From Bacteroidaceae bacterium (GTDB lineage: Bacteria > Bacteroidota > Bacteroidia > Bacteroidales > Bacteroidaceae): a DNA stretch of 64,000 bases. Positions within the stretch are counted from its first letter, which is position 1. Each line of letters starts with the position of its first letter. This document shows, in pieces, positions 1-64,000 of the stretch. The translations under genes were made by a program, and so were the position numbers. A model generated the notes under the pieces. It saw only the letters and a program-made list of their open reading frames with translations, was not told where the DNA came from and searched no databases. The DNA is taken from positions 62,001 to 126,000 of the forward strand of contig JAFNXL010000041.1 in assembly GCA_017379075.1 (NCBI GenBank), in the 5' to 3' direction.

Positions 1-18
1 TAAAGGAAAGTCTGCCCG

Positions 19-1272
19 ATGGATGTTCTTTACGAGATATGGGGTTCTGTCATGCGCAACAAAATGCGTACCTTGGCCACAGGCATTGCCGTGGCAAGCG
101 GATTGTTCCTGATGATTGTCCTGCAAGGTGCGGGAAACGGTATTATCCACACCTTTAACCGGAACCAAAGCGGATTCTCATTCGACGCCCTCCATGTGTG
201 GGGCGGGTGGACCAGCCTTCCCTTTGACGGTATGGAACGCGGACGCCGTATTGTACTGGACCATCGGGATGAGGGGATGGTAAACCTGCGTTTCCCTAAC
301 GAGACTAAGGGTGTGACTTCCATTATCAGCCAGTCGGGCCTTACTGCTTCTTACGGCACGGAATATTTGGCTGGAGTGGAGTTGGAAGGCATTCATCCCC
401 GTTATGCCGAAATGTCTGCGTTGAAAGTCATTCAGGGTCGCATGATTCATGAACTGGATGTTTCTGAACGTCGCAAAGTGCTGTTGATGAGCGAAAAGAG
501 AGAGAAGGAACTTGCACCCCGAGGAAAATCCCTGCTGAACGAGTATCTATTGATTGACGGCAAGTATTTTAGGGTGGTGGGTATATACGAAGACGACCAA
601 ATGTCCTCGCAGACCACACTTTATACACCGTACACCACGGTGCAGACTCTATATGGTAAGGGGACTGCCATAGATGAACTGATGATTTCTGGAAAAGGTC
701 TGGATACAGAAGAGAAGAACGAATCCTTTGAATTCCGTCTGCGCCAGGGATTGGGCAGTATACACTCTTTCCATCCCGAGGACCAGAGTGCCGTATGGAT
801 ATGGAACCAGGCGAGGGACAACGAAATGATGAACCGTGCCAGCTCCATCTTGCAGGTATCACTTTGGGTTTTGGGAATGCTTACGCTTCTGAGCGGAGTG
901 GTGGGCGTAAGCAACATCATGCTGATTGCCGTCAAGGAACGGACACGCGAGTTTGGCATCCGCAAGGCTTTGGGCGCGACACCCTGGAACATCATCCGCA
1001 TGATTATTTTTGAAAGCATCATCATTACCGGAATATTCGGCTACATCGGCATGTTTGCCGGAGTGGCATTCTGTTCGTACATGGATGCCAGCGTGGGCAA
1101 CCGCACGTTGGACTTCGGAGTGGACAAGATGCAGTATTTCGTAGACCCCACAGTGGACATTACCACTTGTCTGTGGGCTACGCTTGTCATGATTGTATCG
1201 GGTGCTGTGGCCGGATTCTTCCCGGCACACAAGGCATCCAGAGTGAAACCCATTGAGGCATTGCGTGCATGA
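19..1272 (+). CDS. MacB/FtsX-type ABC transporter permease (first of a pair)
   Basis: Inner-membrane permease of a MacB-like ABC exporter, 417 residues. A transmembrane helix lies at about residues 16-37, a large periplasmic (MacB_PCD-type) domain at about 40-270, and three C-terminal helices form the FtsX domain (about 280-417). The conserved KERTREFGIRKALGATP segment near residue 307 is the typical coupling-loop sequence of this family. An in-frame TAA at bases 1-3 fixes the ORF limit and supports ATG 19. Its stop overlaps the start of the next permease (ATGA), so the two are translationally coupled. The operon continues with a membrane fusion protein and an outer-membrane channel. No ATP-binding subunit is visible; it is presumably encoded just upstream of the window. 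The substrate cannot be told from sequence. Confidence 0.93.
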   Translation: MDVLYEIWGSVMRNKMRTLATGIAVASGLFLMIVLQGAGNGIIHTFNRNQSGFSFDALHVWGGWTSLPFDGMERGRRIVLDHRDEGMVNLRFPNETKGVTSIISQSGLTASYGTEYLAGVELEGIHPRYAEMSALKVIQGRMIHELDVSERRKVLLMSEKREKELAPRGKSLLNEYLLIDGKYFRVVGIYEDDQMSSQTTLYTPYTTVQTLYGKGTAIDELMISGKGLDTEEKNESFEFRLRQGLGSIHSFHPEDQSAVWIWNQARDNEMMNRASSILQVSLWVLGMLTLLSGVVGVSNIMLIAVKERTREFGIRKALGATPWNIIRMIIFESIIITGIFGYIGMFAGVAFCSYMDASVGNRTLDFGVDKMQYFVDPTVDITTCLWATLVMIVSGAVAGFFPAHKASRVKPIEALRA

Positions 1273-2531
1273 TACCCATAAGAATAGATAGTGACCAGTG
1301 GGGCGAAATCACAGAATCGCTCCTGCGCAATAAGACGCGTGCGTTCCTGACGGCGTTTGGCATCTTTTGGGGCATCTTCATGCTCCTGCTCCTTATGGGC
1401 GGCGGAAAGGGGATGGAAGATATGTTGTCCTCCAACTTCGCCGGCTTTGCTACCAATTCCGGTTTCATGTTCAGCCAGCAGACCAGCAAACCCTATCAGG
1501 GCTTCCGCAAGGGACGCTGGTGGTCTATACAGGTATCGGATGTGGAGCGTTTGCGCCATGCTGTGCCCGAGGCCGATGTGGTTACGCCCACCGTCCGCAT
1601 CTGGGGACGTACCGCATTGAATGAATCCAAGAGCTGCAATGTCAGTATCTGCGGACAGTTTCCCGAATATGACAGAGTGGACAACCCCAAACTTATTTAC
1701 GGACGAGGTATAAACGAAGTGGACATTGCCCAACGTCGTAAGGTGTGTGTCATCGGGTCGCGTATCCATCAGGAACTGTTCTCGCTGACGGAGAATCCGT
1801 GTGGAAAATCGTTCCAGATAGACGGCATTTATTATACCGTGGTGGGTGTGAGCGGCAAGACTGAGGGCGGAGTAAGCATTGGCGGCAATGCCACCACAAC
1901 GGTACTGATGCCCTACACCACGCTGCAGCAGGCATACAACATTGGTTCGCGTGTGGACATTCTCTGCCTCACGGCACGCGAAGGTTATGACATGACACAG
2001 GTGCAGGCCAAGGCCGAGACTGTTCTGAAACGTGAGCACCGCATCCATCCCGATGACAAGCAGGCGGTTAATATGGTCAATGCAGAGGCCATGTTCTCCA
2101 TGATGGACGAATTGTTCGGCGGCATCAGCATCCTGGTGTGGATGATAGGCGTAGGCACTCTGCTGTCTGGAGTCATTGGCGTGAGCAACATCATGGTGGT
2201 GACAGTGAAGGAGCGCACAACGGAGATAGGTATACGCCGAGCCATCGGTGCCACACCGGCCGACATCATCTTCATGGTAATGAGCGAGAGCGTGGTGCTG
2301 ACATTGCTTGCCGGAATGAGCGGCATCACCATGGCAGTGCTCCTTCTGCACGGCGGAGATGTGGTATATAGTCAGGTGAATTCTGATGCCGCCCCCATCT
2401 CGTTCCAGATTACCTTTTCCACCGCATTGGTGGCAGCTGGCACACTTTCCGTGCTGGGTGTCCTTGCCGGGTTGGCTCCGGCCTACAGGGCAATGCGCAT
2501 AAAACCGGTGGATGCCATGCGCGAAGAATAA
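1269..2531 (+). CDS. MacB/FtsX-type ABC transporter permease (second of a pair)
   Basis: Second permease of the same exporter, 420 residues, with the same plan as the first: one N-terminal helix at about 22-45, a periplasmic domain at about 50-275, and three FtsX helices at the C-terminus with the KERTTEIGIRRAIGATP loop near residue 314. It starts inside the stop codon of the preceding gene (ATGA, 1269-1272). Two different half-size permeases in tandem suggest a heterodimeric membrane core, unlike MacB itself, which is a homodimer fused to its ATPase. This is inferred from gene order. Confidence 0.93.
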   Translation: MIPIRIDSDQWGEITESLLRNKTRAFLTAFGIFWGIFMLLLLMGGGKGMEDMLSSNFAGFATNSGFMFSQQTSKPYQGFRKGRWWSIQVSDVERLRHAVPEADVVTPTVRIWGRTALNESKSCNVSICGQFPEYDRVDNPKLIYGRGINEVDIAQRRKVCVIGSRIHQELFSLTENPCGKSFQIDGIYYTVVGVSGKTEGGVSIGGNATTTVLMPYTTLQQAYNIGSRVDILCLTAREGYDMTQVQAKAETVLKREHRIHPDDKQAVNMVNAEAMFSMMDELFGGISILVWMIGVGTLLSGVIGVSNIMVVTVKERTTEIGIRRAIGATPADIIFMVMSESVVLTLLAGMSGITMAVLLLHGGDVVYSQVNSDAAPISFQITFSTALVAAGTLSVLGVLAGLAPAYRAMRIKPVDAMREE

Positions 2532-2576
2532 TGAATACACGATAAAAAGGAATATAACAAAATAGAATAATACGCT

Positions 2577-3674
2577 ATGATGAAAAAGATTTTCAAATGG
2601 TTTCTGATTGTCTCGGCCATAGTGGTTTTTGCAGGAACCTTTGTCTTCCTGTACCAAAAGTCCAGACCCAAGGAAAAGGTCTATCACGTACTCCCTGTAA
2701 CCAAGATGGATCTGGAGAAAAAGACAATTGTGAACGGCAAGATTGAGCCGAGAGACGAGGTGAGCATTAAACCGCAGATTTCGGGTATCATCACCGAACT
2801 GTTTAAGGAAGCAGGCCAGCCGGTGAAGAAGGACGAGGTCATTGCCAAGGTGAAGGTCATCCCGGACATGGGCAACCTCAGTGCGGCCGAATACCGTGTG
2901 CGACAGGCCGAGGTGAACATGAACCAGGCGCAGACGGACTATGACCGCATGAACCGTCTTTACGAACAGAAAGTGGTAAGCGCGGAGAACTATGAGAAGC
3001 AGGCAGTGGCATACCGTCAAGCGCAGTTGGAACTGTCCAGTGCGCGTGATGCCCTGAATATTGTGCGCGAGGGTATCTCGCTGAGCAATGCCAGCATGAG
3101 CACCACCCTTATCCGCTCCACCATTGACGGTCTGATACTGGACGTTCCGGTGAAGGTGGGAAACAGTGTGATTCTGAGTAACAGTTTTAACGATGGAACC
3201 ACCATTGCCACTGTGGCGGACATGGGTAACTTGATATTCAGGGGCCAGATAGATGAAACCGAAGTGGGACGCATCTCCGAAGGTATTCCCGTGAACATCT
3301 CGGTGGGCGCTCTCCCCGATGTCCGTTTGAACGCCACACTGGAATACATCAGTCCTAAGGGCGTGGAGCAGAACGGAGCTAACCAGTTCGAGATTAAGGC
3401 AGCCATATCCTTGCCCGAGGGAATTACCATCCGCAGCGGCTACAGTGCCAATGCCGAGATTGTGCTGGAACGTGCCCAGCAGTGTCTGAGCATTCCCGAG
3501 GCCGCGTTGGAGTTCTCTGGCGACACCACGTTTGTGCATGTACTGAAGGACAGCGTTCCCGTTCAGCGCTATGAGCGTATCCGAGTGGTTACGGGGTTGA
3601 GCGACGGCGTGAACATCCAGGTGTGCGAGGGAGTGAAGGATGGCCAACAGGTAAGAGGAATGATAAAAGAATAG
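2577..3674 (+). CDS. efflux periplasmic adaptor (HlyD/AcrA/MacA membrane fusion protein)
   Basis: Membrane fusion protein of 365 residues that would bridge the ABC permeases to the outer-membrane channel. An N-terminal membrane anchor spans about residues 7-27. A lipoyl/barrel-sandwich half starts near residue 60 (KPQISGIITEL), followed by an alpha-hairpin rich in Gln and Ala at about 100-160, the second lipoyl half (STIDGLILDVPVKVG) and beta-barrel domains. The start is ATG 2577 or the adjacent ATG 2580. It lies 45 bp after the second permease and 4 bp before the TolC-like gene, so it belongs to the same operon. Family assignment is secure; the exported compound is unknown. Confidence 0.92.
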   Translation: MMKKIFKWFLIVSAIVVFAGTFVFLYQKSRPKEKVYHVLPVTKMDLEKKTIVNGKIEPRDEVSIKPQISGIITELFKEAGQPVKKDEVIAKVKVIPDMGNLSAAEYRVRQAEVNMNQAQTDYDRMNRLYEQKVVSAENYEKQAVAYRQAQLELSSARDALNIVREGISLSNASMSTTLIRSTIDGLILDVPVKVGNSVILSNSFNDGTTIATVADMGNLIFRGQIDETEVGRISEGIPVNISVGALPDVRLNATLEYISPKGVEQNGANQFEIKAAISLPEGITIRSGYSANAEIVLERAQQCLSIPEAALEFSGDTTFVHVLKDSVPVQRYERIRVVTGLSDGVNIQVCEGVKDGQQVRGMIKE

Positions 3675-3678
3675 GACT

Positions 3679-4992
3679 ATGAGGGGAAAATATCTGATAA
3701 TCCCGTGCCTGCTCTTGTGGAGCGCAGGCGTTTCTGCCCAGCAGAAATGGGACTTGCAGCAGTGCATATCACATGCTCAGGCTCACAACATTCAGTTGAA
3801 GCAACAGGCTCAGGTGGTGAAGAACCAGGAGATAAGTCTGAACTCGGCACGTAATAACCGTCTGCCGGGCATTGACGCGTCCGCTTCACAAAGTTTCAAT
3901 TTCGGCCGTGGTCTGACCATCGAGAACACCTACGTAAACCGAAATACGCTGAGCACCTCCTTCAGCGCCAATGCCAGTATGTCTGTGTATGACGGCGGAC
4001 AGATTACGCGCAACATCCAGGTGCAGAAACTGCAATTGGAAGCCAGTTTGGCCGACCTGACCAGGGCGCAGGAGAACCTGAGCCTGCAAGTGGCGTCGGT
4101 CTATCTTGAAGTGTTGTTCCAGGAAGAACTTTTGGACGTGGCGCGGCAACAATGCCAGCTGTCCCAGTCGCAGGCCGACCGCATAAAGAAACTGCTGGAC
4201 GCGGGCAAGGCTGCGGAAAGCGAGTGGGCCGATGCCAAAGCGCTGGTGGCTGCTGATGAGATGTCCGCCACACAGGCCGAGAACAACTACCGTCTGTCTC
4301 TGCTTACATTGTCCCAATTGCTGGAACAGCCTTCGCCCGAGGGATTCTCCGTGGTGAAGCCCGAACTGCCAGCGGCGGCAGACGTGGTGTTGCCCTTGCC
4401 CGATGCCATCATGGCCGACGCCGTAGGCATAAAGCCTGAGATTAAGGCCAGCGAATATCGTGTGAAAAGTGCCGAGCGCAGCATCCTTTTGGCAAAAACC
4501 GGATATTATCCCAAACTGAGTCTGGGTGCCGGTTTGGGAACGAGTTATTACAAAACATCCGGATACGAGACCACGTCTTTCGGACGGCAGATGAGAGAGA
4601 ACTTCAACCGCTACATCGGTCTGTCGCTCAGTGTACCCGTGTTCAACCGATTACAGACACGCAACCAAATCCGTTCCGCCCGTGTGCAGCTGTACACACA
4701 ACAACTGGCGTTGGAGCAGACACGCAAGGACATATATAAGGAAATACAACAGGCCTACTACAATGCCATGGCGGCACAACGGCAATGTCTGAGTGCATTG
4801 GCTGCCGAAGAAGCATCGCAGGCTTCGTTTGCGCTGACTGCCACCAAATACGAGAACGGGCAGTCCACCGCCACTGAGTTTCAGGAAGCCAAGACTCGTC
4901 TGGCCAAAGCGCAGTCCGACGGACTTCAGGCGCGTTATTCCTTCTTCTTCCGCACAAAGATCCTTGATTTCTACCGCGGCGTTCCGTTTTGA
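3679..4992 (+). CDS. TolC-family outer-membrane efflux channel
   Basis: Outer-membrane factor of 437 residues completing the tripartite exporter. A signal peptide ends at about residue 20 (SAGVSAQ). The rest shows the two structural repeats of TolC/OprM proteins: long heptad-like helices around residues 30-75 and 125-215 in the first half and 250-290 and 335-420 in the second, with short beta strands between (for example the FNFGRGLT and LSLSVPVFNRL regions). It starts 4 bp after the adaptor stop. A perfect 11-bp hairpin overlaps its stop codon and probably ends or processes the transcript. Confidence 0.93.
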   Translation: MRGKYLIIPCLLLWSAGVSAQQKWDLQQCISHAQAHNIQLKQQAQVVKNQEISLNSARNNRLPGIDASASQSFNFGRGLTIENTYVNRNTLSTSFSANASMSVYDGGQITRNIQVQKLQLEASLADLTRAQENLSLQVASVYLEVLFQEELLDVARQQCQLSQSQADRIKKLLDAGKAAESEWADAKALVAADEMSATQAENNYRLSLLTLSQLLEQPSPEGFSVVKPELPAAADVVLPLPDAIMADAVGIKPEIKASEYRVKSAERSILLAKTGYYPKLSLGAGLGTSYYKTSGYETTSFGRQMRENFNRYIGLSLSVPVFNRLQTRNQIRSARVQLYTQQLALEQTRKDIYKEIQQAYYNAMAAQRQCLSALAAEEASQASFALTATKYENGQSTATEFQEAKTRLAKAQSDGLQARYSFFFRTKILDFYRGVPF

Positions 4993-5019
4993 ACGATGAG
5001 CGAAATCTGCTCATCGTTC
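4991..5019 (+). terminator. hairpin overlapping the tolC-like stop codon
   Basis: Perfect inverted repeat: GAACGATGAGC (4991-5001), 7-nt loop, GCTCATCGTTC (5009-5019). It starts inside the TGA of the TolC-like gene. No T-run follows, so it may act as a 3' processing or stabilising structure rather than a classical intrinsic terminator. Confidence 0.5.
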
Positions 5020-5132
5020 AGCATCTGAAATAAGTTAAATGTGATATGTTGATGGCTGTTGCGAGAAATCGGCAACGCAGACGTCTTCAAGTTCCCGGGA
5101 TACGTCCCTGTTTCGCCCCCGTCCTGTATAAT

Positions 5133-5312
5133 CGGGTAGCCGTTTGAGGCTTCCAAGAGCTTCCGCGCTCAGAACGGGTAGCCGTTTGAGGTTTCCAAGA
5201 GCTTCCGCGCTCAGAACGGGTAGCCGTTTGAGGTTTCCAAAAGCTTCCGTGCTCAGAACGGGTAGCCGTTTGAGGCATCCAAGAGCTTCTGCGCTCAGAA
5301 CGGGCAGCCGTT
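5133..5312. repeat. 42-bp tandem repeat array, 4.3 copies, between convergent genes
   Basis: Four 42-bp units begin at 5133, 5175, 5217 and 5259; a partial fifth at 5301 ends at the xylanase stop codon. Units start with CGGGTAGCCGTTTGAGG and carry a small GAGC/GCTC inverted repeat around TTCCGC. Divergence between units is only a few bases. Because 42 is a multiple of three, both strands stay open in the repeats, which produces spurious ORFs. The rest of the gap (5020-5132) shows no recognisable gene. There is no spacer structure, so this is not a CRISPR. Confidence 0.9.
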
Positions 5313-6356
5313 TTAGAAATCTTTTACTTTGTAATAAGCCTCCTTTGGCTGATACTCCTTATCGAAGAGCAGGGGGTAGTTGTGTGTGCCGAGCCATGAA
5401 TCCTTGTCGCTCAGGTTCCAGAAGGTTACGCTCTTGACCACCTTTTTGTGTTCGCGCAGTACACGGAACAGGCCCACATAGCGTTCTTCCTGCTTCTGCT
5501 TTATCTCGTCAGTAATCTGCATCTCGGCCTTTTTCTTGAAGTCGAGGTTGCCGCCCATGTCCGTGTTGGCTCGCATGTCCAGTTCGGTGACGTGTATCAC
5601 GTCCACCAGTTCGGCGTACTTTCTGATGGCCTCGTCCACCTCCTTTAGGTTGTCCCAATGTACGTTATAGTGCCCCTGCATGCCGATTCCGTCGATGGGA
5701 ACGCCAGCTTCCTTCATCTTCTTTACCATATTATATATATTGTCGCGCTTGTGGGGGATGATGGCGTTGTAGTCGTTGTAGAAAAGCAGGGCTTTGGGAT
5801 CGGCCTCGCGGGCAAACTGGAAGGCCTTGGCAATGAACTCGTCACCGCAGAGTTTGTACAGGCGCGAATTACGATAGGGGTTGGGGCCGCCATCGGCGAT
5901 GGCTTCGTTCACCACATCCCAGCAATAGACCACGTCCTTGTAGCGGTTCACCACAGCATGTATGTGCTCCCTCATGCGCTCATAGAAGACCTCCTTGCTA
6001 ACGGGGTTCCCCTCGTTGTCGGTAAACATCCAGTCGCAGAACTGGTTGTGCCATACCAGACAGTGGCCGCGCATCTTTATCTTGTTCTTACGGCAGAAGT
6101 TGGCAATGCGGTCTGCTCCTTCCCATGTATAGACACCCTCGCGTGGATGTGTGCTGGCGGGCTTCATGGCGTTTTCTGCTGTCACGCTGTTGAACTCCTT
6201 GCAGACCAGTGCGCCCTGCATTTCGTCCGTAACGTTGCGCAGGTTTACTGCCACGCCGATGTCGAAATACTTCCTATAGGCTTTTTTCAGGCTTTTTGCC
6301 TCCATTCCCATGATGCAGCCCATCAAAATGGCTGCTAAAAACAATCTTTTTCCCAT
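5313..6356 (-). CDS. GH10 endo-1,4-beta-xylanase
   Basis: Glycoside hydrolase family 10 xylanase, 347 residues, which cleaves internal beta-1,4 bonds of xylan. The acid/base glutamate is in WDVVNEA and the nucleophile in HVTELD, both standard GH10 motifs; GHCLVWHNQ is the conserved upstream strand. The start chosen is ATG 6356 (MGKRLFLAAI), because it gives a proper signal sequence. A longer frame extends to 6560, but it overlaps the upstream esterase and lacks family similarity. The signal could be lipoprotein type (LMGC), which would place the enzyme on a membrane surface. It lies 31 bp after the esterase gene and is probably co-transcribed with it. Its stop codon touches the 42-bp repeat array. 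Confidence 0.95.
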   Translation of the reverse strand: MGKRLFLAAILMGCIMGMEAKSLKKAYRKYFDIGVAVNLRNVTDEMQGALVCKEFNSVTAENAMKPASTHPREGVYTWEGADRIANFCRKNKIKMRGHCLVWHNQFCDWMFTDNEGNPVSKEVFYERMREHIHAVVNRYKDVVYCWDVVNEAIADGGPNPYRNSRLYKLCGDEFIAKAFQFAREADPKALLFYNDYNAIIPHKRDNIYNMVKKMKEAGVPIDGIGMQGHYNVHWDNLKEVDEAIRKYAELVDVIHVTELDMRANTDMGGNLDFKKKAEMQITDEIKQKQEERYVGLFRVLREHKKVVKSVTFWNLSDKDSWLGTHNYPLLFDKEYQPKEAYYKVKDF

Positions 6357-6387
6357 AAATGACAAATTTTTAAAGTGGCATAACAGT

Positions 6388-7257
6388 TTATTCCAAATAT
6401 TTCTTGAAGAAGTTCCATACTTCCTCACCCGTGTCCATATCATCCGTGAACCAGTTGTGTCCGGCGTTGACCACCTCATAGAGCCACACGTCGTTATTCG
6501 TTTGCGGGTTTGCATAACGGTGACGGATGATGTCATGTGCCTTTGCCGAGTACACGCCACCCTTGATGGTGTCGGTGGTGATGTGGGAACAGCGGTTTTT
6601 TGCGATTATGGTCCCCACAGCCAACGGCACGGGCATGTATGCCCCCCAGCCGCCTTTATTGTCGAGGTCGCCCCACCATTCGGAGGTGTGGTCCTGTGTG
6701 CCGTGGATTTCCAGGAACGGAATGGGTTTGGGGATGTCCAGTTCTCTGTACATCCATTCCATCGTCAGACCGGCCAGTGATCCCAATGCCTTGAACGTAT
6801 TCTGCTTGGAATAGGCCAGCAGATAACACATCTCTCCACCGTTTGACATGCCGGTGAGGAAGGTGTTCGCCTTGCTCAGGCGGTATTTTTTCTGCACATA
6901 TTTGGCCATTGTACACATGGTCTTCACGTCGTCAATCTCCCATCCTTCCTGAAAGGGATAGCCCACGTTCCAACTGTTTTTCCCCTTGGGGTCTTTAAGC
7001 CCGACGGGAATGCAAACGGCAAACTTGTGACGGTTTGCGGCCTCGTTCATCCAACTTTTTTGGTTCCCCCTATTGCCATATCCATGCAAGGCAAAGACCA
7101 AAGGGGCGTTTTCGGGGAGCTCGTCTGGAAGATACATGAAAAAATGGCGTTGATGGCCTTGTATTTTGATGGAATCTTTCACTATTCTCTGGGCTTGCAT
7201 GAAAAGGCATCCAGTCCAGAAAACAAGGAGAAGGGAGATGAAGCGTTGTGGTTTCAT
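6388..7257 (-). CDS. secreted CE1-like feruloyl/acetyl esterase (alpha/beta hydrolase)
   Basis: Alpha/beta hydrolase of 289 residues of the CE1/LpqC-type esterase group (feruloyl and acetylxylan esterases, PHB depolymerase-like). Signal peptide residues 1-22 end at MQA. The oxyanion region is ALHGYGNRG; the nucleophile elbow is GMSNGG; the likely acid is in HGTQDH and the histidine in NAGHNW. ATG 7257 is preferred over an upstream start because it begins a clean signal peptide. Placed before a GH10 xylanase, it probably removes ferulate or acetate side groups from xylan; the exact ester is inferred from context only. Confidence 0.85.
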   Translation of the reverse strand: MKPQRFISLLLVFWTGCLFMQAQRIVKDSIKIQGHQRHFFMYLPDELPENAPLVFALHGYGNRGNQKSWMNEAANRHKFAVCIPVGLKDPKGKNSWNVGYPFQEGWEIDDVKTMCTMAKYVQKKYRLSKANTFLTGMSNGGEMCYLLAYSKQNTFKALGSLAGLTMEWMYRELDIPKPIPFLEIHGTQDHTSEWWGDLDNKGGWGAYMPVPLAVGTIIAKNRCSHITTDTIKGGVYSAKAHDIIRHRYANPQTNNDVWLYEVVNAGHNWFTDDMDTGEEVWNFFKKYLE

Positions 7258-7287
7258 GGCAAATGTAATGTACTGGTTTATATTGTA

Positions 7288-7318
7288 AAATCCCTTGCAC
7301 GCAAGGCGCAAGGGATTT
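7288..7318 (-). terminator. terminator-like hairpin after the epimerase gene
   Basis: Inverted repeat AAATCCCTTGC (7288-7298) / GCAAGGGATTT (7308-7318), 11 bp with a 9-nt loop. On the minus strand the stem runs into TTTTAC, giving a short U-tract. It lies between the aldose 1-epimerase stop and the esterase start, so it may limit read-through within the cluster. Confidence 0.6.
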
Positions 7319-7335
7319 GGATATGACGATAGGTT

Positions 7336-8508
7336 CTACTTTACACTGAACTTATAGATGGTCTTGGTGGCATAAGTTTCTCCGGGACGGAGAGTAGTGC
7401 TGGGGAACTCAGGCTTGTTGGGGCTGTCGGGATAGTGCTGTGTCTCAAAGCAGAAGGCACTGCGTCTGGGATAGGCAACACCTTTCTTTCCCATGAAGCT
7501 TCCGTCCAGGAAGTTACCAGCATAGAACTGCATGCCGGGCTGGTCGGTGTACATGTCCATCTGGATACCGGTGGTGGGGTCATACAAGGTTCCGGCAATG
7601 GTGTTGATGTCGCCTCCGGTGGCCAGAATCCAGTTGTGGTCATAGCCCTTACCGTTCACAATTTGAACACTTGTGGTGTCGTCAATGCGGTCGCCCACAC
7701 GGGTGGGAGTACGGAAGTCGAAGGGAGTTCCCTCAACCGAAGCGATTTCGCCTGTAACGGCTACGTTCTCGTCAACGGGAGTGTACTCGTTGGCGTTGAG
7801 ATAAAGAACCTCGTCCAACATATCCTTGCTGGCATCTCCGCTCAGGCTGAAGTAGCAGTGATTGGTCAGGTTCAGCACGGTGGGCTTGTCTGTTGTGGCC
7901 TCGTAGGCAATCTCAATGGCGTTGTCTGTGGTCAGTGTGTAGGTAACCTTCACGCTTACTTCACCGGGGAAACCGTCCTCGCCGTCGGGACTTACAGTGG
8001 TGAACTCAATCTTGGTGTCGTCCACTTGGTTGGCATCCCACATGCGGTTGTGGAAAGCCACCTCGCCACCGCCGTGCAGACAGTTGCCGTTGTTGTTGGC
8101 GATGAGCTGGTATTCCTGTCCGTCCAGTGTGAACTTGCTGTTGCCGATACGGTTGCCGTAGCGTCCGATCAAGGCACCGAAGTTGCAACCCTGATAGCCG
8201 TACTTGATGTAGTCGGCAATGGAGTCATGTCCCAAGCATACGTCCTGCATGTTGCCGGCCTTGTCGGGAACCATGATGCTGACAATACGTCCGCCGAAGT
8301 TGGTGAAGCACACTTCCATGCCGTTGGCGTTTGTCAGTGTGAAGAGGTCGGTCTGCTTGCCGGCATGTTCGGTCTGGAAATTACTGCGCAGCAGTCCGCT
8401 CAGAGTGGGCTGCTCTTCCTGTGCGGTAGGTTTGGGTTGGCATGACACAATGGCCAATGAGGCTGCGGCAATTGCCATCAGACTGCCAGAAAAAAACTTT
8501 TTCATCAT
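7336..8508 (-). CDS. galM: aldose 1-epimerase (mutarotase), lipoprotein
   Basis: Aldose 1-epimerase of 390 residues, interconverting alpha and beta anomers of aldoses such as galactose, glucose or xylose. The N-terminus is a lipoprotein signal ending at AIVSC (Cys23), so it is exported rather than cytoplasmic like E. coli GalM. Family signatures: FGALIGRYGNRIG, the catalytic His in NLTNHCYFSL and the catalytic Glu in FCFETQHYPDSP. The start is ATG 8508 or 8505. It is the first gene of a leftward xylan-related cluster, with a terminator-like hairpin between it and the esterase. A lipidated mutarotase next to a xylanase suggests it works on released sugars in the periplasm; that is inference. 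Confidence 0.93.
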   Translation of the reverse strand: MMKKFFSGSLMAIAAASLAIVSCQPKPTAQEEQPTLSGLLRSNFQTEHAGKQTDLFTLTNANGMEVCFTNFGGRIVSIMVPDKAGNMQDVCLGHDSIADYIKYGYQGCNFGALIGRYGNRIGNSKFTLDGQEYQLIANNNGNCLHGGGEVAFHNRMWDANQVDDTKIEFTTVSPDGEDGFPGEVSVKVTYTLTTDNAIEIAYEATTDKPTVLNLTNHCYFSLSGDASKDMLDEVLYLNANEYTPVDENVAVTGEIASVEGTPFDFRTPTRVGDRIDDTTSVQIVNGKGYDHNWILATGGDINTIAGTLYDPTTGIQMDMYTDQPGMQFYAGNFLDGSFMGKKGVAYPRRSAFCFETQHYPDSPNKPEFPSTTLRPGETYATKTIYKFSVK

Positions 8509-8565
8509 GATGTGAATTGATTTTTAAATGAATAAATTGTGATGTGATTTATGATTATTTAAGGC

Positions 8566-8573
8566 CAAAGTTA
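8566..8573 (-). promoter_or_regulatory. Bacteroidetes -7 element for the epimerase gene
   Basis: Exact TAACTTTG on the minus strand (matches TAnnTTTG), 57 bp upstream of the start codon. No convincing -33 TTTG is seen. Confidence 0.55.
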
Positions 8574-8680
8574 TAAAAATTATCCTATATGCCCCCTTAT
8601 TCCATCCCTTTTTTATATAAAAGCATAACATGAAGCGCTTTTTTAACACAAACTTTAATGTGTAATCGTTATTTTCTTTA

Positions 8681-8688
8681 TAATTTTG
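8681..8688 (+). promoter_or_regulatory. Bacteroidetes -7 element for the 1765-residue protein gene
   Basis: TAATTTTG (TAnnTTTG consensus), 50 bp upstream of ATG 8739, in an AT-rich divergent intergenic region. The -33 box is not clear. Confidence 0.55.
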
Positions 8689-8738
8689 CGCACAAAATCC
8701 CTATTTTTAATAATCAAAAAAATCAATTGTTTAACTAA

Positions 8739-11700
8739 ATGAGACAAAACAAATGGATGCTCCTGTTATTGTTGATGATGATAACAGGTTCTGCTCATGC
8801 AGAATGGGTGAAGCCCGACCCCTTGCAGTTCAAGGCGACGGAAATCACTCCCAGCGAGAATGAAGAGGGCAAGAAGTACTATATGTACTCTGCCGCTCAT
8901 GAGTCTTTCTTGGGCCACGGTAATCAGTGGAGCGTAGAAGCTACGTTTGATAATGCCAATCCCAAGATGTATTTCTTCTCTAAGTACGTAGTTGAAGGAG
9001 AAGAATGGGACGGAGTTTCTTACCGTTTCAACGCTTTCATCAGCAAGACCAGCGTTTGGGACCACATGTGGATTACCGGCGGTTATGTAATCGGTGACTG
9101 TACAATGGGTCAGGGTTCTTGCCGTGGTGATGACTACTGGTGCTTTGAGTGGCAGGAAGACGGTACAGCCCTGGTTTATGTGGCAGACTACAGTTCTGCA
9201 TACGGAGAGACCGCTTTGGGCTACAGAGCTTATATGGCTGCATCTCCCAACTTCCCCACCATTAACCGTGTAGGTCTGAATGTGGAAGGTTTCAATGCCG
9301 AAGCGTTTACCGAGAATGTGGCTTGGGCTTTCATTGAGGAATCCCAGTATGCAAAGTTCAATGAGGCAAACGTGGTTTATGAGAAGTCTGAGGAACTGAT
9401 TAACGCCATTTGGGAGACACAAGCAGCCAACGAAGGCATTGACCTGAGCAGTGTTCAGGCTGTCTATGACAACACTTCCAGCACACTGGAAGAACTGCAG
9501 GCTGCTATTGATGCCATTCCCGGCATCGTTCGTGCGTTTGTAGTTTCAAAGGCAGAAGGAGCCACCCTTGAAGCTCCCGCCGACTTTACTCAGCTGCTTG
9601 CCACTCCCGACTATGCAGTGGGTAATACCAATGGTTGGGAAGGTGATGTGGCCAATGTTGTTGACGGTAGCGCCCAGTTGTGGAACAAGGTGGACACCTT
9701 CAATTTCTATCAGGTAATTACCGATGTACCCAATGGTATCTATCGTATTAACGTACAGGGTTTGTGGCGTGTAAGTAACACTGGTGATGTCCCCTATGCA
9801 GGTGGCGAATTCCATAACCCTGAACTGATGCGTGCATTCGTTTATGGTGAAAGCAATGGTGTGATGTATCGTCGTCGTATGATGGGTTCTCTTGATGACG
9901 CAGAAAGCTTCAGCGTACATGAGACAGATGCCCAATACCCCAACGGATTGTACGTTCCCGATCGTCAGGCTGGTTTCACCGAGTGGGCTAATCAGGGCTA
10001 TTATTCAGAGAACGAGACTTACGTTGTAGTTACTGACAACACCCTACGCCTGGGTTTGTATTGCGATTACATCATCTATGCAGGTTCATGGTGTGTATTT
10101 GACAACTGGAAGCTGGAGTATTGCGGAAGCGCTGAAGCCGGTTCAAACGAGCTGGGTGAGCAGTTTATTGCTCTCTTTGAATATGATGACACCAAGGCTC
10201 AGACTGTGCTCAGAGAACAATATGAAGAGAAGGTAAGTGCTGTTGAAGGCGCATCTTCTTTCGAGGACTTGATGGCAGCATACGAAGGCCTGACCGCACT
10301 GCAGGATTCAATCACATTCAACATCATCGCTTTTGAGGCTTATGTATCAGCAGTAGAAGAGGTCAAGGCTTATTTGGAAGCTCATCAGGACTTTGCCGGT
10401 CCCGACCGCGAGTTCCTGGAGGAATATCTGGAAAGCGATGAAGAAGCAGGTAAATACCCCAATGGAGGTTATGTATACATTACTGAGAACACTCCGCTGA
10501 GCAGCGAACAGCTTTATGCCGAAGCCGTTTGGGTGAAGGAACTTCTGGAAACCGCTATCCATAACAACATCACCGAAGGTACTGACATCACCCACCTTCT
10601 GGCAAATGCCAACGTAGCAGAAGCCGGTTTCAAGGGATGGACCATCAACAAGAGTATTACCGGTAACTTTGATTCTGGTATGGGCTTGGCCGAGTTCCCC
10701 GTAGCTCAGGCATTCAGCGCTGATGCAGCTGGCTTCAACGTATACCAGACCATGGAAGATATGCCCGACGGTATCTATGAAGTGAACGTAAACGCTTTGT
10801 TCCGTTGGAGCGCCGGTGAATGGGACCAGTATGATGACCGCGTTGTTCCCGTTAAGCTCTATCTGAACGAATTTGCCACTCCCATCCAGAACAGTACTGC
10901 CGATGCCATTTGTGAGGACGAGGCAGTGGACAGCGTAAACTGTCTGATTACTAATGGTGCCGGAAGCGGTTGGCCTTGGGACCTTGTTACTGAAAGAGAC
11001 GGAAAGCAATACTACGGTCCCAACAGTGTACAGGGCTGTTCATTCGCCTTTATGTCTGGCCGTTACAAACAGACGGTATACGGACTTGTAACCGATGGCA
11101 AACTGACACTGGGTCTGCGCGACGACCGTACAAGCAGTAGCGAATGGACTGTATTCTCTAACTTCAAGCTGACTTACCAGGGCAAGAACCCCGATGCTAT
11201 GGCTGCTGTGTTGGCAGACTTGCAGGCTAAGGCCGATGCCTATGTACATGCCGCAGAAGTACAGGGGACCAACATCTGCATGGAATACTATAACAACATT
11301 CAGAAGATTGCTGACGAGTTCAACGCAACCGATGATGAGGAAACCAAGTACAACTGCCTGATTGCCATCAACGGTGAACTCCAGAAGATCAATACCAGCG
11401 CAGAACTGTACGAGCAGCTGGCTACGAAACTTGACTATGCATACAGCGCATATTGGGACAAGTTGGATACTGAATACACTCAGGAAGATGTAGATGCTTT
11501 CTTGGCTGAGTACTACAATCCTCTGTCTGATGCTATGTTTGCCGGTACATTGACCAACGAGCAGTGTGAGGCCGCAATCGAGACCGTCAGAACGCTGGCA
11601 GCTATTGACATTATTTATGTATATGGTGACCTGGTTAACCAGGGTTGGGGCGATTACACCAGCAACATTTATCCCCTGCGTCGCCAGGAAGACGGTACAT

Positions 11701-14036
11701 ACAAGGGAACATTCGAGTCTCTGGAACGTATTACTTCTGGTGGTTATGGTAACCGCAGTGGTGTGTTCTTTGGCTATCAGGGCAAGTACTACAGCAGCGC
11801 CAACACCTACCGTGAAGCAACCGGTAAGGTTGGTCAGGTCTTCGAACTCGCTGAGGGCAATGGCAACTGGCTGTATACCTACGGTGGTAAATGGCAGGCT
11901 ACAATCTCTGCAGACTTCAAGACCCTTTCACTTGAACCCGTGGGCGAACCCATGTATCCCGAATACTTCTATGTAGTGGGTGACCTGGTTAAGTCTTACT
12001 GGGATAGAAATGCGCATGAAACTCTTGCTCACGTAGGTAACGGTCTGTATACCGGTGTCATCCACTTGGGTAACGCCACCACAACTGATCCCAACGTTGT
12101 TGGCCGCTTCACCATCTTCGGTGGTGCATGGGCTCTTGCCAACAGCTGGACAGAGTCACGTCTGGGTACAGGTACTGGCAATGTGGAACTCCCTCTTGGC
12201 GAGACCGTTCCTGGTGTATCCCGCGCTTATGGCGAATGTGCTTGGAAGTTGGCCCCCGGTACTTATGTAATTACCCTGAACTATCAGGAGCTGACTATCA
12301 AGGCCACTCCTCTGGAAATTGCCGGTGAGGGATCAGCTGAGGCCCCTTACCTGATTACATCATTGAATGACTTCGAGACCGTTCGCGCTCTTGCCAAGGC
12401 AGAACAGACTACTTATGTGCGTCTGGAAAATGACCTCGACATGACTGATGTGGAAAACTGGACTCCCTTGTTTAATATGAGTGAAAGCGCTTTGGCAGTT
12501 ACTTCTAAGATTGACTTTGACGGACAGGATCATATCATCCGCAACTTCCACGGAAGCAACAGCTTCTTCGGCGCTTTGTGTGGAAACATCCGCAACCTCG
12601 GCTTCGAGAATGCAAATGTTCAGAGCGCTAACGGCAACGGTATCGTAGCCAAGACTGCCGGACATGCAAGATTCTTCGATGCATACACCAACCGCGACAC
12701 CACCGTATTCGAGAACGTATGGGTGAAGGGTAACCTTGCTGTAGAGGCTGGTTATGCCGGTGCTTTGGCCGGTCGTGTGGCTGGTCCCACCGTTGTTCGC
12801 AACTGCTATACAGACGTTGCTGTTACCGGTGCTGCTGAATATATGGGTGGCTTGTTTGGTCAGGTAAGCGAATCACTGAATATCAGTCAGGCTTATGCTG
12901 CCGGCAGCACTGCCCAGGGTGGTGGCATCATTGGCGGTGGCCAGGATGAAGCAACAGCAGCTTCTGCATACGACAACATCGTTGTATGGAACAATACCGA
13001 CCAGAACTTTGGTACCCTCATGGCTGCCAAGGAGATTACCTTGCCCGCAGCTGACCTGTTCGATGTAATCTTCAACGAAGACGGAACAGCTACTGACATT
13101 TCTGCCTCTCAGTTCCCCATTGAAATTGTGGGTGATCCCAAGGTAGAATTCAACGAGGAATTTGGACAGAATGTATTCCTGAGCGAAGCCAACGGTACAA
13201 CTCCCGTTAGCTACCTGAGAGTGCACTATGCTGACAATCAGGCATTCAAGGATGCGTTGGTAGATGGCTTCACCATGGAGACCACCTTCTCTATCACCAG
13301 CCAGAAGCAGCCTGGAGATGTTACTCCTTTCCGTGCAACCGAGTCTGGTGGCTTCGGCTTCGACATTGTTCCCAGCGGACAGGTTAAGTTTGAGGTACAC
13401 ACTGATATCGAAGGCTCAAAGGGTTATCGTTACGCAACCTCTGGTGTGTATATCAAGACTCAGGCCTTCTATCACTTCGTAGGTGTATACAAGGATGGTA
13501 AGGTTCATTGCTATGTCAATGGTATCAATGCCGCTACTGGCGATGCTGCTGGTGAATTTAACTTCCCCGCAGTAGAATCTCAGTGGATTGGTATCGGCGC
13601 AGACTGCGGTGACACCAACGGTGCTAACTTCGCAATTGTAAATGCACGTCTGTACAACGAGCCTATGACCGAGGCTATGGTTAAGGCTCTCTACTTCAAG
13701 CAGAATGGTCTCGACTTCAACCAGGGCGACAAGCAGAGCAACATCTCTTACTACAACGGAAGCAACTTCGCAGAATTGCAGAACACTGTAGTAGGTTGGG
13801 GTACTCCCTGGACTTGCGACATGCAGGCTAACAGCTATCCCGTATTCGGTTGGGATACCACTGGCGGCAGCGGCATTGAGTCAATTACCGGTGCATTCAA
13901 CGCTGATGACAACGTACAGATCTTTAACATGAACGGACAGATGCTCTATAAGGGTAACCTGAAGGATGCTAAGCTGAATAAGGGTGTATACATCATCAGC
14001 ACCAAGGAAAAGAGCTACAAGGTTTCTCTTCCCTAA
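8739..14036 (+). CDS. giant multidomain T9SS-exported protein with carbohydrate-binding-type domains
   Basis: Secreted protein of 1765 residues. Visible architecture: signal peptide (1-21, GSAHA); an N-terminal Trp/Tyr-rich domain (about 25-215); two related beta-sandwich domains (about 280-455 and 615-800) sharing the pattern LLA-N/T-x followed by YQ-x4-D-x-P-x-GIY-x-x-NV; helical linkers between them; two SusE/SusF-like domains (about 955-1065 and 1070-1185, each starting YVYGDLV/YVVGDLV); a GLUG-like repeat region (about 1195-1430); a LamG/concanavalin-like domain (about 1468-1660); and a C-terminal T9SS sorting domain (about 1712-1765) with IFNMNGQMLYKG and KGVYII. No catalytic domain is recognised. 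The role is probably binding polysaccharide at the cell surface or in the medium. Own promoter and strong terminator, so monocistronic. Confidence 0.85.
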   Translation: MRQNKWMLLLLLMMITGSAHAEWVKPDPLQFKATEITPSENEEGKKYYMYSAAHESFLGHGNQWSVEATFDNANPKMYFFSKYVVEGEEWDGVSYRFNAFISKTSVWDHMWITGGYVIGDCTMGQGSCRGDDYWCFEWQEDGTALVYVADYSSAYGETALGYRAYMAASPNFPTINRVGLNVEGFNAEAFTENVAWAFIEESQYAKFNEANVVYEKSEELINAIWETQAANEGIDLSSVQAVYDNTSSTLEELQAAIDAIPGIVRAFVVSKAEGATLEAPADFTQLLATPDYAVGNTNGWEGDVANVVDGSAQLWNKVDTFNFYQVITDVPNGIYRINVQGLWRVSNTGDVPYAGGEFHNPELMRAFVYGESNGVMYRRRMMGSLDDAESFSVHETDAQYPNGLYVPDRQAGFTEWANQGYYSENETYVVVTDNTLRLGLYCDYIIYAGSWCVFDNWKLEYCGSAEAGSNELGEQFIALFEYDDTKAQTVLREQYEEKVSAVEGASSFEDLMAAYEGLTALQDSITFNIIAFEAYVSAVEEVKAYLEAHQDFAGPDREFLEEYLESDEEAGKYPNGGYVYITENTPLSSEQLYAEAVWVKELLETAIHNNITEGTDITHLLANANVAEAGFKGWTINKSITGNFDSGMGLAEFPVAQAFSADAAGFNVYQTMEDMPDGIYEVNVNALFRWSAGEWDQYDDRVVPVKLYLNEFATPIQNSTADAICEDEAVDSVNCLITNGAGSGWPWDLVTERDGKQYYGPNSVQGCSFAFMSGRYKQTVYGLVTDGKLTLGLRDDRTSSSEWTVFSNFKLTYQGKNPDAMAAVLADLQAKADAYVHAAEVQGTNICMEYYNNIQKIADEFNATDDEETKYNCLIAINGELQKINTSAELYEQLATKLDYAYSAYWDKLDTEYTQEDVDAFLAEYYNPLSDAMFAGTLTNEQCEAAIETVRTLAAIDIIYVYGDLVNQGWGDYTSNIYPLRRQEDGTYKGTFESLERITSGGYGNRSGVFFGYQGKYYSSANTYREATGKVGQVFELAEGNGNWLYTYGGKWQATISADFKTLSLEPVGEPMYPEYFYVVGDLVKSYWDRNAHETLAHVGNGLYTGVIHLGNATTTDPNVVGRFTIFGGAWALANSWTESRLGTGTGNVELPLGETVPGVSRAYGECAWKLAPGTYVITLNYQELTIKATPLEIAGEGSAEAPYLITSLNDFETVRALAKAEQTTYVRLENDLDMTDVENWTPLFNMSESALAVTSKIDFDGQDHIIRNFHGSNSFFGALCGNIRNLGFENANVQSANGNGIVAKTAGHARFFDAYTNRDTTVFENVWVKGNLAVEAGYAGALAGRVAGPTVVRNCYTDVAVTGAAEYMGGLFGQVSESLNISQAYAAGSTAQGGGIIGGGQDEATAASAYDNIVVWNNTDQNFGTLMAAKEITLPAADLFDVIFNEDGTATDISASQFPIEIVGDPKVEFNEEFGQNVFLSEANGTTPVSYLRVHYADNQAFKDALVDGFTMETTFSITSQKQPGDVTPFRATESGGFGFDIVPSGQVKFEVHTDIEGSKGYRYATSGVYIKTQAFYHFVGVYKDGKVHCYVNGINAATGDAAGEFNFPAVESQWIGIGADCGDTNGANFAIVNARLYNEPMTEAMVKALYFKQNGLDFNQGDKQSNISYYNGSNFAELQNTVVGWGTPWTCDMQANSYPVFGWDTTGGSGIESITGAFNADDNVQIFNMNGQMLYKGNLKDAKLNKGVYIISTKEKSYKVSLP

Positions 14037-14087
14037 GCATTGTTTACCTATTCATAAACGAGGACAAATTTAAGGTTTGTCCGACAG

Positions 14088-14123
14088 CCAAAAATGCCGC
14101 TTCACACGAAGCGGCATTTTTGG
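14088..14123 (+). terminator. strong intrinsic terminator
   Basis: Perfect 16-bp stem CCAAAAATGCCGCTTC (14088-14103), ACAC loop, and complementary arm at 14108-14123 ending in TTTTTGG. A smaller hairpin, GGACAAA/TTTGTCC, precedes it at 14062-14082. It ends transcription of the 1765-residue protein gene. Confidence 0.88.
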
Positions 14124-14217
14124 TTAATTTTGACCAGGTATTTATCCGCATAATGAAGAATACGCTATATTATATATATAATTATGTACACTAAATTAAT
14201 GTTTTTTCACAAAATCA

Positions 14218-14248
14218 TTTGTTTGAAATGTAATTTTGTGTAACTTTG
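14218..14248 (+). promoter_or_regulatory. Bacteroidetes promoter for the fasciclin lipoprotein gene
   Basis: TTTG at 14218-14221, 19-bp spacer, TAACTTTG at 14241-14248: a full -33/-7 pair. A second perfect -7 match, TAATTTTG, lies at 14231-14238. The predicted 5' leader is about 33 nt. Confidence 0.72.
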
Positions 14249-14287
14249 CTATTAAATCAACGAAAAAACGCAAAAAAAATATAATTT

Positions 14288-16426
14288 ATGTTCACTTCAT
14301 TACGACGAGTAAAAAAACTCATTTTGATGTGCCTGTCAGTCGCAGCGATTTATAGCTGTACTGAAACCATTGACACATCTGCCCGCTATGTGTTCAAGGA
14401 GGAAACGATTTCCAGCTATTTGTCTAAGCAGGAGATCTACAGTGAGTATTATGACCTTTTGGGCAGAGTTCCCATTAGTGATATGAGTGAGACCACTGTG
14501 CTGCAACTTATGGCAGCCCGTGGTAATTTTACTTGTTTCGCACCAACCAATGAAGCCATACAGAATTATTTGAAAACACTGGTGCAAGATTCTCTGATTG
14601 CCGAACCCAGTTGGTCTTCTTTTACTGACAGTACAAAACTAGACTCAATCCGCAAGGTAATTGTCTTCAACAGTATCATTGACGGTGGCGATGAGGTGAC
14701 CCAGCTGTTTGAGACAGCAAACTTCCCCGTGGCGAACAATTCCGAACTCTCCATCGGCAACCTTTTGGACAGTAAGCTGACAGTGAGCTATGTGGATAAC
14801 CATCCCGACAGTATATATATTAATAATGACTGTGCCATTGACATCGTTAACCGTGACATTCCCGCCATCAACGGTTTTGTTCACCGTATCCATAAGGTAA
14901 TTGCGCCCCGCAACGTAACCGCCGCCTATTATTTGCAGAACATCCTGGACAAGCAGATTGAAGGCTTCTTGGTTGCAGCCCGCGTAATCCAGGCCTGTGG
15001 TCTGATGGATACTTTGACCAAAGTGCGCGACGAGGTGTATGAGAAGTTGTACCAGAGTGGACAGATTCCCGACCTTATCGGTATGACCAGCTATGGTTTC
15101 GCTGAAGGAAGTATCGGCTATGCGCCCAAGCACCGCAAGTATGGTTTCACCATCTTTGCTGAGACCGACGCATTCTGGCGTAGTCAGGGCATTGATCCCC
15201 GTGATCCTGACTTGCTAAACCGCCTGACACAATGGATTATGGATAACAAGCAGTATTCAGAGACCGATTTGCACATGCTCAACAGCAATGACTACAAGTC
15301 TCCCAACAATCTGCTTCATGACTGGATTACATACCACATCCTGCCTCAGAAGATGCCTACCAACAAGTTGGCAATCCACCACAACGAGTATAACTATTTC
15401 CGTAACAACCCCGGAAACCTTGGTATTCCCGTGTATGCGTTCTATACCACTTATGGCAGACGTCGTCTTTTCAAACTTTATGAGAGCAAGGCCAGCGAGG
15501 GTGTATGCATCAACCGTTTCCCTGTGCGCGACCTCGAACGTTTGGGCTCTGGTGATGAAATCAGCTGCGACCCCGACAAGGTGGGTTCTAAGATTTTGAC
15601 GAGCGACAGCATGGCCATTGTGAACGACATTGAGAACTGTTGCATCTATCCCATTGACGCACCTTTGGCATATACCGATGAAGTGCGTGACAATCTGCAA
15701 AGAGACCGAATCCGTTTTGATGGTATGAGCCTCTGTCCTGAAATCATGAACAATGACATCCGTAAGAAGGCAGCTACAGAAGAGCGTTACCAGCATGTCT
15801 ATATCCCTGCAAAGACAATCTATCCCTATACCGAGAACATGGTGCTGAACGATGACTGTAAGTTCGTCTATTACAATGCGCATGACTATGACTGGTGTAA
15901 CCTTGATGCGGATGAGATGAAGGCCGTAGGTCGCTTCGAAATCATGTTCAAGCTTCCTCCCGTTCCCCGTCGCGGCACCTATGAATTGCGCTATCGCGTA
16001 CTTGCCAACGGCAACCGTGGTGTAGGTCAGATCTACTTTGGAACAGACCCCAACAATCTTCCTGTTGCCGACATTCCCATGGACATTACCGTGCGTGCCG
16101 ATGGCCGTAACACTGGTTGGGAAGACGACACCGAAGACCAGGACTACAATGCCGAAGTGGACAAGCGTATGCGTAACAACATGAAGATGAAGGGTGAGAA
16201 ATCAACCGCCAAGAATGGTAACACCAGTTCAACTGCCCGTCACTATGCTAACCGAGAGATTATCCGCCACATCATCGTGCGCCAGACTATGGATCCGAAT
16301 GAGACCTACTATTTGAAGATTAAGTCCGTACTTGACTCAGACAAGAAGGAGTTCTACATGGACTATCTGGAGTTTGTGGCCAAGGAAATCTACGACAATC
16401 CTGAGAAACCCGAAGATATCTGGTAA
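14288..16426 (+). CDS. fasciclin-domain outer-surface lipoprotein
   Basis: Lipoprotein of 712 residues with a signal ending AIYSC (Cys24). Residues about 40-205 show a fasciclin (FAS1) domain: FTCFAPTNEAIQNYL, a run of strands and helices, and the closing NGFVHRIHKVIAP. A second region of about 210-460 looks like another, more divergent FAS1 unit (LHDWITYHILP). The remaining C-terminal part (about 500-700) includes a beta-sandwich-like segment with GTYELRYRV and a late EFYMDYLEFV strand. FAS1 lipoproteins of this size are common beside Sus-type loci in Bacteroidales, but no SusC/SusD pair is present here. An adhesion or glycan-scaffold role is inferred. It is monocistronic, with its own promoter and terminator. 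Confidence 0.85.
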   Translation: MFTSLRRVKKLILMCLSVAAIYSCTETIDTSARYVFKEETISSYLSKQEIYSEYYDLLGRVPISDMSETTVLQLMAARGNFTCFAPTNEAIQNYLKTLVQDSLIAEPSWSSFTDSTKLDSIRKVIVFNSIIDGGDEVTQLFETANFPVANNSELSIGNLLDSKLTVSYVDNHPDSIYINNDCAIDIVNRDIPAINGFVHRIHKVIAPRNVTAAYYLQNILDKQIEGFLVAARVIQACGLMDTLTKVRDEVYEKLYQSGQIPDLIGMTSYGFAEGSIGYAPKHRKYGFTIFAETDAFWRSQGIDPRDPDLLNRLTQWIMDNKQYSETDLHMLNSNDYKSPNNLLHDWITYHILPQKMPTNKLAIHHNEYNYFRNNPGNLGIPVYAFYTTYGRRRLFKLYESKASEGVCINRFPVRDLERLGSGDEISCDPDKVGSKILTSDSMAIVNDIENCCIYPIDAPLAYTDEVRDNLQRDRIRFDGMSLCPEIMNNDIRKKAATEERYQHVYIPAKTIYPYTENMVLNDDCKFVYYNAHDYDWCNLDADEMKAVGRFEIMFKLPPVPRRGTYELRYRVLANGNRGVGQIYFGTDPNNLPVADIPMDITVRADGRNTGWEDDTEDQDYNAEVDKRMRNNMKMKGEKSTAKNGNTSSTARHYANREIIRHIIVRQTMDPNETYYLKIKSVLDSDKKEFYMDYLEFVAKEIYDNPEKPEDIW

Positions 16427-16453
16427 ACCTATTGATTAATACAATTCGATTGA

Positions 16454-16487
16454 GTCGGCAACTGTTATTGGTTGCCGGCTTATTTTT
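16454..16487 (+). terminator. intrinsic terminator after the fasciclin gene
   Basis: Stem GTCGGCAAC (16454-16462) with GTTGCCGGC (16471-16479), one G-U pair, followed by TTATTTTTTAT. It fits the end of the fasciclin lipoprotein transcript. Confidence 0.8.
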
Positions 16488-16551
16488 TATATATGGGATG
16501 CGAGTTGCCTTTCTTTGCCCGAATTAACGCATGCCGTTGTATCGGCCGATG

Positions 16552-16601
16552 CACTGCATTGCGTTGTCCGATGCAACGCAGTGACTTTCCCAACGCAATA
16601 C
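16552..16601. repeat. overlapping inverted repeats in a gene-free stretch
   Basis: The gap 16427-16753 holds the terminator and then this structured stretch. GCATTGCGTTG (16556-16566) can pair with CAACGCA at 16574-16580, or, at 10 of 11 positions, with CAACGCAATAC at 16591-16601. CACTGC (16552-16557) can also pair with GCAGTG (16578-16583). The two hairpins are mutually exclusive. I recognise no known RNA family here, and nothing else in the gap. Confidence 0.5.
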
Positions 16602-16753
16602 ATTGTCTTGCGAACGATGAAAATAGGGCGGAAAACGAACAGAAGGTTGAGAGTGTGGATAGAAAAATACCCGCAACTACATCGATGGTGTTGCGGGTGA
16701 TGTGTGTCAACACTTTTCCTTTTGGAAAAATGTTGGATAAAATGTGGGATTTC

Positions 16754-17422
16754 TTAGTCTCTTCTGTTCATGAATATGCTCAGATAATAAATGAGGGTTG
16801 CCAGTGAGCTGAGGGCTGCTATGACATAAGTGTATGCGGCAGAGCGCAGGGCATCAACCGCCATGGGATAGGAGCTGGCGCTTACTATGCCTGCATGGTT
16901 CAGCCAGTTTGTGGCACGGCGGCTGGCATCGATTTCTACGGGCAATGTGATGAAACTGAAGAGTGTGGTCATGGCAAACAGTAGGATACCGCCCAACATG
17001 ACCTGTGGGAAGGTTTCGATGGTGAAGATGCCGATGAGCAGGATCCACTGAACCCAGTTGCTCGCAAAGCTGACCGCAGGAACAAGCTTGCTGCGCAAGT
17101 TCAAGGGTGCATAAGCCTGTGCGTGCTGAACGGCATGTCCGCATTCGTGCGCTGCCACAGATGCGGCGGCTATGCTGTTCCGGTTATACACGTCCTCGCT
17201 CAGATTGACCGTCTTGTCCGTAGGATTGTAATGGTCGGTCAGTCTGCCGGGCGTGCTGATGACACGTACGTCATAGATGCCGTTGTCCCGTAACATCTTT
17301 TCAGCCACTTCGCGCCCGGTCATGCTTACGGGCACACGACTGTACTTTTCCATTTTCCGTTTCAAATTGGATTGCACCACATAACTCAGCAGTGCAATAC
17401 CGATAAAGAGAATCCAATACAT
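16754..17422 (-). CDS. YugP-type neutral zinc metallopeptidase, membrane-bound
   Basis: Zn-dependent membrane peptidase family (Pfam Zn_peptidase_2, YugP), 222 residues, the usual length. An N-terminal helix (1-16) is followed by the cytoplasmic active site HECGHAVQHA at about residues 92-101, and three further hydrophobic segments at about 124-143, 147-166 and 196-215. The conserved VEIDASRRA segment follows the third. Substrates are unknown in the family. It stands alone between two plus/minus blocks; no clear promoter motif was found upstream. Confidence 0.93.
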   Translation of the reverse strand: MYWILFIGIALLSYVVQSNLKRKMEKYSRVPVSMTGREVAEKMLRDNGIYDVRVISTPGRLTDHYNPTDKTVNLSEDVYNRNSIAAASVAAHECGHAVQHAQAYAPLNLRSKLVPAVSFASNWVQWILLIGIFTIETFPQVMLGGILLFAMTTLFSFITLPVEIDASRRATNWLNHAGIVSASSYPMAVDALRSAAYTYVIAALSSLATLIYYLSIFMNRRD

Positions 17423-17541
17423 ATTGTTCTGTTAAATGTTTATAACTGTCTGGACTGATACAAATATGGTGCCACAGCCACGATGTGGCTCTTCAAGGGC
17501 ATAAATACTGACATTCCGTCTGTAGGGATTGGTCGGTACGT

Positions 17542-19413
17542 TTACCAATATCCTTGGACTTGTCCCGACTTGGGATTGTCTGGAGTATACAGGATGGGCA
17601 ACCAAACGCGGTATCTGATACCCTCGTCCCAAGTGCTTCCGGCAGAAGCGAAGTCGCACAAGTGAATCTTACGTGTATCAACCGAGGCGTCGTTGTAGGT
17701 GCCTCTTACCATCGGAACGCTGACGGCAATCCACATATCCTGTGGGGCTTTTTCTGCAGTCATTTGTATCGCACCGTTTAGGTTGGGGATGGTAACCACT
17801 TCGTCCACGAATCCGTCGTTGAAACGAGAATCACGCGCGTAGACCACTGGGCCGCGTTCAATTGCGGCCGCTTGGTTTAACTGTGCCAGACGAGCGGGCA
17901 TCTCCATCTTCAAAGTGATTTCATCCCCGGCTTTCCATTCACGGCCGATAATGAAATATTCACCGCAAGCCACATCGTCCATCGCTTCGCCGTTTACCTT
18001 TATCTGCGCCTTAGGAGTCCAGTCGGGTATGCGGAGTGCAATGTCTGCGTGGGCAGCCTTGTCTGGAGTAACGGTAATTTTGACTTCGTCAGTTACGGGA
18101 TAATTGGTTTCTTGTACGATGTCAAAGGTGCGCTTGCCCATTTGGATGGCCGCTTTAGAGGGCATATACAGGTTGATGTCTATCCTGTCTGCCTTTGGCA
18201 TTCGATAGGCAATGCGCGGAATCATGGCGAAGGCACGGGGCGCATTGGCGTTGCAGCAGTTTATGCGCACGTCGCACTGGTGTTCGCCTTCACGGCGGAA
18301 TCCTTCCAGAGGCACATACTTGACAATCTGGCTGTTGTCATGCTTCATGCTGGCCATCAGGGCGTTGTACATGGTGCGTTCTATCTGGTCCACATATTTT
18401 GTGTCGCCTGTAATTTGGAGCAGACGTTCGCAGAACTGCATCCAGGTGAAGGTTACGCAAGTCTCCATGGTGTGCGATGCTGGATGAGTCTGTTTCCCGT
18501 GCCCGCCATACCAGCATTCAAGGCTGCAAGCGCCACCCGTAATGTTGATCTCTTCCCGAAGGATATGGTTCCATGTGGTCAGTGCCACTTGCAGGTAGTT
18601 GGCATTCCCGGTAAGGCGGTACATCTCAAGCAGTCCGATGTAGCACGACATCATTTCGTAGCCTTTCTGTCCGTTGTCAAATGACCACCATGAATTGCCG
18701 GGTTTCAGCACAAAACGTTGGGATACCGGGACGTCGGCCTTGTCTATCAGCATGGGTCCCTCCGGATGGTTCATCTGTTCGGCGATGAGTTTGGCAAACT
18801 GAAGGTAGGCAGGGTTGCCGGTCTCGTCATAAAGATAGGTTACCGGTTCCAGTATGCTCAACGGTGGCATGCCGCGGTAGTAACCGGTCTTGTATATGGG
18901 GGTGGCTGCTCCTGGGCCTATTTGTTTGATAGTATAGTCAAGTAGTTTGCATGCCGCTTCCAGCGCCTCTTTGTGTTTGGTCAGACGATAGCATTTGACC
19001 AGACCGAGCAGTGTGTATTTGCGTCCCCATACATCCCAGCCGTGCAACTGATGCTCCTTGTCATAATCTCCGATATAACCGTCAGCCAACTGGGTGGCAA
19101 TAAGTTTGCGCTCGCCCTCCTTAATCTTTTCCAGCAATGCTGGGTCGTGGTTGTATTCGTAAGAGGCTACAGCGCCTTGAATCCACTTGCCCCAGAACTC
19201 GCTTGCCCAGCGTCCCTGTGTTTCGTCCTGTACCTTGAATGGGTCAACCAGTTCGTCCACGGATTGCCCCAATACGCGTTTTTCAATGCAACCGTCAATG
19301 CGCTGGCCAATATAGCCGCCCAACTTAACTTCTTTCACACCATTGTCGTTTGGTGCGGCAAATGCGTTCAGCATGCCCACACAGGTCATAAAAGTAATAA
19401 TGTGTCGTTTCAT
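17542..19413 (-). CDS. GH127 beta-L-arabinofuranosidase (DUF1680 family), secreted
   Basis: Glycoside hydrolase family 127 enzyme of 623 residues; the family releases beta-L-arabinofuranose from glycans and plant cell-wall proteins. Signal peptide residues 1-19 (NAFAA). The alpha/alpha-barrel hallmark is ETCVTFTWMQFCERLL with LTGD-like QITGDTKYVDQIERTMYNAL after it. The metal/nucleophile cysteines appear as ETC and a CC pair in NCCNANAPR, close to the catalytic CC motif of the family. The C-terminal half is beta-sandwich. It follows the HAD gene by 24 bp, so the two form an operon. With the xylanase cluster nearby, arabinoxylan or pectic arabinan breakdown is plausible. Confidence 0.92.
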   Translation of the reverse strand: MKRHIITFMTCVGMLNAFAAPNDNGVKEVKLGGYIGQRIDGCIEKRVLGQSVDELVDPFKVQDETQGRWASEFWGKWIQGAVASYEYNHDPALLEKIKEGERKLIATQLADGYIGDYDKEHQLHGWDVWGRKYTLLGLVKCYRLTKHKEALEAACKLLDYTIKQIGPGAATPIYKTGYYRGMPPLSILEPVTYLYDETGNPAYLQFAKLIAEQMNHPEGPMLIDKADVPVSQRFVLKPGNSWWSFDNGQKGYEMMSCYIGLLEMYRLTGNANYLQVALTTWNHILREEINITGGACSLECWYGGHGKQTHPASHTMETCVTFTWMQFCERLLQITGDTKYVDQIERTMYNALMASMKHDNSQIVKYVPLEGFRREGEHQCDVRINCCNANAPRAFAMIPRIAYRMPKADRIDINLYMPSKAAIQMGKRTFDIVQETNYPVTDEVKITVTPDKAAHADIALRIPDWTPKAQIKVNGEAMDDVACGEYFIIGREWKAGDEITLKMEMPARLAQLNQAAAIERGPVVYARDSRFNDGFVDEVVTIPNLNGAIQMTAEKAPQDMWIAVSVPMVRGTYNDASVDTRKIHLCDFASAGSTWDEGIRYRVWLPILYTPDNPKSGQVQGYW

Positions 19414-19437
19414 GTCTTTATGTTTTTGGTTTTCTAA

Positions 19438-20214
19438 TTATTCAAGATAGCGTTCAATCGCCTTCGCCACACCGTCACGGTCAATGTCATCGGTAACATA
19501 GCGGGCATGTTGCTTCACCTCTTCCGAGGCATTCCCCATGGCTATGCCACGGCCGACGTGTCGGAGCATTCCTATGTCATTCCCTCCGTCGCCGAACGCC
19601 ATGGTCTGCTTTACATCCCATCCGAAATGTGCCGCCACAGCGTCAATGCCGGTACTCTTGTCCACCCCGCCAACGATTACATCCGCAAAGTCAGGATGCC
19701 AGCGCTGTGCGTTGCTACCGGGGAGCACATTGCTCATCATGAAAGTTTCCTCCTCTTTAGTGAAGAAACCGACAATTTGCAGCACATCCATGTCCAGTGC
19801 GCTTTCGGCTGGGCGTATGGCTGGCACTTCTATGTCGAGCAGACGAAATACGTCATCAGTGCGTCTGTCGGTATGGGTAATGAAGATATCATCATGCGAG
19901 GCGAACACGGCAGGCAGTTCATTGTTACGGCAATAGCTCACAAAGTTCCTGATGTCAGTCAGGGGAATGGGCTTGTGAAAAATCACGGTTCCGTCAGCCA
20001 GTTGGCAATGGGCACCGTTACTCTCTATGATGCCATCGTACTCCAAACCACTAAGGTTGTTGATGAAAGGCATTGGACGTCCGGTTGCGATAAAAACCTT
20101 CACCCCTTTAGCCCGCAGTCTGCTTACAGCCTCCAGGGTAGATTGTGGAATGCGGTGGGTGCGGAACGAGACCAGCGTACCGTCTATGTCGAAAAAAACA
20201 GCTTTTGTCTTCAT
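19438..20214 (-). CDS. HAD-superfamily Cof-type phosphatase
   Basis: Cytoplasmic haloacid-dehalogenase phosphatase of the Cof/SupH (IIB) group, 258 residues. Motif I is FFDIDGTLV with the nucleophile Asp9, motif II is in FIATGRP, motif III is a lysine around GGVDKSTG, and motif IV is GDGGNDIGML. A cap domain lies at about 85-185. These enzymes dephosphorylate sugar phosphates or related metabolites; the substrate cannot be assigned. It is the first gene of a two-gene operon with the GH127 arabinofuranosidase, so a link to pentose handling is possible but unproven. Confidence 0.93.
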   Translation of the reverse strand: MKTKAVFFDIDGTLVSFRTHRIPQSTLEAVSRLRAKGVKVFIATGRPMPFINNLSGLEYDGIIESNGAHCQLADGTVIFHKPIPLTDIRNFVSYCRNNELPAVFASHDDIFITHTDRRTDDVFRLLDIEVPAIRPAESALDMDVLQIVGFFTKEEETFMMSNVLPGSNAQRWHPDFADVIVGGVDKSTGIDAVAAHFGWDVKQTMAFGDGGNDIGMLRHVGRGIAMGNASEEVKQHARYVTDDIDRDGVAKAIERYLE

Positions 20215-20261
20215 CTTTTATATTCTTAATGCTGTTGTTATGATTTATGGCTAATTCCCTA

Positions 20262-20293
20262 CAAAGTTACGGAAAAACACTGATATAATCAAC
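20262..20293 (-). promoter_or_regulatory. Bacteroidetes promoter for the HAD-GH127 operon
   Basis: On the minus strand: TAACTTTG (20269 to 20262) as the -7 box, with TTG at 20292-20290 about 20 bp upstream as a -33 box. The palindrome array lies a further 27 bp upstream. Confidence 0.65.
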
Positions 20294-20318
20294 GGGTGAG
20301 GGGATATTTTGGGCGGAT

Positions 20319-20396
20319 TTTTACATCGTTATGTAAATCCATTTACACTTCTATGTAAACGCGTTTACATAACTATGTAAATCCATTTACATTTTA
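20319..20396. repeat. array of three 22-bp palindromic units (candidate operator array)
   Basis: Three exact 22-bp steps begin at 20331, 20353 and 20375. Units 1 and 3 contain ATGTAAAT-CC-ATTTACAT (unit 1 differs at the last base); unit 2 contains ATGTAAACGCGTTTACAT, a perfect palindrome. A half unit (TTTACATCGTT) precedes at 20319-20330. The common core is GTAAA-N4-TTTAC. A period of 22 bp, about two helical turns, puts all sites on one face of the DNA. It sits upstream of the HAD-GH127 promoter, as expected for an activator or cooperative repressor. The cognate regulator is not in the window. Confidence 0.82.
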
Positions 20397-20763
20397 ATGC
20401 GTGTGCATTGTAAATGTAATTTGATGTGTTATAGGTTTATGCTGTAAATGCCTTGCATAAGGCCGCTATCCCTTTATGAACTTACAACCACAACATCCAT
20501 TTGTTTCTCTTTTTATCTTCTGTTTCCAATATGGAAAGCACTACAAAACGCAGTGTCGGATGGATTTAATTCTGTGGATGGACATTTTTTAACGTGCAAT
20601 ATTTGTTTTGCAAACCATATTGATATTTATCATGACAAAATTCAATATATCAGCAAGATAAAAAAATGATATGTCCTATATTGATAAATGTAAAATCCGA
20701 AAATGGTCTGAATATGATAAATAAATGTCCGGAATTGCTAATAAACCTTAAAGCGAGAAAAGT
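20397..20763. other. AT-rich intergenic stretch, no gene supported
   Basis: No conserved coding pattern or strong hairpin was seen. A possible further half-site, TGTAAATGTAA, lies just after the palindrome array (about 20409-20419). A 73-codon frame at 20448-20669 has no initiation signal or family resemblance and is not called. Confidence 0.5.
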
Positions 20764-20771
20764 TAATTTTG
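20764..20771 (+). promoter_or_regulatory. Bacteroidetes -7 element before the small ORF
   Basis: TAATTTTG, an exact TAnnTTTG match, 27 bp upstream of ATG 20799. It is probably the main promoter of the long plus-strand surface-protein operon, because no other good match lies before 21039. Confidence 0.58.
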
Positions 20772-20798
20772 CATAAAATAAATTTATATTTGTAAAAT

Positions 20799-20969
20799 AT
20801 GTCGCTGGACACCGAAAAAGACTACAGTCATGTAAAGGCTGCCATTGATGCACAAATTGCACAGATTGATGCGATAAACGAGGCAGAACGCGCTTCTGCG
20901 CAGGGCCTAAAATCGTCATCACCTAATCTGTTCGCCCGTTTGAAGCGTTTGTTCCGGCGTCCTTGGTAA
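20799..20969 (+). CDS. small 56-residue protein, unknown function
   Basis: ATG 20799 to TAA 20967-20969 encodes 56 residues. The N-terminal two thirds is a charged, Ala/Gln-rich amphipathic helix with a near-heptad pattern (AAIDAQIAQIDAINEAERA). The C-terminus is strongly basic and aromatic (LFARLKRLFRRPW). There is no signal peptide. Support: a TAnnTTTG element 27 bp upstream, ordinary codon use, and a GC content well above the flanking AT-rich DNA. The next gene starts 69 bp downstream, so it may be the first gene of that operon. I do not recognise a family. It could be a nucleic-acid or membrane-surface-binding helical peptide, which is speculation. Confidence 0.6.
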   Translation: MSLDTEKDYSHVKAAIDAQIAQIDAINEAERASAQGLKSSSPNLFARLKRLFRRPW

Positions 20970-21038
20970 CGGTTTCTGAAGCAATCCATAATTATTAAAT
21001 ATTAAATATAGTAACAATTTAACATAACAAATGTACTT

Positions 21039-23894
21039 ATGAAAAAAACATTATTAACCATGATGCTAATGCTGGTCGGTATGTCAGCATGGGCACAAGA
21101 TTGGACTCCACCAAGCGAGAACGACTATCAAAGTTCGACTCCTGTATATGTCCAAGTAAATGTTAATGGAGTAGAGCAACTAAAAGCCGAAGTGGCAGCT
21201 TTCATTGGTGATGATTGCCGTGCCGTTTCACCTAGTGCAGAAACATTGGTTGGAGACAATCAGTATCATCTGCTTCGTGTATGGGGTGACCCCACAGCCG
21301 ATTTGAACAAACCCATCACTTTCAAAGTCGCGTGGGGCGGAGTTGTTGTCAAATTTAACAAGACGATTCCTTTTACAGGCGAAACTTATAGCGGAATTCC
21401 TGTCGTCTTGAATGCAGACATCCCTACAGGAATTGCTATTACCAATCCCTTGAATTTGGAGAAGAAACTTCCGTTCACGTATGATTTGACAAATGATGTT
21501 GAATTTACTTATTACGATCCATCAGGAGCAAATTCTTATACTCCGCTTGGTGAGTCAACCATCGAGACCCCATTGACTTACGAATGGGATTTTGCAAATT
21601 CTTCCAGCTACTTCACAGTGCAGGGAATGATGCTGTCTGCTATTGCTGTTACAGATGGTGCTTATTTAGGTTTGAATATTCCAGAATTGGGAATCAATGG
21701 TTCTACAACTGTATCAATTTCAGAACCCCCGGTTCCTGTTACAGAGATTCAGTGTGAGCCTTCAAGATGGGAGATGACAATTCACGAATATTTACCGAGA
21801 GTGGACGGCCTTCGTGATGCAATTAAAGTTTTGCCCGAGGACGCCACTAATAAGTACTATGATTTCGTGCCAGCAGACGATGCCGCTGCAGCTGTTTATA
21901 GTAATGGAATGTTCTCCGATGGCGGAACCTACAATATTAACATTGTCTCACAAGAGAATCCTGCAATATATACCACTATCCAGGTGACCGTTACGGTTCC
22001 TGTAGAGGGTATTTCATTGAACACTCCATCAAGTCTTTTCTATGCAGTACCAGGAGATATGGTATATAATGACCTTCGTTCTAAGGTGAATGTCAGTCCC
22101 AGCAATGCCACTAATAAAAATATTGAATTCACTATAATGAGTGAGGAAAATGGCTCTATAGTTGATGGTCAGGCGGCTGCGGCAGGAGTTAATACTATTA
22201 AAATTTCATCTGCAGAGGATCCCGATATTTATACAAGCGTTACGGTAATTGTCAATGAGATTGAAGCTCCTGAAGTTCTTGAGATGGAAATAGGACAGAA
22301 TTACTTAGACTTGCTGGAAGGACAAATAAAAGTGTTACCGGAAGAACCCAATAGGCCTTTCACATACACCCTCTCTCTTGATGATGAAAGTGCAGACGCA
22401 TTTGAAGACGATGGTACGGCCTTGACAGCCGGTGATTATCTGTTGACAGTCACTTGTGTAGAGAATCCAAGAGCAAAGGCTGAAGTTGTTGTCAGAGTAG
22501 CAGAACCTGTAGTCATTACCTTCCCCTCTTCCATTACTCTTTCCAAATTTAAGGATACAGAGTTAGAATTGACTTTGGTTAGTGGTGCTGAAAGTTTCAA
22601 TCCTGAATTACTTGAATTCCAATTAGAACCTATGGGCGATATTGTTCCGGGTGTGAGAACTCCAATCTCTTTCACTCCGATTGAAGACACAAACAATCTG
22701 CAATGGAATCTCCGAGCTTTCGCCACTGGTAGTTATTGGATCCAAGTATTATATAACGGAGAACCGATGAAGAACGAAGATTCTGAAGGAATTACCGCTA
22801 ACGTCCCTGTAGAGATTCAGTTCAATAACGACGGCTGGGATTGGATTTATATTCCCACTAACATGAACCTGCAGAATGAAGATGGCAACTATCACTCATG
22901 GATGAATCAGGATGAAAACAACCGTATCATCGAAATCCGTTCACAGACTGATTTGCTCTATAATGATGTCAATTATGGTCTGTTTGGAACCATTGACCAT
23001 TTGTCTCCTGGAGATGGTATGTATAAGGTAAAGGCTTCATACGAAAATGCTGAAGATGCCGTATTTGTTGGTGATGAATGGGAAATTTGGTGGGAGCGTT
23101 ATCCTTGGAAGGAAATAGTGAAAGGCTACAACTGGATTGGTTATCCCAATGAGTGGGACATGACCGTGGAAGAATTCAACGAATTGGAAAATCCAGCCAG
23201 TGATGGAGACGTAATTATTGGCAAGACAGGTTTTGCCGAGTTTGATGGTGTATCTGGTGAATGGGTAGGATCAGACGGTTTCTATTTCCAAGCCGGTAAG
23301 GGTTATCTTTACTATTGCGAAAACGAAGATGGTTATCCCGAAGGCATTTCATTCGACTACATACCCACAACTGATGAACAGATGATGCATCAAAGAACCG
23401 CACCTACTGCTGAGCCTGTTTCCAAGGAAAGCGTATGGAAGTTCGACGCTGGAAAATTTGCAGACAACATGGCCATGGTTGCAGTGCTTCCCCAATTGGA
23501 GAATCCAGAGGACTATACCATCGGAGCCTTTGTTGGTGAGGAATGCCGCGGTAAGGGTAACGTTGTAAATGGTGAAAAGATGATGATTTGTGTTGCGGGC
23601 AAGGCAGGCGAGACTGTCACTTTCCGCCTTCACAATGAGCAGACCGGCGAATTCATTGATATTAACGAGCGTGTGACTTATGCTCAACGTGTAGGCTCAT
23701 TGAAGGCACCGGTGGTATTGACCTCAAATGCCATCTCTACCGGCATCATCGAAATGGCAGCTTCCGATAAGTCTGCCGAGGGAATCTTCGATCTCAGTGG
23801 CCGTCGTGTAGAGAAGATGAACACCGGTGGTGTTTACATTGTGAAGAGCCGTCAAAACGGCAAGATTGTCACCAAAAAAGTGGTGAAGAAATAA
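21039..23894 (+). CDS. T9SS-exported protein with Ig-like repeats and 'AFVGDECRG' modules
   Basis: Secreted protein of 951 residues. Signal peptide 1-19 (SAWAQ). Residues about 30-135 form a beta module containing AAFIGDDCRAVS and a closing TGETYSGIPVVLN. About 245-340, 340-415 and 415-500 look like repeated Ig/Big-type domains (recurring YTTIQVTVTVPV and YTSVTVIVNEI ends). A Trp-rich part (about 600-770) has GWDWIYIP and YNWIGYPNEW. A second module (about 815-905) contains GAFVGEECRGKG and INERVTYAQRVGSLKAPV. The C-terminus (about 915-951) is a T9SS sorting tail with GIFDLSGRRVEK and GGVYIVKS. No enzyme motif is visible. It heads a run of closely spaced surface-protein genes. Confidence 0.82.
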   Translation: MKKTLLTMMLMLVGMSAWAQDWTPPSENDYQSSTPVYVQVNVNGVEQLKAEVAAFIGDDCRAVSPSAETLVGDNQYHLLRVWGDPTADLNKPITFKVAWGGVVVKFNKTIPFTGETYSGIPVVLNADIPTGIAITNPLNLEKKLPFTYDLTNDVEFTYYDPSGANSYTPLGESTIETPLTYEWDFANSSSYFTVQGMMLSAIAVTDGAYLGLNIPELGINGSTTVSISEPPVPVTEIQCEPSRWEMTIHEYLPRVDGLRDAIKVLPEDATNKYYDFVPADDAAAAVYSNGMFSDGGTYNINIVSQENPAIYTTIQVTVTVPVEGISLNTPSSLFYAVPGDMVYNDLRSKVNVSPSNATNKNIEFTIMSEENGSIVDGQAAAAGVNTIKISSAEDPDIYTSVTVIVNEIEAPEVLEMEIGQNYLDLLEGQIKVLPEEPNRPFTYTLSLDDESADAFEDDGTALTAGDYLLTVTCVENPRAKAEVVVRVAEPVVITFPSSITLSKFKDTELELTLVSGAESFNPELLEFQLEPMGDIVPGVRTPISFTPIEDTNNLQWNLRAFATGSYWIQVLYNGEPMKNEDSEGITANVPVEIQFNNDGWDWIYIPTNMNLQNEDGNYHSWMNQDENNRIIEIRSQTDLLYNDVNYGLFGTIDHLSPGDGMYKVKASYENAEDAVFVGDEWEIWWERYPWKEIVKGYNWIGYPNEWDMTVEEFNELENPASDGDVIIGKTGFAEFDGVSGEWVGSDGFYFQAGKGYLYYCENEDGYPEGISFDYIPTTDEQMMHQRTAPTAEPVSKESVWKFDAGKFADNMAMVAVLPQLENPEDYTIGAFVGEECRGKGNVVNGEKMMICVAGKAGETVTFRLHNEQTGEFIDINERVTYAQRVGSLKAPVVLTSNAISTGIIEMAASDKSAEGIFDLSGRRVEKMNTGGVYIVKSRQNGKIVTKKVVKK

Positions 23895-23907
23895 TATAAG
23901 TTAAAGC

Positions 23908-23957
23908 GACGAGCGGTTGGCAGGTAACCGTTCAGACGGTACAGACCGCCGCTCGTC
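23908..23957 (+). promoter_or_regulatory. large hairpin between the T9SS cargo and barrel genes
   Basis: GACGAGCGG (23908-23916) pairs with CCGCTCGTC (23949-23957); inside it, ACCGT-TCAG-ACGGT (23927-23940) forms a second stem. No T-run follows, so it is more likely an mRNA stability or attenuation element inside an operon than a terminator. Confidence 0.5.
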
Positions 23958-23984
23958 CCTATTCATTTAGTAAAAGGAAAAACA

Positions 23985-25712
23985 ATGAAATCCATTAGGC
24001 AGATACTTGTGTTGGCTGTCACAGTCATGCTTAGCGGCTCTCTGTATGCCCAAAACATATCCGAAATCGCCAAGAGCGACCCGCTTATCATATCCGGTGC
24101 TGTGGGCACACAGAACACTTATCGCTATTCTTCCGTGGGCAACGGTTATGGCTCGCCCTTAAGCAACACGGTGTATGCAAACCTGAATATCAGCCTATAT
24201 GGTTTCAATATGCCGTTCTCGTTGTATTATAGCAACGACAATCTCAATTTCAATTACCCCCAGATTTCGTTCAATCTTACCCCCCGTTACAAGAACTGGG
24301 TGGGACATTTTGGCCAATCATCAATGGCCATGAGCAGTTATGTAATGAATATGTCCTTCAACGGAGTGGGACTTGAATACAATAGTGACAAACTTCGTGT
24401 CGGTGCCTTTTATGGCCGTCTCCGTAATGCCATTAATGCAGACCCCACCGACCCGTTCTCACGACCTTCGCAATACAAACGCATGGGTTGGGGCTTCAAG
24501 ATGGGCTATGGCTCTGGCAAGAATTACATAGATTTGTATCTGCTCCGTGCCTGTGACTCAGAAAACTCTATCGATGAGATTTGGCGTCAGCAGATTCCAC
24601 CCCAAGAAAACATCGTTGTGGGTTTGAAAGGACGCGTTACACCTTTCAAATGGCTTGCGTTTACAGCCAACATGGCCACATCTGTTTTCAACACAGACTT
24701 GCGCGCACCCGAGGTGCCCATCACCACTAAGTTTGACAAAATATTTGATGTCAAATACAGCTCACTTATGCGATTTGCTGGTGACCTTAACGCCAACCTT
24801 AACCTCAAAGGAGTCAATGCCTCAATAAGTTACCGCATGGTGCAACCAGATTACACATCGTTAGGCACTTATTATATGTCCAACAACTATCATAGTTTGG
24901 GACTAACCCTCGGCACCACCTTATTTAATAAGATCTCCTTGTCTGGTACATTCTCCGGCCAGGCAGACAATCTTTCAAAGGAACAACTTTATACCACTTG
25001 CGGTTATGTGTATGCCGCCAACGCTAGCATGCGTTTAGGCAGCCATTTCACGGTCACGGCTGGATACAACGGTTATCTCCAGTCGCAACGTGCAGGAACC
25101 CGTGCCGTCAACGACACAACCAAGATTCACCGTATCATGTCAAGTTACAGCCTCACGCCCTCTTACTCATACGAGACAGACTTGTTGGGACACAGTGTCA
25201 GTCTGACGGCCAATATGACGCAAAACGAAGACCTCAACAAATTTGCAACAGGCGAGAGCGATGTCAAGACAAAAGCCCTCGGACTTTCTTACAACGTCGA
25301 TGTCAAACCCATCGAAACAGACTTTACCTTGACATACAGCCATCAGGAATCCAAAGGTTTCAAGAGCAAATACATCAGTGATGTGGCTTCACTTGGCACC
25401 AGCCGTTCCTTTTTAAAGGAAAAGAACCTCAACCTTTCTGCTTCGGTGTCCCTTTGCTATAATGAAATTGTACGCCAGTCTAAAAGACTTTCGCTTGGTG
25501 GCGACTTCTCTACAAGCTATAATATTAAAAAGGTGCATTTGTTGTCTGCAAGCGCTTCATTCAGCAAGTATGGCGACGTGAACATCACCAAAGTCCGCAG
25601 CAACCTCGACTGTACTGACATAAGGCTCAGCCTCAATTATACATACACATTCACTTTGTTAAGCATAAAGAGCAAGGCCAATAGAGAAAAAGAGAAACAG
25701 AATGCACTGTAA
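23985..25712 (+). CDS. outer-membrane beta-barrel protein, uncharacterised
   Basis: Protein of 575 residues with a signal peptide (1-22, SGSLYAQ) and then almost continuous alternating amphipathic beta strands separated by short polar turns, rich in Tyr, Ser, Asn and Gly: the picture of a large outer-membrane barrel. Examples of strands are LNISLYGFNMPFSLYY and VSLTANMTQNEDL. I recognise no named family; it is clearly longer than PorP/SprF-type proteins (about 300 residues). It sits between a T9SS cargo and the giant protein gene, 36 bp before the latter, which suggests it anchors or exports a partner of this locus. Confidence 0.75.
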   Translation: MKSIRQILVLAVTVMLSGSLYAQNISEIAKSDPLIISGAVGTQNTYRYSSVGNGYGSPLSNTVYANLNISLYGFNMPFSLYYSNDNLNFNYPQISFNLTPRYKNWVGHFGQSSMAMSSYVMNMSFNGVGLEYNSDKLRVGAFYGRLRNAINADPTDPFSRPSQYKRMGWGFKMGYGSGKNYIDLYLLRACDSENSIDEIWRQQIPPQENIVVGLKGRVTPFKWLAFTANMATSVFNTDLRAPEVPITTKFDKIFDVKYSSLMRFAGDLNANLNLKGVNASISYRMVQPDYTSLGTYYMSNNYHSLGLTLGTTLFNKISLSGTFSGQADNLSKEQLYTTCGYVYAANASMRLGSHFTVTAGYNGYLQSQRAGTRAVNDTTKIHRIMSSYSLTPSYSYETDLLGHSVSLTANMTQNEDLNKFATGESDVKTKALGLSYNVDVKPIETDFTLTYSHQESKGFKSKYISDVASLGTSRSFLKEKNLNLSASVSLCYNEIVRQSKRLSLGGDFSTSYNIKKVHLLSASASFSKYGDVNITKVRSNLDCTDIRLSLNYTYTFTLLSIKSKANREKEKQNAL

Positions 25713-25748
25713 GCTTTCCGCTGATAAAAAATTGAAAAATACAACGAT

Positions 25749-28700
25749 ATGAAAAGATATAGATATATAGCTGTTTGGGTAGCCTCACTTTTTAGTGCCC
25801 TTTCCATGTGGGCACAGGAAGTCATTGTAAATGTAACACCCGCCCAACAGGTGTTGCCGCCACAAGTGTTGTTATACTTGGCAGACCCTGGCAAGTTCTT
25901 TACCATTACATTGACCAATACCACAGCCGACGCCCAGCAAGTGCATTTGGGATTACAGTTGGAACAGACGATACCTTCCAGCGATTTGGCCATCTCCACA
26001 CCTGCCAATCGTCAGCCCCAGAATCCGTTTGTTATACAGCCAAACTCCACTTATACACTCAATTCAGTGGAGATGAGAAAACTCTTTGACCATATTCCAT
26101 CAAGTGAGATACAATGTCCTCCCGGCCTTTTTGAGAATTATCAAAACGGCGCTTTCGGACTGCTCCCGGAAGGCACCTATCGCGCCAAGGTCACTGCTTA
26201 TCGTTGGAATGACCCCCAGCTGGTAACACCCATCACGGTGAGTAATCCAGAAGGCGGATGGTGTACTTTCCAAGTCTGCTACAAGGCACAAGCGCCCCAA
26301 TTCCTTATGCCCCTGGCCAACGCCCAAAATGAAAACGCCATTGCAGAAATTGACCCTTTAAATGCGCAATTTGCCTGGACACAACCCGTGATAGCCTGCG
26401 GAGCATCTGCAAACTTTACCTATGATTTCAAGATAGTTGAGTTGATGCCTGGCCAACAGCCAGATGTGGCTATGGACCATAACCCGGTTGTTTATCAGGT
26501 GGAGGATTTGATGACCAGCATGTGCATGATCACAACAGATGTCCTTACAAGGAACTTCTATGCCAATAAAACCTATTTGGCTCAAGTAACGGCTGTGGCT
26601 AATGCAGCCGGTCCGCTTTCCTATGTCATGCTGGAGAACAACGGCAAAAGCACCTATCACGTATTCAAAATAAAAACAGACTCCGAAGACGCTAAGGAAC
26701 CGGAACAGACAGAGGAGAAAGAGGATAAAGATGACTCTTCAGATGAAGAGAAGGATGAAAAAGACGAGGAAAAGAATGAGGAAAAGGACGACAACGACGG
26801 GGAGGATGATGAATTAATTGCCCTTTGGGGAAAGAATTCAATGCAAGACAGCCTCTTTAACGATGCGCTTTACAATTTCCGCAATCCCACCATTACAAGT
26901 CCTGCGTTTATAGAAATTGCCGCCCGCAAGCAATTCCTGCGTAGCGATATGGCCATTGCATGGCGAGAAGTCTGGCATCTGGGTGGAGAAGGTCAAGAAG
27001 CCGACACCTTGACGTTTGATTACGAAGTCCAATTGTTCAACGGAAAATCAACGGCTGATAAGAAAGCCACTCTCGAAACAGAACCCATCTATACAAACCT
27101 GGTTAAGGGTTCTGGCGATTTGATAGACACTATTCATTGGGAAAAGATCAAGGACAAGGTTGAAGAAAAGGACTATTTGGTGCTGCGTGTAAAACCGATA
27201 TGTACCAATAATGCCAATGATGTGGCATTTCATTACGACAGCCTCAATGTGGTAGACTTTGCATTAGTAGAGTCGTTGTCCAAAAAGTATTTCCAATGTT
27301 CAAATATGGTGGAAATAGACAACGAGAAACCTACTACCGCTTCTGCCGATGACCTCACTGGCCAAACGGTTGCCATCGGTGAATACCAACTCACCATTGA
27401 TGAAATTAAGGAAGGCAAAAAGGCGGACACTTGGGAAGGCAAAGGACGAGTTGAATGGAATCCATTGGGCACCAAAGTCATGGTTTGTGTCAAGTTTGAG
27501 GATTTGAAAATCAATACAGACCTGGTTGTCTTTGATGGAACGGCAAAGTCATACTCCAATGACCCGAAGACAAACAATGACATTGTGGAAGGCCTCTTTA
27601 GTGATTGGGGAATCGACAACCTCATTTCTGATACAGGTATCCCTTATGCAGAACAACTGCAATCTACTGCTACGGACGGTGTGAAAGGATTGGCAGAGAA
27701 AATCGATTTGAGTAAATATTATGAATATGTTGTCGCCGGAGAGAATATTTGGAATGCCATTGGCAGTCTAAATATTGATGAGTTATATCTGCCTATAGGC
27801 CTGCCCGACAATTTGACAGCAATCATCAGTAATGACTCTACTGCCAAAAATCCTGTAGACATACAGATTAGTACCATGAAGTTTGCCGCCACCCACGCAA
27901 CCATGGACCTCATCGGTGAGTTCGTTTTGCCGAACAATAACGTAACGAAGGACCAGATTCTGGTATTCGGTTGCCCACGACTTTGTATCTCTCCAGAGAG
28001 AATCTTACCCGAATCTGGTACGTTGGCTTTGCTCTCAGACATGGCCTTATACGACCCCGAATCAGACTTTACGTTTACTTTCAAGGCTCCTAAGGATGTC
28101 CTTCATCCTGTTGACGGATGCTATATTTCATGGCATGCCGATAAGTTTGAGATGTTGGGCATTGATGCCGATATGGCAATACCCGAACTGAGAGTCGATT
28201 CGGCTGGTGTCATGACAGACCGCTGTCCTGTTCTCAACGTACGTGCCAGTTTCAGTGAATGGGAAGACTGGATGATAGACAATGTAACGATGGAGCCATT
28301 CCAGGCCGTCGATATGCCTGGTTGGACTTTCACTGTATCCGATATCGTCTATGACCACTCCATCCACCGTAATTCCACAGTTATGGGCGAATTCCCCGAA
28401 GGATACGACAAGAGTTTATCGACAAAGGGCGGAAATGACCTCTCATGGAAGGGACTGTACATCGACACCATAAGCGTACAGATGCCGGGTGCATTGACCT
28501 TTGGTGATGCAGAAGACGAACGATGCAAGATTTCAGCCACAAACATGTTCTTTGATGATTCGGGAGCGACTTTGAAGGTGGCCGGCGATGACATATTGTC
28601 TGCCCGTACCGGAAAAGCCGGTGGTTGGAGCTTCGAGATTGACCATATCTCTTTAGGTTTCATTCAGAACAACTTCAACGATTGTCATTTCAGGGGAAAA

Positions 28701-31700
28701 TTTGATGTTCCACTGATTGACAGTGAGATAGGATATAAGTGCCAAATAGTTAATGTTAAAGAAGAACACAATGCGAAGGCTGGCGATTATGCCTATATTT
28801 TCACAACCCAACAAGTGCAAGAGAATGTGAATTTTGATTTCTTTGTGGCAAAGGCTAAACTGAAGAAGGAATTGACTTATTTGTTGGTTGAAGCCGTGCC
28901 CGAAGAGAAAGAAGAGCTGGAAACCCGAGTGGAATTCCTTATGGGGGGTACGCTTGAAATCGGTGGCAAGGAAAACTTGCAGGGATTTGTCGATGACATA
29001 GGCCTGGAGTTCAGTGTGCCCGATGTGCATTTTGCCAAGATGCGATTAGCCAATTGTGACCGTTGGGAGTCAAAATATGAGAAATCGCTACAAGATGCGG
29101 CAAATCAGGATATAAAGAACGCCATGCTTGACTTGTACCAAGACAAGCAGTTCCAATGGGGCAGTTTCTATTTCAATACGGGAGATTGGTCTTTGGCATC
29201 CGAAGAGAAGTTCTTAGGCCCCTTCTCGTTCTCACTTACTGATTACGATTTCAACTATAAGAACAACGAGCTGGGAGTATATCTGCAAGGTAATTTGAAA
29301 TTTGTGGAAAGCATAGAACTCAGTGCCTCAGCCGGTTTGGAGATTAAATCTACCGTATCTGGCATTGAGGAGATGGATTTCTCCAAGATTTCGCTTAAGT
29401 ATAAGGAAGTAGAGTTTAAGGATGCATCGTTCAGCGCCTCATTCGGTGGCATGAAGTTGGAGGGTTCGCTCGCTGTCAGCAACGATACCATCAATGGCAA
29501 GGGATTTGCCGGCACGCTTTTCCTAAGTATGCCTGGCGATCTGTTCGAGTTGGATGCCAAGGGCGGATACTATGAATTGCCGGAATTTACCTGGGGATAT
29601 TTCGACTTGGCGCTCAAAGGGCAAGGCTTACGTTTTGACCCCATTGTAATGAGCGGTGTACATGGTGGATTCTATTTCAATTGTATCAAGGAGTCAACAA
29701 GTGACACCGAATTCAATGTGAAGCCACAAAACGGAGTGATAGGTGTGATTTTGGGACTCACCATATCTACCAGTGCGGGCGAAGATGCCTTGAGCGGAAC
29801 ATTTGAGATGACGGTGGCCTACGATTCTGAACACAACAGTCTTACAAGGTTCATGTTTACGGGCGACCTGAAGGCGGTTGGCGGTCTTGTGGATGCCAAA
29901 GCCACCATCCTATATGAATACAATGATATGACCCAGTACTTTGCCCTCAACATTACGGCTGAAGCAGGCCTTTCAGGAGAAGACGCTCTGGAGGCTGTCT
30001 TAGGAGAAAACATGAAAGGCTTCTCCGACAAGCTTTCAGAACTGAACGACAAGTTTGAAGGAGCTGTGGCTGGTGTAAAAGCTGGCTTGGGCGACTTGGC
30101 CGGCGACTCCGATGAAAAGGTGGATGAAGAAGACAGGGACAAAGCAAAAGCAGCCAAAGAACAGGCTCAAAGTGGAGGCGATAAGGGACTGTCAATGAAG
30201 GCGGGTCATACCTCAATCACCGTTGACCTGCGTATCACCATGAAAGAGGAAGGAAAAGACCTTGACAAGGTGAAATGGCATCTTTACATCGGTGAACCGG
30301 CAGATGACAAGCGTTGTGAGTTTATACTGATTGACTTCAAATCCCCGATTGTCACTGTGAACATCGGTGCCAATGCTTACCTCTGTTTGGGTAATGAATT
30401 GCCTAATGACGGTGAGTTGCCCCCCATCCATCCTACCGTACAAGGATTCCTGGACGGTTCAGAAAAGGGAGCTGGTGTGAAGAGTGATGACACCAACAAG
30501 GCTAACCGCATGCGTACCCGTGCCCTTGAGAACTTCAAGGCCGATGTTAGCGGCGGTATCATGTTGGGTGCTGCGGCATGGGGTATGGTTGATGTGGATC
30601 TCGGACTCTTCTATGGTAACATGACTGCCATCGGAGGCTTTGACCTCTCATTGCGCCACATGACCAACATGACTTGTATGAACTTTGACAAGGATCCCGG
30701 ATATCATGGTTGGTATGGCGAAGGTCAGATCTATGCTTATCTGGCAGCCGTCATGGGCTTGAAACTTGACCTCGGCTTCTGGGAAGGAGAATTCCCCATA
30801 TTGGATGCCGGCATCGGAGGCGTGTTCCGTATGGGAGGTATCAATCCTAACTATTTCACTGGCGCTGCTCGTGTGAAACTGAAGGCATTCGCTGGATTGG
30901 TGGACGTCAACCGCAAATTCGAGTTTGAATGTGGCGATGTGTGTGACCTCTTCTACGGCAATGCACTTGACAATTTCGAACTCTTCGGTGAGTGCTCATT
31001 GGGTGACACCATCAAGGACAACGGATGGGGAGATGCCCACATATTGGATCCATATCTGGACATGAAGCCTACTATAGAGACACTGGCTCCGCTGGACGAG
31101 CATTTCCGTGTGATTGACGAAACCGAGTATCAGCGTATGCTGCGTGATTGGGAGGGTGATGCCGAAGCATTGAAGGCACAGGCCAGTCGCACTTTTGTAT
31201 TCCATACGAATCCGCAGGCTATACTTTATGAATACAATTCAGACAAAGATACCAAACACGCACGATATTACAATATCGACTACGACCTGGAGCAATCGTT
31301 CCGTACACGTCATGTCTTTGATATGTATCAGTTGAACCCCAACAAGTTTTACAAACTCGAAATCACAGGTTATGCCAAGGAGCTCTACGAGGGTGTAGAA
31401 GATCATCCGCAGACCTTCAACAAAGAGACGCGAGATTACGAACCTGTGCCTTGGCAGCAGACACGTTGCTTCTATTTCCGTACGGGTACATCAAAAGTCA
31501 ACACTTTAACACCCGACTCTATAAATCTGCAGGATTATGTGGCGTTGGCCTATCCTTCAAGTTATGGCGACTTGACAACTCCGGAGGGATATGTTGACAC
31601 GGCATACGTTTCAGATATTCAACAACCCATCATTTCATTGAAGCGTGACTTAAGTACAGCCTTCCCCTCTGAAACCTATAAGTTTATAAATTGGACTCTG

Positions 31701-33830
31701 TGTGATGAGAATGGGAAGGAATTAGAAACAATTGGCAATAAATGGACTACAGGGGACGTTTGCATAATGACACCTAATTCGCCATTTACAAAGGTCGAGA
31801 AAAACAAGACATATTATTTAAAGGCCAGATATTGGGAGTATGGTTATGATACTGTTAGAGTGGAAAAAAAGACGATAAATACGAACACGCCTACTGCGAC
31901 TAAAATGGCGAGCGCATTGTCCTCTTATAATGTGCCAAAGGACCATGAAGGAAAGCTGAATGCGATGTATGCTGCTAATTGGGACTTTGCACCCGATGGA
32001 AACAGGCTTTCATTGCCAGCCCCGATGGATGATAATGCAATTGCAACGTCTGCTCTCCCCATGAGGCCAAGTGGCACTCCACAGATACGCAGGACAAAAC
32101 CTGTATCCGTTGATAGTGTTTCAATAAAATTAAATACGTATAAACTGAAAATATCAAAGAATGCGTTCAATGATTTAATGGCAGTGAATGCATTAACCAA
32201 GTCGACAACAGGAGAATACTCTCTTACAACCGCTAAGTTGAACGCTGTAGCATCGGTTTTGTCGGCATCCACATTAGCAGAGCTGAGGAATCAGTTGGCA
32301 AAGCAATCTACTGCATCTGGCAGTACAACAAAGTCATCCAATATAACGATGAACCGACAAACTTCAGAGGACAGCAATGCTGATGAAGGTAGTGGCGAGA
32401 AAACACTGTTTTCAAATGTTGACAATGATATGGCATCAATTTCAATTGAAGGAACCCGCCAACTTGGAAGTACAGAAACAGATAACCAGGAATCTACCCT
32501 GCCTATAATGAAGAAGGATGTAACGACCAATGATGAAGCAACAGGATCCACGACAAACAAAAATAATGCAATTCTGGAAGGAGTCAGAAGTTCATCTGGC
32601 GAAGCCGTCAAATTGGAAGGAGTAACTTCATCCAAGAAAGACAACAATGGTGTGATTCTGGAAGGAGTAACAGTAACGGAAGAGAAGGTACAATTGGTAT
32701 TGAAAAAAGAAATCACACTCGTAAATCTGAAAGTCCATAGTGTAGATGGAAATTGGCAAACGGGTTATAAGAACAAGGATAAAAAACGTGTGAACACCAG
32801 CTACGAAGTTCCTTTCTTAGGAATTAAGATTTCAAGCGTACTGTTCAACAGTGTGATTCCCTCGGATAATGAATACACAACCGATGCTTATATATCCAAG
32901 TATGATGGCCTTACTAATGAGCATGGTTATCGTGTTCGATCATATGACCCATATTGGAGAATCAGCTATTGGAGCAACTTTGCATTCATCGGTGGTTGGA
33001 GAATAAATGCAGATGCTCTTGGTGTGCAAGCAACCACATCACAATCGTTAATCTATACCGACTTGGGTGGTGTATATGAAGGTTATACCGCTAATGATAA
33101 AGCTTCTTATCGTATCAAGAATGAAATCTTGAATTTGCGTCAGCATTCTCTCTATGTTCCAAAACAATATTATTATCCGCTACCCATCATGGAATATGAT
33201 CTTCATGCTTATCGTGAAGGAGGTGACCCTCGCACTCCAGTATTTGTCCCAGGAGAAACGGCGATTGAAAATCTACAAAATGCCTTCAAGCAGTTAACTG
33301 ATTTAGAAGATGCCGTGATAGAAATGAATACTAAGATACTACTAGGTGCTGGTATAAACGGAGCTGTTGAAGCGATTAAGAATTTCTCTATTCCAGAGTG
33401 GGTTAAGGCACATGCTGGTGTGAATTTGACTGTTAGTAAAGGTGCTGTCAAATTAGAAGTGCCTTATTATCAGTTTGGATTGTTGTGGGGATCGCAATTC
33501 CCCAACTCCGGTGATACAAAAAAATTCGCATTGCAGTCAACTCTGAAAGGATTCAGCAAGGATGCATCGCGTGCTCAATTGGAAACCTCACAAAATATTT
33601 GGTTGAGTATGACAGGCTTGTCTTTGCTAAATGGTAATACAGTGAGAAAACCAAAGGATGGCTTTTGGCACAAAGATGATTACATTAAAACCATAACATA
33701 CCAAATGTATCGTGTCAATGCCTATAACTGCAAAACCAGAAAATATGAGGTGAAAGGAGTACACAATCCGCAGAATATGGTCAGAGTAACCATCTCTAAC
33801 CCTGCAGGCAGTAATCCTAAGGTACAATGA
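25749..33830 (+). CDS. 2693-residue giant secreted protein with TANFOR-like N-terminus
   Basis: Largest gene in the window. Signal peptide 1-22 (ALSMWAQ). Residues about 23-180 resemble what I recall of the TANFOR domain of Bacteroidetes surface proteins (an LLYLADPGKFFTITLTN start, then FENYQNGAFGLLPEGTYRAKVTAY). About 185-305 is FN3-like. About 310-356 is a Glu/Asp/Lys-only linker. About 380-1400 is dense beta structure with many SL-x-G and ASF-x-G strands. About 1400-1482 is helical. About 1595-1740 is Gly/aromatic barrel-like. About 1790-1920 is FN3-like (FYKLEITGYAKELYEG). About 2190-2320 is Ser/Thr-rich with three LEGV repeats, and then comes a C-terminal domain (about 2330-2693). It has no T9SS tail and no enzyme motif. 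From about 31650 the DNA becomes AT-rich. Function unknown. Confidence 0.8.
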   Translation: MKRYRYIAVWVASLFSALSMWAQEVIVNVTPAQQVLPPQVLLYLADPGKFFTITLTNTTADAQQVHLGLQLEQTIPSSDLAISTPANRQPQNPFVIQPNSTYTLNSVEMRKLFDHIPSSEIQCPPGLFENYQNGAFGLLPEGTYRAKVTAYRWNDPQLVTPITVSNPEGGWCTFQVCYKAQAPQFLMPLANAQNENAIAEIDPLNAQFAWTQPVIACGASANFTYDFKIVELMPGQQPDVAMDHNPVVYQVEDLMTSMCMITTDVLTRNFYANKTYLAQVTAVANAAGPLSYVMLENNGKSTYHVFKIKTDSEDAKEPEQTEEKEDKDDSSDEEKDEKDEEKNEEKDDNDGEDDELIALWGKNSMQDSLFNDALYNFRNPTITSPAFIEIAARKQFLRSDMAIAWREVWHLGGEGQEADTLTFDYEVQLFNGKSTADKKATLETEPIYTNLVKGSGDLIDTIHWEKIKDKVEEKDYLVLRVKPICTNNANDVAFHYDSLNVVDFALVESLSKKYFQCSNMVEIDNEKPTTASADDLTGQTVAIGEYQLTIDEIKEGKKADTWEGKGRVEWNPLGTKVMVCVKFEDLKINTDLVVFDGTAKSYSNDPKTNNDIVEGLFSDWGIDNLISDTGIPYAEQLQSTATDGVKGLAEKIDLSKYYEYVVAGENIWNAIGSLNIDELYLPIGLPDNLTAIISNDSTAKNPVDIQISTMKFAATHATMDLIGEFVLPNNNVTKDQILVFGCPRLCISPERILPESGTLALLSDMALYDPESDFTFTFKAPKDVLHPVDGCYISWHADKFEMLGIDADMAIPELRVDSAGVMTDRCPVLNVRASFSEWEDWMIDNVTMEPFQAVDMPGWTFTVSDIVYDHSIHRNSTVMGEFPEGYDKSLSTKGGNDLSWKGLYIDTISVQMPGALTFGDAEDERCKISATNMFFDDSGATLKVAGDDILSARTGKAGGWSFEIDHISLGFIQNNFNDCHFRGKFDVPLIDSEIGYKCQIVNVKEEHNAKAGDYAYIFTTQQVQENVNFDFFVAKAKLKKELTYLLVEAVPEEKEELETRVEFLMGGTLEIGGKENLQGFVDDIGLEFSVPDVHFAKMRLANCDRWESKYEKSLQDAANQDIKNAMLDLYQDKQFQWGSFYFNTGDWSLASEEKFLGPFSFSLTDYDFNYKNNELGVYLQGNLKFVESIELSASAGLEIKSTVSGIEEMDFSKISLKYKEVEFKDASFSASFGGMKLEGSLAVSNDTINGKGFAGTLFLSMPGDLFELDAKGGYYELPEFTWGYFDLALKGQGLRFDPIVMSGVHGGFYFNCIKESTSDTEFNVKPQNGVIGVILGLTISTSAGEDALSGTFEMTVAYDSEHNSLTRFMFTGDLKAVGGLVDAKATILYEYNDMTQYFALNITAEAGLSGEDALEAVLGENMKGFSDKLSELNDKFEGAVAGVKAGLGDLAGDSDEKVDEEDRDKAKAAKEQAQSGGDKGLSMKAGHTSITVDLRITMKEEGKDLDKVKWHLYIGEPADDKRCEFILIDFKSPIVTVNIGANAYLCLGNELPNDGELPPIHPTVQGFLDGSEKGAGVKSDDTNKANRMRTRALENFKADVSGGIMLGAAAWGMVDVDLGLFYGNMTAIGGFDLSLRHMTNMTCMNFDKDPGYHGWYGEGQIYAYLAAVMGLKLDLGFWEGEFPILDAGIGGVFRMGGINPNYFTGAARVKLKAFAGLVDVNRKFEFECGDVCDLFYGNALDNFELFGECSLGDTIKDNGWGDAHILDPYLDMKPTIETLAPLDEHFRVIDETEYQRMLRDWEGDAEALKAQASRTFVFHTNPQAILYEYNSDKDTKHARYYNIDYDLEQSFRTRHVFDMYQLNPNKFYKLEITGYAKELYEGVEDHPQTFNKETRDYEPVPWQQTRCFYFRTGTSKVNTLTPDSINLQDYVALAYPSSYGDLTTPEGYVDTAYVSDIQQPIISLKRDLSTAFPSETYKFINWTLCDENGKELETIGNKWTTGDVCIMTPNSPFTKVEKNKTYYLKARYWEYGYDTVRVEKKTINTNTPTATKMASALSSYNVPKDHEGKLNAMYAANWDFAPDGNRLSLPAPMDDNAIATSALPMRPSGTPQIRRTKPVSVDSVSIKLNTYKLKISKNAFNDLMAVNALTKSTTGEYSLTTAKLNAVASVLSASTLAELRNQLAKQSTASGSTTKSSNITMNRQTSEDSNADEGSGEKTLFSNVDNDMASISIEGTRQLGSTETDNQESTLPIMKKDVTTNDEATGSTTNKNNAILEGVRSSSGEAVKLEGVTSSKKDNNGVILEGVTVTEEKVQLVLKKEITLVNLKVHSVDGNWQTGYKNKDKKRVNTSYEVPFLGIKISSVLFNSVIPSDNEYTTDAYISKYDGLTNEHGYRVRSYDPYWRISYWSNFAFIGGWRINADALGVQATTSQSLIYTDLGGVYEGYTANDKASYRIKNEILNLRQHSLYVPKQYYYPLPIMEYDLHAYREGGDPRTPVFVPGETAIENLQNAFKQLTDLEDAVIEMNTKILLGAGINGAVEAIKNFSIPEWVKAHAGVNLTVSKGAVKLEVPYYQFGLLWGSQFPNSGDTKKFALQSTLKGFSKDASRAQLETSQNIWLSMTGLSLLNGNTVRKPKDGFWHKDDYIKTITYQMYRVNAYNCKTRKYEVKGVHNPQNMVRVTISNPAGSNPKVQ

Positions 33831-33860
33831 TTTGAAGCATAAAAAAGAAAAAGACAAGAA

Positions 33861-36188
33861 ATGATGAAACGTTCAATAAATAGCCTTTTCGGACTGATGA
33901 TTGCCACAATGACAGTATGTGGCATGGCTAGCCCTAAAGAAAATCATGTAAGCGTTTGGGAGGGTGATAGCATTCAAGCACCAGACACTTTTACATGGCA
34001 AGTGACAGATACGGCCGCCTACATGAAACAGTTCTACCAACGCCAACGCCGATTGGCGAATGTGGAGGCCGACATACATCTGTTGGCCCGTACTTACGGA
34101 GACAGCATTGTGCTCAGATGGTCTCCTGAAGACTATGTCAGCTGGCAATATCTGAACTATGTGGGTGTGAACATATATCGGTTTGACGTGGACAATCCCA
34201 TGATTGTGGATACGTTGGCCCAAGCGTTGAAACCCGAACCATTAGAGGTTTGGAAAACAGCTTATCCCCAAACAGACTCTGTAGCGGCAATTGCTATGGG
34301 TACACTCTATGGCGAAGGTGGTTTCACACAAGACCAATCAAAAAGCCGTCCGGGCACCATGGGAGCCTTGCTTGATGTGCATGACGACCAGCAATTCCGT
34401 TTTGCTGTGGCCGTGTTGACCACCGAATGGCGCCGTGACATTGCCGACCGTATGGCTATGCGTTTTGTGGACCGCAAGGTTAAGAAAGGAAAGAAGTATG
34501 AATATATTGTCCAGCCTGCAGAACGTGATACTACAGGGAATTTGAAATTCCGTCCAGGACACATACAAGAAGTGGAGAATCGTACTTACAAACCTAAGAA
34601 ATTTGATCTGCAAATAGGCGACTCGTTGATTGGCATCAACACCGTCCGCCTGTGGTGGGAGAATAAGAAGGAGTACTCTACCTTTGAAATTGAACGCCGG
34701 AAGATGGGTGATGAGAAATGGGTACGCGTAAACAAGAATCCGTATGTAATGATGCGTGGACTGAACGAGTCGGCCGATGATAACTATATCCGTGATATTG
34801 TTCCGGGTCCCGGTATCTATGAATATCGTGTTCTGGGATACGATGCTTTTGGCGACCTTACGGAACCCAGTCATGTACATGTGGCAACCGTATCTGACAT
34901 CAGTGCGCCAAAACCGGCCGACTTGAAATTGGTGGTCATAGACCGTCGTGACAAAGAAGATCTGTCCAAAGATGTCTTCGCAACATTTATCTGGGACAAA
35001 GACACTTTGGAACAGGACTTGATCGGATACAAGGTTTTGCATTATAATCCCAAAGATTCAGTGAAATGGCGTCCTATAAACAAAGAGATGATTTCGCCTC
35101 GTGATACAATGGCTACCTTGGAAGTAACCGGATTAAGGACCAGTCAGGTTGTGGTGGCTGCATACGACTCTGCCATGAATGTAAGCTATTCGTTGCCTCA
35201 TGTGGTGATGTTTACCGACTATAAGGCTCCTCCAGCCCCCACTAACTTCCGTTACCGAATATTGGACGTGGCCAAAGGCGCTGTGGAACTAAGTTGGGAT
35301 GCAACGGCTGATGACATTGATTACTATGAAATCGTTTTTGCTAATGACACGCTTCATCCATTCATGCAGGTTCATAGAAATCAAAAAGATTTGATACGCA
35401 AGACACGCTATGTCGACACACTGTCTGTGGATGTTAACCAATTGTATATATACTACAAAGTGCGTGCAATTGATTATGGTACCAACATGAGTAAGTATTC
35501 TCCTGTATTACAGGTTATCCGTCCGAGTTTGATCATACCGGCAGAACCACACCTTGACTCCACATACGTGGATCAGGAACGAGGCATAACCATGAGATGG
35601 GGATGTAGCGATGAAGCTCAAATCAATTACCACGTGCTGATGCGTCGTTTGGCAAACAGTAATAAAGACTGGGATGTCATCGGAGCGTTCAAAGCAGAGA
35701 AGGTGCGTGAGGCTGGCAATTTGCTGTTAGTAACGGACAGACCAAAATACAATCGGAGAAACAGATACGAATATGCAATGAAGTCGGTGTCATATTCAAA
35801 TATCTCCAGTCCGTTAAGCCTAATCTATTCTGTCAAGTACGAAGGAGCTAAGACATTTGACTGGCCTATCCGCCTTTTTGGCGACTACAATGCCCAGACA
35901 AAGGAAACAAAAATTGTATGGGAAACAATGACAGACCTTCCGTATGGTGACGATTGGTATTATTGCATCTACCGTAAAGGCCCAAAGGATAAAGTTGCAA
36001 GATTCATGACTTCTGTAGAGCGCGACAAAATGGAATTCTCTGATTATCGTCTCTCTGCTGGTGAAACCGCAGAATATTACATAATGATTCAATACACTGA
36101 CGGAAGAGCCAGCACACAATCAAACACAGTAAAGGTTACTGCACCTGAACGGAATGAGAATGATGAGCCGCAGGCCACAAGTAAGTGA
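33861..36188 (+). CDS. secreted protein with tandem fibronectin type III domains
   Basis: Protein of 775 residues: signal peptide (1-24), an N-terminal region of about 25-230 with its own conserved look (YGDSIVLRWSPEDYVSW), then several FN3-type domains (about 245-345, 350-445, 450-560, 560-665 and 675-765). Each has the pattern x-W-(D/E)-x-y followed by Y-E(I/Y)-x and a late Y-x-V/Y-x-A/V strand (ELSWDATADDIDYYEIVF, IYEYRVLGYDAFGD). No sorting tail or lipobox. It begins 30 bp after the giant gene, so the two are probably made together; FN3 repeats suggest a binding partner or spacer. No specific function is assigned. Confidence 0.78.
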   Translation: MMKRSINSLFGLMIATMTVCGMASPKENHVSVWEGDSIQAPDTFTWQVTDTAAYMKQFYQRQRRLANVEADIHLLARTYGDSIVLRWSPEDYVSWQYLNYVGVNIYRFDVDNPMIVDTLAQALKPEPLEVWKTAYPQTDSVAAIAMGTLYGEGGFTQDQSKSRPGTMGALLDVHDDQQFRFAVAVLTTEWRRDIADRMAMRFVDRKVKKGKKYEYIVQPAERDTTGNLKFRPGHIQEVENRTYKPKKFDLQIGDSLIGINTVRLWWENKKEYSTFEIERRKMGDEKWVRVNKNPYVMMRGLNESADDNYIRDIVPGPGIYEYRVLGYDAFGDLTEPSHVHVATVSDISAPKPADLKLVVIDRRDKEDLSKDVFATFIWDKDTLEQDLIGYKVLHYNPKDSVKWRPINKEMISPRDTMATLEVTGLRTSQVVVAAYDSAMNVSYSLPHVVMFTDYKAPPAPTNFRYRILDVAKGAVELSWDATADDIDYYEIVFANDTLHPFMQVHRNQKDLIRKTRYVDTLSVDVNQLYIYYKVRAIDYGTNMSKYSPVLQVIRPSLIIPAEPHLDSTYVDQERGITMRWGCSDEAQINYHVLMRRLANSNKDWDVIGAFKAEKVREAGNLLLVTDRPKYNRRNRYEYAMKSVSYSNISSPLSLIYSVKYEGAKTFDWPIRLFGDYNAQTKETKIVWETMTDLPYGDDWYYCIYRKGPKDKVARFMTSVERDKMEFSDYRLSAGETAEYYIMIQYTDGRASTQSNTVKVTAPERNENDEPQATSK

Positions 36189-36273
36189 GAAAGGCACTGA
36201 CAGATGGACTAAGGGCAATAGAAAACAAATGATAGCTTGATATTGATTATAGATAACGCTTAATATTCGGATA

Positions 36274-36969
36274 ATGAAAAGGCTATGGCGTATAATAATG
36301 TTCTCATGTGTGGCGGTCGTCATGACGATGACCACATCGTGCGGACTGATAGATATGGATTTTGGCACTGTCATACAAGTGCCATATACAATGCGGCTCA
36401 ATCCAGATACCGCCTATGTGATGGAGGGTGATACGTTTGTAATCGCACCGGTGTTTGTGCCCGATTCCGTAAGCAACCGCGAAGTTTACTATTTGTCCGA
36501 GGCGGACAGTGTTGCAACAGTACAGGGCAACACCGTGGTGGGTGTGTCTGAAGGAGAAACACGCATCAAAGCCATTTCCGTTCAGGACACCACGAAAGCC
36601 TATTGTCAGGTTTTTGTGATGGCTCCATGGGCGGTGAATCCATACGACTATTCCGATGACATGATTGTCTATGCTACAGCTATGATTGACGGCAAACCAT
36701 TTGACCCAGCCAAACAAATGATTGGCGCATTCTCCGGTCCGGAGTTTCGTGGCATGGGCAAAATGATAGAATGGCAAGGCCGGAAGTTTTTGCAGTTCCG
36801 CATATATGGATATATGGAATGGGGAGATGACGAGCCAACGCTACCCGAACAAATACGTTTTGCCTGTTATGAGAAGGAACATGTGTCGTTAAAATATGCA
36901 TCCTTATTGCTTCCATTTGACGGAGAAACACATGGCACTCCTTCGGATCCCATTGAATTAAATTTCTAA
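36274..36969 (+). CDS. lipoprotein with Big2-like domain and AFxGxExRG module
   Basis: Lipoprotein of 231 residues, signal ending TMTTSC (Cys23). Residues about 35-115 resemble a bacterial Ig-like (Big2) domain: PDTAYVMEGDTFVIAPVF, then VATVQGNTVVGVSEGETRI. Residues about 125-231 are a module with GAFSGPEFRGMGK, FLQFRIYGYM and a closing GETHGTPSDPIELNF, recognisably the same kind of module as those at both ends of the 951-residue T9SS cargo. It lies 85 bp after the FN3 protein gene and 13 bp before the next lipoprotein gene. Confidence 0.72.
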   Translation: MKRLWRIIMFSCVAVVMTMTTSCGLIDMDFGTVIQVPYTMRLNPDTAYVMEGDTFVIAPVFVPDSVSNREVYYLSEADSVATVQGNTVVGVSEGETRIKAISVQDTTKAYCQVFVMAPWAVNPYDYSDDMIVYATAMIDGKPFDPAKQMIGAFSGPEFRGMGKMIEWQGRKFLQFRIYGYMEWGDDEPTLPEQIRFACYEKEHVSLKYASLLLPFDGETHGTPSDPIELNF

Positions 36970-36982
36970 ATATATTTGTAAT

Positions 36983-39334
36983 ATGACAATGAAAAAGCAA
37001 ATACAACATAGTCTCTTCATCCTGCAAATCATACTGCTGTCGGCTTGTACGCTGAGCATGGAGGAATATATCGTTAAAGAAGAGATGAAAGGTGTGGATG
37101 AACCCCATACTGAGGTGACTCCTTTTGGCGAGTTTACTTATCAATATCGCAAGAATGTACTGCCATTGAATGGCCAGCCACAAGAGTATATCGCCATGAT
37201 GAATGACTCGGTAATCTGGTTCATGGATAATATCCCAACTAAATGGATTCCCAAAGAAGGACAATATATTGCGGCAAACTGTTCACGCATAATACCAACC
37301 GGTGTTCATGCTAAAGTTCGTTATGTGACAAAAGAAAATGGCATGATTAAGGTTGAATTTGAGCCTGCTACACAAAATGAAATCTTTGAACATCTAACGG
37401 CTAATATAGATTTTGATTATGATGTGCCCAATGTGAACGCAGAGGAAGACAGCGCAGAGATTGCCACCCGTGGCATCATGGTTAACGATTCGCTTTTCAT
37501 AGATATGTCCCTATTTGATGTCATGGAGAATCCCTACACGCGCGCTGATGAGAAGAGAGATACAACCATAAAGTGGAGCTATACGAGAGATTGGGACAAC
37601 TTTGGCGTAAACGCAACGTATAGCAATACCCAGCGTCGCCGTTTTCATCTCTATGATAATGGTAAGGGTTATCGCGAAGAGTGGACGGATACTAACGAAG
37701 AGATAACATTGGCATTTGATGTGGAGGCGGGTGCATCTAAGAGTAAAGGATATGAAAATTGCAAAACCCCCGAAGATGTGGCCGACATGGTTGATCGGAT
37801 TGAAGAAGTATTAGCTCTTCCAAACTTTGCCACAATGAAAGACAAGTCTTTCAAGATGAAAACGAGGAATATTTGTATCCCTGTCCCTTCCACTGTATTT
37901 TGCGTCCTGATCAATTTTGATGCAAGTGCCGGATGGGAAATACGTGGAGTTGTTCATGCCAAGTATCATCATCTTACACCGACTCTTCGAAGAGGTTATA
38001 TCATAGATGGTAAAGAAAAAACACCCATAGAGAAAGAATTTGCATCAGATTTGGCATTTAAAGAGAATGCGACGATGCTATGGACAAAGAAACAAGGGCT
38101 ACATCATTTTGGTTTTTCAGAACTATATTTGGGAGGTTCCTTCGATTTATGGGGGCGTGTACGGGCTGGTGTAGGATTTATAATCGGAAATCCCGCAGCC
38201 GGTGCTGGACTTGTGGTCGGTTTAGAAGGAAAAGTTGGTTGCATGGGATCTGTAACCACACAATATATTTATGATGAATTGGAAGAATATACAATATACG
38301 ATAAAGAACAATATAAGATTGAACCTTATATCCAGTTGAATGCGTATATAAATGGAATAGTCAATGTTATGGGCAGCGATATTGATATGGGCGGAACAAC
38401 CTTCAATTTGCTTAAAACTGACTGGGCAATGAATCCCAATGCGGTTGTAGATCCTAATTTGTGTAGTAAAAGCTATAAGAAAGGTGCCAGTTATGTAGAT
38501 GAAATCACAGGAGAAGAAACTTATGGAATTGAAATAGATGCAAATATTGGGTTTAAAAAACTACAGACATTTTTTATTTATGCAGAAGCAACCGCAAAAT
38601 GGCAATGGCCATGCCTTAGAGTTTATGCCGAAAACCTGCAATCAAAACATTTCGAAACTGTGTTTTATGAAACGGTTCGCACAGTAGAAACCGGTAAACC
38701 GTATAACTTTGTTTTCAATACTGCAGAGTTAGGGCTTCCAGATGTGGATGAATATCATATTGTTCCTTGTATATACGATGGTTATAAAAGAATTGTGACT
38801 GAATATAGGAATAATACGATGGTACTGAGTAAGGCTGATCCTCAAATTAAAGAAACCAAAGTATATCCATGGTACGGTAGGCCTCTTTCAAAAGAAGAGT
38901 TTGATGAATACGTAAAAAAGAACCCGATGTTGAGATTCTTTAAACATACTGATTTTGTGAAATATGCATTCACTTCTACTGTAAGAGTTAAAAATGCCGC
39001 TAATCTTACCAAATGGGGATTAAACTTCAAAGTGTACGATGAAGGAAATACAAATAAATTATTTCTTGATAAAGATGTGGATGTAGTTGTTGGACGCGGA
39101 AAAACGAAATCAGGCAGATATTCTGTTGTTAGCAGTTTTATCATTAACCACATTCCTAAAAATAATAGCGAAACCCCTTCGATAATAGTTCATCCCTATT
39201 TTGAATACCTTGAAAATGGACGTGAGGTTAGAAAAGATGGTGCGATTTCAAAACCATACCCTTTATACTATCCCTATGAACGCGAGGGTGGTGTATATAA
39301 AGTCGGTACAACGGAGTATGTTGATATACAATAA
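36983..39334 (+). CDS. large surface lipoprotein, uncharacterised
   Basis: Lipoprotein of 783 residues; lipobox LLSAC near residue 21. ATG 36983 is used, but ATG 36989 (MKKQ) is equally possible. The N-terminal 190 residues are soluble and acidic. A middle region of about 380-460 contains a Gly-rich barrel-like stretch (LYLGGSFDLWGRVRAGVGF), recalling the barrel-like part of the giant protein; the rest is mixed beta. I recognise no family. From about 37740 to the end the DNA is visibly AT-richer and codon choice shifts (many AAA, AAT and ATA), as in the 3' part of the giant gene. Position in the operon suggests an outer-membrane-anchored partner of the giant and FN3 proteins. Confidence 0.72.
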   Translation: MTMKKQIQHSLFILQIILLSACTLSMEEYIVKEEMKGVDEPHTEVTPFGEFTYQYRKNVLPLNGQPQEYIAMMNDSVIWFMDNIPTKWIPKEGQYIAANCSRIIPTGVHAKVRYVTKENGMIKVEFEPATQNEIFEHLTANIDFDYDVPNVNAEEDSAEIATRGIMVNDSLFIDMSLFDVMENPYTRADEKRDTTIKWSYTRDWDNFGVNATYSNTQRRRFHLYDNGKGYREEWTDTNEEITLAFDVEAGASKSKGYENCKTPEDVADMVDRIEEVLALPNFATMKDKSFKMKTRNICIPVPSTVFCVLINFDASAGWEIRGVVHAKYHHLTPTLRRGYIIDGKEKTPIEKEFASDLAFKENATMLWTKKQGLHHFGFSELYLGGSFDLWGRVRAGVGFIIGNPAAGAGLVVGLEGKVGCMGSVTTQYIYDELEEYTIYDKEQYKIEPYIQLNAYINGIVNVMGSDIDMGGTTFNLLKTDWAMNPNAVVDPNLCSKSYKKGASYVDEITGEETYGIEIDANIGFKKLQTFFIYAEATAKWQWPCLRVYAENLQSKHFETVFYETVRTVETGKPYNFVFNTAELGLPDVDEYHIVPCIYDGYKRIVTEYRNNTMVLSKADPQIKETKVYPWYGRPLSKEEFDEYVKKNPMLRFFKHTDFVKYAFTSTVRVKNAANLTKWGLNFKVYDEGNTNKLFLDKDVDVVVGRGKTKSGRYSVVSSFIINHIPKNNSETPSIIVHPYFEYLENGREVRKDGAISKPYPLYYPYEREGGVYKVGTTEYVDIQ

Positions 39335-39342
39335 TCGTGTAT

Positions 39343-39801
39343 ATGTTTTTCATGCAACGGATTAGGTGGATAATAGTTTTTGTGGCGATGTTCGTTTCTC
39401 CTGTGCTATCGCAGGAGAAACGAATTGTCATTCCTGATTCGCTGTTGAACAAGCCAGTTCTGACGCCCAAGATTGAGTTCGTTGAAAGTGAATACGATTT
39501 TGGAGATTTCTGTGCCACAGGAGCAGACACACTTAAAAATCATACCTTTACGTTTGTAAACAAAGGACAGAAGCCCTTGGTGGTATTGCGTGCCGTAAGC
39601 AGTTGTGGATGCACCCAGCCGACGCATACAAAAGACCCTGTAATGCCAGGAGACTCGGGAACTGTTACGGTTGGTTATCGTGGGGCGGGTCAATTGCCTG
39701 GCTATTTCCGTAAGTCCATTACTGTATATTCCAACGACCCACGTTCGTATGTCCGCATCTTTATCCGTGGACAGTTACTCGTAAATAAAGGGAAAGAATA
39801 G
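39343..39801 (+). CDS. DUF1573 domain protein, secreted
   Basis: Small exported protein of 152 residues. After a signal peptide it carries one DUF1573 (ASPM/SPD-2/Hydin-like Ig) domain: EYDFGDFC near residue 53, the strand FTFVNKGQKPLVVL, the hallmark VSSCGCTQP near residue 87, and a late ITVYSNDP. A GTG at 39337 is also in frame, but ATG 39343 or ATG 39352 gives a normal signal peptide. It begins 8 bp after the previous gene and closes the long operon. DUF1573 domains are usually binding or scaffold modules; the partner is unknown. Confidence 0.85.
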   Translation: MFFMQRIRWIIVFVAMFVSPVLSQEKRIVIPDSLLNKPVLTPKIEFVESEYDFGDFCATGADTLKNHTFTFVNKGQKPLVVLRAVSSCGCTQPTHTKDPVMPGDSGTVTVGYRGAGQLPGYFRKSITVYSNDPRSYVRIFIRGQLLVNKGKE

Positions 39802-39861
39802 AGATTTCTTCTGTTTGCCATCAGACAGATGCAAAGGACAGTACGTCCCATCTTGTAATTA

Positions 39862-40938
39862 TTAAAATGTTCGGCGGTTATCCATGAGATAGGCATCAAG
39901 CAAAGTGATGGCTGCCATGGCTTCCACCACGGGCACGGCACGGGGGAGCACGCAGGCATCGTGACGGCCACGGGCCTTTAGCGTTACGGGCTGGCCGTCC
40001 TGTGTGACGGTTTGTTGTGCTTGAAGAAGTGTGGCTACGGGTTTGAATGCCACTCGGAAATAGATGTCTTGTCCGTTGGAAATGCCGCCTTGTATGCCGC
40101 CGCTGTTGTTGGTAAGGGTGGTGATGCCGCCGTTTCCATCGGGAATGAAAATGTCATTTTGCTGGCTTCCGAACTGGGAAGCGCCATTGAATCCCATGCC
40201 ATACTCGAAGCCTTTCACGGCATTGATACCGAGCATGGCATAGCCCAATCGGGCATGTAGTTTGTCAAACGAGGGCTCGCCCCAACCTACGGGGCAACCT
40301 TGGATTACGCAGGCAATCACTCCGCCAACGGTGTCGCCCTTGGCCTTTACCTGCATAATCAGTTCTTCCATTCGGCGGGCGGTTTCTTCATCGGGGCAAC
40401 GCACATCGCTGTCCTCAATGCGTTCAAGGTCGTAGTCTTTATATGTGCCCTCCAGCGCAATTGAGCCAACTTGTTGGGTGTATGCCTTGATGCTGATTCC
40501 CAATTTCTTGAGCGCCAGCATGGCAAAGGCGCCACCCACTACGCGACTGATGTTCTCGCGGGCAGAACTTCTGCCGCCGCCACGATGGTCGCGGATGCCA
40601 TATTTGGCAGTATAGGTGAAGTCGGCGTGACTGGGGCGGAACAGATTGCGCATGTTCTCGTAGTCGGAAGAATGTTGGTTGGTATTGTACACTACAAAGC
40701 CGATGGGTTGGCCGGTGGTGCGCCCCTCAAATGTTCCGCTGAGTATCTCAATCCGGTCGGCCTCCTTTCGTGCCGTGGTGAGCCGGCTTTGTCCGGGACG
40801 GCGGCGGTCAAGCTGGTGTTGGATAAAGTCCAAATCCACGGCAATGCCCGGAGGCATTCCGTCTATGACGCCTCCGATGGCCTTGCCGTGGCTTTCTCCA
40901 AAAGTGGTTATCCGATATAGCTTACCGAATGTGTTCAT
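39862..40938 (-). CDS. aroC: chorismate synthase
   Basis: Chorismate synthase of 358 residues, the last step of the shikimate pathway: it converts 5-enolpyruvylshikimate-3-phosphate to chorismate using reduced FMN. Signatures: [21 protein letters not shown] at the N-terminus, [14 protein letters not shown], and [13 protein letters not shown] 40938 gives the canonical start ([18 protein letters not shown]); a longer frame to 41004 would overlap the upstream FKBP gene. It lies 10 bp after the FKBP gene, so the two are probably co-transcribed. Confidence 0.97.
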
Positions 40939-40948
40939 AAAGCATGAT

Positions 40949-41533
40949 TTAGTTGCAACCGCATCCGCCGCAATCTCCGTCGCCGCATCCGCCACAGTCG
41001 CCACCGCAACTGCCTCCGCATCCGCCGCAACCTCCCTCGCCAGAGAGCATCTTTGCCATCTCCTGCAACTCTTCGTTGGTGGCTTCGCGGTGTTCCACTA
41101 CGGTACCGATGAAGTTGAGTGTCTTGCCAGCCAGAGGATGGTTCAGGTCTACGGTGATGTGCTGGTTGGTAATCTCTGTGATGGTGCCGTTGAAGCGCTC
41201 GCCCTCGCTGTTCATCAGGGGCACTACTGCGCCTTCAAAAATGCGCTTGGGGTCAATTTTTCCGTCAATCTCGAACATCTGACGGGGAACGGTCTGCACG
41301 CCCTCTTCCACATAGGGACCGTATGCCTCGTCCACGCTCAGGGTGAAGTCGAAGGCATCGCCTTTGCTCAGCGCAAGAATCTGTGCCTCAAAGGCATCCA
41401 GTGTGAGTCCCATGCCAGAGATGAACATGAAAGGATGTTGTGTGGTGGCTTCTTCCATAAGCTCGCGGGTGCCGTCGGCCATGGTGGTGTAGAGTTTGTA
41501 AGCCAGTGTGATGTACTTGTTTGTTGTGCTCAT
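40949..41533 (-). CDS. SlyD-like FKBP-type peptidyl-prolyl isomerase
   Basis: FKBP-type prolyl isomerase and chaperone of the SlyD group, 194 residues, cytoplasmic. The FKBP fold surrounds an insert-in-flap domain (about residues 70-125). Signatures: [17 protein letters not shown] and [14 protein letters not shown]. The last 27 residues are almost only Gly and Cys with a few Asp ([20 protein letters not shown]), a metal-binding tail that in SlyD proteins handles nickel or zinc and here uses Cys rather than the His-rich form of E. coli. It precedes aroC by 10 bp. Confidence 0.93.
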
Positions 41534-41627
41534 ATTTTCTTGTTTTTGATTTCTGTAAAATGAATGTTATAATGTGAAATTCTCTGCGAAGTTACGTGAT
41601 TTTTTTGACCTAAATGCATAAATGACC

Positions 41628-42434
41628 CTAAAAAATGCGGCCGCACAAACGGAAATTGATACAGGGGTATATCTTGATTCTGCTGATGGCGCGGATGATT
41701 TTGCCCTCGTCTCCGCCAACATCGGTGGCCGAAACGGTCTCGCCGTTGCATTTGATTGTAGGCTCTCCCCAGAACATACAGCCGATATCTGTGCGGAAGC
41801 CGATGCGCCTGCGGGGCACGGCACGGCCGAAGCCCAAACCGGCATAGGGACGGAACTTCTTTGTGGAAAGCGAGGTGCGGATGTTGCCTTCCGCATCGGG
41901 GGTGAGCAGATAATCGCCAAGTTCCAGCCCTACAAGGTTTTGCTGGTTGTAGGGGTGTGTGAAGTTCCACTGGAGTATCTCCTGGTTGGCCGCATAGATT
42001 TCGGCAAGGGAGCCGTCCTCTCGGTTATACATTTCAATTACCTCGCCTCCGCCGAAATAGGCTCCCACGGTAATGTGGAACGAGCTGATGGGGATGGGCA
42101 GCAAGTCCAGCATAATCATTCCGTTGGTCAGTTTTGGCCTGCCTTGAATCTTCAGTTTTCCTTCAGGGAGTTGTTGCAGACTGCCCGAAGTGTCGAAGTA
42201 GTATGTGTCGCTTGCGTCAAGCGAGGCATTGATGTTGAAGTCTGGCATCTTGACAAAACCGGCCCTGACCTGGATGAACTTGCAAACAGGCATGGCGACG
42301 TCCGCGCCGACGCCGGGCGTGCCCGCATTTACGCCGACGGAAAGATGGTTGAAGAAGTTTGTGTCCCAGGGCATCTGTGCTTGCAGAGCAAGGCAGATGA
42401 GGGGAACTGCAAGGAAAAGCGCAAATCGTTTCAT
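41628..42434 (-). CDS. exported beta-barrel-like protein, uncharacterised
   Basis: Protein of 268 residues. Signal peptide residues 1-19 (ALQAQ). The rest is mainly amphipathic strands with Gly and aromatic residues (HLSVGVNAGTPGVGADVAMP, FHITVGAYFGGGEVI, FRPYAGLGFGRAVP), consistent with a small outer-membrane barrel. ATG 42434 is chosen over the longer frame from 42512 because it starts the signal peptide and sits 36 nt after a perfect -7 element. No named family is recognised. It appears monocistronic. Confidence 0.8.
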   Translation of the reverse strand: MKRFALFLAVPLICLALQAQMPWDTNFFNHLSVGVNAGTPGVGADVAMPVCKFIQVRAGFVKMPDFNINASLDASDTYYFDTSGSLQQLPEGKLKIQGRPKLTNGMIMLDLLPIPISSFHITVGAYFGGGEVIEMYNREDGSLAEIYAANQEILQWNFTHPYNQQNLVGLELGDYLLTPDAEGNIRTSLSTKKFRPYAGLGFGRAVPRRRIGFRTDIGCMFWGEPTIKCNGETVSATDVGGDEGKIIRAISRIKIYPCINFRLCGRIF

Positions 42435-42470
42435 GATGTCCGAAGTGTTGTGTTTATGCTTAATATCGCA

Positions 42471-42478
42471 CAAAGTTA
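42471..42478 (-). promoter_or_regulatory. Bacteroidetes -7 element for the small barrel gene
   Basis: TAACTTTG on the minus strand, exact consensus, 36 bp upstream of ATG 42434. Confidence 0.6.
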
Positions 42479-42604
42479 GCAATAATCCGTATAAGTCCCA
42501 ACAGAAACCCAAGGAAATCTGGGGAAATGAGCGGTAAGTTTGGCCTGCAGACGGCTGTTTTTTATTGACTTATGTCAGCAAAAGTTAAAATATGCAGTAA
42601 ATCA

Positions 42605-42636
42605 CTTGTCCAAATGAGGGGAAAGATGTATTTTTG
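42605..42636 (+). promoter_or_regulatory. Bacteroidetes promoter for the ilv operon
   Basis: CTTG at 42605-42608 as the -33 box, 20-bp spacer, TATTTTTG at 42629-42636 as the -7 box, 58 bp before ilvD. I see no leader-peptide run of Ile/Val/Leu codons and no clear T-box or attenuator in the short leader. Confidence 0.62.
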
Positions 42637-42694
42637 CACCTCAAATACACATTGTTGTGTGTAAGGTAAAAAAGAACAATAAAGATTTACAGAT

Positions 42695-44497
42695 ATGAAA
42701 CACCAACTACGCAGCGCTGTCTGCACGGAAGGTCGCCGTATGGCAGGAGCGCGTGCCCTGTGGGTGGCCAACGGAATGAAGCGTGAACAATTCGGCAAAC
42801 CTATCATTGCCATTGTGAATAGTTTTACCCAGTTTGTCCCCGGACATACCCATTTGCACGAAGCCGGACAGATTGTCAAGGCCGAGATTGAGAAGATGGG
42901 ATGCTATGCGGCAGAATTCAATACCATAGCCATTGACGACGGTATTGCAATGGGCCACGACGGTATGTTGTATTCTTTGCCCAGCCGCGACATCATTGCC
43001 GACAGCGTAGAGTATATGTGCAACGCCCACAAGGCCGATGCCATGATCTGCATCTCCAACTGCGACAAGATTACCCCCGGAATGCTGATGGCGGCGATGC
43101 GTCTGAACATTCCCGCCGTATTTGTGTCCGGAGGTCCCATGGAGGCCGGAAAATATAAGGGTGAGAATCTGGATCTGATTGCCGCCATGATCAAGGGCGC
43201 AGACCCCACCGTGGACGATGCAGAGCTGGCAGAGGTGGAAAACCGCGCCTGTCCCGGTTGCGGATGCTGCTCGGGCATGTTCACCGCCAACAGCATGAAC
43301 AACCTGACAGAAGGCCTGGGACTTTCTTTGCCTGGAAACGGAACCATTCTGGCCACCCATGCCAATCGTGTGGAACTGATGAAGGAGGCTGCCCGACAGA
43401 TTGTGAAGAATGCCATGGCGTATTACGAGGACGGCGACGAAAGTGTGCTGCCCCGTTCCATTGCCACCCGTGCCGCATTCCTCAATGCCATGACCCTGGA
43501 CATTGCCATGGGCGCAAGCACCAACACCGTGCTGCATCTGCTGGCCGTGGCACAGGAAGCCGAGGTGGACTTTACCATGAGCGATATTGACCGTCTCTCT
43601 CGCAAGACTCCTTTCCTTTGCAAACTGGCGCCGAACAGCCAGAAGTACAGCGTGCAGGAGTGCGGACGTGCCGGAGGTATGCTGAATCTGATGGGCGAGC
43701 TGGCAAAGGGTGGTTTGCTTGACACAACCGTGAAGCGCGTGAACGGCACCACCTTGGCGCAGGATATAGAAAAGTATTCCATCATGAAACCCCAGGTTGA
43801 CGAGGAGGCCAAGCGCATTTACAGCTCTGCCCCCGCAGGCGTGTTCTGCAACAAGCTGGGCGCACAAAACAAAATGTATGAGACATTGGATACCGACCGT
43901 GAGAATGGCTGTATCCGTGACATAGCACATGCCTACACCAAGGACGGTGGCATGGCCGTGCTCTTCGGCAACATTGCCCAGGACGGCTGCGTGGTGAAAA
44001 CCGCCGGTGTGGACGAGAGCATCTGGAAGTTCAGCGGTCCTGCCGTGGTGTTTGACAGCCAGGAGGATGCTTGCGAGGGTATCTTGGGCGGTAAGGTGAA
44101 GAAGGGCGATGTGGTGGTTATCACCCACGAAGGTCCCAAGGGCGGCCCCGGCATGCAGGAAATGCTTTATCCCACCAGCTATATCAAGAGCATGCACATG
44201 GGCAAGGAGTGTGCGCTCATCACCGACGGCCGTTTCAGTGGCGGCACCAGCGGTTTGAGCATCGGACACATCAGCCCCGAGGCAGCAAGCGGCGGTAACA
44301 TTGGCAAGGTGATGGACGGAGACATCATAGACATTGACATCCCCAACCGCAGCATCAATGTGCGTCTGAGCGATGAGGAACTGCAGCAGCGACCCCAGCA
44401 ACCGCTGAAGCGCCAGCGTGTGGTGAGCAAGGCATTGCGTGCCTATGCCCAGAGCGTTACATCGGCCGACAAGGGTGGAGTGAGGATTATTGACTAA
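42695..44497 (+). CDS. ilvD: dihydroxy-acid dehydratase
   Basis: Dihydroxy-acid dehydratase of 600 residues, the third common step of valine and isoleucine synthesis (dihydroxy acid to 2-keto acid), using an iron-sulfur cluster. Cluster and active-site motifs: [30 protein letters not shown], and the C-terminal [20 protein letters not shown]. First gene of the operon; the acetolactate synthase gene follows after 23 bp. Confidence 0.97.
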
Positions 44498-44520
44498 CGA
44501 ACAAAGAAGACAGACAAGAT

Positions 44521-46218
44521 ATGACGGAAAGAATATCAGGTGCGGAAGCCATGATGCGTTCGCTGGAGCACGAAGGGGTGGAAGTCCTCTTTGGCTATCC
44601 CGGCGGTGCCATCATTCCTACGTACGACGCTTTGTATGACCACAAAGAGAAATTGAACCACATTCTGGTGCGCCATGAACAGGGTGCCATCCATGCTGCG
44701 CAGGGCTATGCCCGTGTGAGCGGAAAGGTGGGATGCGCCATTGTGACCAGCGGTCCCGGTGCCATGAACACCATTTCCGGTATTGCCGACGCCATGGTGG
44801 ATTCCACCCCGATGGTTGTGATCTGCGGCCAGGTGGGCGCTGCCATGTTGGGAACGGACGCTTTTCAGGAAGTGGACGTCATCGGTGTGACACAGCCCAT
44901 TAGCAAATGGGCCTTCCAGATTCGCCGTTCCGAGGATATCGCATGGGCGGTGAGCCGTGCGTTCTATATTGCCCGCAGCGGCCGTCCCGGTCCTGTGGTG
45001 CTCGACTTTACCAAGAACGCCCAGACAGGCTTGGTGGATTTTGAACCTCAGAAGGTGAACTTTATCCGCAGTTACAAGCCGGCGCCTGTTCCCGAAGACA
45101 GTGTGATAGAGAAGGCCGCACGCCTGATTAACAACAGCGTAAAGCCTTTCGTGCTGGTGGGACAAGGTGTGGAACTGGGCAATGCGCAGGAAGAATTGCG
45201 CGAGTTCCTGGAGAAAGCCCAGCTGCCGGCAGCCCGCACGCTGCTTGGACTTTCCGCCCTTCCCTCTGACCATCCCCTGAATATGGGTATGCTGGGAATG
45301 CACGGAAACTTGGGTCCCAACATGATGACCAACCAGTGTGACCTGCTTATTGCCATTGGAATGCGTTTCGACGACCGTGTTACCGGCAACCTCAACACTT
45401 ATGCCAAGCAGGCGAAAATCATCCATTTCGACATTGACCCCAGCGAAATCAACAAGAACGTAAGGGTGAATCTGGCTGTGGTGGGCGACTGCAAGCAGAC
45501 ATTGCCCGCCGTAACGCGTTTGTTGGACAAGACCACACATCAGGCGTGGATTGACGGATTCAAACCTTATGCGGAGAAGGAAGACAACAAGGTGATCCAC
45601 CCTGCCATTTATCCCACAGAAGGTCCGTTGCTCATGGGCGAGGTGGTGAGAAAGGTAAGCGAGGCCACCGAGCACAAGGCCATCCTTGTGACAGACGTGG
45701 GCCAGAACCAGATGTTTGCCTGCCGCTATTTCAAATATTCACAGAACCGCTCAATCGTGACCAGTGGCGGATGCGGAACAATGGGATTCGGCCTGCCTGC
45801 CGCCATGGGAGCCACATTCGGTGCGCCCGACCGCACGGTCTGTATGTTCTGCGGTGACGGCGGTTTGCAGATGACCATCCAGGAGTTGGGAACCATCATG
45901 GAACAGCAGGCTCCGGTCAAGATCATCCTGCTGAACAATGACTATCTGGGCAATGTGCGCCAGTGGCAGTATATGTTCTACAACAAGCGCTATTCGTTCA
46001 CACCTATGGTCAATCCCGATTTCGAACTGATCGCCCGTGGCTATCACATCCCATGCCGCACGGTGGTGGAGCGTGCCGATTTGGAGGGCGCCATCCAGGA
46101 AATGCTTTCCACGGAAGGCCCATTCCTGCTGCAGTGTGCGGTTAAGGCCGAGGACGACGTGCTGCCCATGATTCCGCCCGGTTCTAATATTGACGAGATG
46201 TTGTTGGAAGTAAAGTAG
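44521..46218 (+). CDS. ilvB: acetolactate synthase, catalytic subunit
   Basis: Large subunit of acetohydroxyacid synthase, 565 residues, thiamine-diphosphate enzyme making acetolactate or acetohydroxybutyrate from pyruvate. GYPGGAIIPTYDAL is the N-terminal motif; the catalytic Glu is in VRHEQGAIHAAQGYAR; the ThDP/Mg motif runs from GDGGLQMT to NNDYLGNV near residue 475. The regulatory subunit gene starts 1 bp after the stop, so the two subunits are translationally coupled. Confidence 0.97.
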   Translation: MTERISGAEAMMRSLEHEGVEVLFGYPGGAIIPTYDALYDHKEKLNHILVRHEQGAIHAAQGYARVSGKVGCAIVTSGPGAMNTISGIADAMVDSTPMVVICGQVGAAMLGTDAFQEVDVIGVTQPISKWAFQIRRSEDIAWAVSRAFYIARSGRPGPVVLDFTKNAQTGLVDFEPQKVNFIRSYKPAPVPEDSVIEKAARLINNSVKPFVLVGQGVELGNAQEELREFLEKAQLPAARTLLGLSALPSDHPLNMGMLGMHGNLGPNMMTNQCDLLIAIGMRFDDRVTGNLNTYAKQAKIIHFDIDPSEINKNVRVNLAVVGDCKQTLPAVTRLLDKTTHQAWIDGFKPYAEKEDNKVIHPAIYPTEGPLLMGEVVRKVSEATEHKAILVTDVGQNQMFACRYFKYSQNRSIVTSGGCGTMGFGLPAAMGATFGAPDRTVCMFCGDGGLQMTIQELGTIMEQQAPVKIILLNNDYLGNVRQWQYMFYNKRYSFTPMVNPDFELIARGYHIPCRTVVERADLEGAIQEMLSTEGPFLLQCAVKAEDDVLPMIPPGSNIDEMLLEVK

Positions 46219-46219
46219 T

Positions 46220-46849
46220 ATGAAGAAGATGGAAACGAAATATACCAAAAATGCCGGCGGTGAATGCGGCGACTGCAACCTCTGCGGCAACTGCGGAAGC
46301 CTGGACTGTCCCGAAGGCAAGAACATGTACACGATGATCATCTACAGTGAGAACTTTGCCGGTATTCTGAACCAGATTACGGCGGTTTTCACTCGCAGAC
46401 AAGTGAATATAGAAAGTCTGAACGTGTGCGCAAGCAGTACACCGGGCGTACACAAGTACACCATCACCTGTTTCTGCAACGAAGAGATGGCCATCATGCT
46501 GACCAAGCAGATTGAAAAGAAGATAGACGTGCTGCAGGCCAATTATTTCACAGACGACCAGATATTCATTCTGGAAGCCTGTCTGTTGAAGGTGAGCACC
46601 AACATGATGCTGAACAACAAGGACGTGGGCCGCATTGTACGCATCCACGGCGCCCGCATTGTGGAGGTGAACCCCACTTACAGCATTATTGAGAAGAAGG
46701 GAATCACGGCCGACATCCTCAGTCTTTTCCACCAGTTGGACAAGCTTGGCGTGGTTCTACAGTTTGTGCGCAGCGGCCGCATTGCCGTAACCAAAAGCTG
46801 CATAGAACAGCTCGACCGCTATCTGGAAGAGCGTGAGTCGCAACGCTGA
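46220..46849 (+). CDS. ilvN: acetolactate synthase regulatory subunit with Cys-rich N-terminal extension
   Basis: Small subunit of acetohydroxyacid synthase, 209 residues. An ACT domain starts at about residue 37 (YTMIIYSENFAGILNQITAVFTR), followed by the second ACT-like C-terminal domain (VEVNPTYSIIEKKG, VLQFVRSGRIAVT). Unusual: some 35 residues precede the normal start, holding Cys16, 19, 22, 25 and 30 in a CxxCxxCxxCx4C run. ATG 46220 lies 1 bp after the ilvB stop. The alternative ATG 46325 would give an ordinary-length protein but leave a 106-bp gap with an open, Cys-patterned frame, so the long form is favoured. The extension looks like a small metal or iron-sulfur or redox-sensing site, which is inference. 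Confidence 0.92.
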   Translation: MKKMETKYTKNAGGECGDCNLCGNCGSLDCPEGKNMYTMIIYSENFAGILNQITAVFTRRQVNIESLNVCASSTPGVHKYTITCFCNEEMAIMLTKQIEKKIDVLQANYFTDDQIFILEACLLKVSTNMMLNNKDVGRIVRIHGARIVEVNPTYSIIEKKGITADILSLFHQLDKLGVVLQFVRSGRIAVTKSCIEQLDRYLEERESQR

Positions 46850-46881
46850 TCTGTATTCCTCTCATTAAATACATATCCCTA

Positions 46882-47625
46882 ATGGAGAAAATAGATATTT
46901 ATCCCTTTTATGTGGAGCCGTTCCATGTGGACCTGTCCGGCAGAATCTTTATGGGGATTCTGGGCAACCATCTGCTCAACGCCGCCGGCAACCATTCGCA
47001 ACGTCGCGGATGGGGCATAGGCGCGCTCAACGAGAACCGCCATACATGGGTGCTCAGCCGCCTGTGCATTGAGATGGAGGAGATGCCGCTCAGATACGAG
47101 CACGCCGAGGTGAAGACCTGGGTGGAGGGTGTGATGAAGCTGTTTACCAGCCGTAACTTTGCCATCCTGCGTCCCGACGGTACACCTTACGGATATGCCC
47201 GCAGCATCTGGTCCATGATTGACATGGAAACGCGCAAGCCCTGCGACCTGTTGAGCCTCTACGACGGAGACATTGTCAATTATGTGGTGGAACCAGAAGA
47301 AAACATCTGTCCCATTGCAGGGCACGGACGCTTCCGATTCCGCAATGCCGAACTGGTGCGCACCATAGATACCTATTACAGCGACATCGACATCAACGGC
47401 CATGTGAACAGCATCAAGTATATCGAACATATCCTTGACCTTTTCCCCATAGAGCGTTTCACCCGTCAGGGATTGCGCCGTTTTGAGATAGCCTACAAGG
47501 CGGAATCCTACTTGGGAGAGCCTCTAAGCTTCTATCTGCAACCTGTCGATGAGAACGAATTTGACGTCGAAGTGCGAAAAAATGATAGCGAAACGGTCTG
47601 TCAAGCAAAAATTTGTTTCAAATAG
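46882..47625 (+). CDS. acyl-ACP thioesterase
   Basis: FatA/FatB-type acyl-acyl carrier protein thioesterase, 247 residues, releasing free fatty acids from ACP. It has the two hot-dog domains: the first with SRLCIEMEEMPLRYE and the TWV...R.F strands, the second with YSDIDINGHVNSIKYIEHILD, holding the catalytic Asn-His pair typical of the family. It sits between ilvN and ilvC, a placement I recall as conserved in Bacteroides and Prevotella. This may link branched-chain keto acid supply to branched fatty acid output; that is inference from position. Confidence 0.92.
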   Translation: MEKIDIYPFYVEPFHVDLSGRIFMGILGNHLLNAAGNHSQRRGWGIGALNENRHTWVLSRLCIEMEEMPLRYEHAEVKTWVEGVMKLFTSRNFAILRPDGTPYGYARSIWSMIDMETRKPCDLLSLYDGDIVNYVVEPEENICPIAGHGRFRFRNAELVRTIDTYYSDIDINGHVNSIKYIEHILDLFPIERFTRQGLRRFEIAYKAESYLGEPLSFYLQPVDENEFDVEVRKNDSETVCQAKICFK

Positions 47626-47647
47626 TAGGTATTTTGATAATAATTTG

Positions 47648-47655
47648 TAACTTTG
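47648..47655 (+). promoter_or_regulatory. Bacteroidetes -7 element before ilvC
   Basis: TAACTTTG, exact consensus, 62 bp upstream of ilvC. It suggests ilvC can be transcribed separately from the upstream ilv genes. No good -33 box at the usual spacing. Confidence 0.52.
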
Positions 47656-47717
47656 CACCGATTTGCGAAAAAACAGAATCGTAATACATATAATATAATA
47701 TTAAAGTAAAAAAGAAA

Positions 47718-48761
47718 ATGGCAAAATTGAATTTTGGTGGCGTCATCGAAGAAGTGATGACCCGTGAAGAATTTCCCTTGGAGAAGGCACGCGAGGTGCT
47801 GAAGGACGAGACCATCGCCGTAATCGGTTATGGTGTGCAGGGCCCCGGCCAGGCTTGCAACCTGCGTGACAACGGTTTCAATGTGATTGTTGGCCAGCGT
47901 CAGGGCAAGACCTATGACAAGGCTGTCAGCGATGGTTGGGTTCCCGGCGAAACCCTGTTCTCTATTGAAGAGGCAGCCGAGAAGGGTACAATCGTGATGT
48001 GCCTGTTGAGCGATGCGGCTGTGATGAGCGTATGGCCCACACTGAAGCAGTACCTCACTCCCGGCAAGGCTCTGTATTTCTCTCATGGCTTTGCCATCAC
48101 CTGGAACGACCGCACCGGTTGTGTGCCCCAAGAGGACATCGACGTTATCATGGTGGCTCCCAAGGGTTCTGGTACCTCTCTGCGCACCATGTTCCTCGAA
48201 GGCCGTGGTCTGAACAGCTCTTATGCCGTTTATCAGGATGCTACAGGCCGTGCGTTGGAGCGCACTCTGGCTCTGGGTATCGGTATCGGTTCCGGCTATC
48301 TGTTCGAGACAACCTTCCAGCGCGAGGCTACTTCTGACCTCACCGGTGAGCGCGGTTCACTGATGGGTGCAATCCAGGGCTTGCTGTTGGCTCAGTATGA
48401 GGTGCTCCGCGAGAACGGACACACTCCCTCTGAGGCTTTCAACGAGACCGTTGAGGAACTTACCCAGTCACTGATGCCCCTGTTCGCACAGAAGGGTATG
48501 GACTGGATGTATGCCAACTGCTCTACCACCGCACAGCGTGGTGCTTTGGACTGGATGGGTCCCTTCCACGATGCCTGCAAGCCTGTTGTGGAGAAACTCT
48601 ATGCCAGCGTGAAGTGTGGTAACGAGGCTCAGATCTCTATCGATGCAAACTCTAAGCCCGACTATCGTGTGGGTCTGGAGAAGGAGCTTGCCGCTCTGCG
48701 CGAAAGCGAAATGTGGCGCACTGCCGAGACTGTACGTCAGCTTCGCCCCGAGAACAACTAA
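47718..48761 (+). CDS. ilvC: ketol-acid reductoisomerase
   Basis: Class I ketol-acid reductoisomerase, 347 residues, converting acetolactate to dihydroxyisovalerate with NAD(P)H. The Rossmann motif is GYGVQGPGQACNLRDNG (in place of the more common GYGSQGHAHALN). The helical C-terminal domain carries the Mg ligands in DLTGERGSLMGAIQGLLLAQYE and the ETVEELTQSL segment. Last gene of the ilv group, ending in a strong terminator. Confidence 0.96.
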   Translation: MAKLNFGGVIEEVMTREEFPLEKAREVLKDETIAVIGYGVQGPGQACNLRDNGFNVIVGQRQGKTYDKAVSDGWVPGETLFSIEEAAEKGTIVMCLLSDAAVMSVWPTLKQYLTPGKALYFSHGFAITWNDRTGCVPQEDIDVIMVAPKGSGTSLRTMFLEGRGLNSSYAVYQDATGRALERTLALGIGIGSGYLFETTFQREATSDLTGERGSLMGAIQGLLLAQYEVLRENGHTPSEAFNETVEELTQSLMPLFAQKGMDWMYANCSTTAQRGALDWMGPFHDACKPVVEKLYASVKCGNEAQISIDANSKPDYRVGLEKELAALRESEMWRTAETVRQLRPENN

Positions 48762-48787
48762 GAAATAGTTTTCCAAAATAGAAAAGC

Positions 48788-48827
48788 GAGTCCATTGCCC
48801 CGAAAAGGGCTTTGGACTCCTTTTTTT
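48788..48827 (+). terminator. intrinsic terminator of the ilv operon
   Basis: GAGTCCA (48788-48794) pairs with TGGACTC (48813-48819), with an inner GCCC/GGGC stem and a T7 run at 48821-48827. It is immediately followed by the hairpin repeat array. Confidence 0.88.
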
Positions 48828-48832
48828 GGCCT

Positions 48833-49054
48833 CGGCAGACCCTGCCGCACACTTTTTTATCGCAGGAAATCCTCGGCAGAGGCTGCCGAGCTATTTTTTA
48901 GCCCCAAAAAGCCCTCGGCAGAGTCTGCCGCGCGTTTTTTTGCCACAGGAAGTCCGCGGCAGGGTCTGCCGAGCTATTTTTTAACCCCAAAAAGCCCTCG
49001 GCAGGGTCTGCCGGGCATTTTTTCGCCACAAAAGGTCCTCGGCAGACCCTGCCG
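48833..49054. repeat. six tandem terminator-like hairpins with alternating 41/42-bp units
   Basis: CGGCAG-NNN-CTGCCG hairpins begin at 48833, 48874, 48916, 48957, 48999 and 49040, each followed a few bases later by a run of 5-7 T. Steps are 41, 42, 41, 42 and 41 bp. Units 2 and 4 are near-identical (39 of 42 bases) and share GAGCTATTTTTTA and CCCCAAAAAGCCCT; units 1, 3 and 5 form the other type. So the true unit is an 83-bp dimer. This array and the ilvC terminator fill most of the 389-bp gap 48762-49150; no gene is supported there. Confidence 0.9.
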
Positions 49055-49098
49055 CACGATTTTTATGGAAAAATTTTCCATTTTTGGCAAGAATCCCT

Positions 49099-49106
49099 TA
49101 AATTTG
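49099..49106 (+). promoter_or_regulatory. Bacteroidetes -7 element for the glycosidase-like lipoprotein gene
   Basis: TAAATTTG (TAnnTTTG), 44 bp before ATG 49151 and just after the hairpin array, with a weak TTTC at a -33-like distance. Confidence 0.5.
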
Positions 49107-49150
49107 TGTCGTGAATCTAAAATGAACGTAATTCTATAAATCCGATTCAA

Positions 49151-51334
49151 ATGAAAAACAAACTATTCCCTTTGGCATTCTCCTTATGCCTGTTTGGATG
49201 TAATGCGACATCGCAACGAGCACTATATGCCGATGACGGTGTGAAGACCACCTTCCAGACCGGAAGCGCGTGGCGGCCCACCATTGACAACAGGGCCGAT
49301 GCCGTGATGGTGTATGGTGTGGGTGGTAATCCCGGCGCACCTTCTGGACGTTCCATCGAGGACAGAATCCGTTCGTGGAAGGAACGCGGCTACATCACCC
49401 ATTTCATGACGGGCATTGCATGGGGTGAATACCAGGACTACTTCACCGGAAAGTGGGACGGTAAGACGCATTTTGACGAAGGACAGGTGCAGCAGAACGG
49501 CGACACCATCTGGCACGGCCCCATGGTACCTTATATTGTACCCACGGAAAACTATCTCAATTACATCAAGGAAAGGCACGTCAAGCGCGTGATCGATGCG
49601 GGCATAGACGCCATCTTCATGGAAGAGCCAGAGTTCTGGGCCAGGGCTGGCTATAGCGAGTCCTTCAAGAAGGAGTGGGAAAAATATTACGGCTTTGCCT
49701 GGCGACCGCCTCACGAGTCACCGGAGAACACCTGGCTGGCCAACAAGCTGAAATACCAACTCTACTATAACGCCCTGAACGAGGTCTTCACCTATGCCAA
49801 ATCCTACGGCAAGACCAAGGGAATGGACGTGAAGTGCTATGTGCCCACCCATTCACTGGTCAACTACTCGCAGTGGCAGATTGTCTCGCCCGAAGCCAGC
49901 CTGGCATCGCTGGAGTGTGTGGACGGCTACATCGCACAGGTGTGGACGGGCACGGCACGAGCCCAGAACTATTTCAACGGACGCCAGGCCGAGCGTGTCT
50001 TCGAGACGGCCTATCTGGAGTATGGCTCCATGGAGTCTATGACCGCGCCCACCGGCCGCAAGATGTTCTTCCTCACTGACCCCATTGAGGACCAACCCAG
50101 AGACTGGGACGACTTCAAGCGCAACTATCAGGCCACCTTTGCCGCGCAACTGATGTATCCCAACATCGCCAACTTCGAGGTGATGCCCTGGCCCGAACGT
50201 GTCTATGACGGCCTGTACCGCGTAAGTGCCGACAGCGAGGAGCGCACATACATTCCCCGCCGTTTCTCCACCCAAATGCAGGTTATGGTCAATTCGCTGA
50301 ACAAAATGCCACTCTCGGACAATAAGGTGAACGGCAGTGAGGGACTTACCGTGCTCATGGCCAACTCCCTCATGTTCCAGCGTGTGCCCGTGCACAAAGG
50401 TTACAAGGATCCGCAACTGTCCAACTTCTTCGGTCTGGCGCTTCCTTTCCTCAAACGCGGCGTACCCGTCCGCACCGCACACCTGGAGAATCTGGTGCAT
50501 GGTGCGTTGGACGAGACCAAAGTGCTGCTCATGTCTTATTCCAACTACAAGCCTCTCGATGCTGACGCCCATCGCCACCTTGCACAATGGGTGAAAGACG
50601 GCGGCACGCTGGTTTACAGCAGTCGGGATGAAGACCCCTTCCAGACGGTGATGGAGTGGTGGAACCAGAATGGTAACCGCTATGGCGCGCCCTCTGCCCA
50701 TCTCTTCTCTTTGATGGGCATACCCGAAAAGGCTCGTGAGGGTATATATAAATATGGTAAGGGCACCGTCATGGTGGCTCGCAAAGACCCCAAGGAATAT
50801 GTGCTTTCCGAGGGCGCTGACCAGAATTTTGTCCGTGAGGTGTCTGCGTTGTACAAGAAAGCGGCAAAAGGCAGAGACCTCGAGTTCAAGAATGTATTCA
50901 GTCTGCAAAGAGGCATGTACGACCTTGTGGCGGTAATGAATGAGAGCATAACAGAGGAGCCGTACCGCATTGAGGGAACTTTGATAGACCTTTTCGACCC
51001 CGAACTTCCCGTATGCACTTCAAAGGAAATTCGTCCCGGCGAACAGGGCTATTTCATCAATCTTGACCGTGTGAAGAAGGGTAAACCCCAGGTACTGGCC
51101 TCTGGCAGCAGGGAGAGCGACGAGGTCATTGCCTCGCACAGCTACACTTATCTGGCCAAGGGACCGCAGCGCACCACGGCCGTCTCCCGTGTGTGGTTGC
51201 CGTCTCGCCCCACCGCAGTGAAGGTCAATGGCAAGGACGTGTTGGATGAAAGGGCATGGCATGCCCCCAGCCAGACCTATTTGCTCAAATACGAAAACGA
51301 CCCCGATGGTGTCAGGGTCGAATTCGTGTGGTAA
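49151..51334 (+). CDS. putative glycoside hydrolase, surface lipoprotein
   Basis: Lipoprotein of 727 residues; lipobox LFGC (Cys17). Residues about 40-380 look like a TIM-barrel glycosidase: strands such as ITHFMTGIAWGEY, a barrel segment DAGIDAIFMEEPEFWARAGY with a candidate acidic residue, and NIANFEVMPWPERVYDG. Residues about 405-530 resemble the trimerisation/glutamine-amidotransferase-like domain found after GH42-type barrels (KVLLMSYSNYKPL, WVKDGGTLVYSSR). The C-terminal part is beta-rich. I cannot name the GH family and the catalytic pair is not certain. Own promoter; ends at a bidirectional terminator. Confidence 0.6.
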   Translation: MKNKLFPLAFSLCLFGCNATSQRALYADDGVKTTFQTGSAWRPTIDNRADAVMVYGVGGNPGAPSGRSIEDRIRSWKERGYITHFMTGIAWGEYQDYFTGKWDGKTHFDEGQVQQNGDTIWHGPMVPYIVPTENYLNYIKERHVKRVIDAGIDAIFMEEPEFWARAGYSESFKKEWEKYYGFAWRPPHESPENTWLANKLKYQLYYNALNEVFTYAKSYGKTKGMDVKCYVPTHSLVNYSQWQIVSPEASLASLECVDGYIAQVWTGTARAQNYFNGRQAERVFETAYLEYGSMESMTAPTGRKMFFLTDPIEDQPRDWDDFKRNYQATFAAQLMYPNIANFEVMPWPERVYDGLYRVSADSEERTYIPRRFSTQMQVMVNSLNKMPLSDNKVNGSEGLTVLMANSLMFQRVPVHKGYKDPQLSNFFGLALPFLKRGVPVRTAHLENLVHGALDETKVLLMSYSNYKPLDADAHRHLAQWVKDGGTLVYSSRDEDPFQTVMEWWNQNGNRYGAPSAHLFSLMGIPEKAREGIYKYGKGTVMVARKDPKEYVLSEGADQNFVREVSALYKKAAKGRDLEFKNVFSLQRGMYDLVAVMNESITEEPYRIEGTLIDLFDPELPVCTSKEIRPGEQGYFINLDRVKKGKPQVLASGSRESDEVIASHSYTYLAKGPQRTTAVSRVWLPSRPTAVKVNGKDVLDERAWHAPSQTYLLKYENDPDGVRVEFVW

Positions 51335-51421
51335 ATGTCAAAAAGAGAAACCAGAACTTAACGTCTGTTTTTCTAAAAACGATATCCAGGTTCTGAATCT
51401 GCACACAAGATGACAGAACAG

Positions 51422-51458
51422 AAAAAGGGGCAAATCCGATTTGGACTTGCCCCTTTTT
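51422..51458. terminator. bidirectional terminator between convergent genes
   Basis: AAAAAGGGGCAA (51422-51433) pairs with TTGCCCCTTTTT (51447-51458), with extra pairing of TCC and GGA inside. The A-run and T-run on either side make it work on both strands, for the glycosidase-like gene (+) and ppiD (-). Confidence 0.88.
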
Positions 51459-51491
51459 CAAAGTTATAAAGGTGTGTGATGTGTGTCTTGA

Positions 51492-53645
51492 TTAGTAGAA
51501 CAAGTAACGCTTGTCCTCTACATTTGCCTTCTGATAAAGTTCGCTGGTGAAGGTGCTCAGCGCACGCATGTTCATCTGGGTGAGCTGCTGCATTTCCTTC
51601 TTCTCGTCGAACTTGGTTTCGTGGCTGTGCTGGCCAAGTACCTGGAAGGCGTAAACGCCACCCTTGCCCTCGATGCCGGCCTTGAAGTCGCCCTTCTTGG
51701 CGGTGCTTACGGCGCCACTCAGCGCGGGTTCGGTTGTGCCAACCTTAGAAACGAAGGTGTTGCTTCCGAAGGTAACGTGCTTGATGGTGTCGGTAACAGC
51801 ACCAGCAATCTTGGCTGCGTCGGCTACAGACTTCACGTTTGCCATCTTCTCCATCAACAGGGCTGCCTTCTTCTCCTTCTGTACTTCGGTGGTGAGGAAA
51901 GTCTTCACCTGCTCGTCGTTCCAGGGCAGATAACCCTTTTCGTTTACTGCGGTGAGGATAACTACCAGCATGTGGTCGTTGTCGCCACACTCATAGAGGG
52001 GAGAAACATCGCCAGTCTTGGTGTCTTCGTTGAAAACCCAACGCAGGGCTTCGCTGGTACGACGTACGTTGGCTACATTGTGTTCGGCGCTGCTCATAGA
52101 ATTGCGGGTCTGTACGGTGTAACCGGCAGCCTGTGCGTTTGCTTCGATATCCTCAGCCTTGGGGTTGCCAGCCAGGAATGCGCTGAAGTCGTTGTAGGCT
52201 TTGCCATAGGTTTCCTTGCTGAAGTCGTATGTACGCTTGATGACTGCGGCATTGTACTTGTTGATGAAGTTCTTGCGGTCTGTTACCTGTGCAATGATTA
52301 CACCCTGTCCGTCCAGTACGATCTTGTTGTATGAACCGGTGCTTGCGGTGGTAACGGTCTCAATGAACTTGCGGTTGTTCTCGTCCATCATCTGTCCTTC
52401 GTAGTCCTTGCCAGTAATCCAGTTCTTGGTGCCGGGCTGGTTGTACTTCTTGGCAATTGAGTCGAAGTGAGTGCCTGCCTGCAGGGCGGTCATGATGCTG
52501 TCTGCGGTCTTCTGTGCAGCTTCCATGTCCACACCGGGAACGGCAATCTGACGCAGTTCTACAGAGTCGGGAAGTTCAACCTTAGAAATCAGACGGATGA
52601 TGTTGCAACTGTTGTCGGCGATGTTGTTGTAGGGGCCAACCTGTGCGCCAACCTTCAGTGTGTCGATAGCCTTAGCAATGTCAGAGGGGAATGCGTTGGC
52701 GCTGATGGGCAGTGCGCTGTAGGGAATCTTGCTGGCAGCCTCGCGAACGATCTTGGCTGCGTTGCCACCTTCGTTGAGTGCCTTTGCATAGCCGTCCATT
52801 TCAGCCTTGAGGGCATCCTTGTCGGCCTGGCTAGCCTTAACGGCAACGTCAATGTACTTGATGTCGCGGGTTTCCTGGTTGGTGCGGAAGATTTCCTTCA
52901 TCTCTTCGTACTTGGCCTGGAGGTCAGCGTCCTCAACCTTCACTTCGTCGTCCTTCACACTGGTATAGGGAACGGCTGTCATGAGAATGTCTCTTTCAAT
53001 GCTGCGGGCATCAAAGTTCATCTTTGCTGAAACGGGGTTGCTCAGCATGGCGCCAGTGAGCAGGTTCTGGAACTTCTCTGCCAATGTCTGGTGGCGCAAG
53101 CTCTTTTCAATGAACTGCCAGTAGTTGTACATGTTTACATACTGTTCCTTGCTCTCAGCGGGGATGTCCATGTTGTTGACAACCTCGTTGTACTGGGTGA
53201 GGAACTGCTTCAGCGCGTTGGCGTCGAATGTGCCCTGCTGGGTGCGGAAGGGAGTCTGTGCCAGCAGAGGGCTCTTGCCGGTGCTGATGATGTTCTGCAA
53301 TTCGGCGTCGGTAACGGTGAGACCCAACTTTTCTGCCTCGTGCTCAATGAGCTTCTGGTTTACATAAGTCTGCCAAACCTGGTCGCGGAGCATGGTGAGC
53401 TGGTCGTCGGTCAGTGAAGTCATTCCACTGGTGAACTTTACCACGCTGGTGTACTCTTCTACCAACTTGCTGTACTCTTGAATGTTGATACTTTCGCCAT
53501 ACACTTCACCAATTCGCTGACGGCTCTCGTTCTGTGAGTAAGAGAGCGAACGTACAAACTCTTCGGCGATGAAGGCGAACAGGGCCAATCCCACCACTGC
53601 GATGAGGACCTTGCCCTTGCTTCTGATTGTTTGTAATGCTGCCAT
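51492..53645 (-). CDS. ppiD: PpiD/SurA-type periplasmic peptidyl-prolyl isomerase
   Basis: Membrane-anchored periplasmic folding factor of 717 residues. One N-terminal helix (about 13-31) anchors it. A SurA-N-like helical chaperone region spans about 40-210. A parvulin (PPIC)-type region at about 345-465 is recognised by RQIAVPGVDMEAAQKTADSIM and HFDSIAKKYNQPGTKNW. Helical and beta segments follow to the C-terminus, with a second, degenerate PPIase-like stretch near 630-690. These proteins help outer-membrane and secreted proteins fold after Sec export. It follows gldE by 93 bp but has its own -7 element. Confidence 0.9.
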   Translation of the reverse strand: MAALQTIRSKGKVLIAVVGLALFAFIAEEFVRSLSYSQNESRQRIGEVYGESINIQEYSKLVEEYTSVVKFTSGMTSLTDDQLTMLRDQVWQTYVNQKLIEHEAEKLGLTVTDAELQNIISTGKSPLLAQTPFRTQQGTFDANALKQFLTQYNEVVNNMDIPAESKEQYVNMYNYWQFIEKSLRHQTLAEKFQNLLTGAMLSNPVSAKMNFDARSIERDILMTAVPYTSVKDDEVKVEDADLQAKYEEMKEIFRTNQETRDIKYIDVAVKASQADKDALKAEMDGYAKALNEGGNAAKIVREAASKIPYSALPISANAFPSDIAKAIDTLKVGAQVGPYNNIADNSCNIIRLISKVELPDSVELRQIAVPGVDMEAAQKTADSIMTALQAGTHFDSIAKKYNQPGTKNWITGKDYEGQMMDENNRKFIETVTTASTGSYNKIVLDGQGVIIAQVTDRKNFINKYNAAVIKRTYDFSKETYGKAYNDFSAFLAGNPKAEDIEANAQAAGYTVQTRNSMSSAEHNVANVRRTSEALRWVFNEDTKTGDVSPLYECGDNDHMLVVILTAVNEKGYLPWNDEQVKTFLTTEVQKEKKAALLMEKMANVKSVADAAKIAGAVTDTIKHVTFGSNTFVSKVGTTEPALSGAVSTAKKGDFKAGIEGKGGVYAFQVLGQHSHETKFDEKKEMQQLTQMNMRALSTFTSELYQKANVEDKRYLFY

Positions 53646-53685
53646 TTTTTATGATTTATTAATTATTATTTTCATTAAAAGCGCA

Positions 53686-53693
53686 CAAAGATA
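53686..53693 (-). promoter_or_regulatory. Bacteroidetes -7 element for ppiD
   Basis: TATCTTTG on the minus strand (TAnnTTTG), 40 bp upstream of the ppiD start; -33 box unclear. Confidence 0.58.
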
Positions 53694-53738
53694 GACAATT
53701 TTTCTCAGATTACACCTATTTATATAATAAAAAGTGGT

Positions 53739-55031
53739 CTAAACGAGCACTTTGAGTCTGACAAGCTCTATCTTGGTGGTGGTTTTCTGGATAATCTTGA
53801 ATTCCCACTGCCCGAACTTGACCACTTCGTTCAGTTTAGGGAAACTCTGGTATTCGTGCAGAATCAGTCCGCCTACGGTGAGATATTCGTCACTCTCTGG
53901 CAGTTCAAGGTCCAGAATTTCGTTGGCCTTGGCGATTTCAAGTCGGGCCGAAATCAGATACTCGCCGTTGTCCAGCTGCTTGGCGGTGTAGTTTACGTTG
54001 TCGTGCTCATCCTCAATGTCTCCGAAGATTTCCTCTACAAGGTCTTCCAAGGTGACTATTCCGCTTGTGCCGCCAAACTCGTCCACCACCACGGCTAGTG
54101 ATTTCTTCTGGCTGATGAGGGCGTGCATGAGCTTTTGGGCGTTCATGGTTTCCGGGACGAATGGCGCTTCCCTGATGTACTTGGTCCAGTCTTCTCCGGC
54201 TTGCAGACGGAACATTTCGGAAGAATGAATGTAGCCCTTGATGTTGTCTATGTCTTCGTGGTAGACCATTATCTTCGAATGGCCGGTTTCCACAAATTGG
54301 TTCTTAAGCTCGTCCAGTGGTGTCTGGTCATCCACTGCCTCCACTTCGGTGCGGGGAACAATGCAGTCGCGCACCTTCACACTACTGAAATCGAGCGCAT
54401 TCTGGAAAATCTTAATCTCGTCTTCTATGTCCTTCTCATCCTCGATGTTGTCAATGTTGCTCTGTATCAGATAGTCGAGGTCTACCTTGGTGAAAATCCT
54501 TGCTTGGGCTTGACTTTTTACTTTCATGCCAAGAAGAGCGAGGATGCCCTTGCTGAGCGCACTGGTAAACTTGCTTATGGGCCACAGTATAATGTAGATT
54601 AGGAATGTGGGGATGCTGAAGATATTTAGCATCCGATTGGGGTTCAATCGGAAAAGAGTCTTGGGGAGGAACTCTCCGGTTATCAATACGATAAGTGTGC
54701 TGATTCCGGTTTGGGCAATCAGACAGACAATCTCATTGACGCCGTTGGACGACGGTTCCATCAATCCGAGGGGTTTGAGCAGCAGGGTGTCGATTATCTG
54801 TGCCATCAGTATACCATAGATGACAAGCGCAATGTTGTTGCCCACCAGCAAAGTGGAGATGAAATGGTTGGGATGGCGGTAAAAAATGTCGATGATGCGA
54901 GCGGTGATGCCCTGTTCTTCGCGATCCATCTCGAAACGGAGTTTGCTGCTCGTGACAAACGCGATTTCCATTCCGGAAAAGAGTGCCGAGAAGAGCAGTA
55001 CGATAGCGGTCTCTATAAAAAGGGTGTTCAT
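53739..55031 (-). CDS. gldE: GldE-like CNNM/CBS/CorC-domain membrane protein
   Basis: Hemolysin-family (HlyC/CorC) membrane protein of 430 residues, matching the gliding-motility-associated GldE group. A CNNM transmembrane domain (about 1-180) starts with a helix containing FSALFSGMEIAF; two CBS domains follow (about 205-330, with VRDCIVPRTEV and VVVDEFGGTSGIVTLEDLVEEI), then a CorC_HlyC domain (about 345-430). Members are implicated in ion (Mg/Co) transport or in supporting outer-membrane lipoprotein processes. Start and lptC stop overlap (ATGA, 55028-55031). Confidence 0.88.
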   Translation of the reverse strand: MNTLFIETAIVLLFSALFSGMEIAFVTSSKLRFEMDREEQGITARIIDIFYRHPNHFISTLLVGNNIALVIYGILMAQIIDTLLLKPLGLMEPSSNGVNEIVCLIAQTGISTLIVLITGEFLPKTLFRLNPNRMLNIFSIPTFLIYIILWPISKFTSALSKGILALLGMKVKSQAQARIFTKVDLDYLIQSNIDNIEDEKDIEDEIKIFQNALDFSSVKVRDCIVPRTEVEAVDDQTPLDELKNQFVETGHSKIMVYHEDIDNIKGYIHSSEMFRLQAGEDWTKYIREAPFVPETMNAQKLMHALISQKKSLAVVVDEFGGTSGIVTLEDLVEEIFGDIEDEHDNVNYTAKQLDNGEYLISARLEIAKANEILDLELPESDEYLTVGGLILHEYQSFPKLNEVVKFGQWEFKIIQKTTTKIELVRLKVLV

Positions 55032-55663
55032 TGTTCTGTTGGGTTTGTAGCGTTCTGGACCGTGTCAGCCGGCATGCTTTGGTTTTGGGTGTCGCTCACG
55101 GGGAACGCTCCCGAACTGTTGGTAATCCAATAGCGGGTCATGGTCTCGTTGCTGCGGAATTCATTGCCTTGCAACTCTCTTTCGGGCGTGATGATGCGGA
55201 TGAACTTGTGGCTCCACATTTCATGCAAATCCATATCCCAGAACAGTTCTTCGGTCTTGAAGACTTCGTTTTTAGTGTTGCGGATGACCACACGACCTCT
55301 CAACTCCCACATCTTCTGGTTGTGAAGATAGGCGGTGTCGGCCTGGACATAGAGGTCTACATGGAAGTTCTCGTCGAAGCGTTCCATGAGCAATCCTTTT
55401 TTGAATTTCCAGGTACTAGGGCCGTTGTTGTTCTTTCCGCTTGTATAGATGTCCCATTCCTCGGCAACCATGTGATAGCGCATCACTCCGGAGTCTGAAA
55501 TGAGCGTGTTGATGCCTCTTGAATGCATGAAAGGCAGGGAGTCTTCGGCATGGATGGCGGCAGCGGGGTGTTCCACATCTCCGCTACAGGAAAAGAGGAA
55601 GGCGCACCAGAGAGCCAATATGCATGTTGCAATGGCAATTTTGTATGACGGACGTTTGTTCAC
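55028..55663 (-). CDS. lptC: LptC-type lipopolysaccharide export protein
   Basis: Periplasmic component of the Lpt lipopolysaccharide transport bridge, 211 residues, the usual length. An N-terminal hydrophobic segment (about 8-25) ends FLFSC, so it may be lipidated rather than a plain helix. LptC-type jellyroll strands follow (GVMRYHMVAEEWDIY, AYLHNQKMWELRGRVVIRN, FKTEELFWDM). The C-terminal 25 residues are polar and probably disordered. It starts 1 bp after the OMP gene stop and overlaps gldE, so coaX-OMP-lptC-gldE is one transcription unit. Confidence 0.88.
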   Translation of the reverse strand: MNKRPSYKIAIATCILALWCAFLFSCSGDVEHPAAAIHAEDSLPFMHSRGINTLISDSGVMRYHMVAEEWDIYTSGKNNNGPSTWKFKKGLLMERFDENFHVDLYVQADTAYLHNQKMWELRGRVVIRNTKNEVFKTEELFWDMDLHEMWSHKFIRIITPERELQGNEFRSNETMTRYWITNSSGAFPVSDTQNQSMPADTVQNATNPTEQ

Positions 55664-55664
55664 G

Positions 55665-56988
55665 TTATCTAATCTTGAATTTCATGAACCACGATTCGGC
55701 AAAGGTGACTCCGAGGCTGACAAGGAAGTAGTCTTCCGTAATCATGCCGCTTGCTTTGGGGTCGCGACGCAACCATTGCAAGGAAATGTTGGCCATGGGG
55801 CCTCGGTTGATGCTGTTGCTGATGGGAAGTCCCACACCGGCGGTGATGCCGTATTCGCTTGGGCCGTCATGCCCGTTTACTTTCAGGTAAGGGGTGGAGT
55901 AGTGTGCGCCGAAACGATAATGCACACGGTTGAAGAAGTTGTTACTGAGAGGATCGGGTGTATACTGCGCTCCTGCAGAAATCTTGCTGCGGTTCATGTA
56001 GCCTCCTTCCTTGGCGGTATAGGATAGACCTCCCTCTGTGCTCATTTGCGGAGTTTTACAATCGCCCCATTTTTCATAAGTATAGTCGGCGGCAACCAGT
56101 AGTCTTCCGCTGTGCTCCCAGGCCAGTCCACCTCCCATGGTATAGGGCAGGTCAAAGGCATTCTTAGCCACAATGTTGATGCTGTCGCCCACAGTGTTGT
56201 ATCGTACCAGTGAGGCGTCTCCCTTGATGTTATGGCCAAGGCTGGCGGTTGCGCCCACGGTAAGTCTGTTCTGCTCGTCAATGATGATGGGATACTGCAC
56301 TCCGAGGTCTATCTTGTATGTTCTGATGTCCGCATTGTGTGTGGAGTTCAGTCCGCTATAATTGGAACTGACGGTTCCGTTCTCATCGAAAGTCTGTGAA
56401 AGATTATGTGTGTAGTTGCCCCATACATAATTGATATTGGCACCGATGGAAAGGTCGGCAAAGGGATTCCAACCCACACCCATATAGATTTGGTGGAGTC
56501 CGCCCTCACCGTAGTATGAGCTATGGCTGGTGATGGCTTGGGTGGAAGAGAAGTCGTTGGTTACCTTCTGGCTTGTGGCAAAGGAATAACCGATGGTGGT
56601 ATAGGGTAGCATTCCTATTGAAAAACCCAATCCCTTGCGCAAGCGGAATCCCGCATTTACATAGTCAAAAGTACAGTTGTTAGCCCTGATGCGTGCCTCG
56701 CCACTCTTGAGACGGCCGGTAGACATGGTCATTCCGGCGTCGATAATCATGGTGAGGGAATCGATGGCCGAATACGAGGCAGGGTTGCTGGTGTTTACGC
56801 GGTTGCTTATGCGTATGGCCTTGCCAACGCCACCCATGGCCTTGTTGAAACTTGTAGACTGGTCGTTGATGGTTCCCAGCCCGAAGCGCGAATAGGATGA
56901 GTTGCTTCCGTTGTTCTGTGCCGAAACTTGCGCAAAAGCCAGGGCGGCCATCAACAGACAGGGCGGCGATGTGTCTATTTTTTGTCAT
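55665..56988 (-). CDS. outer-membrane barrel protein, frameshifted in its signal peptide
   Basis: A barrel protein of about 430 residues with SSYSRFGLGTINDQ near its start and many strands ending in an aromatic C-terminus (WFMKFKIR). The open frame reaches only to TTG 56954 (LMAALAFAQVSAQ), a truncated signal peptide. In the neighbouring frame, ATG 56988 gives MTKNRHIAALSV. Joining the two gives a perfect signal peptide, but they are offset by one base (34 nt apart), so one extra base or two missing bases lie around 56955. ATG 56988 overlaps the last codons of coaX, as expected in this operon. Possible reasons are a sequencing error, a real frameshift mutation, or initiation at TTG 56954. I do not know the function; it resembles FadL/PorV-like barrels loosely. 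Confidence 0.75.
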
Positions 56989-57706
56989 GATTGTAATCCA
57001 ATATCTTGTTTAGTCCTCGGGGGACAATGAATTTGTCTGCAAAAATGATACTTTTAATTGTGGCGTCGAAATTGATTTTGTCTCCCCCAGTCAGGAAGAC
57101 CAACAACTTGGGATATTTGCTTCGCATGGAGCGGATGTACCCTTCAATCTCATATTTCATGCCGCGCAACACACCGGACCGAATGGCGGTTTCGGTGTCG
57201 TAACCCATTCCCGGCACATTGCCTTCTGCCGAGACCAATGGAAGCTTGGCCGTAAACTCGTTCAGGGCGCGAAGGCGCATCTGCATGCCTGGCGCAATAT
57301 TGCCGCCCCAATAGTTTCCTTTGGCATCAATCACTTCGTATGTGATGCATGTGCCTGCATCAATGATGAGCAGGTCTTTTCCCGGTTTGAGCGAACGGGC
57401 TCCCACGGCGGCCGCAAGGCGGTCTGCACCCAATGTCTTGGGGCTGCGGTAGCGGTTGGTGATGGGTACTGGCGTCTCGTGTGAAAAACGAAGAATAGGA
57501 ATATGCAAATTGCGGAGCTGCTCTTCGGCTTCTGCCGTCAGTTCCTTTACTGTTCCCACAATGCCGTGGGTGAAGGCATATTTTGCGGCAAATGCTCCCA
57601 GCGCCGACAGAGAGTCGTTGCTGGTGCGGATTTCCTCGATGGGCTCGTCTCCGTCAAAGGCGACAAGTTTCGCCACAGTGTTGCCGATGTCTATTATCAA
57701 TTTCAC
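56975..57706 (-). CDS. coaX: type III pantothenate kinase
   Basis: CoaX of 243 residues, phosphorylating pantothenate in the first step of coenzyme A synthesis. Signatures: DIGNTVAKL at the N-terminus (ASKHA phosphate loop), PKTLGADRLAAAVGA and DAGTCITYEVID. The start codon is GTG 57706. The stop lies 14 bp inside the frame of the downstream OMP start. The -7 promoter element ends only 4 nt before the GTG, so the mRNA is probably leaderless or nearly so. Confidence 0.95.
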   Translation of the reverse strand: MKLIIDIGNTVAKLVAFDGDEPIEEIRTSNDSLSALGAFAAKYAFTHGIVGTVKELTAEAEEQLRNLHIPILRFSHETPVPITNRYRSPKTLGADRLAAAVGARSLKPGKDLLIIDAGTCITYEVIDAKGNYWGGNIAPGMQMRLRALNEFTAKLPLVSAEGNVPGMGYDTETAIRSGVLRGMKYEIEGYIRSMRSKYPKLLVFLTGGDKINFDATIKSIIFADKFIVPRGLNKILDYNHDKK

Positions 57707-57710
57707 GCTG

Positions 57711-57718
57711 CAAAGTTA
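57711..57718 (-). promoter_or_regulatory. Bacteroidetes -7 element abutting coaX
   Basis: TAACTTTG on the minus strand; 4 nt separate it from the GTG start. It is divergent from the lnb promoter about 100 bp away. Confidence 0.65.
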
Positions 57719-57813
57719 CAATAATATGTTGAATTTTAAAAGATGATGCCTTAAAGAATAGCATATCAGGCAAAAAACTAATGCTTATGGGAGCCTTTTA
57801 CGGCGAAAAGTTG

Positions 57814-57821
57814 TACCTTTG
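57814..57821 (+). promoter_or_regulatory. Bacteroidetes -7 element abutting lnb
   Basis: TACCTTTG (TAnnTTTG) ends 6 nt before ATG 57828; no clear -33 box at 19-20 bp. The expected transcription start falls at or next to the start codon. Confidence 0.55.
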
Positions 57822-57827
57822 CGGCCG

Positions 57828-59021
57828 ATGAAGCGTTTTTTATTGTTTTTATACCTTATAATTTGTGCATTCCGAATGTCGGCTCAGACATTGGATTCCA
57901 TACGGGTCAGTCTGATTACCTGTTCGCCAGGCAAGGAAGTGTACCAGTTGTATGGACACACTGCCTTGCGCTGTGAAAACTTCACCCAAAAGCAGGATGT
58001 GGTGTTCAACTACGGCATATTCTCTTTCCGCCAGCCTCATTTTGTCTGGCGCTTTGTGCGTGGCGAATGTGACTATATGGTTATGGGAATCGACTGGAAG
58101 TATTTCCCCTTGGATTATGAAGAGCGCGGTTCGGGAATTGTGGCACAGGAACTGAATCTGACCAGATTGGAGGCTAATGTCCTCTATGCCGGTCTGATGG
58201 CAAACTGCCAGCCTGAGAATTGCGAATATAGATACAATTTTCTTTACAATAACTGTACCACAAAAGTGCGCGATATGATAGAGAAAGCCGTTATGGGGCG
58301 TATCGCTTATCCGCAGTTGGAAGAGAAGAAAACATACCGCCAAATTTTGCATGAATACACCAGGGAAGATTTATGGGCTGCCGAGGGAAATGATTTTCTC
58401 TTGGGAGGGAGTGTAGATACCGTCCTTTCTGACCGTGCCGCCATGTTCGCTCCGGAATACATGCAATGGTTTGCCGAGGGAGCGCAGATTTACGCTGACG
58501 ACGGCTCGCTCAGACCGTTGGTGAAGAATACGGAAATTATTTTACAAGAAAGGCTGTCGGATGTAGGCGAAAACTCTTCTCCTGGTTACCAGAAATATCT
58601 CTATGCCCCGCTGTCAGTGGCCTGCCTTTTCCTTCTGTTCTGTGTGTTGGTTGTCCTTTTGGAGAAAGCGATTCGTAGGATGATATGGATTTGGGATGTC
58701 GTGCTGTTGCTGGCGCAAGGCGTAGTGGGTTGTATCTTGGCTTTTATGTTCCTTTTTTCGGAACATCCGGCAGTGGATTCCAACTGGCTTCTCTGGCCTT
58801 TCTCTCCCTTGGCTCTTTTTGCCATCCCAAACGTGGTTTTAGCAGCAATAAAACGCAGACGTACCTTCTGGCATGCATTCCATTTGGCTTATTTGACCTT
58901 TTTTATAATATTTAGTCACTGGATACCACAAGATTTCGGACAAATTGTCGTACCTTTGGCACTGGCTTTGCTTACAAGGCCCGTTAGTTACCAAATTTAC
59001 TATAAAAGAAACAGATTGTGA
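57828..59021 (+). CDS. lnb: Lnb-type lipoprotein N-acyltransferase (DUF4105)
   Basis: Membrane protein of 397 residues. Signal sequence 1-20 (CAFRMSAQ); an N-terminal periplasmic DUF4105/Lnb domain (about 21-240) with YGHTALRCEN and the likely catalytic cysteine in YNFLYNNCTTKVRDMIE; then several hydrophobic helices in the C-terminal third (about 262-280, 288-306, 320-340, 350-368, 372-385). I recall this domain being assigned to the Bacteroides lipoprotein N-acyltransferase (Lnb), which finishes triacylation of lipoproteins. ATG 57828 is preferred over the in-frame TTG 57819, because the -7 element overlaps the latter. The downstream phosphatase-like gene overlaps its stop (GTGA). Confidence 0.78.
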   Translation: MKRFLLFLYLIICAFRMSAQTLDSIRVSLITCSPGKEVYQLYGHTALRCENFTQKQDVVFNYGIFSFRQPHFVWRFVRGECDYMVMGIDWKYFPLDYEERGSGIVAQELNLTRLEANVLYAGLMANCQPENCEYRYNFLYNNCTTKVRDMIEKAVMGRIAYPQLEEKKTYRQILHEYTREDLWAAEGNDFLLGGSVDTVLSDRAAMFAPEYMQWFAEGAQIYADDGSLRPLVKNTEIILQERLSDVGENSSPGYQKYLYAPLSVACLFLLFCVLVVLLEKAIRRMIWIWDVVLLLAQGVVGCILAFMFLFSEHPAVDSNWLLWPFSPLALFAIPNVVLAAIKRRRTFWHAFHLAYLTFFIIFSHWIPQDFGQIVVPLALALLTRPVSYQIYYKRNRL

Positions 59022-60613
59022 CAAACTTATCTGCACAAAGAATCAGACTGCTGACCTCGTTGCTCATACTGATGTCAGTGGCAGGCGCCGAGGCCCAGAC
59101 CGCACCGGAAGTCCCCCGGTTGGTGGTGAATGTCGTCATTGACCAACTGCGCACGGACTACATGGAGGCATTCTCTCCTTTATACAGCGAACGCGGCTTC
59201 ATGCGCTTGCTGAAACAGGGCCGTGTCTACACTCAGGCAGAGTATCCTTTTGCCAATCCCGACCGCGCTTCGGCCATTGCCTGTTTCATGAGTGGTACCA
59301 GCCCTTATGAAAACGGTATTGTGGGTGAACGCTGGCTGGACCGTCAGACGCTTACTCCTGTATATTGTGTGGATGACAAAGAGTTCCAGGGCCAGCATAC
59401 CACTGTAGCGTCTTCGCCCCAACATTTGGGTGTTTCCACGATTACGGACGAGCTGAAGGTGGCAACCGAAGGCAACGGTTTGGTATATGCCATTGCGCCA
59501 ACCCGTGATGCGGCGGTGCTTATGGCCGGCCATGCAGGAGATGGCGCATTCTGGTTCAATGAAGAAACCGGAGACTGGTGTAGTACCAGCTATTACGGCG
59601 CTTTCCCTGAATGGGCTGCGGCATATAACAAGACATCTTCCGTAAAGCAGCGTATTTCCAAACTTGAATGGGAACCGCTGAATGAACTGGTGGGCAAATA
59701 CAATTATTTTGTCTCCGGTGCCGAGAAGAAACCTTTCAAACATAAGTTTACGGGCGAACGCAAGTTCCGTCAGTTCCTGGCCAGCGCGCCAATGAACGAG
59801 GAAACCAATAACTTCGTCCGTGAAGTGCTGAAGAACACTCAAGTGGGACTGGACGATGTGACGGACATCTTGAACGTTGCATATTATGCGGGCAATTTCG
59901 ATCACCAGTCAGTGCCCCAGGCTCCTATAGAACTGCAGGACACCTATGTGCGTCTGGATAGAGATTTGGGTGACTTGTTTGAGTATCTTGAGAAAAGAGT
60001 GGGGCAGGGCCGTGTCCTGTTTGCCATCACCAGTACAGGCAACGCAGAACCAGATGACATTGTAGACCTGAGCAAATACCGCATCCCCACCGGAACTTTC
60101 TCCATTACCAAGGCCAAGCTTCTGCTCAATATGTATCTGATTGCCGTCTACGGGCCAGGTGAATATGTGGAGACTTGCCTTGATAACCAATTGTATCTCA
60201 ATTTGAAACTGATTGAGAATCGCAACCTCAATCTTACTGAGATACTTGACCGTTGCAGCGATTTCCTTATCCAACTCAGCGGTGTGCGCGATGTGTTCTC
60301 CAGCCAGCGCCTGGCTTTGGGCGCGGGTATTCCCGGCGTGAACGAACTGCGCAACGCTTATAACCCCAAGAGTTCGGGCGATATTCTTATCCAGGTTTCT
60401 CCCGGTTGGACATTAGTGAATGAAAACACCCATGAGCAGACCATTTGTCGCGAATCCTATATCGGTTTCCCGCTCTTCTTTATGGGATGCAATATTGTGC
60501 CTGAAAAGATTACCACACCGGTAACCATAGATTATGTGGCGCCAACCTTGGCAAAGTCCATGCGTATCAGGGCTCCCAATGCCTGCAGCCTGGCTCCATT
60601 GCACAATCATTGA
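59018..60613 (+). CDS. alkaline-phosphatase-superfamily protein, active site apparently degenerate
   Basis: Exported protein of 531 residues with a signal peptide (1-26, GAEAQ) and the overall plan of PafA/nucleotide-pyrophosphatase-like enzymes: VVNVVIDQLRTDYM at the N-terminus, the YPFANPDRASAIACFMSGTSPYENGIVGE region and a C-terminal core. The Asp of VIDQ is kept. The usual T-x-x-x-H-A nucleophile region reads NPDRASA, the usual D-x-x-G-H reads YYAGNFDHQ, and the usual T-A-D-H-G reads TSTGNAEPD, so most zinc ligands appear lost. It starts with GTG 59018 inside the lnb stop and precedes secA by 46 bp. It may be a pseudoenzyme or a different subfamily; either reading is tentative. Confidence 0.8.
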   Translation: MTNLSAQRIRLLTSLLILMSVAGAEAQTAPEVPRLVVNVVIDQLRTDYMEAFSPLYSERGFMRLLKQGRVYTQAEYPFANPDRASAIACFMSGTSPYENGIVGERWLDRQTLTPVYCVDDKEFQGQHTTVASSPQHLGVSTITDELKVATEGNGLVYAIAPTRDAAVLMAGHAGDGAFWFNEETGDWCSTSYYGAFPEWAAAYNKTSSVKQRISKLEWEPLNELVGKYNYFVSGAEKKPFKHKFTGERKFRQFLASAPMNEETNNFVREVLKNTQVGLDDVTDILNVAYYAGNFDHQSVPQAPIELQDTYVRLDRDLGDLFEYLEKRVGQGRVLFAITSTGNAEPDDIVDLSKYRIPTGTFSITKAKLLLNMYLIAVYGPGEYVETCLDNQLYLNLKLIENRNLNLTEILDRCSDFLIQLSGVRDVFSSQRLALGAGIPGVNELRNAYNPKSSGDILIQVSPGWTLVNENTHEQTICRESYIGFPLFFMGCNIVPEKITTPVTIDYVAPTLAKSMRIRAPNACSLAPLHNH

Positions 60614-60659
60614 TGTTTACCAATTTAATTATTTCAGAAAAAACAAATAAAAATAAGAT

Positions 60660-63600
60660 ATGGATATTTCCAAATTCCTAGTAAAACTTTTCGGAGACAA
60701 GAAGTCTCGCGACCTTAAGGCATACCGTCCCTTGGTGGAGATGGTAACGAAAGCCTATCCTGCGGTTCAGGCGCTCAGCCACGATGAGCTCCGTGCCCGC
60801 ACTGCCGCAATCAAAAAGCAGATTGCAGATTCTGCCTTGGACCTCAAGAAAGAGATTCAGGAGTTGAAAGACAAGGTGAAGGTTACTGATATTCAGGACC
60901 GTGCTCCTCTTTTTGCACAGATTGACAAACTGGAAAAAGAAGTACTGGAACGTTATGAGGAGGTACTGAATGAAGTGCGTCCCGAGGTGTTTGCCATCGT
61001 TAAAAGCACAGCGGAACGTTTCACCAACAATGAAACCATTGAAGTTACCGCAACAGACTTTGACCGTACTTTGGCTGCCCGTTTCGACTTTGTGGAGATT
61101 CAGGACGACAAGGCCATCTATTCAAACCATTGGATAGCAGGCGGAAACGACATGAAGTGGGCTATGGTTCACTTTGATGTGCAGTTGTTCGGAGGTACAG
61201 TGCTGCATCAGGGAAAAATCGCCGAGATGTTTACCGGAGAGGGTAAGACCCTTACCGCCACACTTCCCGTTTTCCTTAACGCCTTGACTGGCAATGGAGT
61301 TCATGTGGTAACAGTCAATGATTATTTGGCCAAGCGTGACTCTGAATGGATGGGACCCATTTACATGTTCCATGGTCTCAGCGTGGATTGCATTGACAAG
61401 CACCAGCCCAACAGCGAGGCACGTCGTCGTGCTTACTTGGCAGATATCACCTTCGGTACAAATAACGAATTCGGTTTCGACTATTTGCGTGACAACATGG
61501 CGCAGAATCCTCAGGATTTGGTACAGCGCATGCACAATTACGCCATTGTCGATGAGGTGGACTCCGTGTTGATTGACGATGCCCGTACACCTCTTATTAT
61601 ATCTGGCCCCGTGCCCCGCGGCGAGGATCAGCAGTTTGAACAGTATCAGCCGCTTGTGGAAAGCTTGGTAGGTGTACAGCGCCAGTTGGCAACCCAATAC
61701 CTGGCAGAGGCCAAGCGTTTGATTGCTGAAGGACAACAAGAGAATAACAAGGAGAAAACCGCGGACGGTTTCCTTGCACTTTACAGAAGTCACAAGGCGC
61801 TGCCCAAGAACAAACCCCTTATCAAGTTCCTTTCAGAACCCGGTATCAAGGCCGGTATGCTGGCCACTGAGGAAATCTACATGGAGAACAACAACCGCCG
61901 CATGCCCGAGGCAACCAACCCTCTCTATTTTGTGGTAGAAGAAAAGCAGAACAGTGTAGATTTGACAGACAAGGGTAATGAATGGCTGGCCGCACAGGTT
62001 AATGATCCCGACTTGTTCGTGTTGCCCGACATGGCCACTATCATGGCAAACATTGAGAATAGCGATGCTACAGATGAAGAGCGCTTGGAACTGAAAGACA
62101 AGGCATATAACGACTACGCCACCAAGAGTGAGCGCGTACACACCATTCAGCAGCTGCTCAAGGCTTATACCATGTTCAACCTCAATGACGAGTATGTTAT
62201 TCAGGATGGCGAAATCAAGATTGTAGACGAGCAGACTGGCCGTATCATGGAGGGCCGTCGTTGGAGCGATGGCTTGCATCAGGCAGTAGAGGCTAAGGAG
62301 CATGTGAAGGTGCAGGCTGCCACCCAGACTTATGCCACCATCACTTTGCAGAATTACTTCCGTATGTATCACAAATTGAGCGGTATGACCGGTACGGCAG
62401 TTACGGAAGCGGGCGAATTCTGGGACATTTACAAACTGGACGTTGTAGAAGTGCCCACTAATCGTTCTGTAATTCGTGATGACCAGAACGACCGCGTCTA
62501 CAAGACCCAACGCGAGAAGTATAAGGCTGTGATTCTGGAAGTGGAAAAGATGCGTAACAGCGGACGTCCCGTGCTCGTGGGTACAACAAGCGTGGAGATT
62601 TCTGAAATGCTGAGCAAGATGTTGCAGATGCGCAAGATACCACACCAGGTTCTTAACGCCAAATTGCACCAGAAGGAAGCAGATATTGTGGCATTGGCCG
62701 GACAGAGCACTAAGGGAACCGTAATGGTGGATGGAAAACCCGAAGAACGTATGCTGGGTACTGTTACCATCGCTACCAACATGGCGGGTCGTGGTACTGA
62801 CATTAAGTTGGCCGCAGACGTGAAGGAAGCCGGAGGTTTGGCCATCATCGGTACGGAACGTCATGAGAGCCGTCGTGTGGATCGCCAGCTTCGCGGACGT
62901 TCCGGACGTCAGGGAGACCCCGGTAGCAGTATTTTCTTCGTGAGTCTTGAAGACAAACTGATGCGCCTTTTTGCCAGTGAACGTATTGCCAAAGTAATGG
63001 ACCGTCTTGGATTCGAAGAAGGCGAAATGATAGAACATCCCATGATTACCCGCAGCATTGAGAATGCGCAGAAGAAGGTGGAGGAAAACCACTTCGGTGT
63101 GCGTAAGCGTCTGTTGGAGTATGATGACGTGATGAACAAACAGCGTACCGTTATCTACGAAAAGCGTCGTCATGCGCTCATGGGCGAACGTCTTGGCATG
63201 GACATCAGCGATATGATTTGGGATCGTGTGTGCCATATCATCGAGAATAATGATTTCGACGGTTGCCGCGAGATGTTCTTGTCTACATTGGCGATGGAAG
63301 TGCCTTTCACTGCGGAACAACTTGAAAGCATGCGCCGTGAGGAACTTTGCGAAGAAGCATACCAGAAGGTAATGGAACGTTTCAAGCAGAAAGTTGCTAT
63401 CATGGCAGGTAATGCCAACAAGGTGGTAAAGGCTATATATGAAAGTCCTCAAGGCCAGATGTACGAAAATCTTATGGTGCCTGTTCTTGCTGGTAACCGC
63501 CAGTATAACATTCCTGCTAATCTGAAGGAAGCCTATGAAAGCGAATCACAGACAGTAGTAACCGCTTTCCACAAGGCCATTATGCTCCACATTATTGACG

Positions 63601-64000
63601 ATGCTTGGAAGGAGAATCTCCGTCTGTTGGATGAACTCAAACATAGTGTTCACAATGCAAGTTATGAACAGAAGGATCCGCTTTTGATTTTCAAACTTGA
63701 AAGTGTGAAGCTCTTTGACAATATGGTTAATCAGATAAATGACCGCACGGTCAGCATTATCATGCGTGCCATGATTCCCGAGGTGGAAATCCGTCAGGAA
63801 GCACCGGCTCCCGAATTGCCCAGACGTCAGCCAGAGTTGACAGAAACGCATGAAAGCCTCACTGACGAGGCGCAAGCGCGTGCGGCGGCACAGGATACTC
63901 GTGGACGTCAGCCTGTACAACCAATCCGTGCGGAAAAGCTTCCCGGACGAAATGACCCCTGCCCTTGTGGAAGCGGACTGAAATTCAAGAACTGCCACGG
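60660..64000 (+). CDS. secA: preprotein translocase ATPase SecA (3' end beyond the window)
   Basis: SecA motor ATPase of the Sec pathway; 1113 codons are present and the frame is open at the window edge. ATG 60660 begins [19 protein letters not shown]. Walker A is in [10 protein letters not shown], Walker B in [16 protein letters not shown], and the motor's second half in [19 protein letters not shown] and [14 protein letters not shown]. The last residues in the window, [14 protein letters not shown], are the C-terminal zinc-binding (SEC-C) motif, so only a few residues should be missing. Together with lnb it makes an envelope-export operon. Confidence 0.97.

What the first reader, a model, noticed from the sequence alone, without database searches (positions are those of the whole stretch)
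20799..39801. Undescribed surface-protein operon built around a 2693-residue TANFOR-like protein
Eight plus-strand genes with gaps of 8-90 bp encode a 56-residue ORF, a T9SS cargo, a 575-residue barrel, a 2693-residue giant with an N-terminus resembling TANFOR, an FN3-repeat protein, two lipoproteins and a DUF1573 protein. None has an enzyme motif. A barrel, surface lipoproteins, a secreted giant and binding domains in one unit look like a cell-surface assembly or adhesion system. Gene spacing and architecture are seen; the assembly idea is inference.
Basis: partly seen in the sequence, partly recalled or inferred. Interest (0 to 1): 0.82.

Follow-up and report, generated by a model that had tools for sequence, protein, structure and literature searches.

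The report
Barrel-linked giant surface protein operon
A gut bacterium carries a conserved gene set for a giant exported protein together with its own outer-membrane barrel and a fibronectin-like partner; relatives of the same trio sit beside toxin-like proteins elsewhere in the phylum, which makes an unproven display or secretion apparatus directly testable.

Summary
The eight ORFs are real, but the 56-residue one has no relative in the loci held and is probably not part of the unit. The rest is a strongly conserved operon: T9SS-type cargo, barrel, giant, FN3 protein, Big_2 lipoprotein, large lipoprotein, sometimes DUF1573. In 24 of 24 loci examined the barrel precedes the giant, and in 22 of 22 that continue the FN3 gene follows; 80 further loci, partly the same contigs, agree. 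The giant's N-terminus is TANFOR-type (profile-profile E 8e-26), though the curated TIGR02542 model misses it. Relatives of barrel and FN3 also accompany TANFOR genes in other classes. TANFOR proteins are published polymorphic toxins, hypothesised to be T9SS cargo. One related genome without detectable SprA or GldM keeps barrel, giant core and FN3, and has two TANFOR proteins 99% identical for 950 positions and then unrelated, each followed by a small gene: a toxin-immunity layout. In the window's clade I found no toxin domain (12 of 70 tails scanned) and no immunity gene. Best reading: a barrel-linked surface display apparatus, toxin-less here (0.5). A T9SS-independent exporter is possible but unproven (0.3).

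The parts
20799..20969 (+). 56-aa ORF; probably not part of the unit and perhaps not a gene
   Evidence: No tblastn match at E<=1 in L001-L282; no Pfam or NCBIfam hit.
21039..23894 (+). 951-aa secreted protein, T9SS-type cargo by family
   Evidence: Upstream of the barrel in 24 of 24 loci and 66 of 66 long enough. TIGR04183 hits 9 of 31 family members at E<=0.05, window copy only E 0.091; C-terminal family profile matches two CTDs of the same genome, Prob 83, against 0.0-0.1 for the tails of the other five families. Shares a module with the 231-aa lipoprotein.
23985..25712 (+). 575-aa outer-membrane beta-barrel of a family without Pfam model
   Evidence: No convincing Pfam or PDB relative; 29 amphipathic nine-residue stretches against 16.9 (sd 2.5) in shuffles; 38 of 41 near relatives have an alternating aromatic strand in the last 45 residues and six of six distant relatives end in F.
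25749..33830 (+). 2693-aa giant
   Evidence: 32 of 301 genomes of the family have a match; residues 1-1980 conserved in 25 rows.
25749..26696 (+). Giant, residues 1-316: signal peptide and TANFOR-type N-terminus
   Evidence: hhalign Prob 99.7, E 8e-26 against ten TANFOR proteins; TIGR02542 no hit.
27369..31028 (+). Giant, residues 541-1760: conserved core, a gene of its own in some genomes
   Evidence: Alignment of 20 rows with four invariant cysteines; separate gene beside FN3 in G008, G049 and Persicobacter; no PDB hit below E 0.019.
31689..32768 (+). Giant, residues 1981-2340: variable linker
   Evidence: Low conservation, mostly gapped.
32763..33827 (+). Giant, last 355 residues: orphan C-terminal domain with YRVNAYD-like motif
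   Evidence: Tail class shared by 49 of 70 complete tails; alignment of 18 rows; no Pfam hit.
33861..36188 (+). 775-aa FN3 protein, constant partner
   Evidence: Follows the giant in 22 of 22 loci that continue, 60 of 61 in the second set; FN3 by PDB profile search.
36274..36969 (+). 231-aa lipoprotein with Big_2 domain
   Evidence: Big_2 E 1.8e-6; own lipobox pattern in 38 of 49 relatives; present in 46 of 55 loci.
36983..39334 (+). 783-aa lipoprotein, variable between clades
   Evidence: Own lipobox pattern in 30 of 48 relatives, with D/E at +6 in 87% and at +7 in 97% of those; present in 36 of 38 loci.
39337..39801 (+). 154-aa DUF1573 protein, optional accessory
   Evidence: PF07610 E 2.4e-26; present in 9 of 28 loci that reach far enough.

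Best explanation
The operon encodes a barrel-linked surface apparatus. Its constant core is the outer-membrane barrel, the TANFOR-type giant and the FN3 protein; relatives of the same three accompany TANFOR proteins, some of them toxin-like, elsewhere in the phylum. In this clade the giant is the fused form (TANFOR N-terminus plus core) with a tail in which no toxin was found. I infer that the giant is exported by Sec, is held at or passed through its barrel with the help of its N-terminal region and the FN3 partner, and displays its tail to a ligand or a neighbouring cell; the two lipoproteins would sit on the outer face, and the T9SS-type cargo would be added from outside through the T9SS. 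Shown: gene order, homologies, barrel-like sequence, lipobox motifs, presence of T9SS genes in the genome. Inferred: physical assembly, topology, display, ligand.
For: Gene order conserved in 24 of 24 examined loci and in a second, partly overlapping set. TANFOR-type N-terminus. Barrel-like sequence, related to barrels at TANFOR loci in other families, Prob 100. Relatives of FN3 in 10 of 10 and of the barrel in 8 of 10 TANFOR loci fetched. 11 of 12 TANFOR genomes have the barrel against 49 of 383 others. No gene between giant and FN3 in this clade: median gap 18 bp. Tails include a BspA-type LRR/DUF285 tail (one of 11 of that class scanned), a surface-protein type. T9SS genes in the genome: SprA, PorP/SprF, GldM, ten CTD hits. 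Tail class changes slowly with the core, unlike a toxin cassette.
Against: No structure, expression, localisation or interaction data; the structure tool was off. The window's tail has no recognised binding domain, so display of a ligand-binding tail is inferred from relatives. In several flavobacterium-like loci (G502, G614, G498, G583) the order differs and the barrel lies kilobases away; in G508 the barrel is on another part of the contig; the Emticicia stretch shows no FN3 relative. Weaker barrel hits often lack a nearby FN3 hit: 9 of 23 and 7 of 16 in the two weaker classes.
Confidence: 0.5

Rival explanations
1. The giant is a TANFOR polymorphic toxin whose C-terminal domain is a toxin not yet described.
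For: TANFOR-type N-terminus; G008 shows the toxin-immunity layout with tails that match no family, so missing domain hits do not exclude toxins; Emticicia has a TANFOR protein annotated HNH endonuclease followed by a SMI1/KNR4 gene next to the barrel.
Against: In this clade the FN3 gene follows the giant directly, leaving no immunity gene; tails change slowly with the core (closest pair with different tails 62% core identity); no toxin domain in 12 of 70 tails scanned. Six TANFOR proteins of other families also showed none.
Confidence: 0.15
2. The whole set is a T9SS-dependent adhesin complex, with the barrel as a cargo-specific shuttle in the manner of PorV or PorP/SprF.
For: The cargo gene is always present in this clade and has a T9SS-type tail at family level; the genome has T9SS; Runella has barrel, TANFOR giant, FN3 and a T9SS cargo in one run; PMC10202324 (passages) describes PorP/SprF as PorV-like barrels for specific substrates.
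Against: The barrel is unrelated to PorP/SprF by profile (Prob 3.8; positive control 100) and has no PDB match; the giant's tail shows no CTD (Prob 0.0, only two comparison CTDs); G008 has the core genes without detectable SprA or GldM; SprA is not significantly associated with the giant in the family (28 of 32 against 201 of 269, p 0.13).
Confidence: 0.25
3. The unit is a nutrient or glycan capture system.
For: Barrel plus surface-type lipoproteins plus large exported protein; many relatives come from ruminant and other herbivore gut samples.
Against: No carbohydrate-binding, SusD or TonB-dependent receptor family passes a cut-off in any of the eight proteins.
Confidence: 0.08

Closest known systems
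TANFOR polymorphic toxins of Bacteroidetes (Jana, Salomon and Bosis 2020, PMC7073777, parts 1-3 of 6 read)
   Same: TANFOR-type N-terminus, large exported protein, FN3 and T9SS-type neighbours.
   Different: No toxin domain found in the window's tail and no immunity gene; a conserved core of about 1200 residues; a constant barrel partner, which the paper's main text does not mention ('barrel' 0 occurrences; its supplements were not seen).
T9SS with PorP/SprF barrels and SprB-type adhesins (PMC10202324, passages)
   Same: Bacteroidota, exported giant beside a barrel, T9SS-type cargo in the unit.
   Different: The barrel is not PorP/SprF and the giant has no CTD.
BspA-type LRR/DUF285 surface proteins (recalled as adhesins of Tannerella)
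   Same: One scanned tail of an 11-member tail class consists of such repeats.
   Different: The window's tail is a different, orphan domain.
SusCD-type uptake systems (recalled)
   Same: Outer-membrane barrel with surface lipoproteins.
   Different: No SusC, SusD or TonB-dependent family hit.

Membership tests
TANFOR polymorphic toxin | N-terminal TANFOR domain by the curated model TIGR02542 | tested here: not met
   No hit at E<=1, none in the genome.
TANFOR polymorphic toxin | Homology of the N-terminus to TANFOR proteins | tested here: met
   hhalign Prob 99.7, E 8e-26, 283 columns; controls 2.8-17.8.
TANFOR polymorphic toxin | C-terminal toxin domain | tested here: not met
   No Pfam hit in the window's tail; none of 12 of 70 family tails has a known toxin domain. 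An undescribed toxin is not excluded.
TANFOR polymorphic toxin | Immunity gene directly downstream (for antibacterial members) | tested here: not met
   The FN3 gene follows 30 bp downstream, as in 22 of 22 loci that continue.
TANFOR polymorphic toxin | Sharp switch from near-identical front to unrelated tail between close relatives | tested here: not met
   Closest pair with different tails has 62% core identity. Met in G008, not in the window's clade.
T9SS cargo (the giant) | C-terminal sorting domain | tested here: not met
   TIGR04183 no hit in the giant; tail profile Prob 0.0 against two CTDs of the genome.
T9SS cargo (the 951-aa protein) | C-terminal sorting domain | tested here: inconclusive
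   Window copy E 0.091; 9 of 31 relatives at E<=0.05, 2 match a type C model, overlap not checked; Prob 83.
PorP/SprF barrel | Profile similarity to PF11751 | tested here: not met
   hhalign Prob 3.8 against 29 PorP/SprF proteins; half-against-half control Prob 100.
Outer-membrane beta-barrel | Amphipathic strands and C-terminal beta-signal | tested here: met
   29 against 16.9 (sd 2.5) in shuffles; 38 of 41 near relatives and 6 of 6 distant relatives carry the terminal feature as scored. The giant (100 against 85.4, sd 5.9) and the 951-aa protein (37 against 27.1, sd 3.7) are also raised, so the count alone is not specific.
Surface-exposed lipoprotein | Lipobox plus acidic export signal near the +1 cysteine | tested here: inconclusive
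   783-aa family: acidic pair at +6/+7 in 87% and 97% of 30 lipobox-bearing members; the published optimum in Capnocytophaga is C-X-K-(D/E)2-X (PMC5080379, passages), so position and lysine differ.

The most novel reading that the evidence does not exclude
Barrel, giant core and FN3 protein form a previously unrecognised outer-membrane export and delivery apparatus, independent of the T9SS, that serves TANFOR polymorphic toxins across the Bacteroidota; the window's operon is a branch in which the payload became a display tail and T9SS-added accessories were recruited.
Probability: 0.3. Interest if true: 0.88.

Novelty: new variant of a known kind. Interest (0 to 1): 0.7.

Why it matters
How TANFOR toxins leave the cell is open; the authors hypothesised the T9SS. 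A recurrent barrel partner without a Pfam model, which domain-based neighbourhood analyses would miss, together with a genome that has the module but no detectable SprA or GldM, gives a concrete alternative that gene deletions can test. It would also give a first framework for a family of giant surface proteins in ruminant-gut Prevotella and relatives.

Tried and rejected
A genome-contig scan with the single giant found no relative; the core alignment found 198, of which 80 were returned. Structure prediction of the core was switched off, so no model and no fold search exist. PDB search with the core gave three weak unrelated hits, best E 0.019; with the barrel none at E<=10. Pfam hits of single barrel members (best E 0.0023) are scattered over unrelated families. 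Promoter-like and terminator-like sites were fewer than in shuffles; a Bacteroidetes-type promoter pattern (recalled) had three matches in the window, none upstream of the operon. Rfam: none. PADLOC: none. Considered and rejected: PorP/SprF membership of the barrel; filing the window's giant as a TANFOR toxin (see Membership tests); the 56-aa ORF as a component.
Full report
WHAT IS THERE. The eight ORFs exist as described, with gaps of 69, 90, 36, 30, 85, 13 and 2 bp. The window lies in a 3.0-Mb draft genome, 92% complete. The nearest genes on both flanks run on the minus strand; by eye they look like a HAD-type phosphatase upstream and chorismate synthase downstream (names recalled, sequences). 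Only Big_2 and DUF1573 pass Pfam cut-offs.

CONSERVATION OF THE UNIT. A search with the giant found matches in 32 of 301 genomes of the family (window genome included), in 11 of 30 genera. I examined 24 giant loci from 21 of these genomes, and the divergent loci of G008 and G049; 8 of the 32 genomes were not examined. In 24 of 24 the T9SS-type cargo gene and the barrel gene precede the giant in that order (one locus has a 94-aa ORF between barrel and giant), and in 22 of 22 loci where the contig continues the FN3 gene follows. A scan of the genome-contig collection with the core alignment gave 198 relatives, of which 80 were returned: mostly MAGs of Bacteroidaceae and Prevotella from ruminant and other herbivore guts, and the isolates Hallella seregens ATCC 51272, Prevotella sp. 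885 and Prevotella sp. P3-122. Some are the same contigs as in the first set. Counting only loci long enough to show the neighbour: barrel 68 of 69, cargo 66 of 66, FN3 60 of 61, Big_2 lipoprotein 46 of 55, large lipoprotein 36 of 38, DUF1573 9 of 28. Median gaps of the first five joints are 18 to 80.5 bp. The labels come from profiles built on the first set, so the two sets are not independent.

THE GIANT. Residues 1-1980 are conserved, 1981-2340 variable, 2341-2693 moderately conserved in part of the family. The N-terminus is TANFOR-type: hhalign Prob 99.7, E 8e-26 over 283 columns against ten TANFOR proteins; controls with the FN3, barrel and Big_2 families gave Prob 17.8, 16.0 and 2.8. TIGR02542 misses it. 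The core (541-1760) has four invariant cysteines among 20 rows, which remain invariant or at least 90% conserved among 78 rows, and no PDB match of note. In G008, G049 and Persicobacter the core is a gene of its own beside the FN3 gene, with a separate TANFOR gene nearby; in G547, G549 and G688 one protein matches both.

THE TAILS. Of 70 complete tails, 49 including the window share one orphan C-terminal domain, 11 form a second class, 3 a third, 2 a fourth, and 5 are single. I scanned 12 of the 70 with Pfam: five of the 49, one of the 11, one of the 3, one of the 2 and four of the 5 singles. One (L154, of the 11) is DUF285/BspA-type LRR; one (L211, of the 2) has LRR_4 repeats and a ribosomal L7/L12 C-terminal domain; the other ten have no hit above cut-off, and no toxin family appeared. 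The closest pair with different tail classes has 62% core identity, while same-class pairs reach 99%: slow exchange, unlike polymorphic toxins.

THE BARREL. The family has no convincing Pfam hit and no PDB relative by sequence. The window protein has 29 amphipathic nine-residue stretches against 16.9 (sd 2.5) in shuffles; the giant (100 against 85.4, sd 5.9) and the cargo (37 against 27.1, sd 3.7) are raised too, the FN3 protein (26 against 26.0) is not. Six of six distant relatives end in F, and 38 of 41 near relatives have an alternating aromatic strand in the last 45 residues. By profile it is unrelated to PorP/SprF (Prob 3.8; control 100) but clearly related to barrels at TANFOR loci of other families (Prob 100, E 1e-71).

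BEYOND THE FAMILY. TIGR02542 hit 12 of 395 phylum genomes, none above its curated cut-off. I fetched loci from ten of them (not G545, G662): relatives of the FN3 protein in 10 of 10 and of the barrel in 8 of 10, two of these being partial ORFs. A ninth barrel, in G502, lies about 11 kb from its TANFOR gene; in G508 the barrel is far away on the contig. In G498, G502, G583 and G614 the order is FN3, a large gene or genes, TANFOR, with the barrel kilobases off, so there it is a neighbourhood and not the same operon. The barrel profile hit 60 of 395 genomes, 39 of 171 genera; the FN3 profile 157 of 395, many of them probably generic FN3 proteins. An FN3 hit lies within 25 kb of 20 of 26 barrel hits with E<1e-40, and of 9 of 23 and 7 of 16 in the two weaker classes; one search adds G612 and a third G688 locus to the first class. 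Only the best two or three candidates per genome were scored, so paralogues can be missed. 11 of 12 TANFOR genomes have the barrel against 49 of 383 others, p 5e-9 without correction for kinship. Named plasmid records: four of 72,556 have a barrel match. Runella sp. SP2 has barrel, TANFOR giant, FN3, another gene and a T9SS cargo that matches our cargo profile (E 2.9e-13); Emticicia oligotrophica has barrel, a TANFOR protein annotated HNH endonuclease and a SMI1/KNR4 gene, but no FN3 relative in the stretch; Persicobacter has barrel, core, FN3 and a TANFOR gene; Bergeyella porcorum shows pieces of barrel and FN3 relatives. Six TANFOR proteins of other families gave no toxin domain in Pfam at E<=0.01, so toxin domains are not general even there.

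G008. This genome (3 contigs, 99% complete, same family) has no SprA_N match and no GldM match: no T9SS is detectable by these two markers. In the 55 kb examined it has barrel (557 aa), core (1522 aa), FN3 (685 aa), no match to our cargo profile, and two TANFOR proteins of 1652 and 1626 aa. These agree at 48-50 of 50 positions in each block over the first 950 alignment columns, at 34 of 50 in the next, and at 5-14 per block after that; each is followed within a few bases by a small gene, of 160 and 178 aa. Neither the tails nor the small genes match a Pfam or NCBIfam family above cut-off. This is the layout of polymorphic toxins with immunity genes (established knowledge; PMC3482391 seen in a search listing only). 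Toxicity is not shown.

T9SS. The window's genome has SprA, PorP/SprF, GldM and ten CTD hits. Across the family, by my reading of the listings, SprA is found in 28 of 32 giant-bearing and 201 of 269 other genomes, p 0.13: no association is shown. The four without are G008, G010, G134 and G256; the last three have GldM. The cargo's sorting domain is supported at family level only, and the giant shows none (two comparison CTDs only).

LITERATURE. A whole-word search for TANFOR found three papers: PMC7073777 (outline, parts 1-3 of 6, and a term search), PMC11796102, which lists TANFOR as a trafficking domain (two passages), and an unrelated one. Searches on T9SS with polymorphic toxins, FN3 with DUF1573 and T9SS, TANFOR model names, giants with barrels and adhesins, further toxin terms and barrels with polymorphic toxins listed no paper whose title or abstract describes this barrel or trio; apart from the four papers named with passages I opened none. 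The library lacks most subscription papers.

VERDICT. The unit is real and conserved. It belongs to the TANFOR world by homology, but by the tests made here the window's giant is not a member of the toxin class. The recurrent barrel and FN3 partners, and their persistence in a genome without detectable T9SS, are the new points. Surface display is my best reading (0.5); a T9SS-independent exporter for TANFOR toxins is the boldest that the data allow (0.3).

Noticed in passing
L211 (tail, 14372-20893 +); by eye also L210 and the giants of G252, G200, G067: The exported giant ends in ribosomal L7/L12 C-terminal-domain-like repeats (PF00542 E 7e-11 in L211; the others by eye). An odd fusion for an extracellular protein.
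   Followed up: no
G008:C1 about 3523500-3550500 (L280, L281): Two TANFOR proteins 99% identical over 950 alignment columns with unrelated tails, each with a small downstream gene, in a genome without detectable SprA or GldM.
   Followed up: partly
window 21039-23894 and 36274-36969: The T9SS-type cargo and the Big_2 lipoprotein share a module: each family's profile hits the other protein (E 9.5e-12 and 1.2e-16). They might co-assemble.
   Followed up: no
window 8739-14036 +: A further 1765-aa T9SS-type cargo lies upstream of the operon (TIGR04183 22.1 bits, just below cut-off).
   Followed up: no
L139-L144, L179, L182, L187, L190, L191, L193, L195: Two cargo-type genes in tandem upstream of the barrel.
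   Followed up: no
L192: The giant appears as two ORFs of 1974 and 2490 aa; natural split or assembly error not examined.
   Followed up: no
L285 (Bergeyella porcorum plasmid pQD2021): Barrel, FN3, SprB-repeat, T9SS-tail, PKD and deaminase-domain annotations lie close together but in many short ORFs.
   Followed up: no
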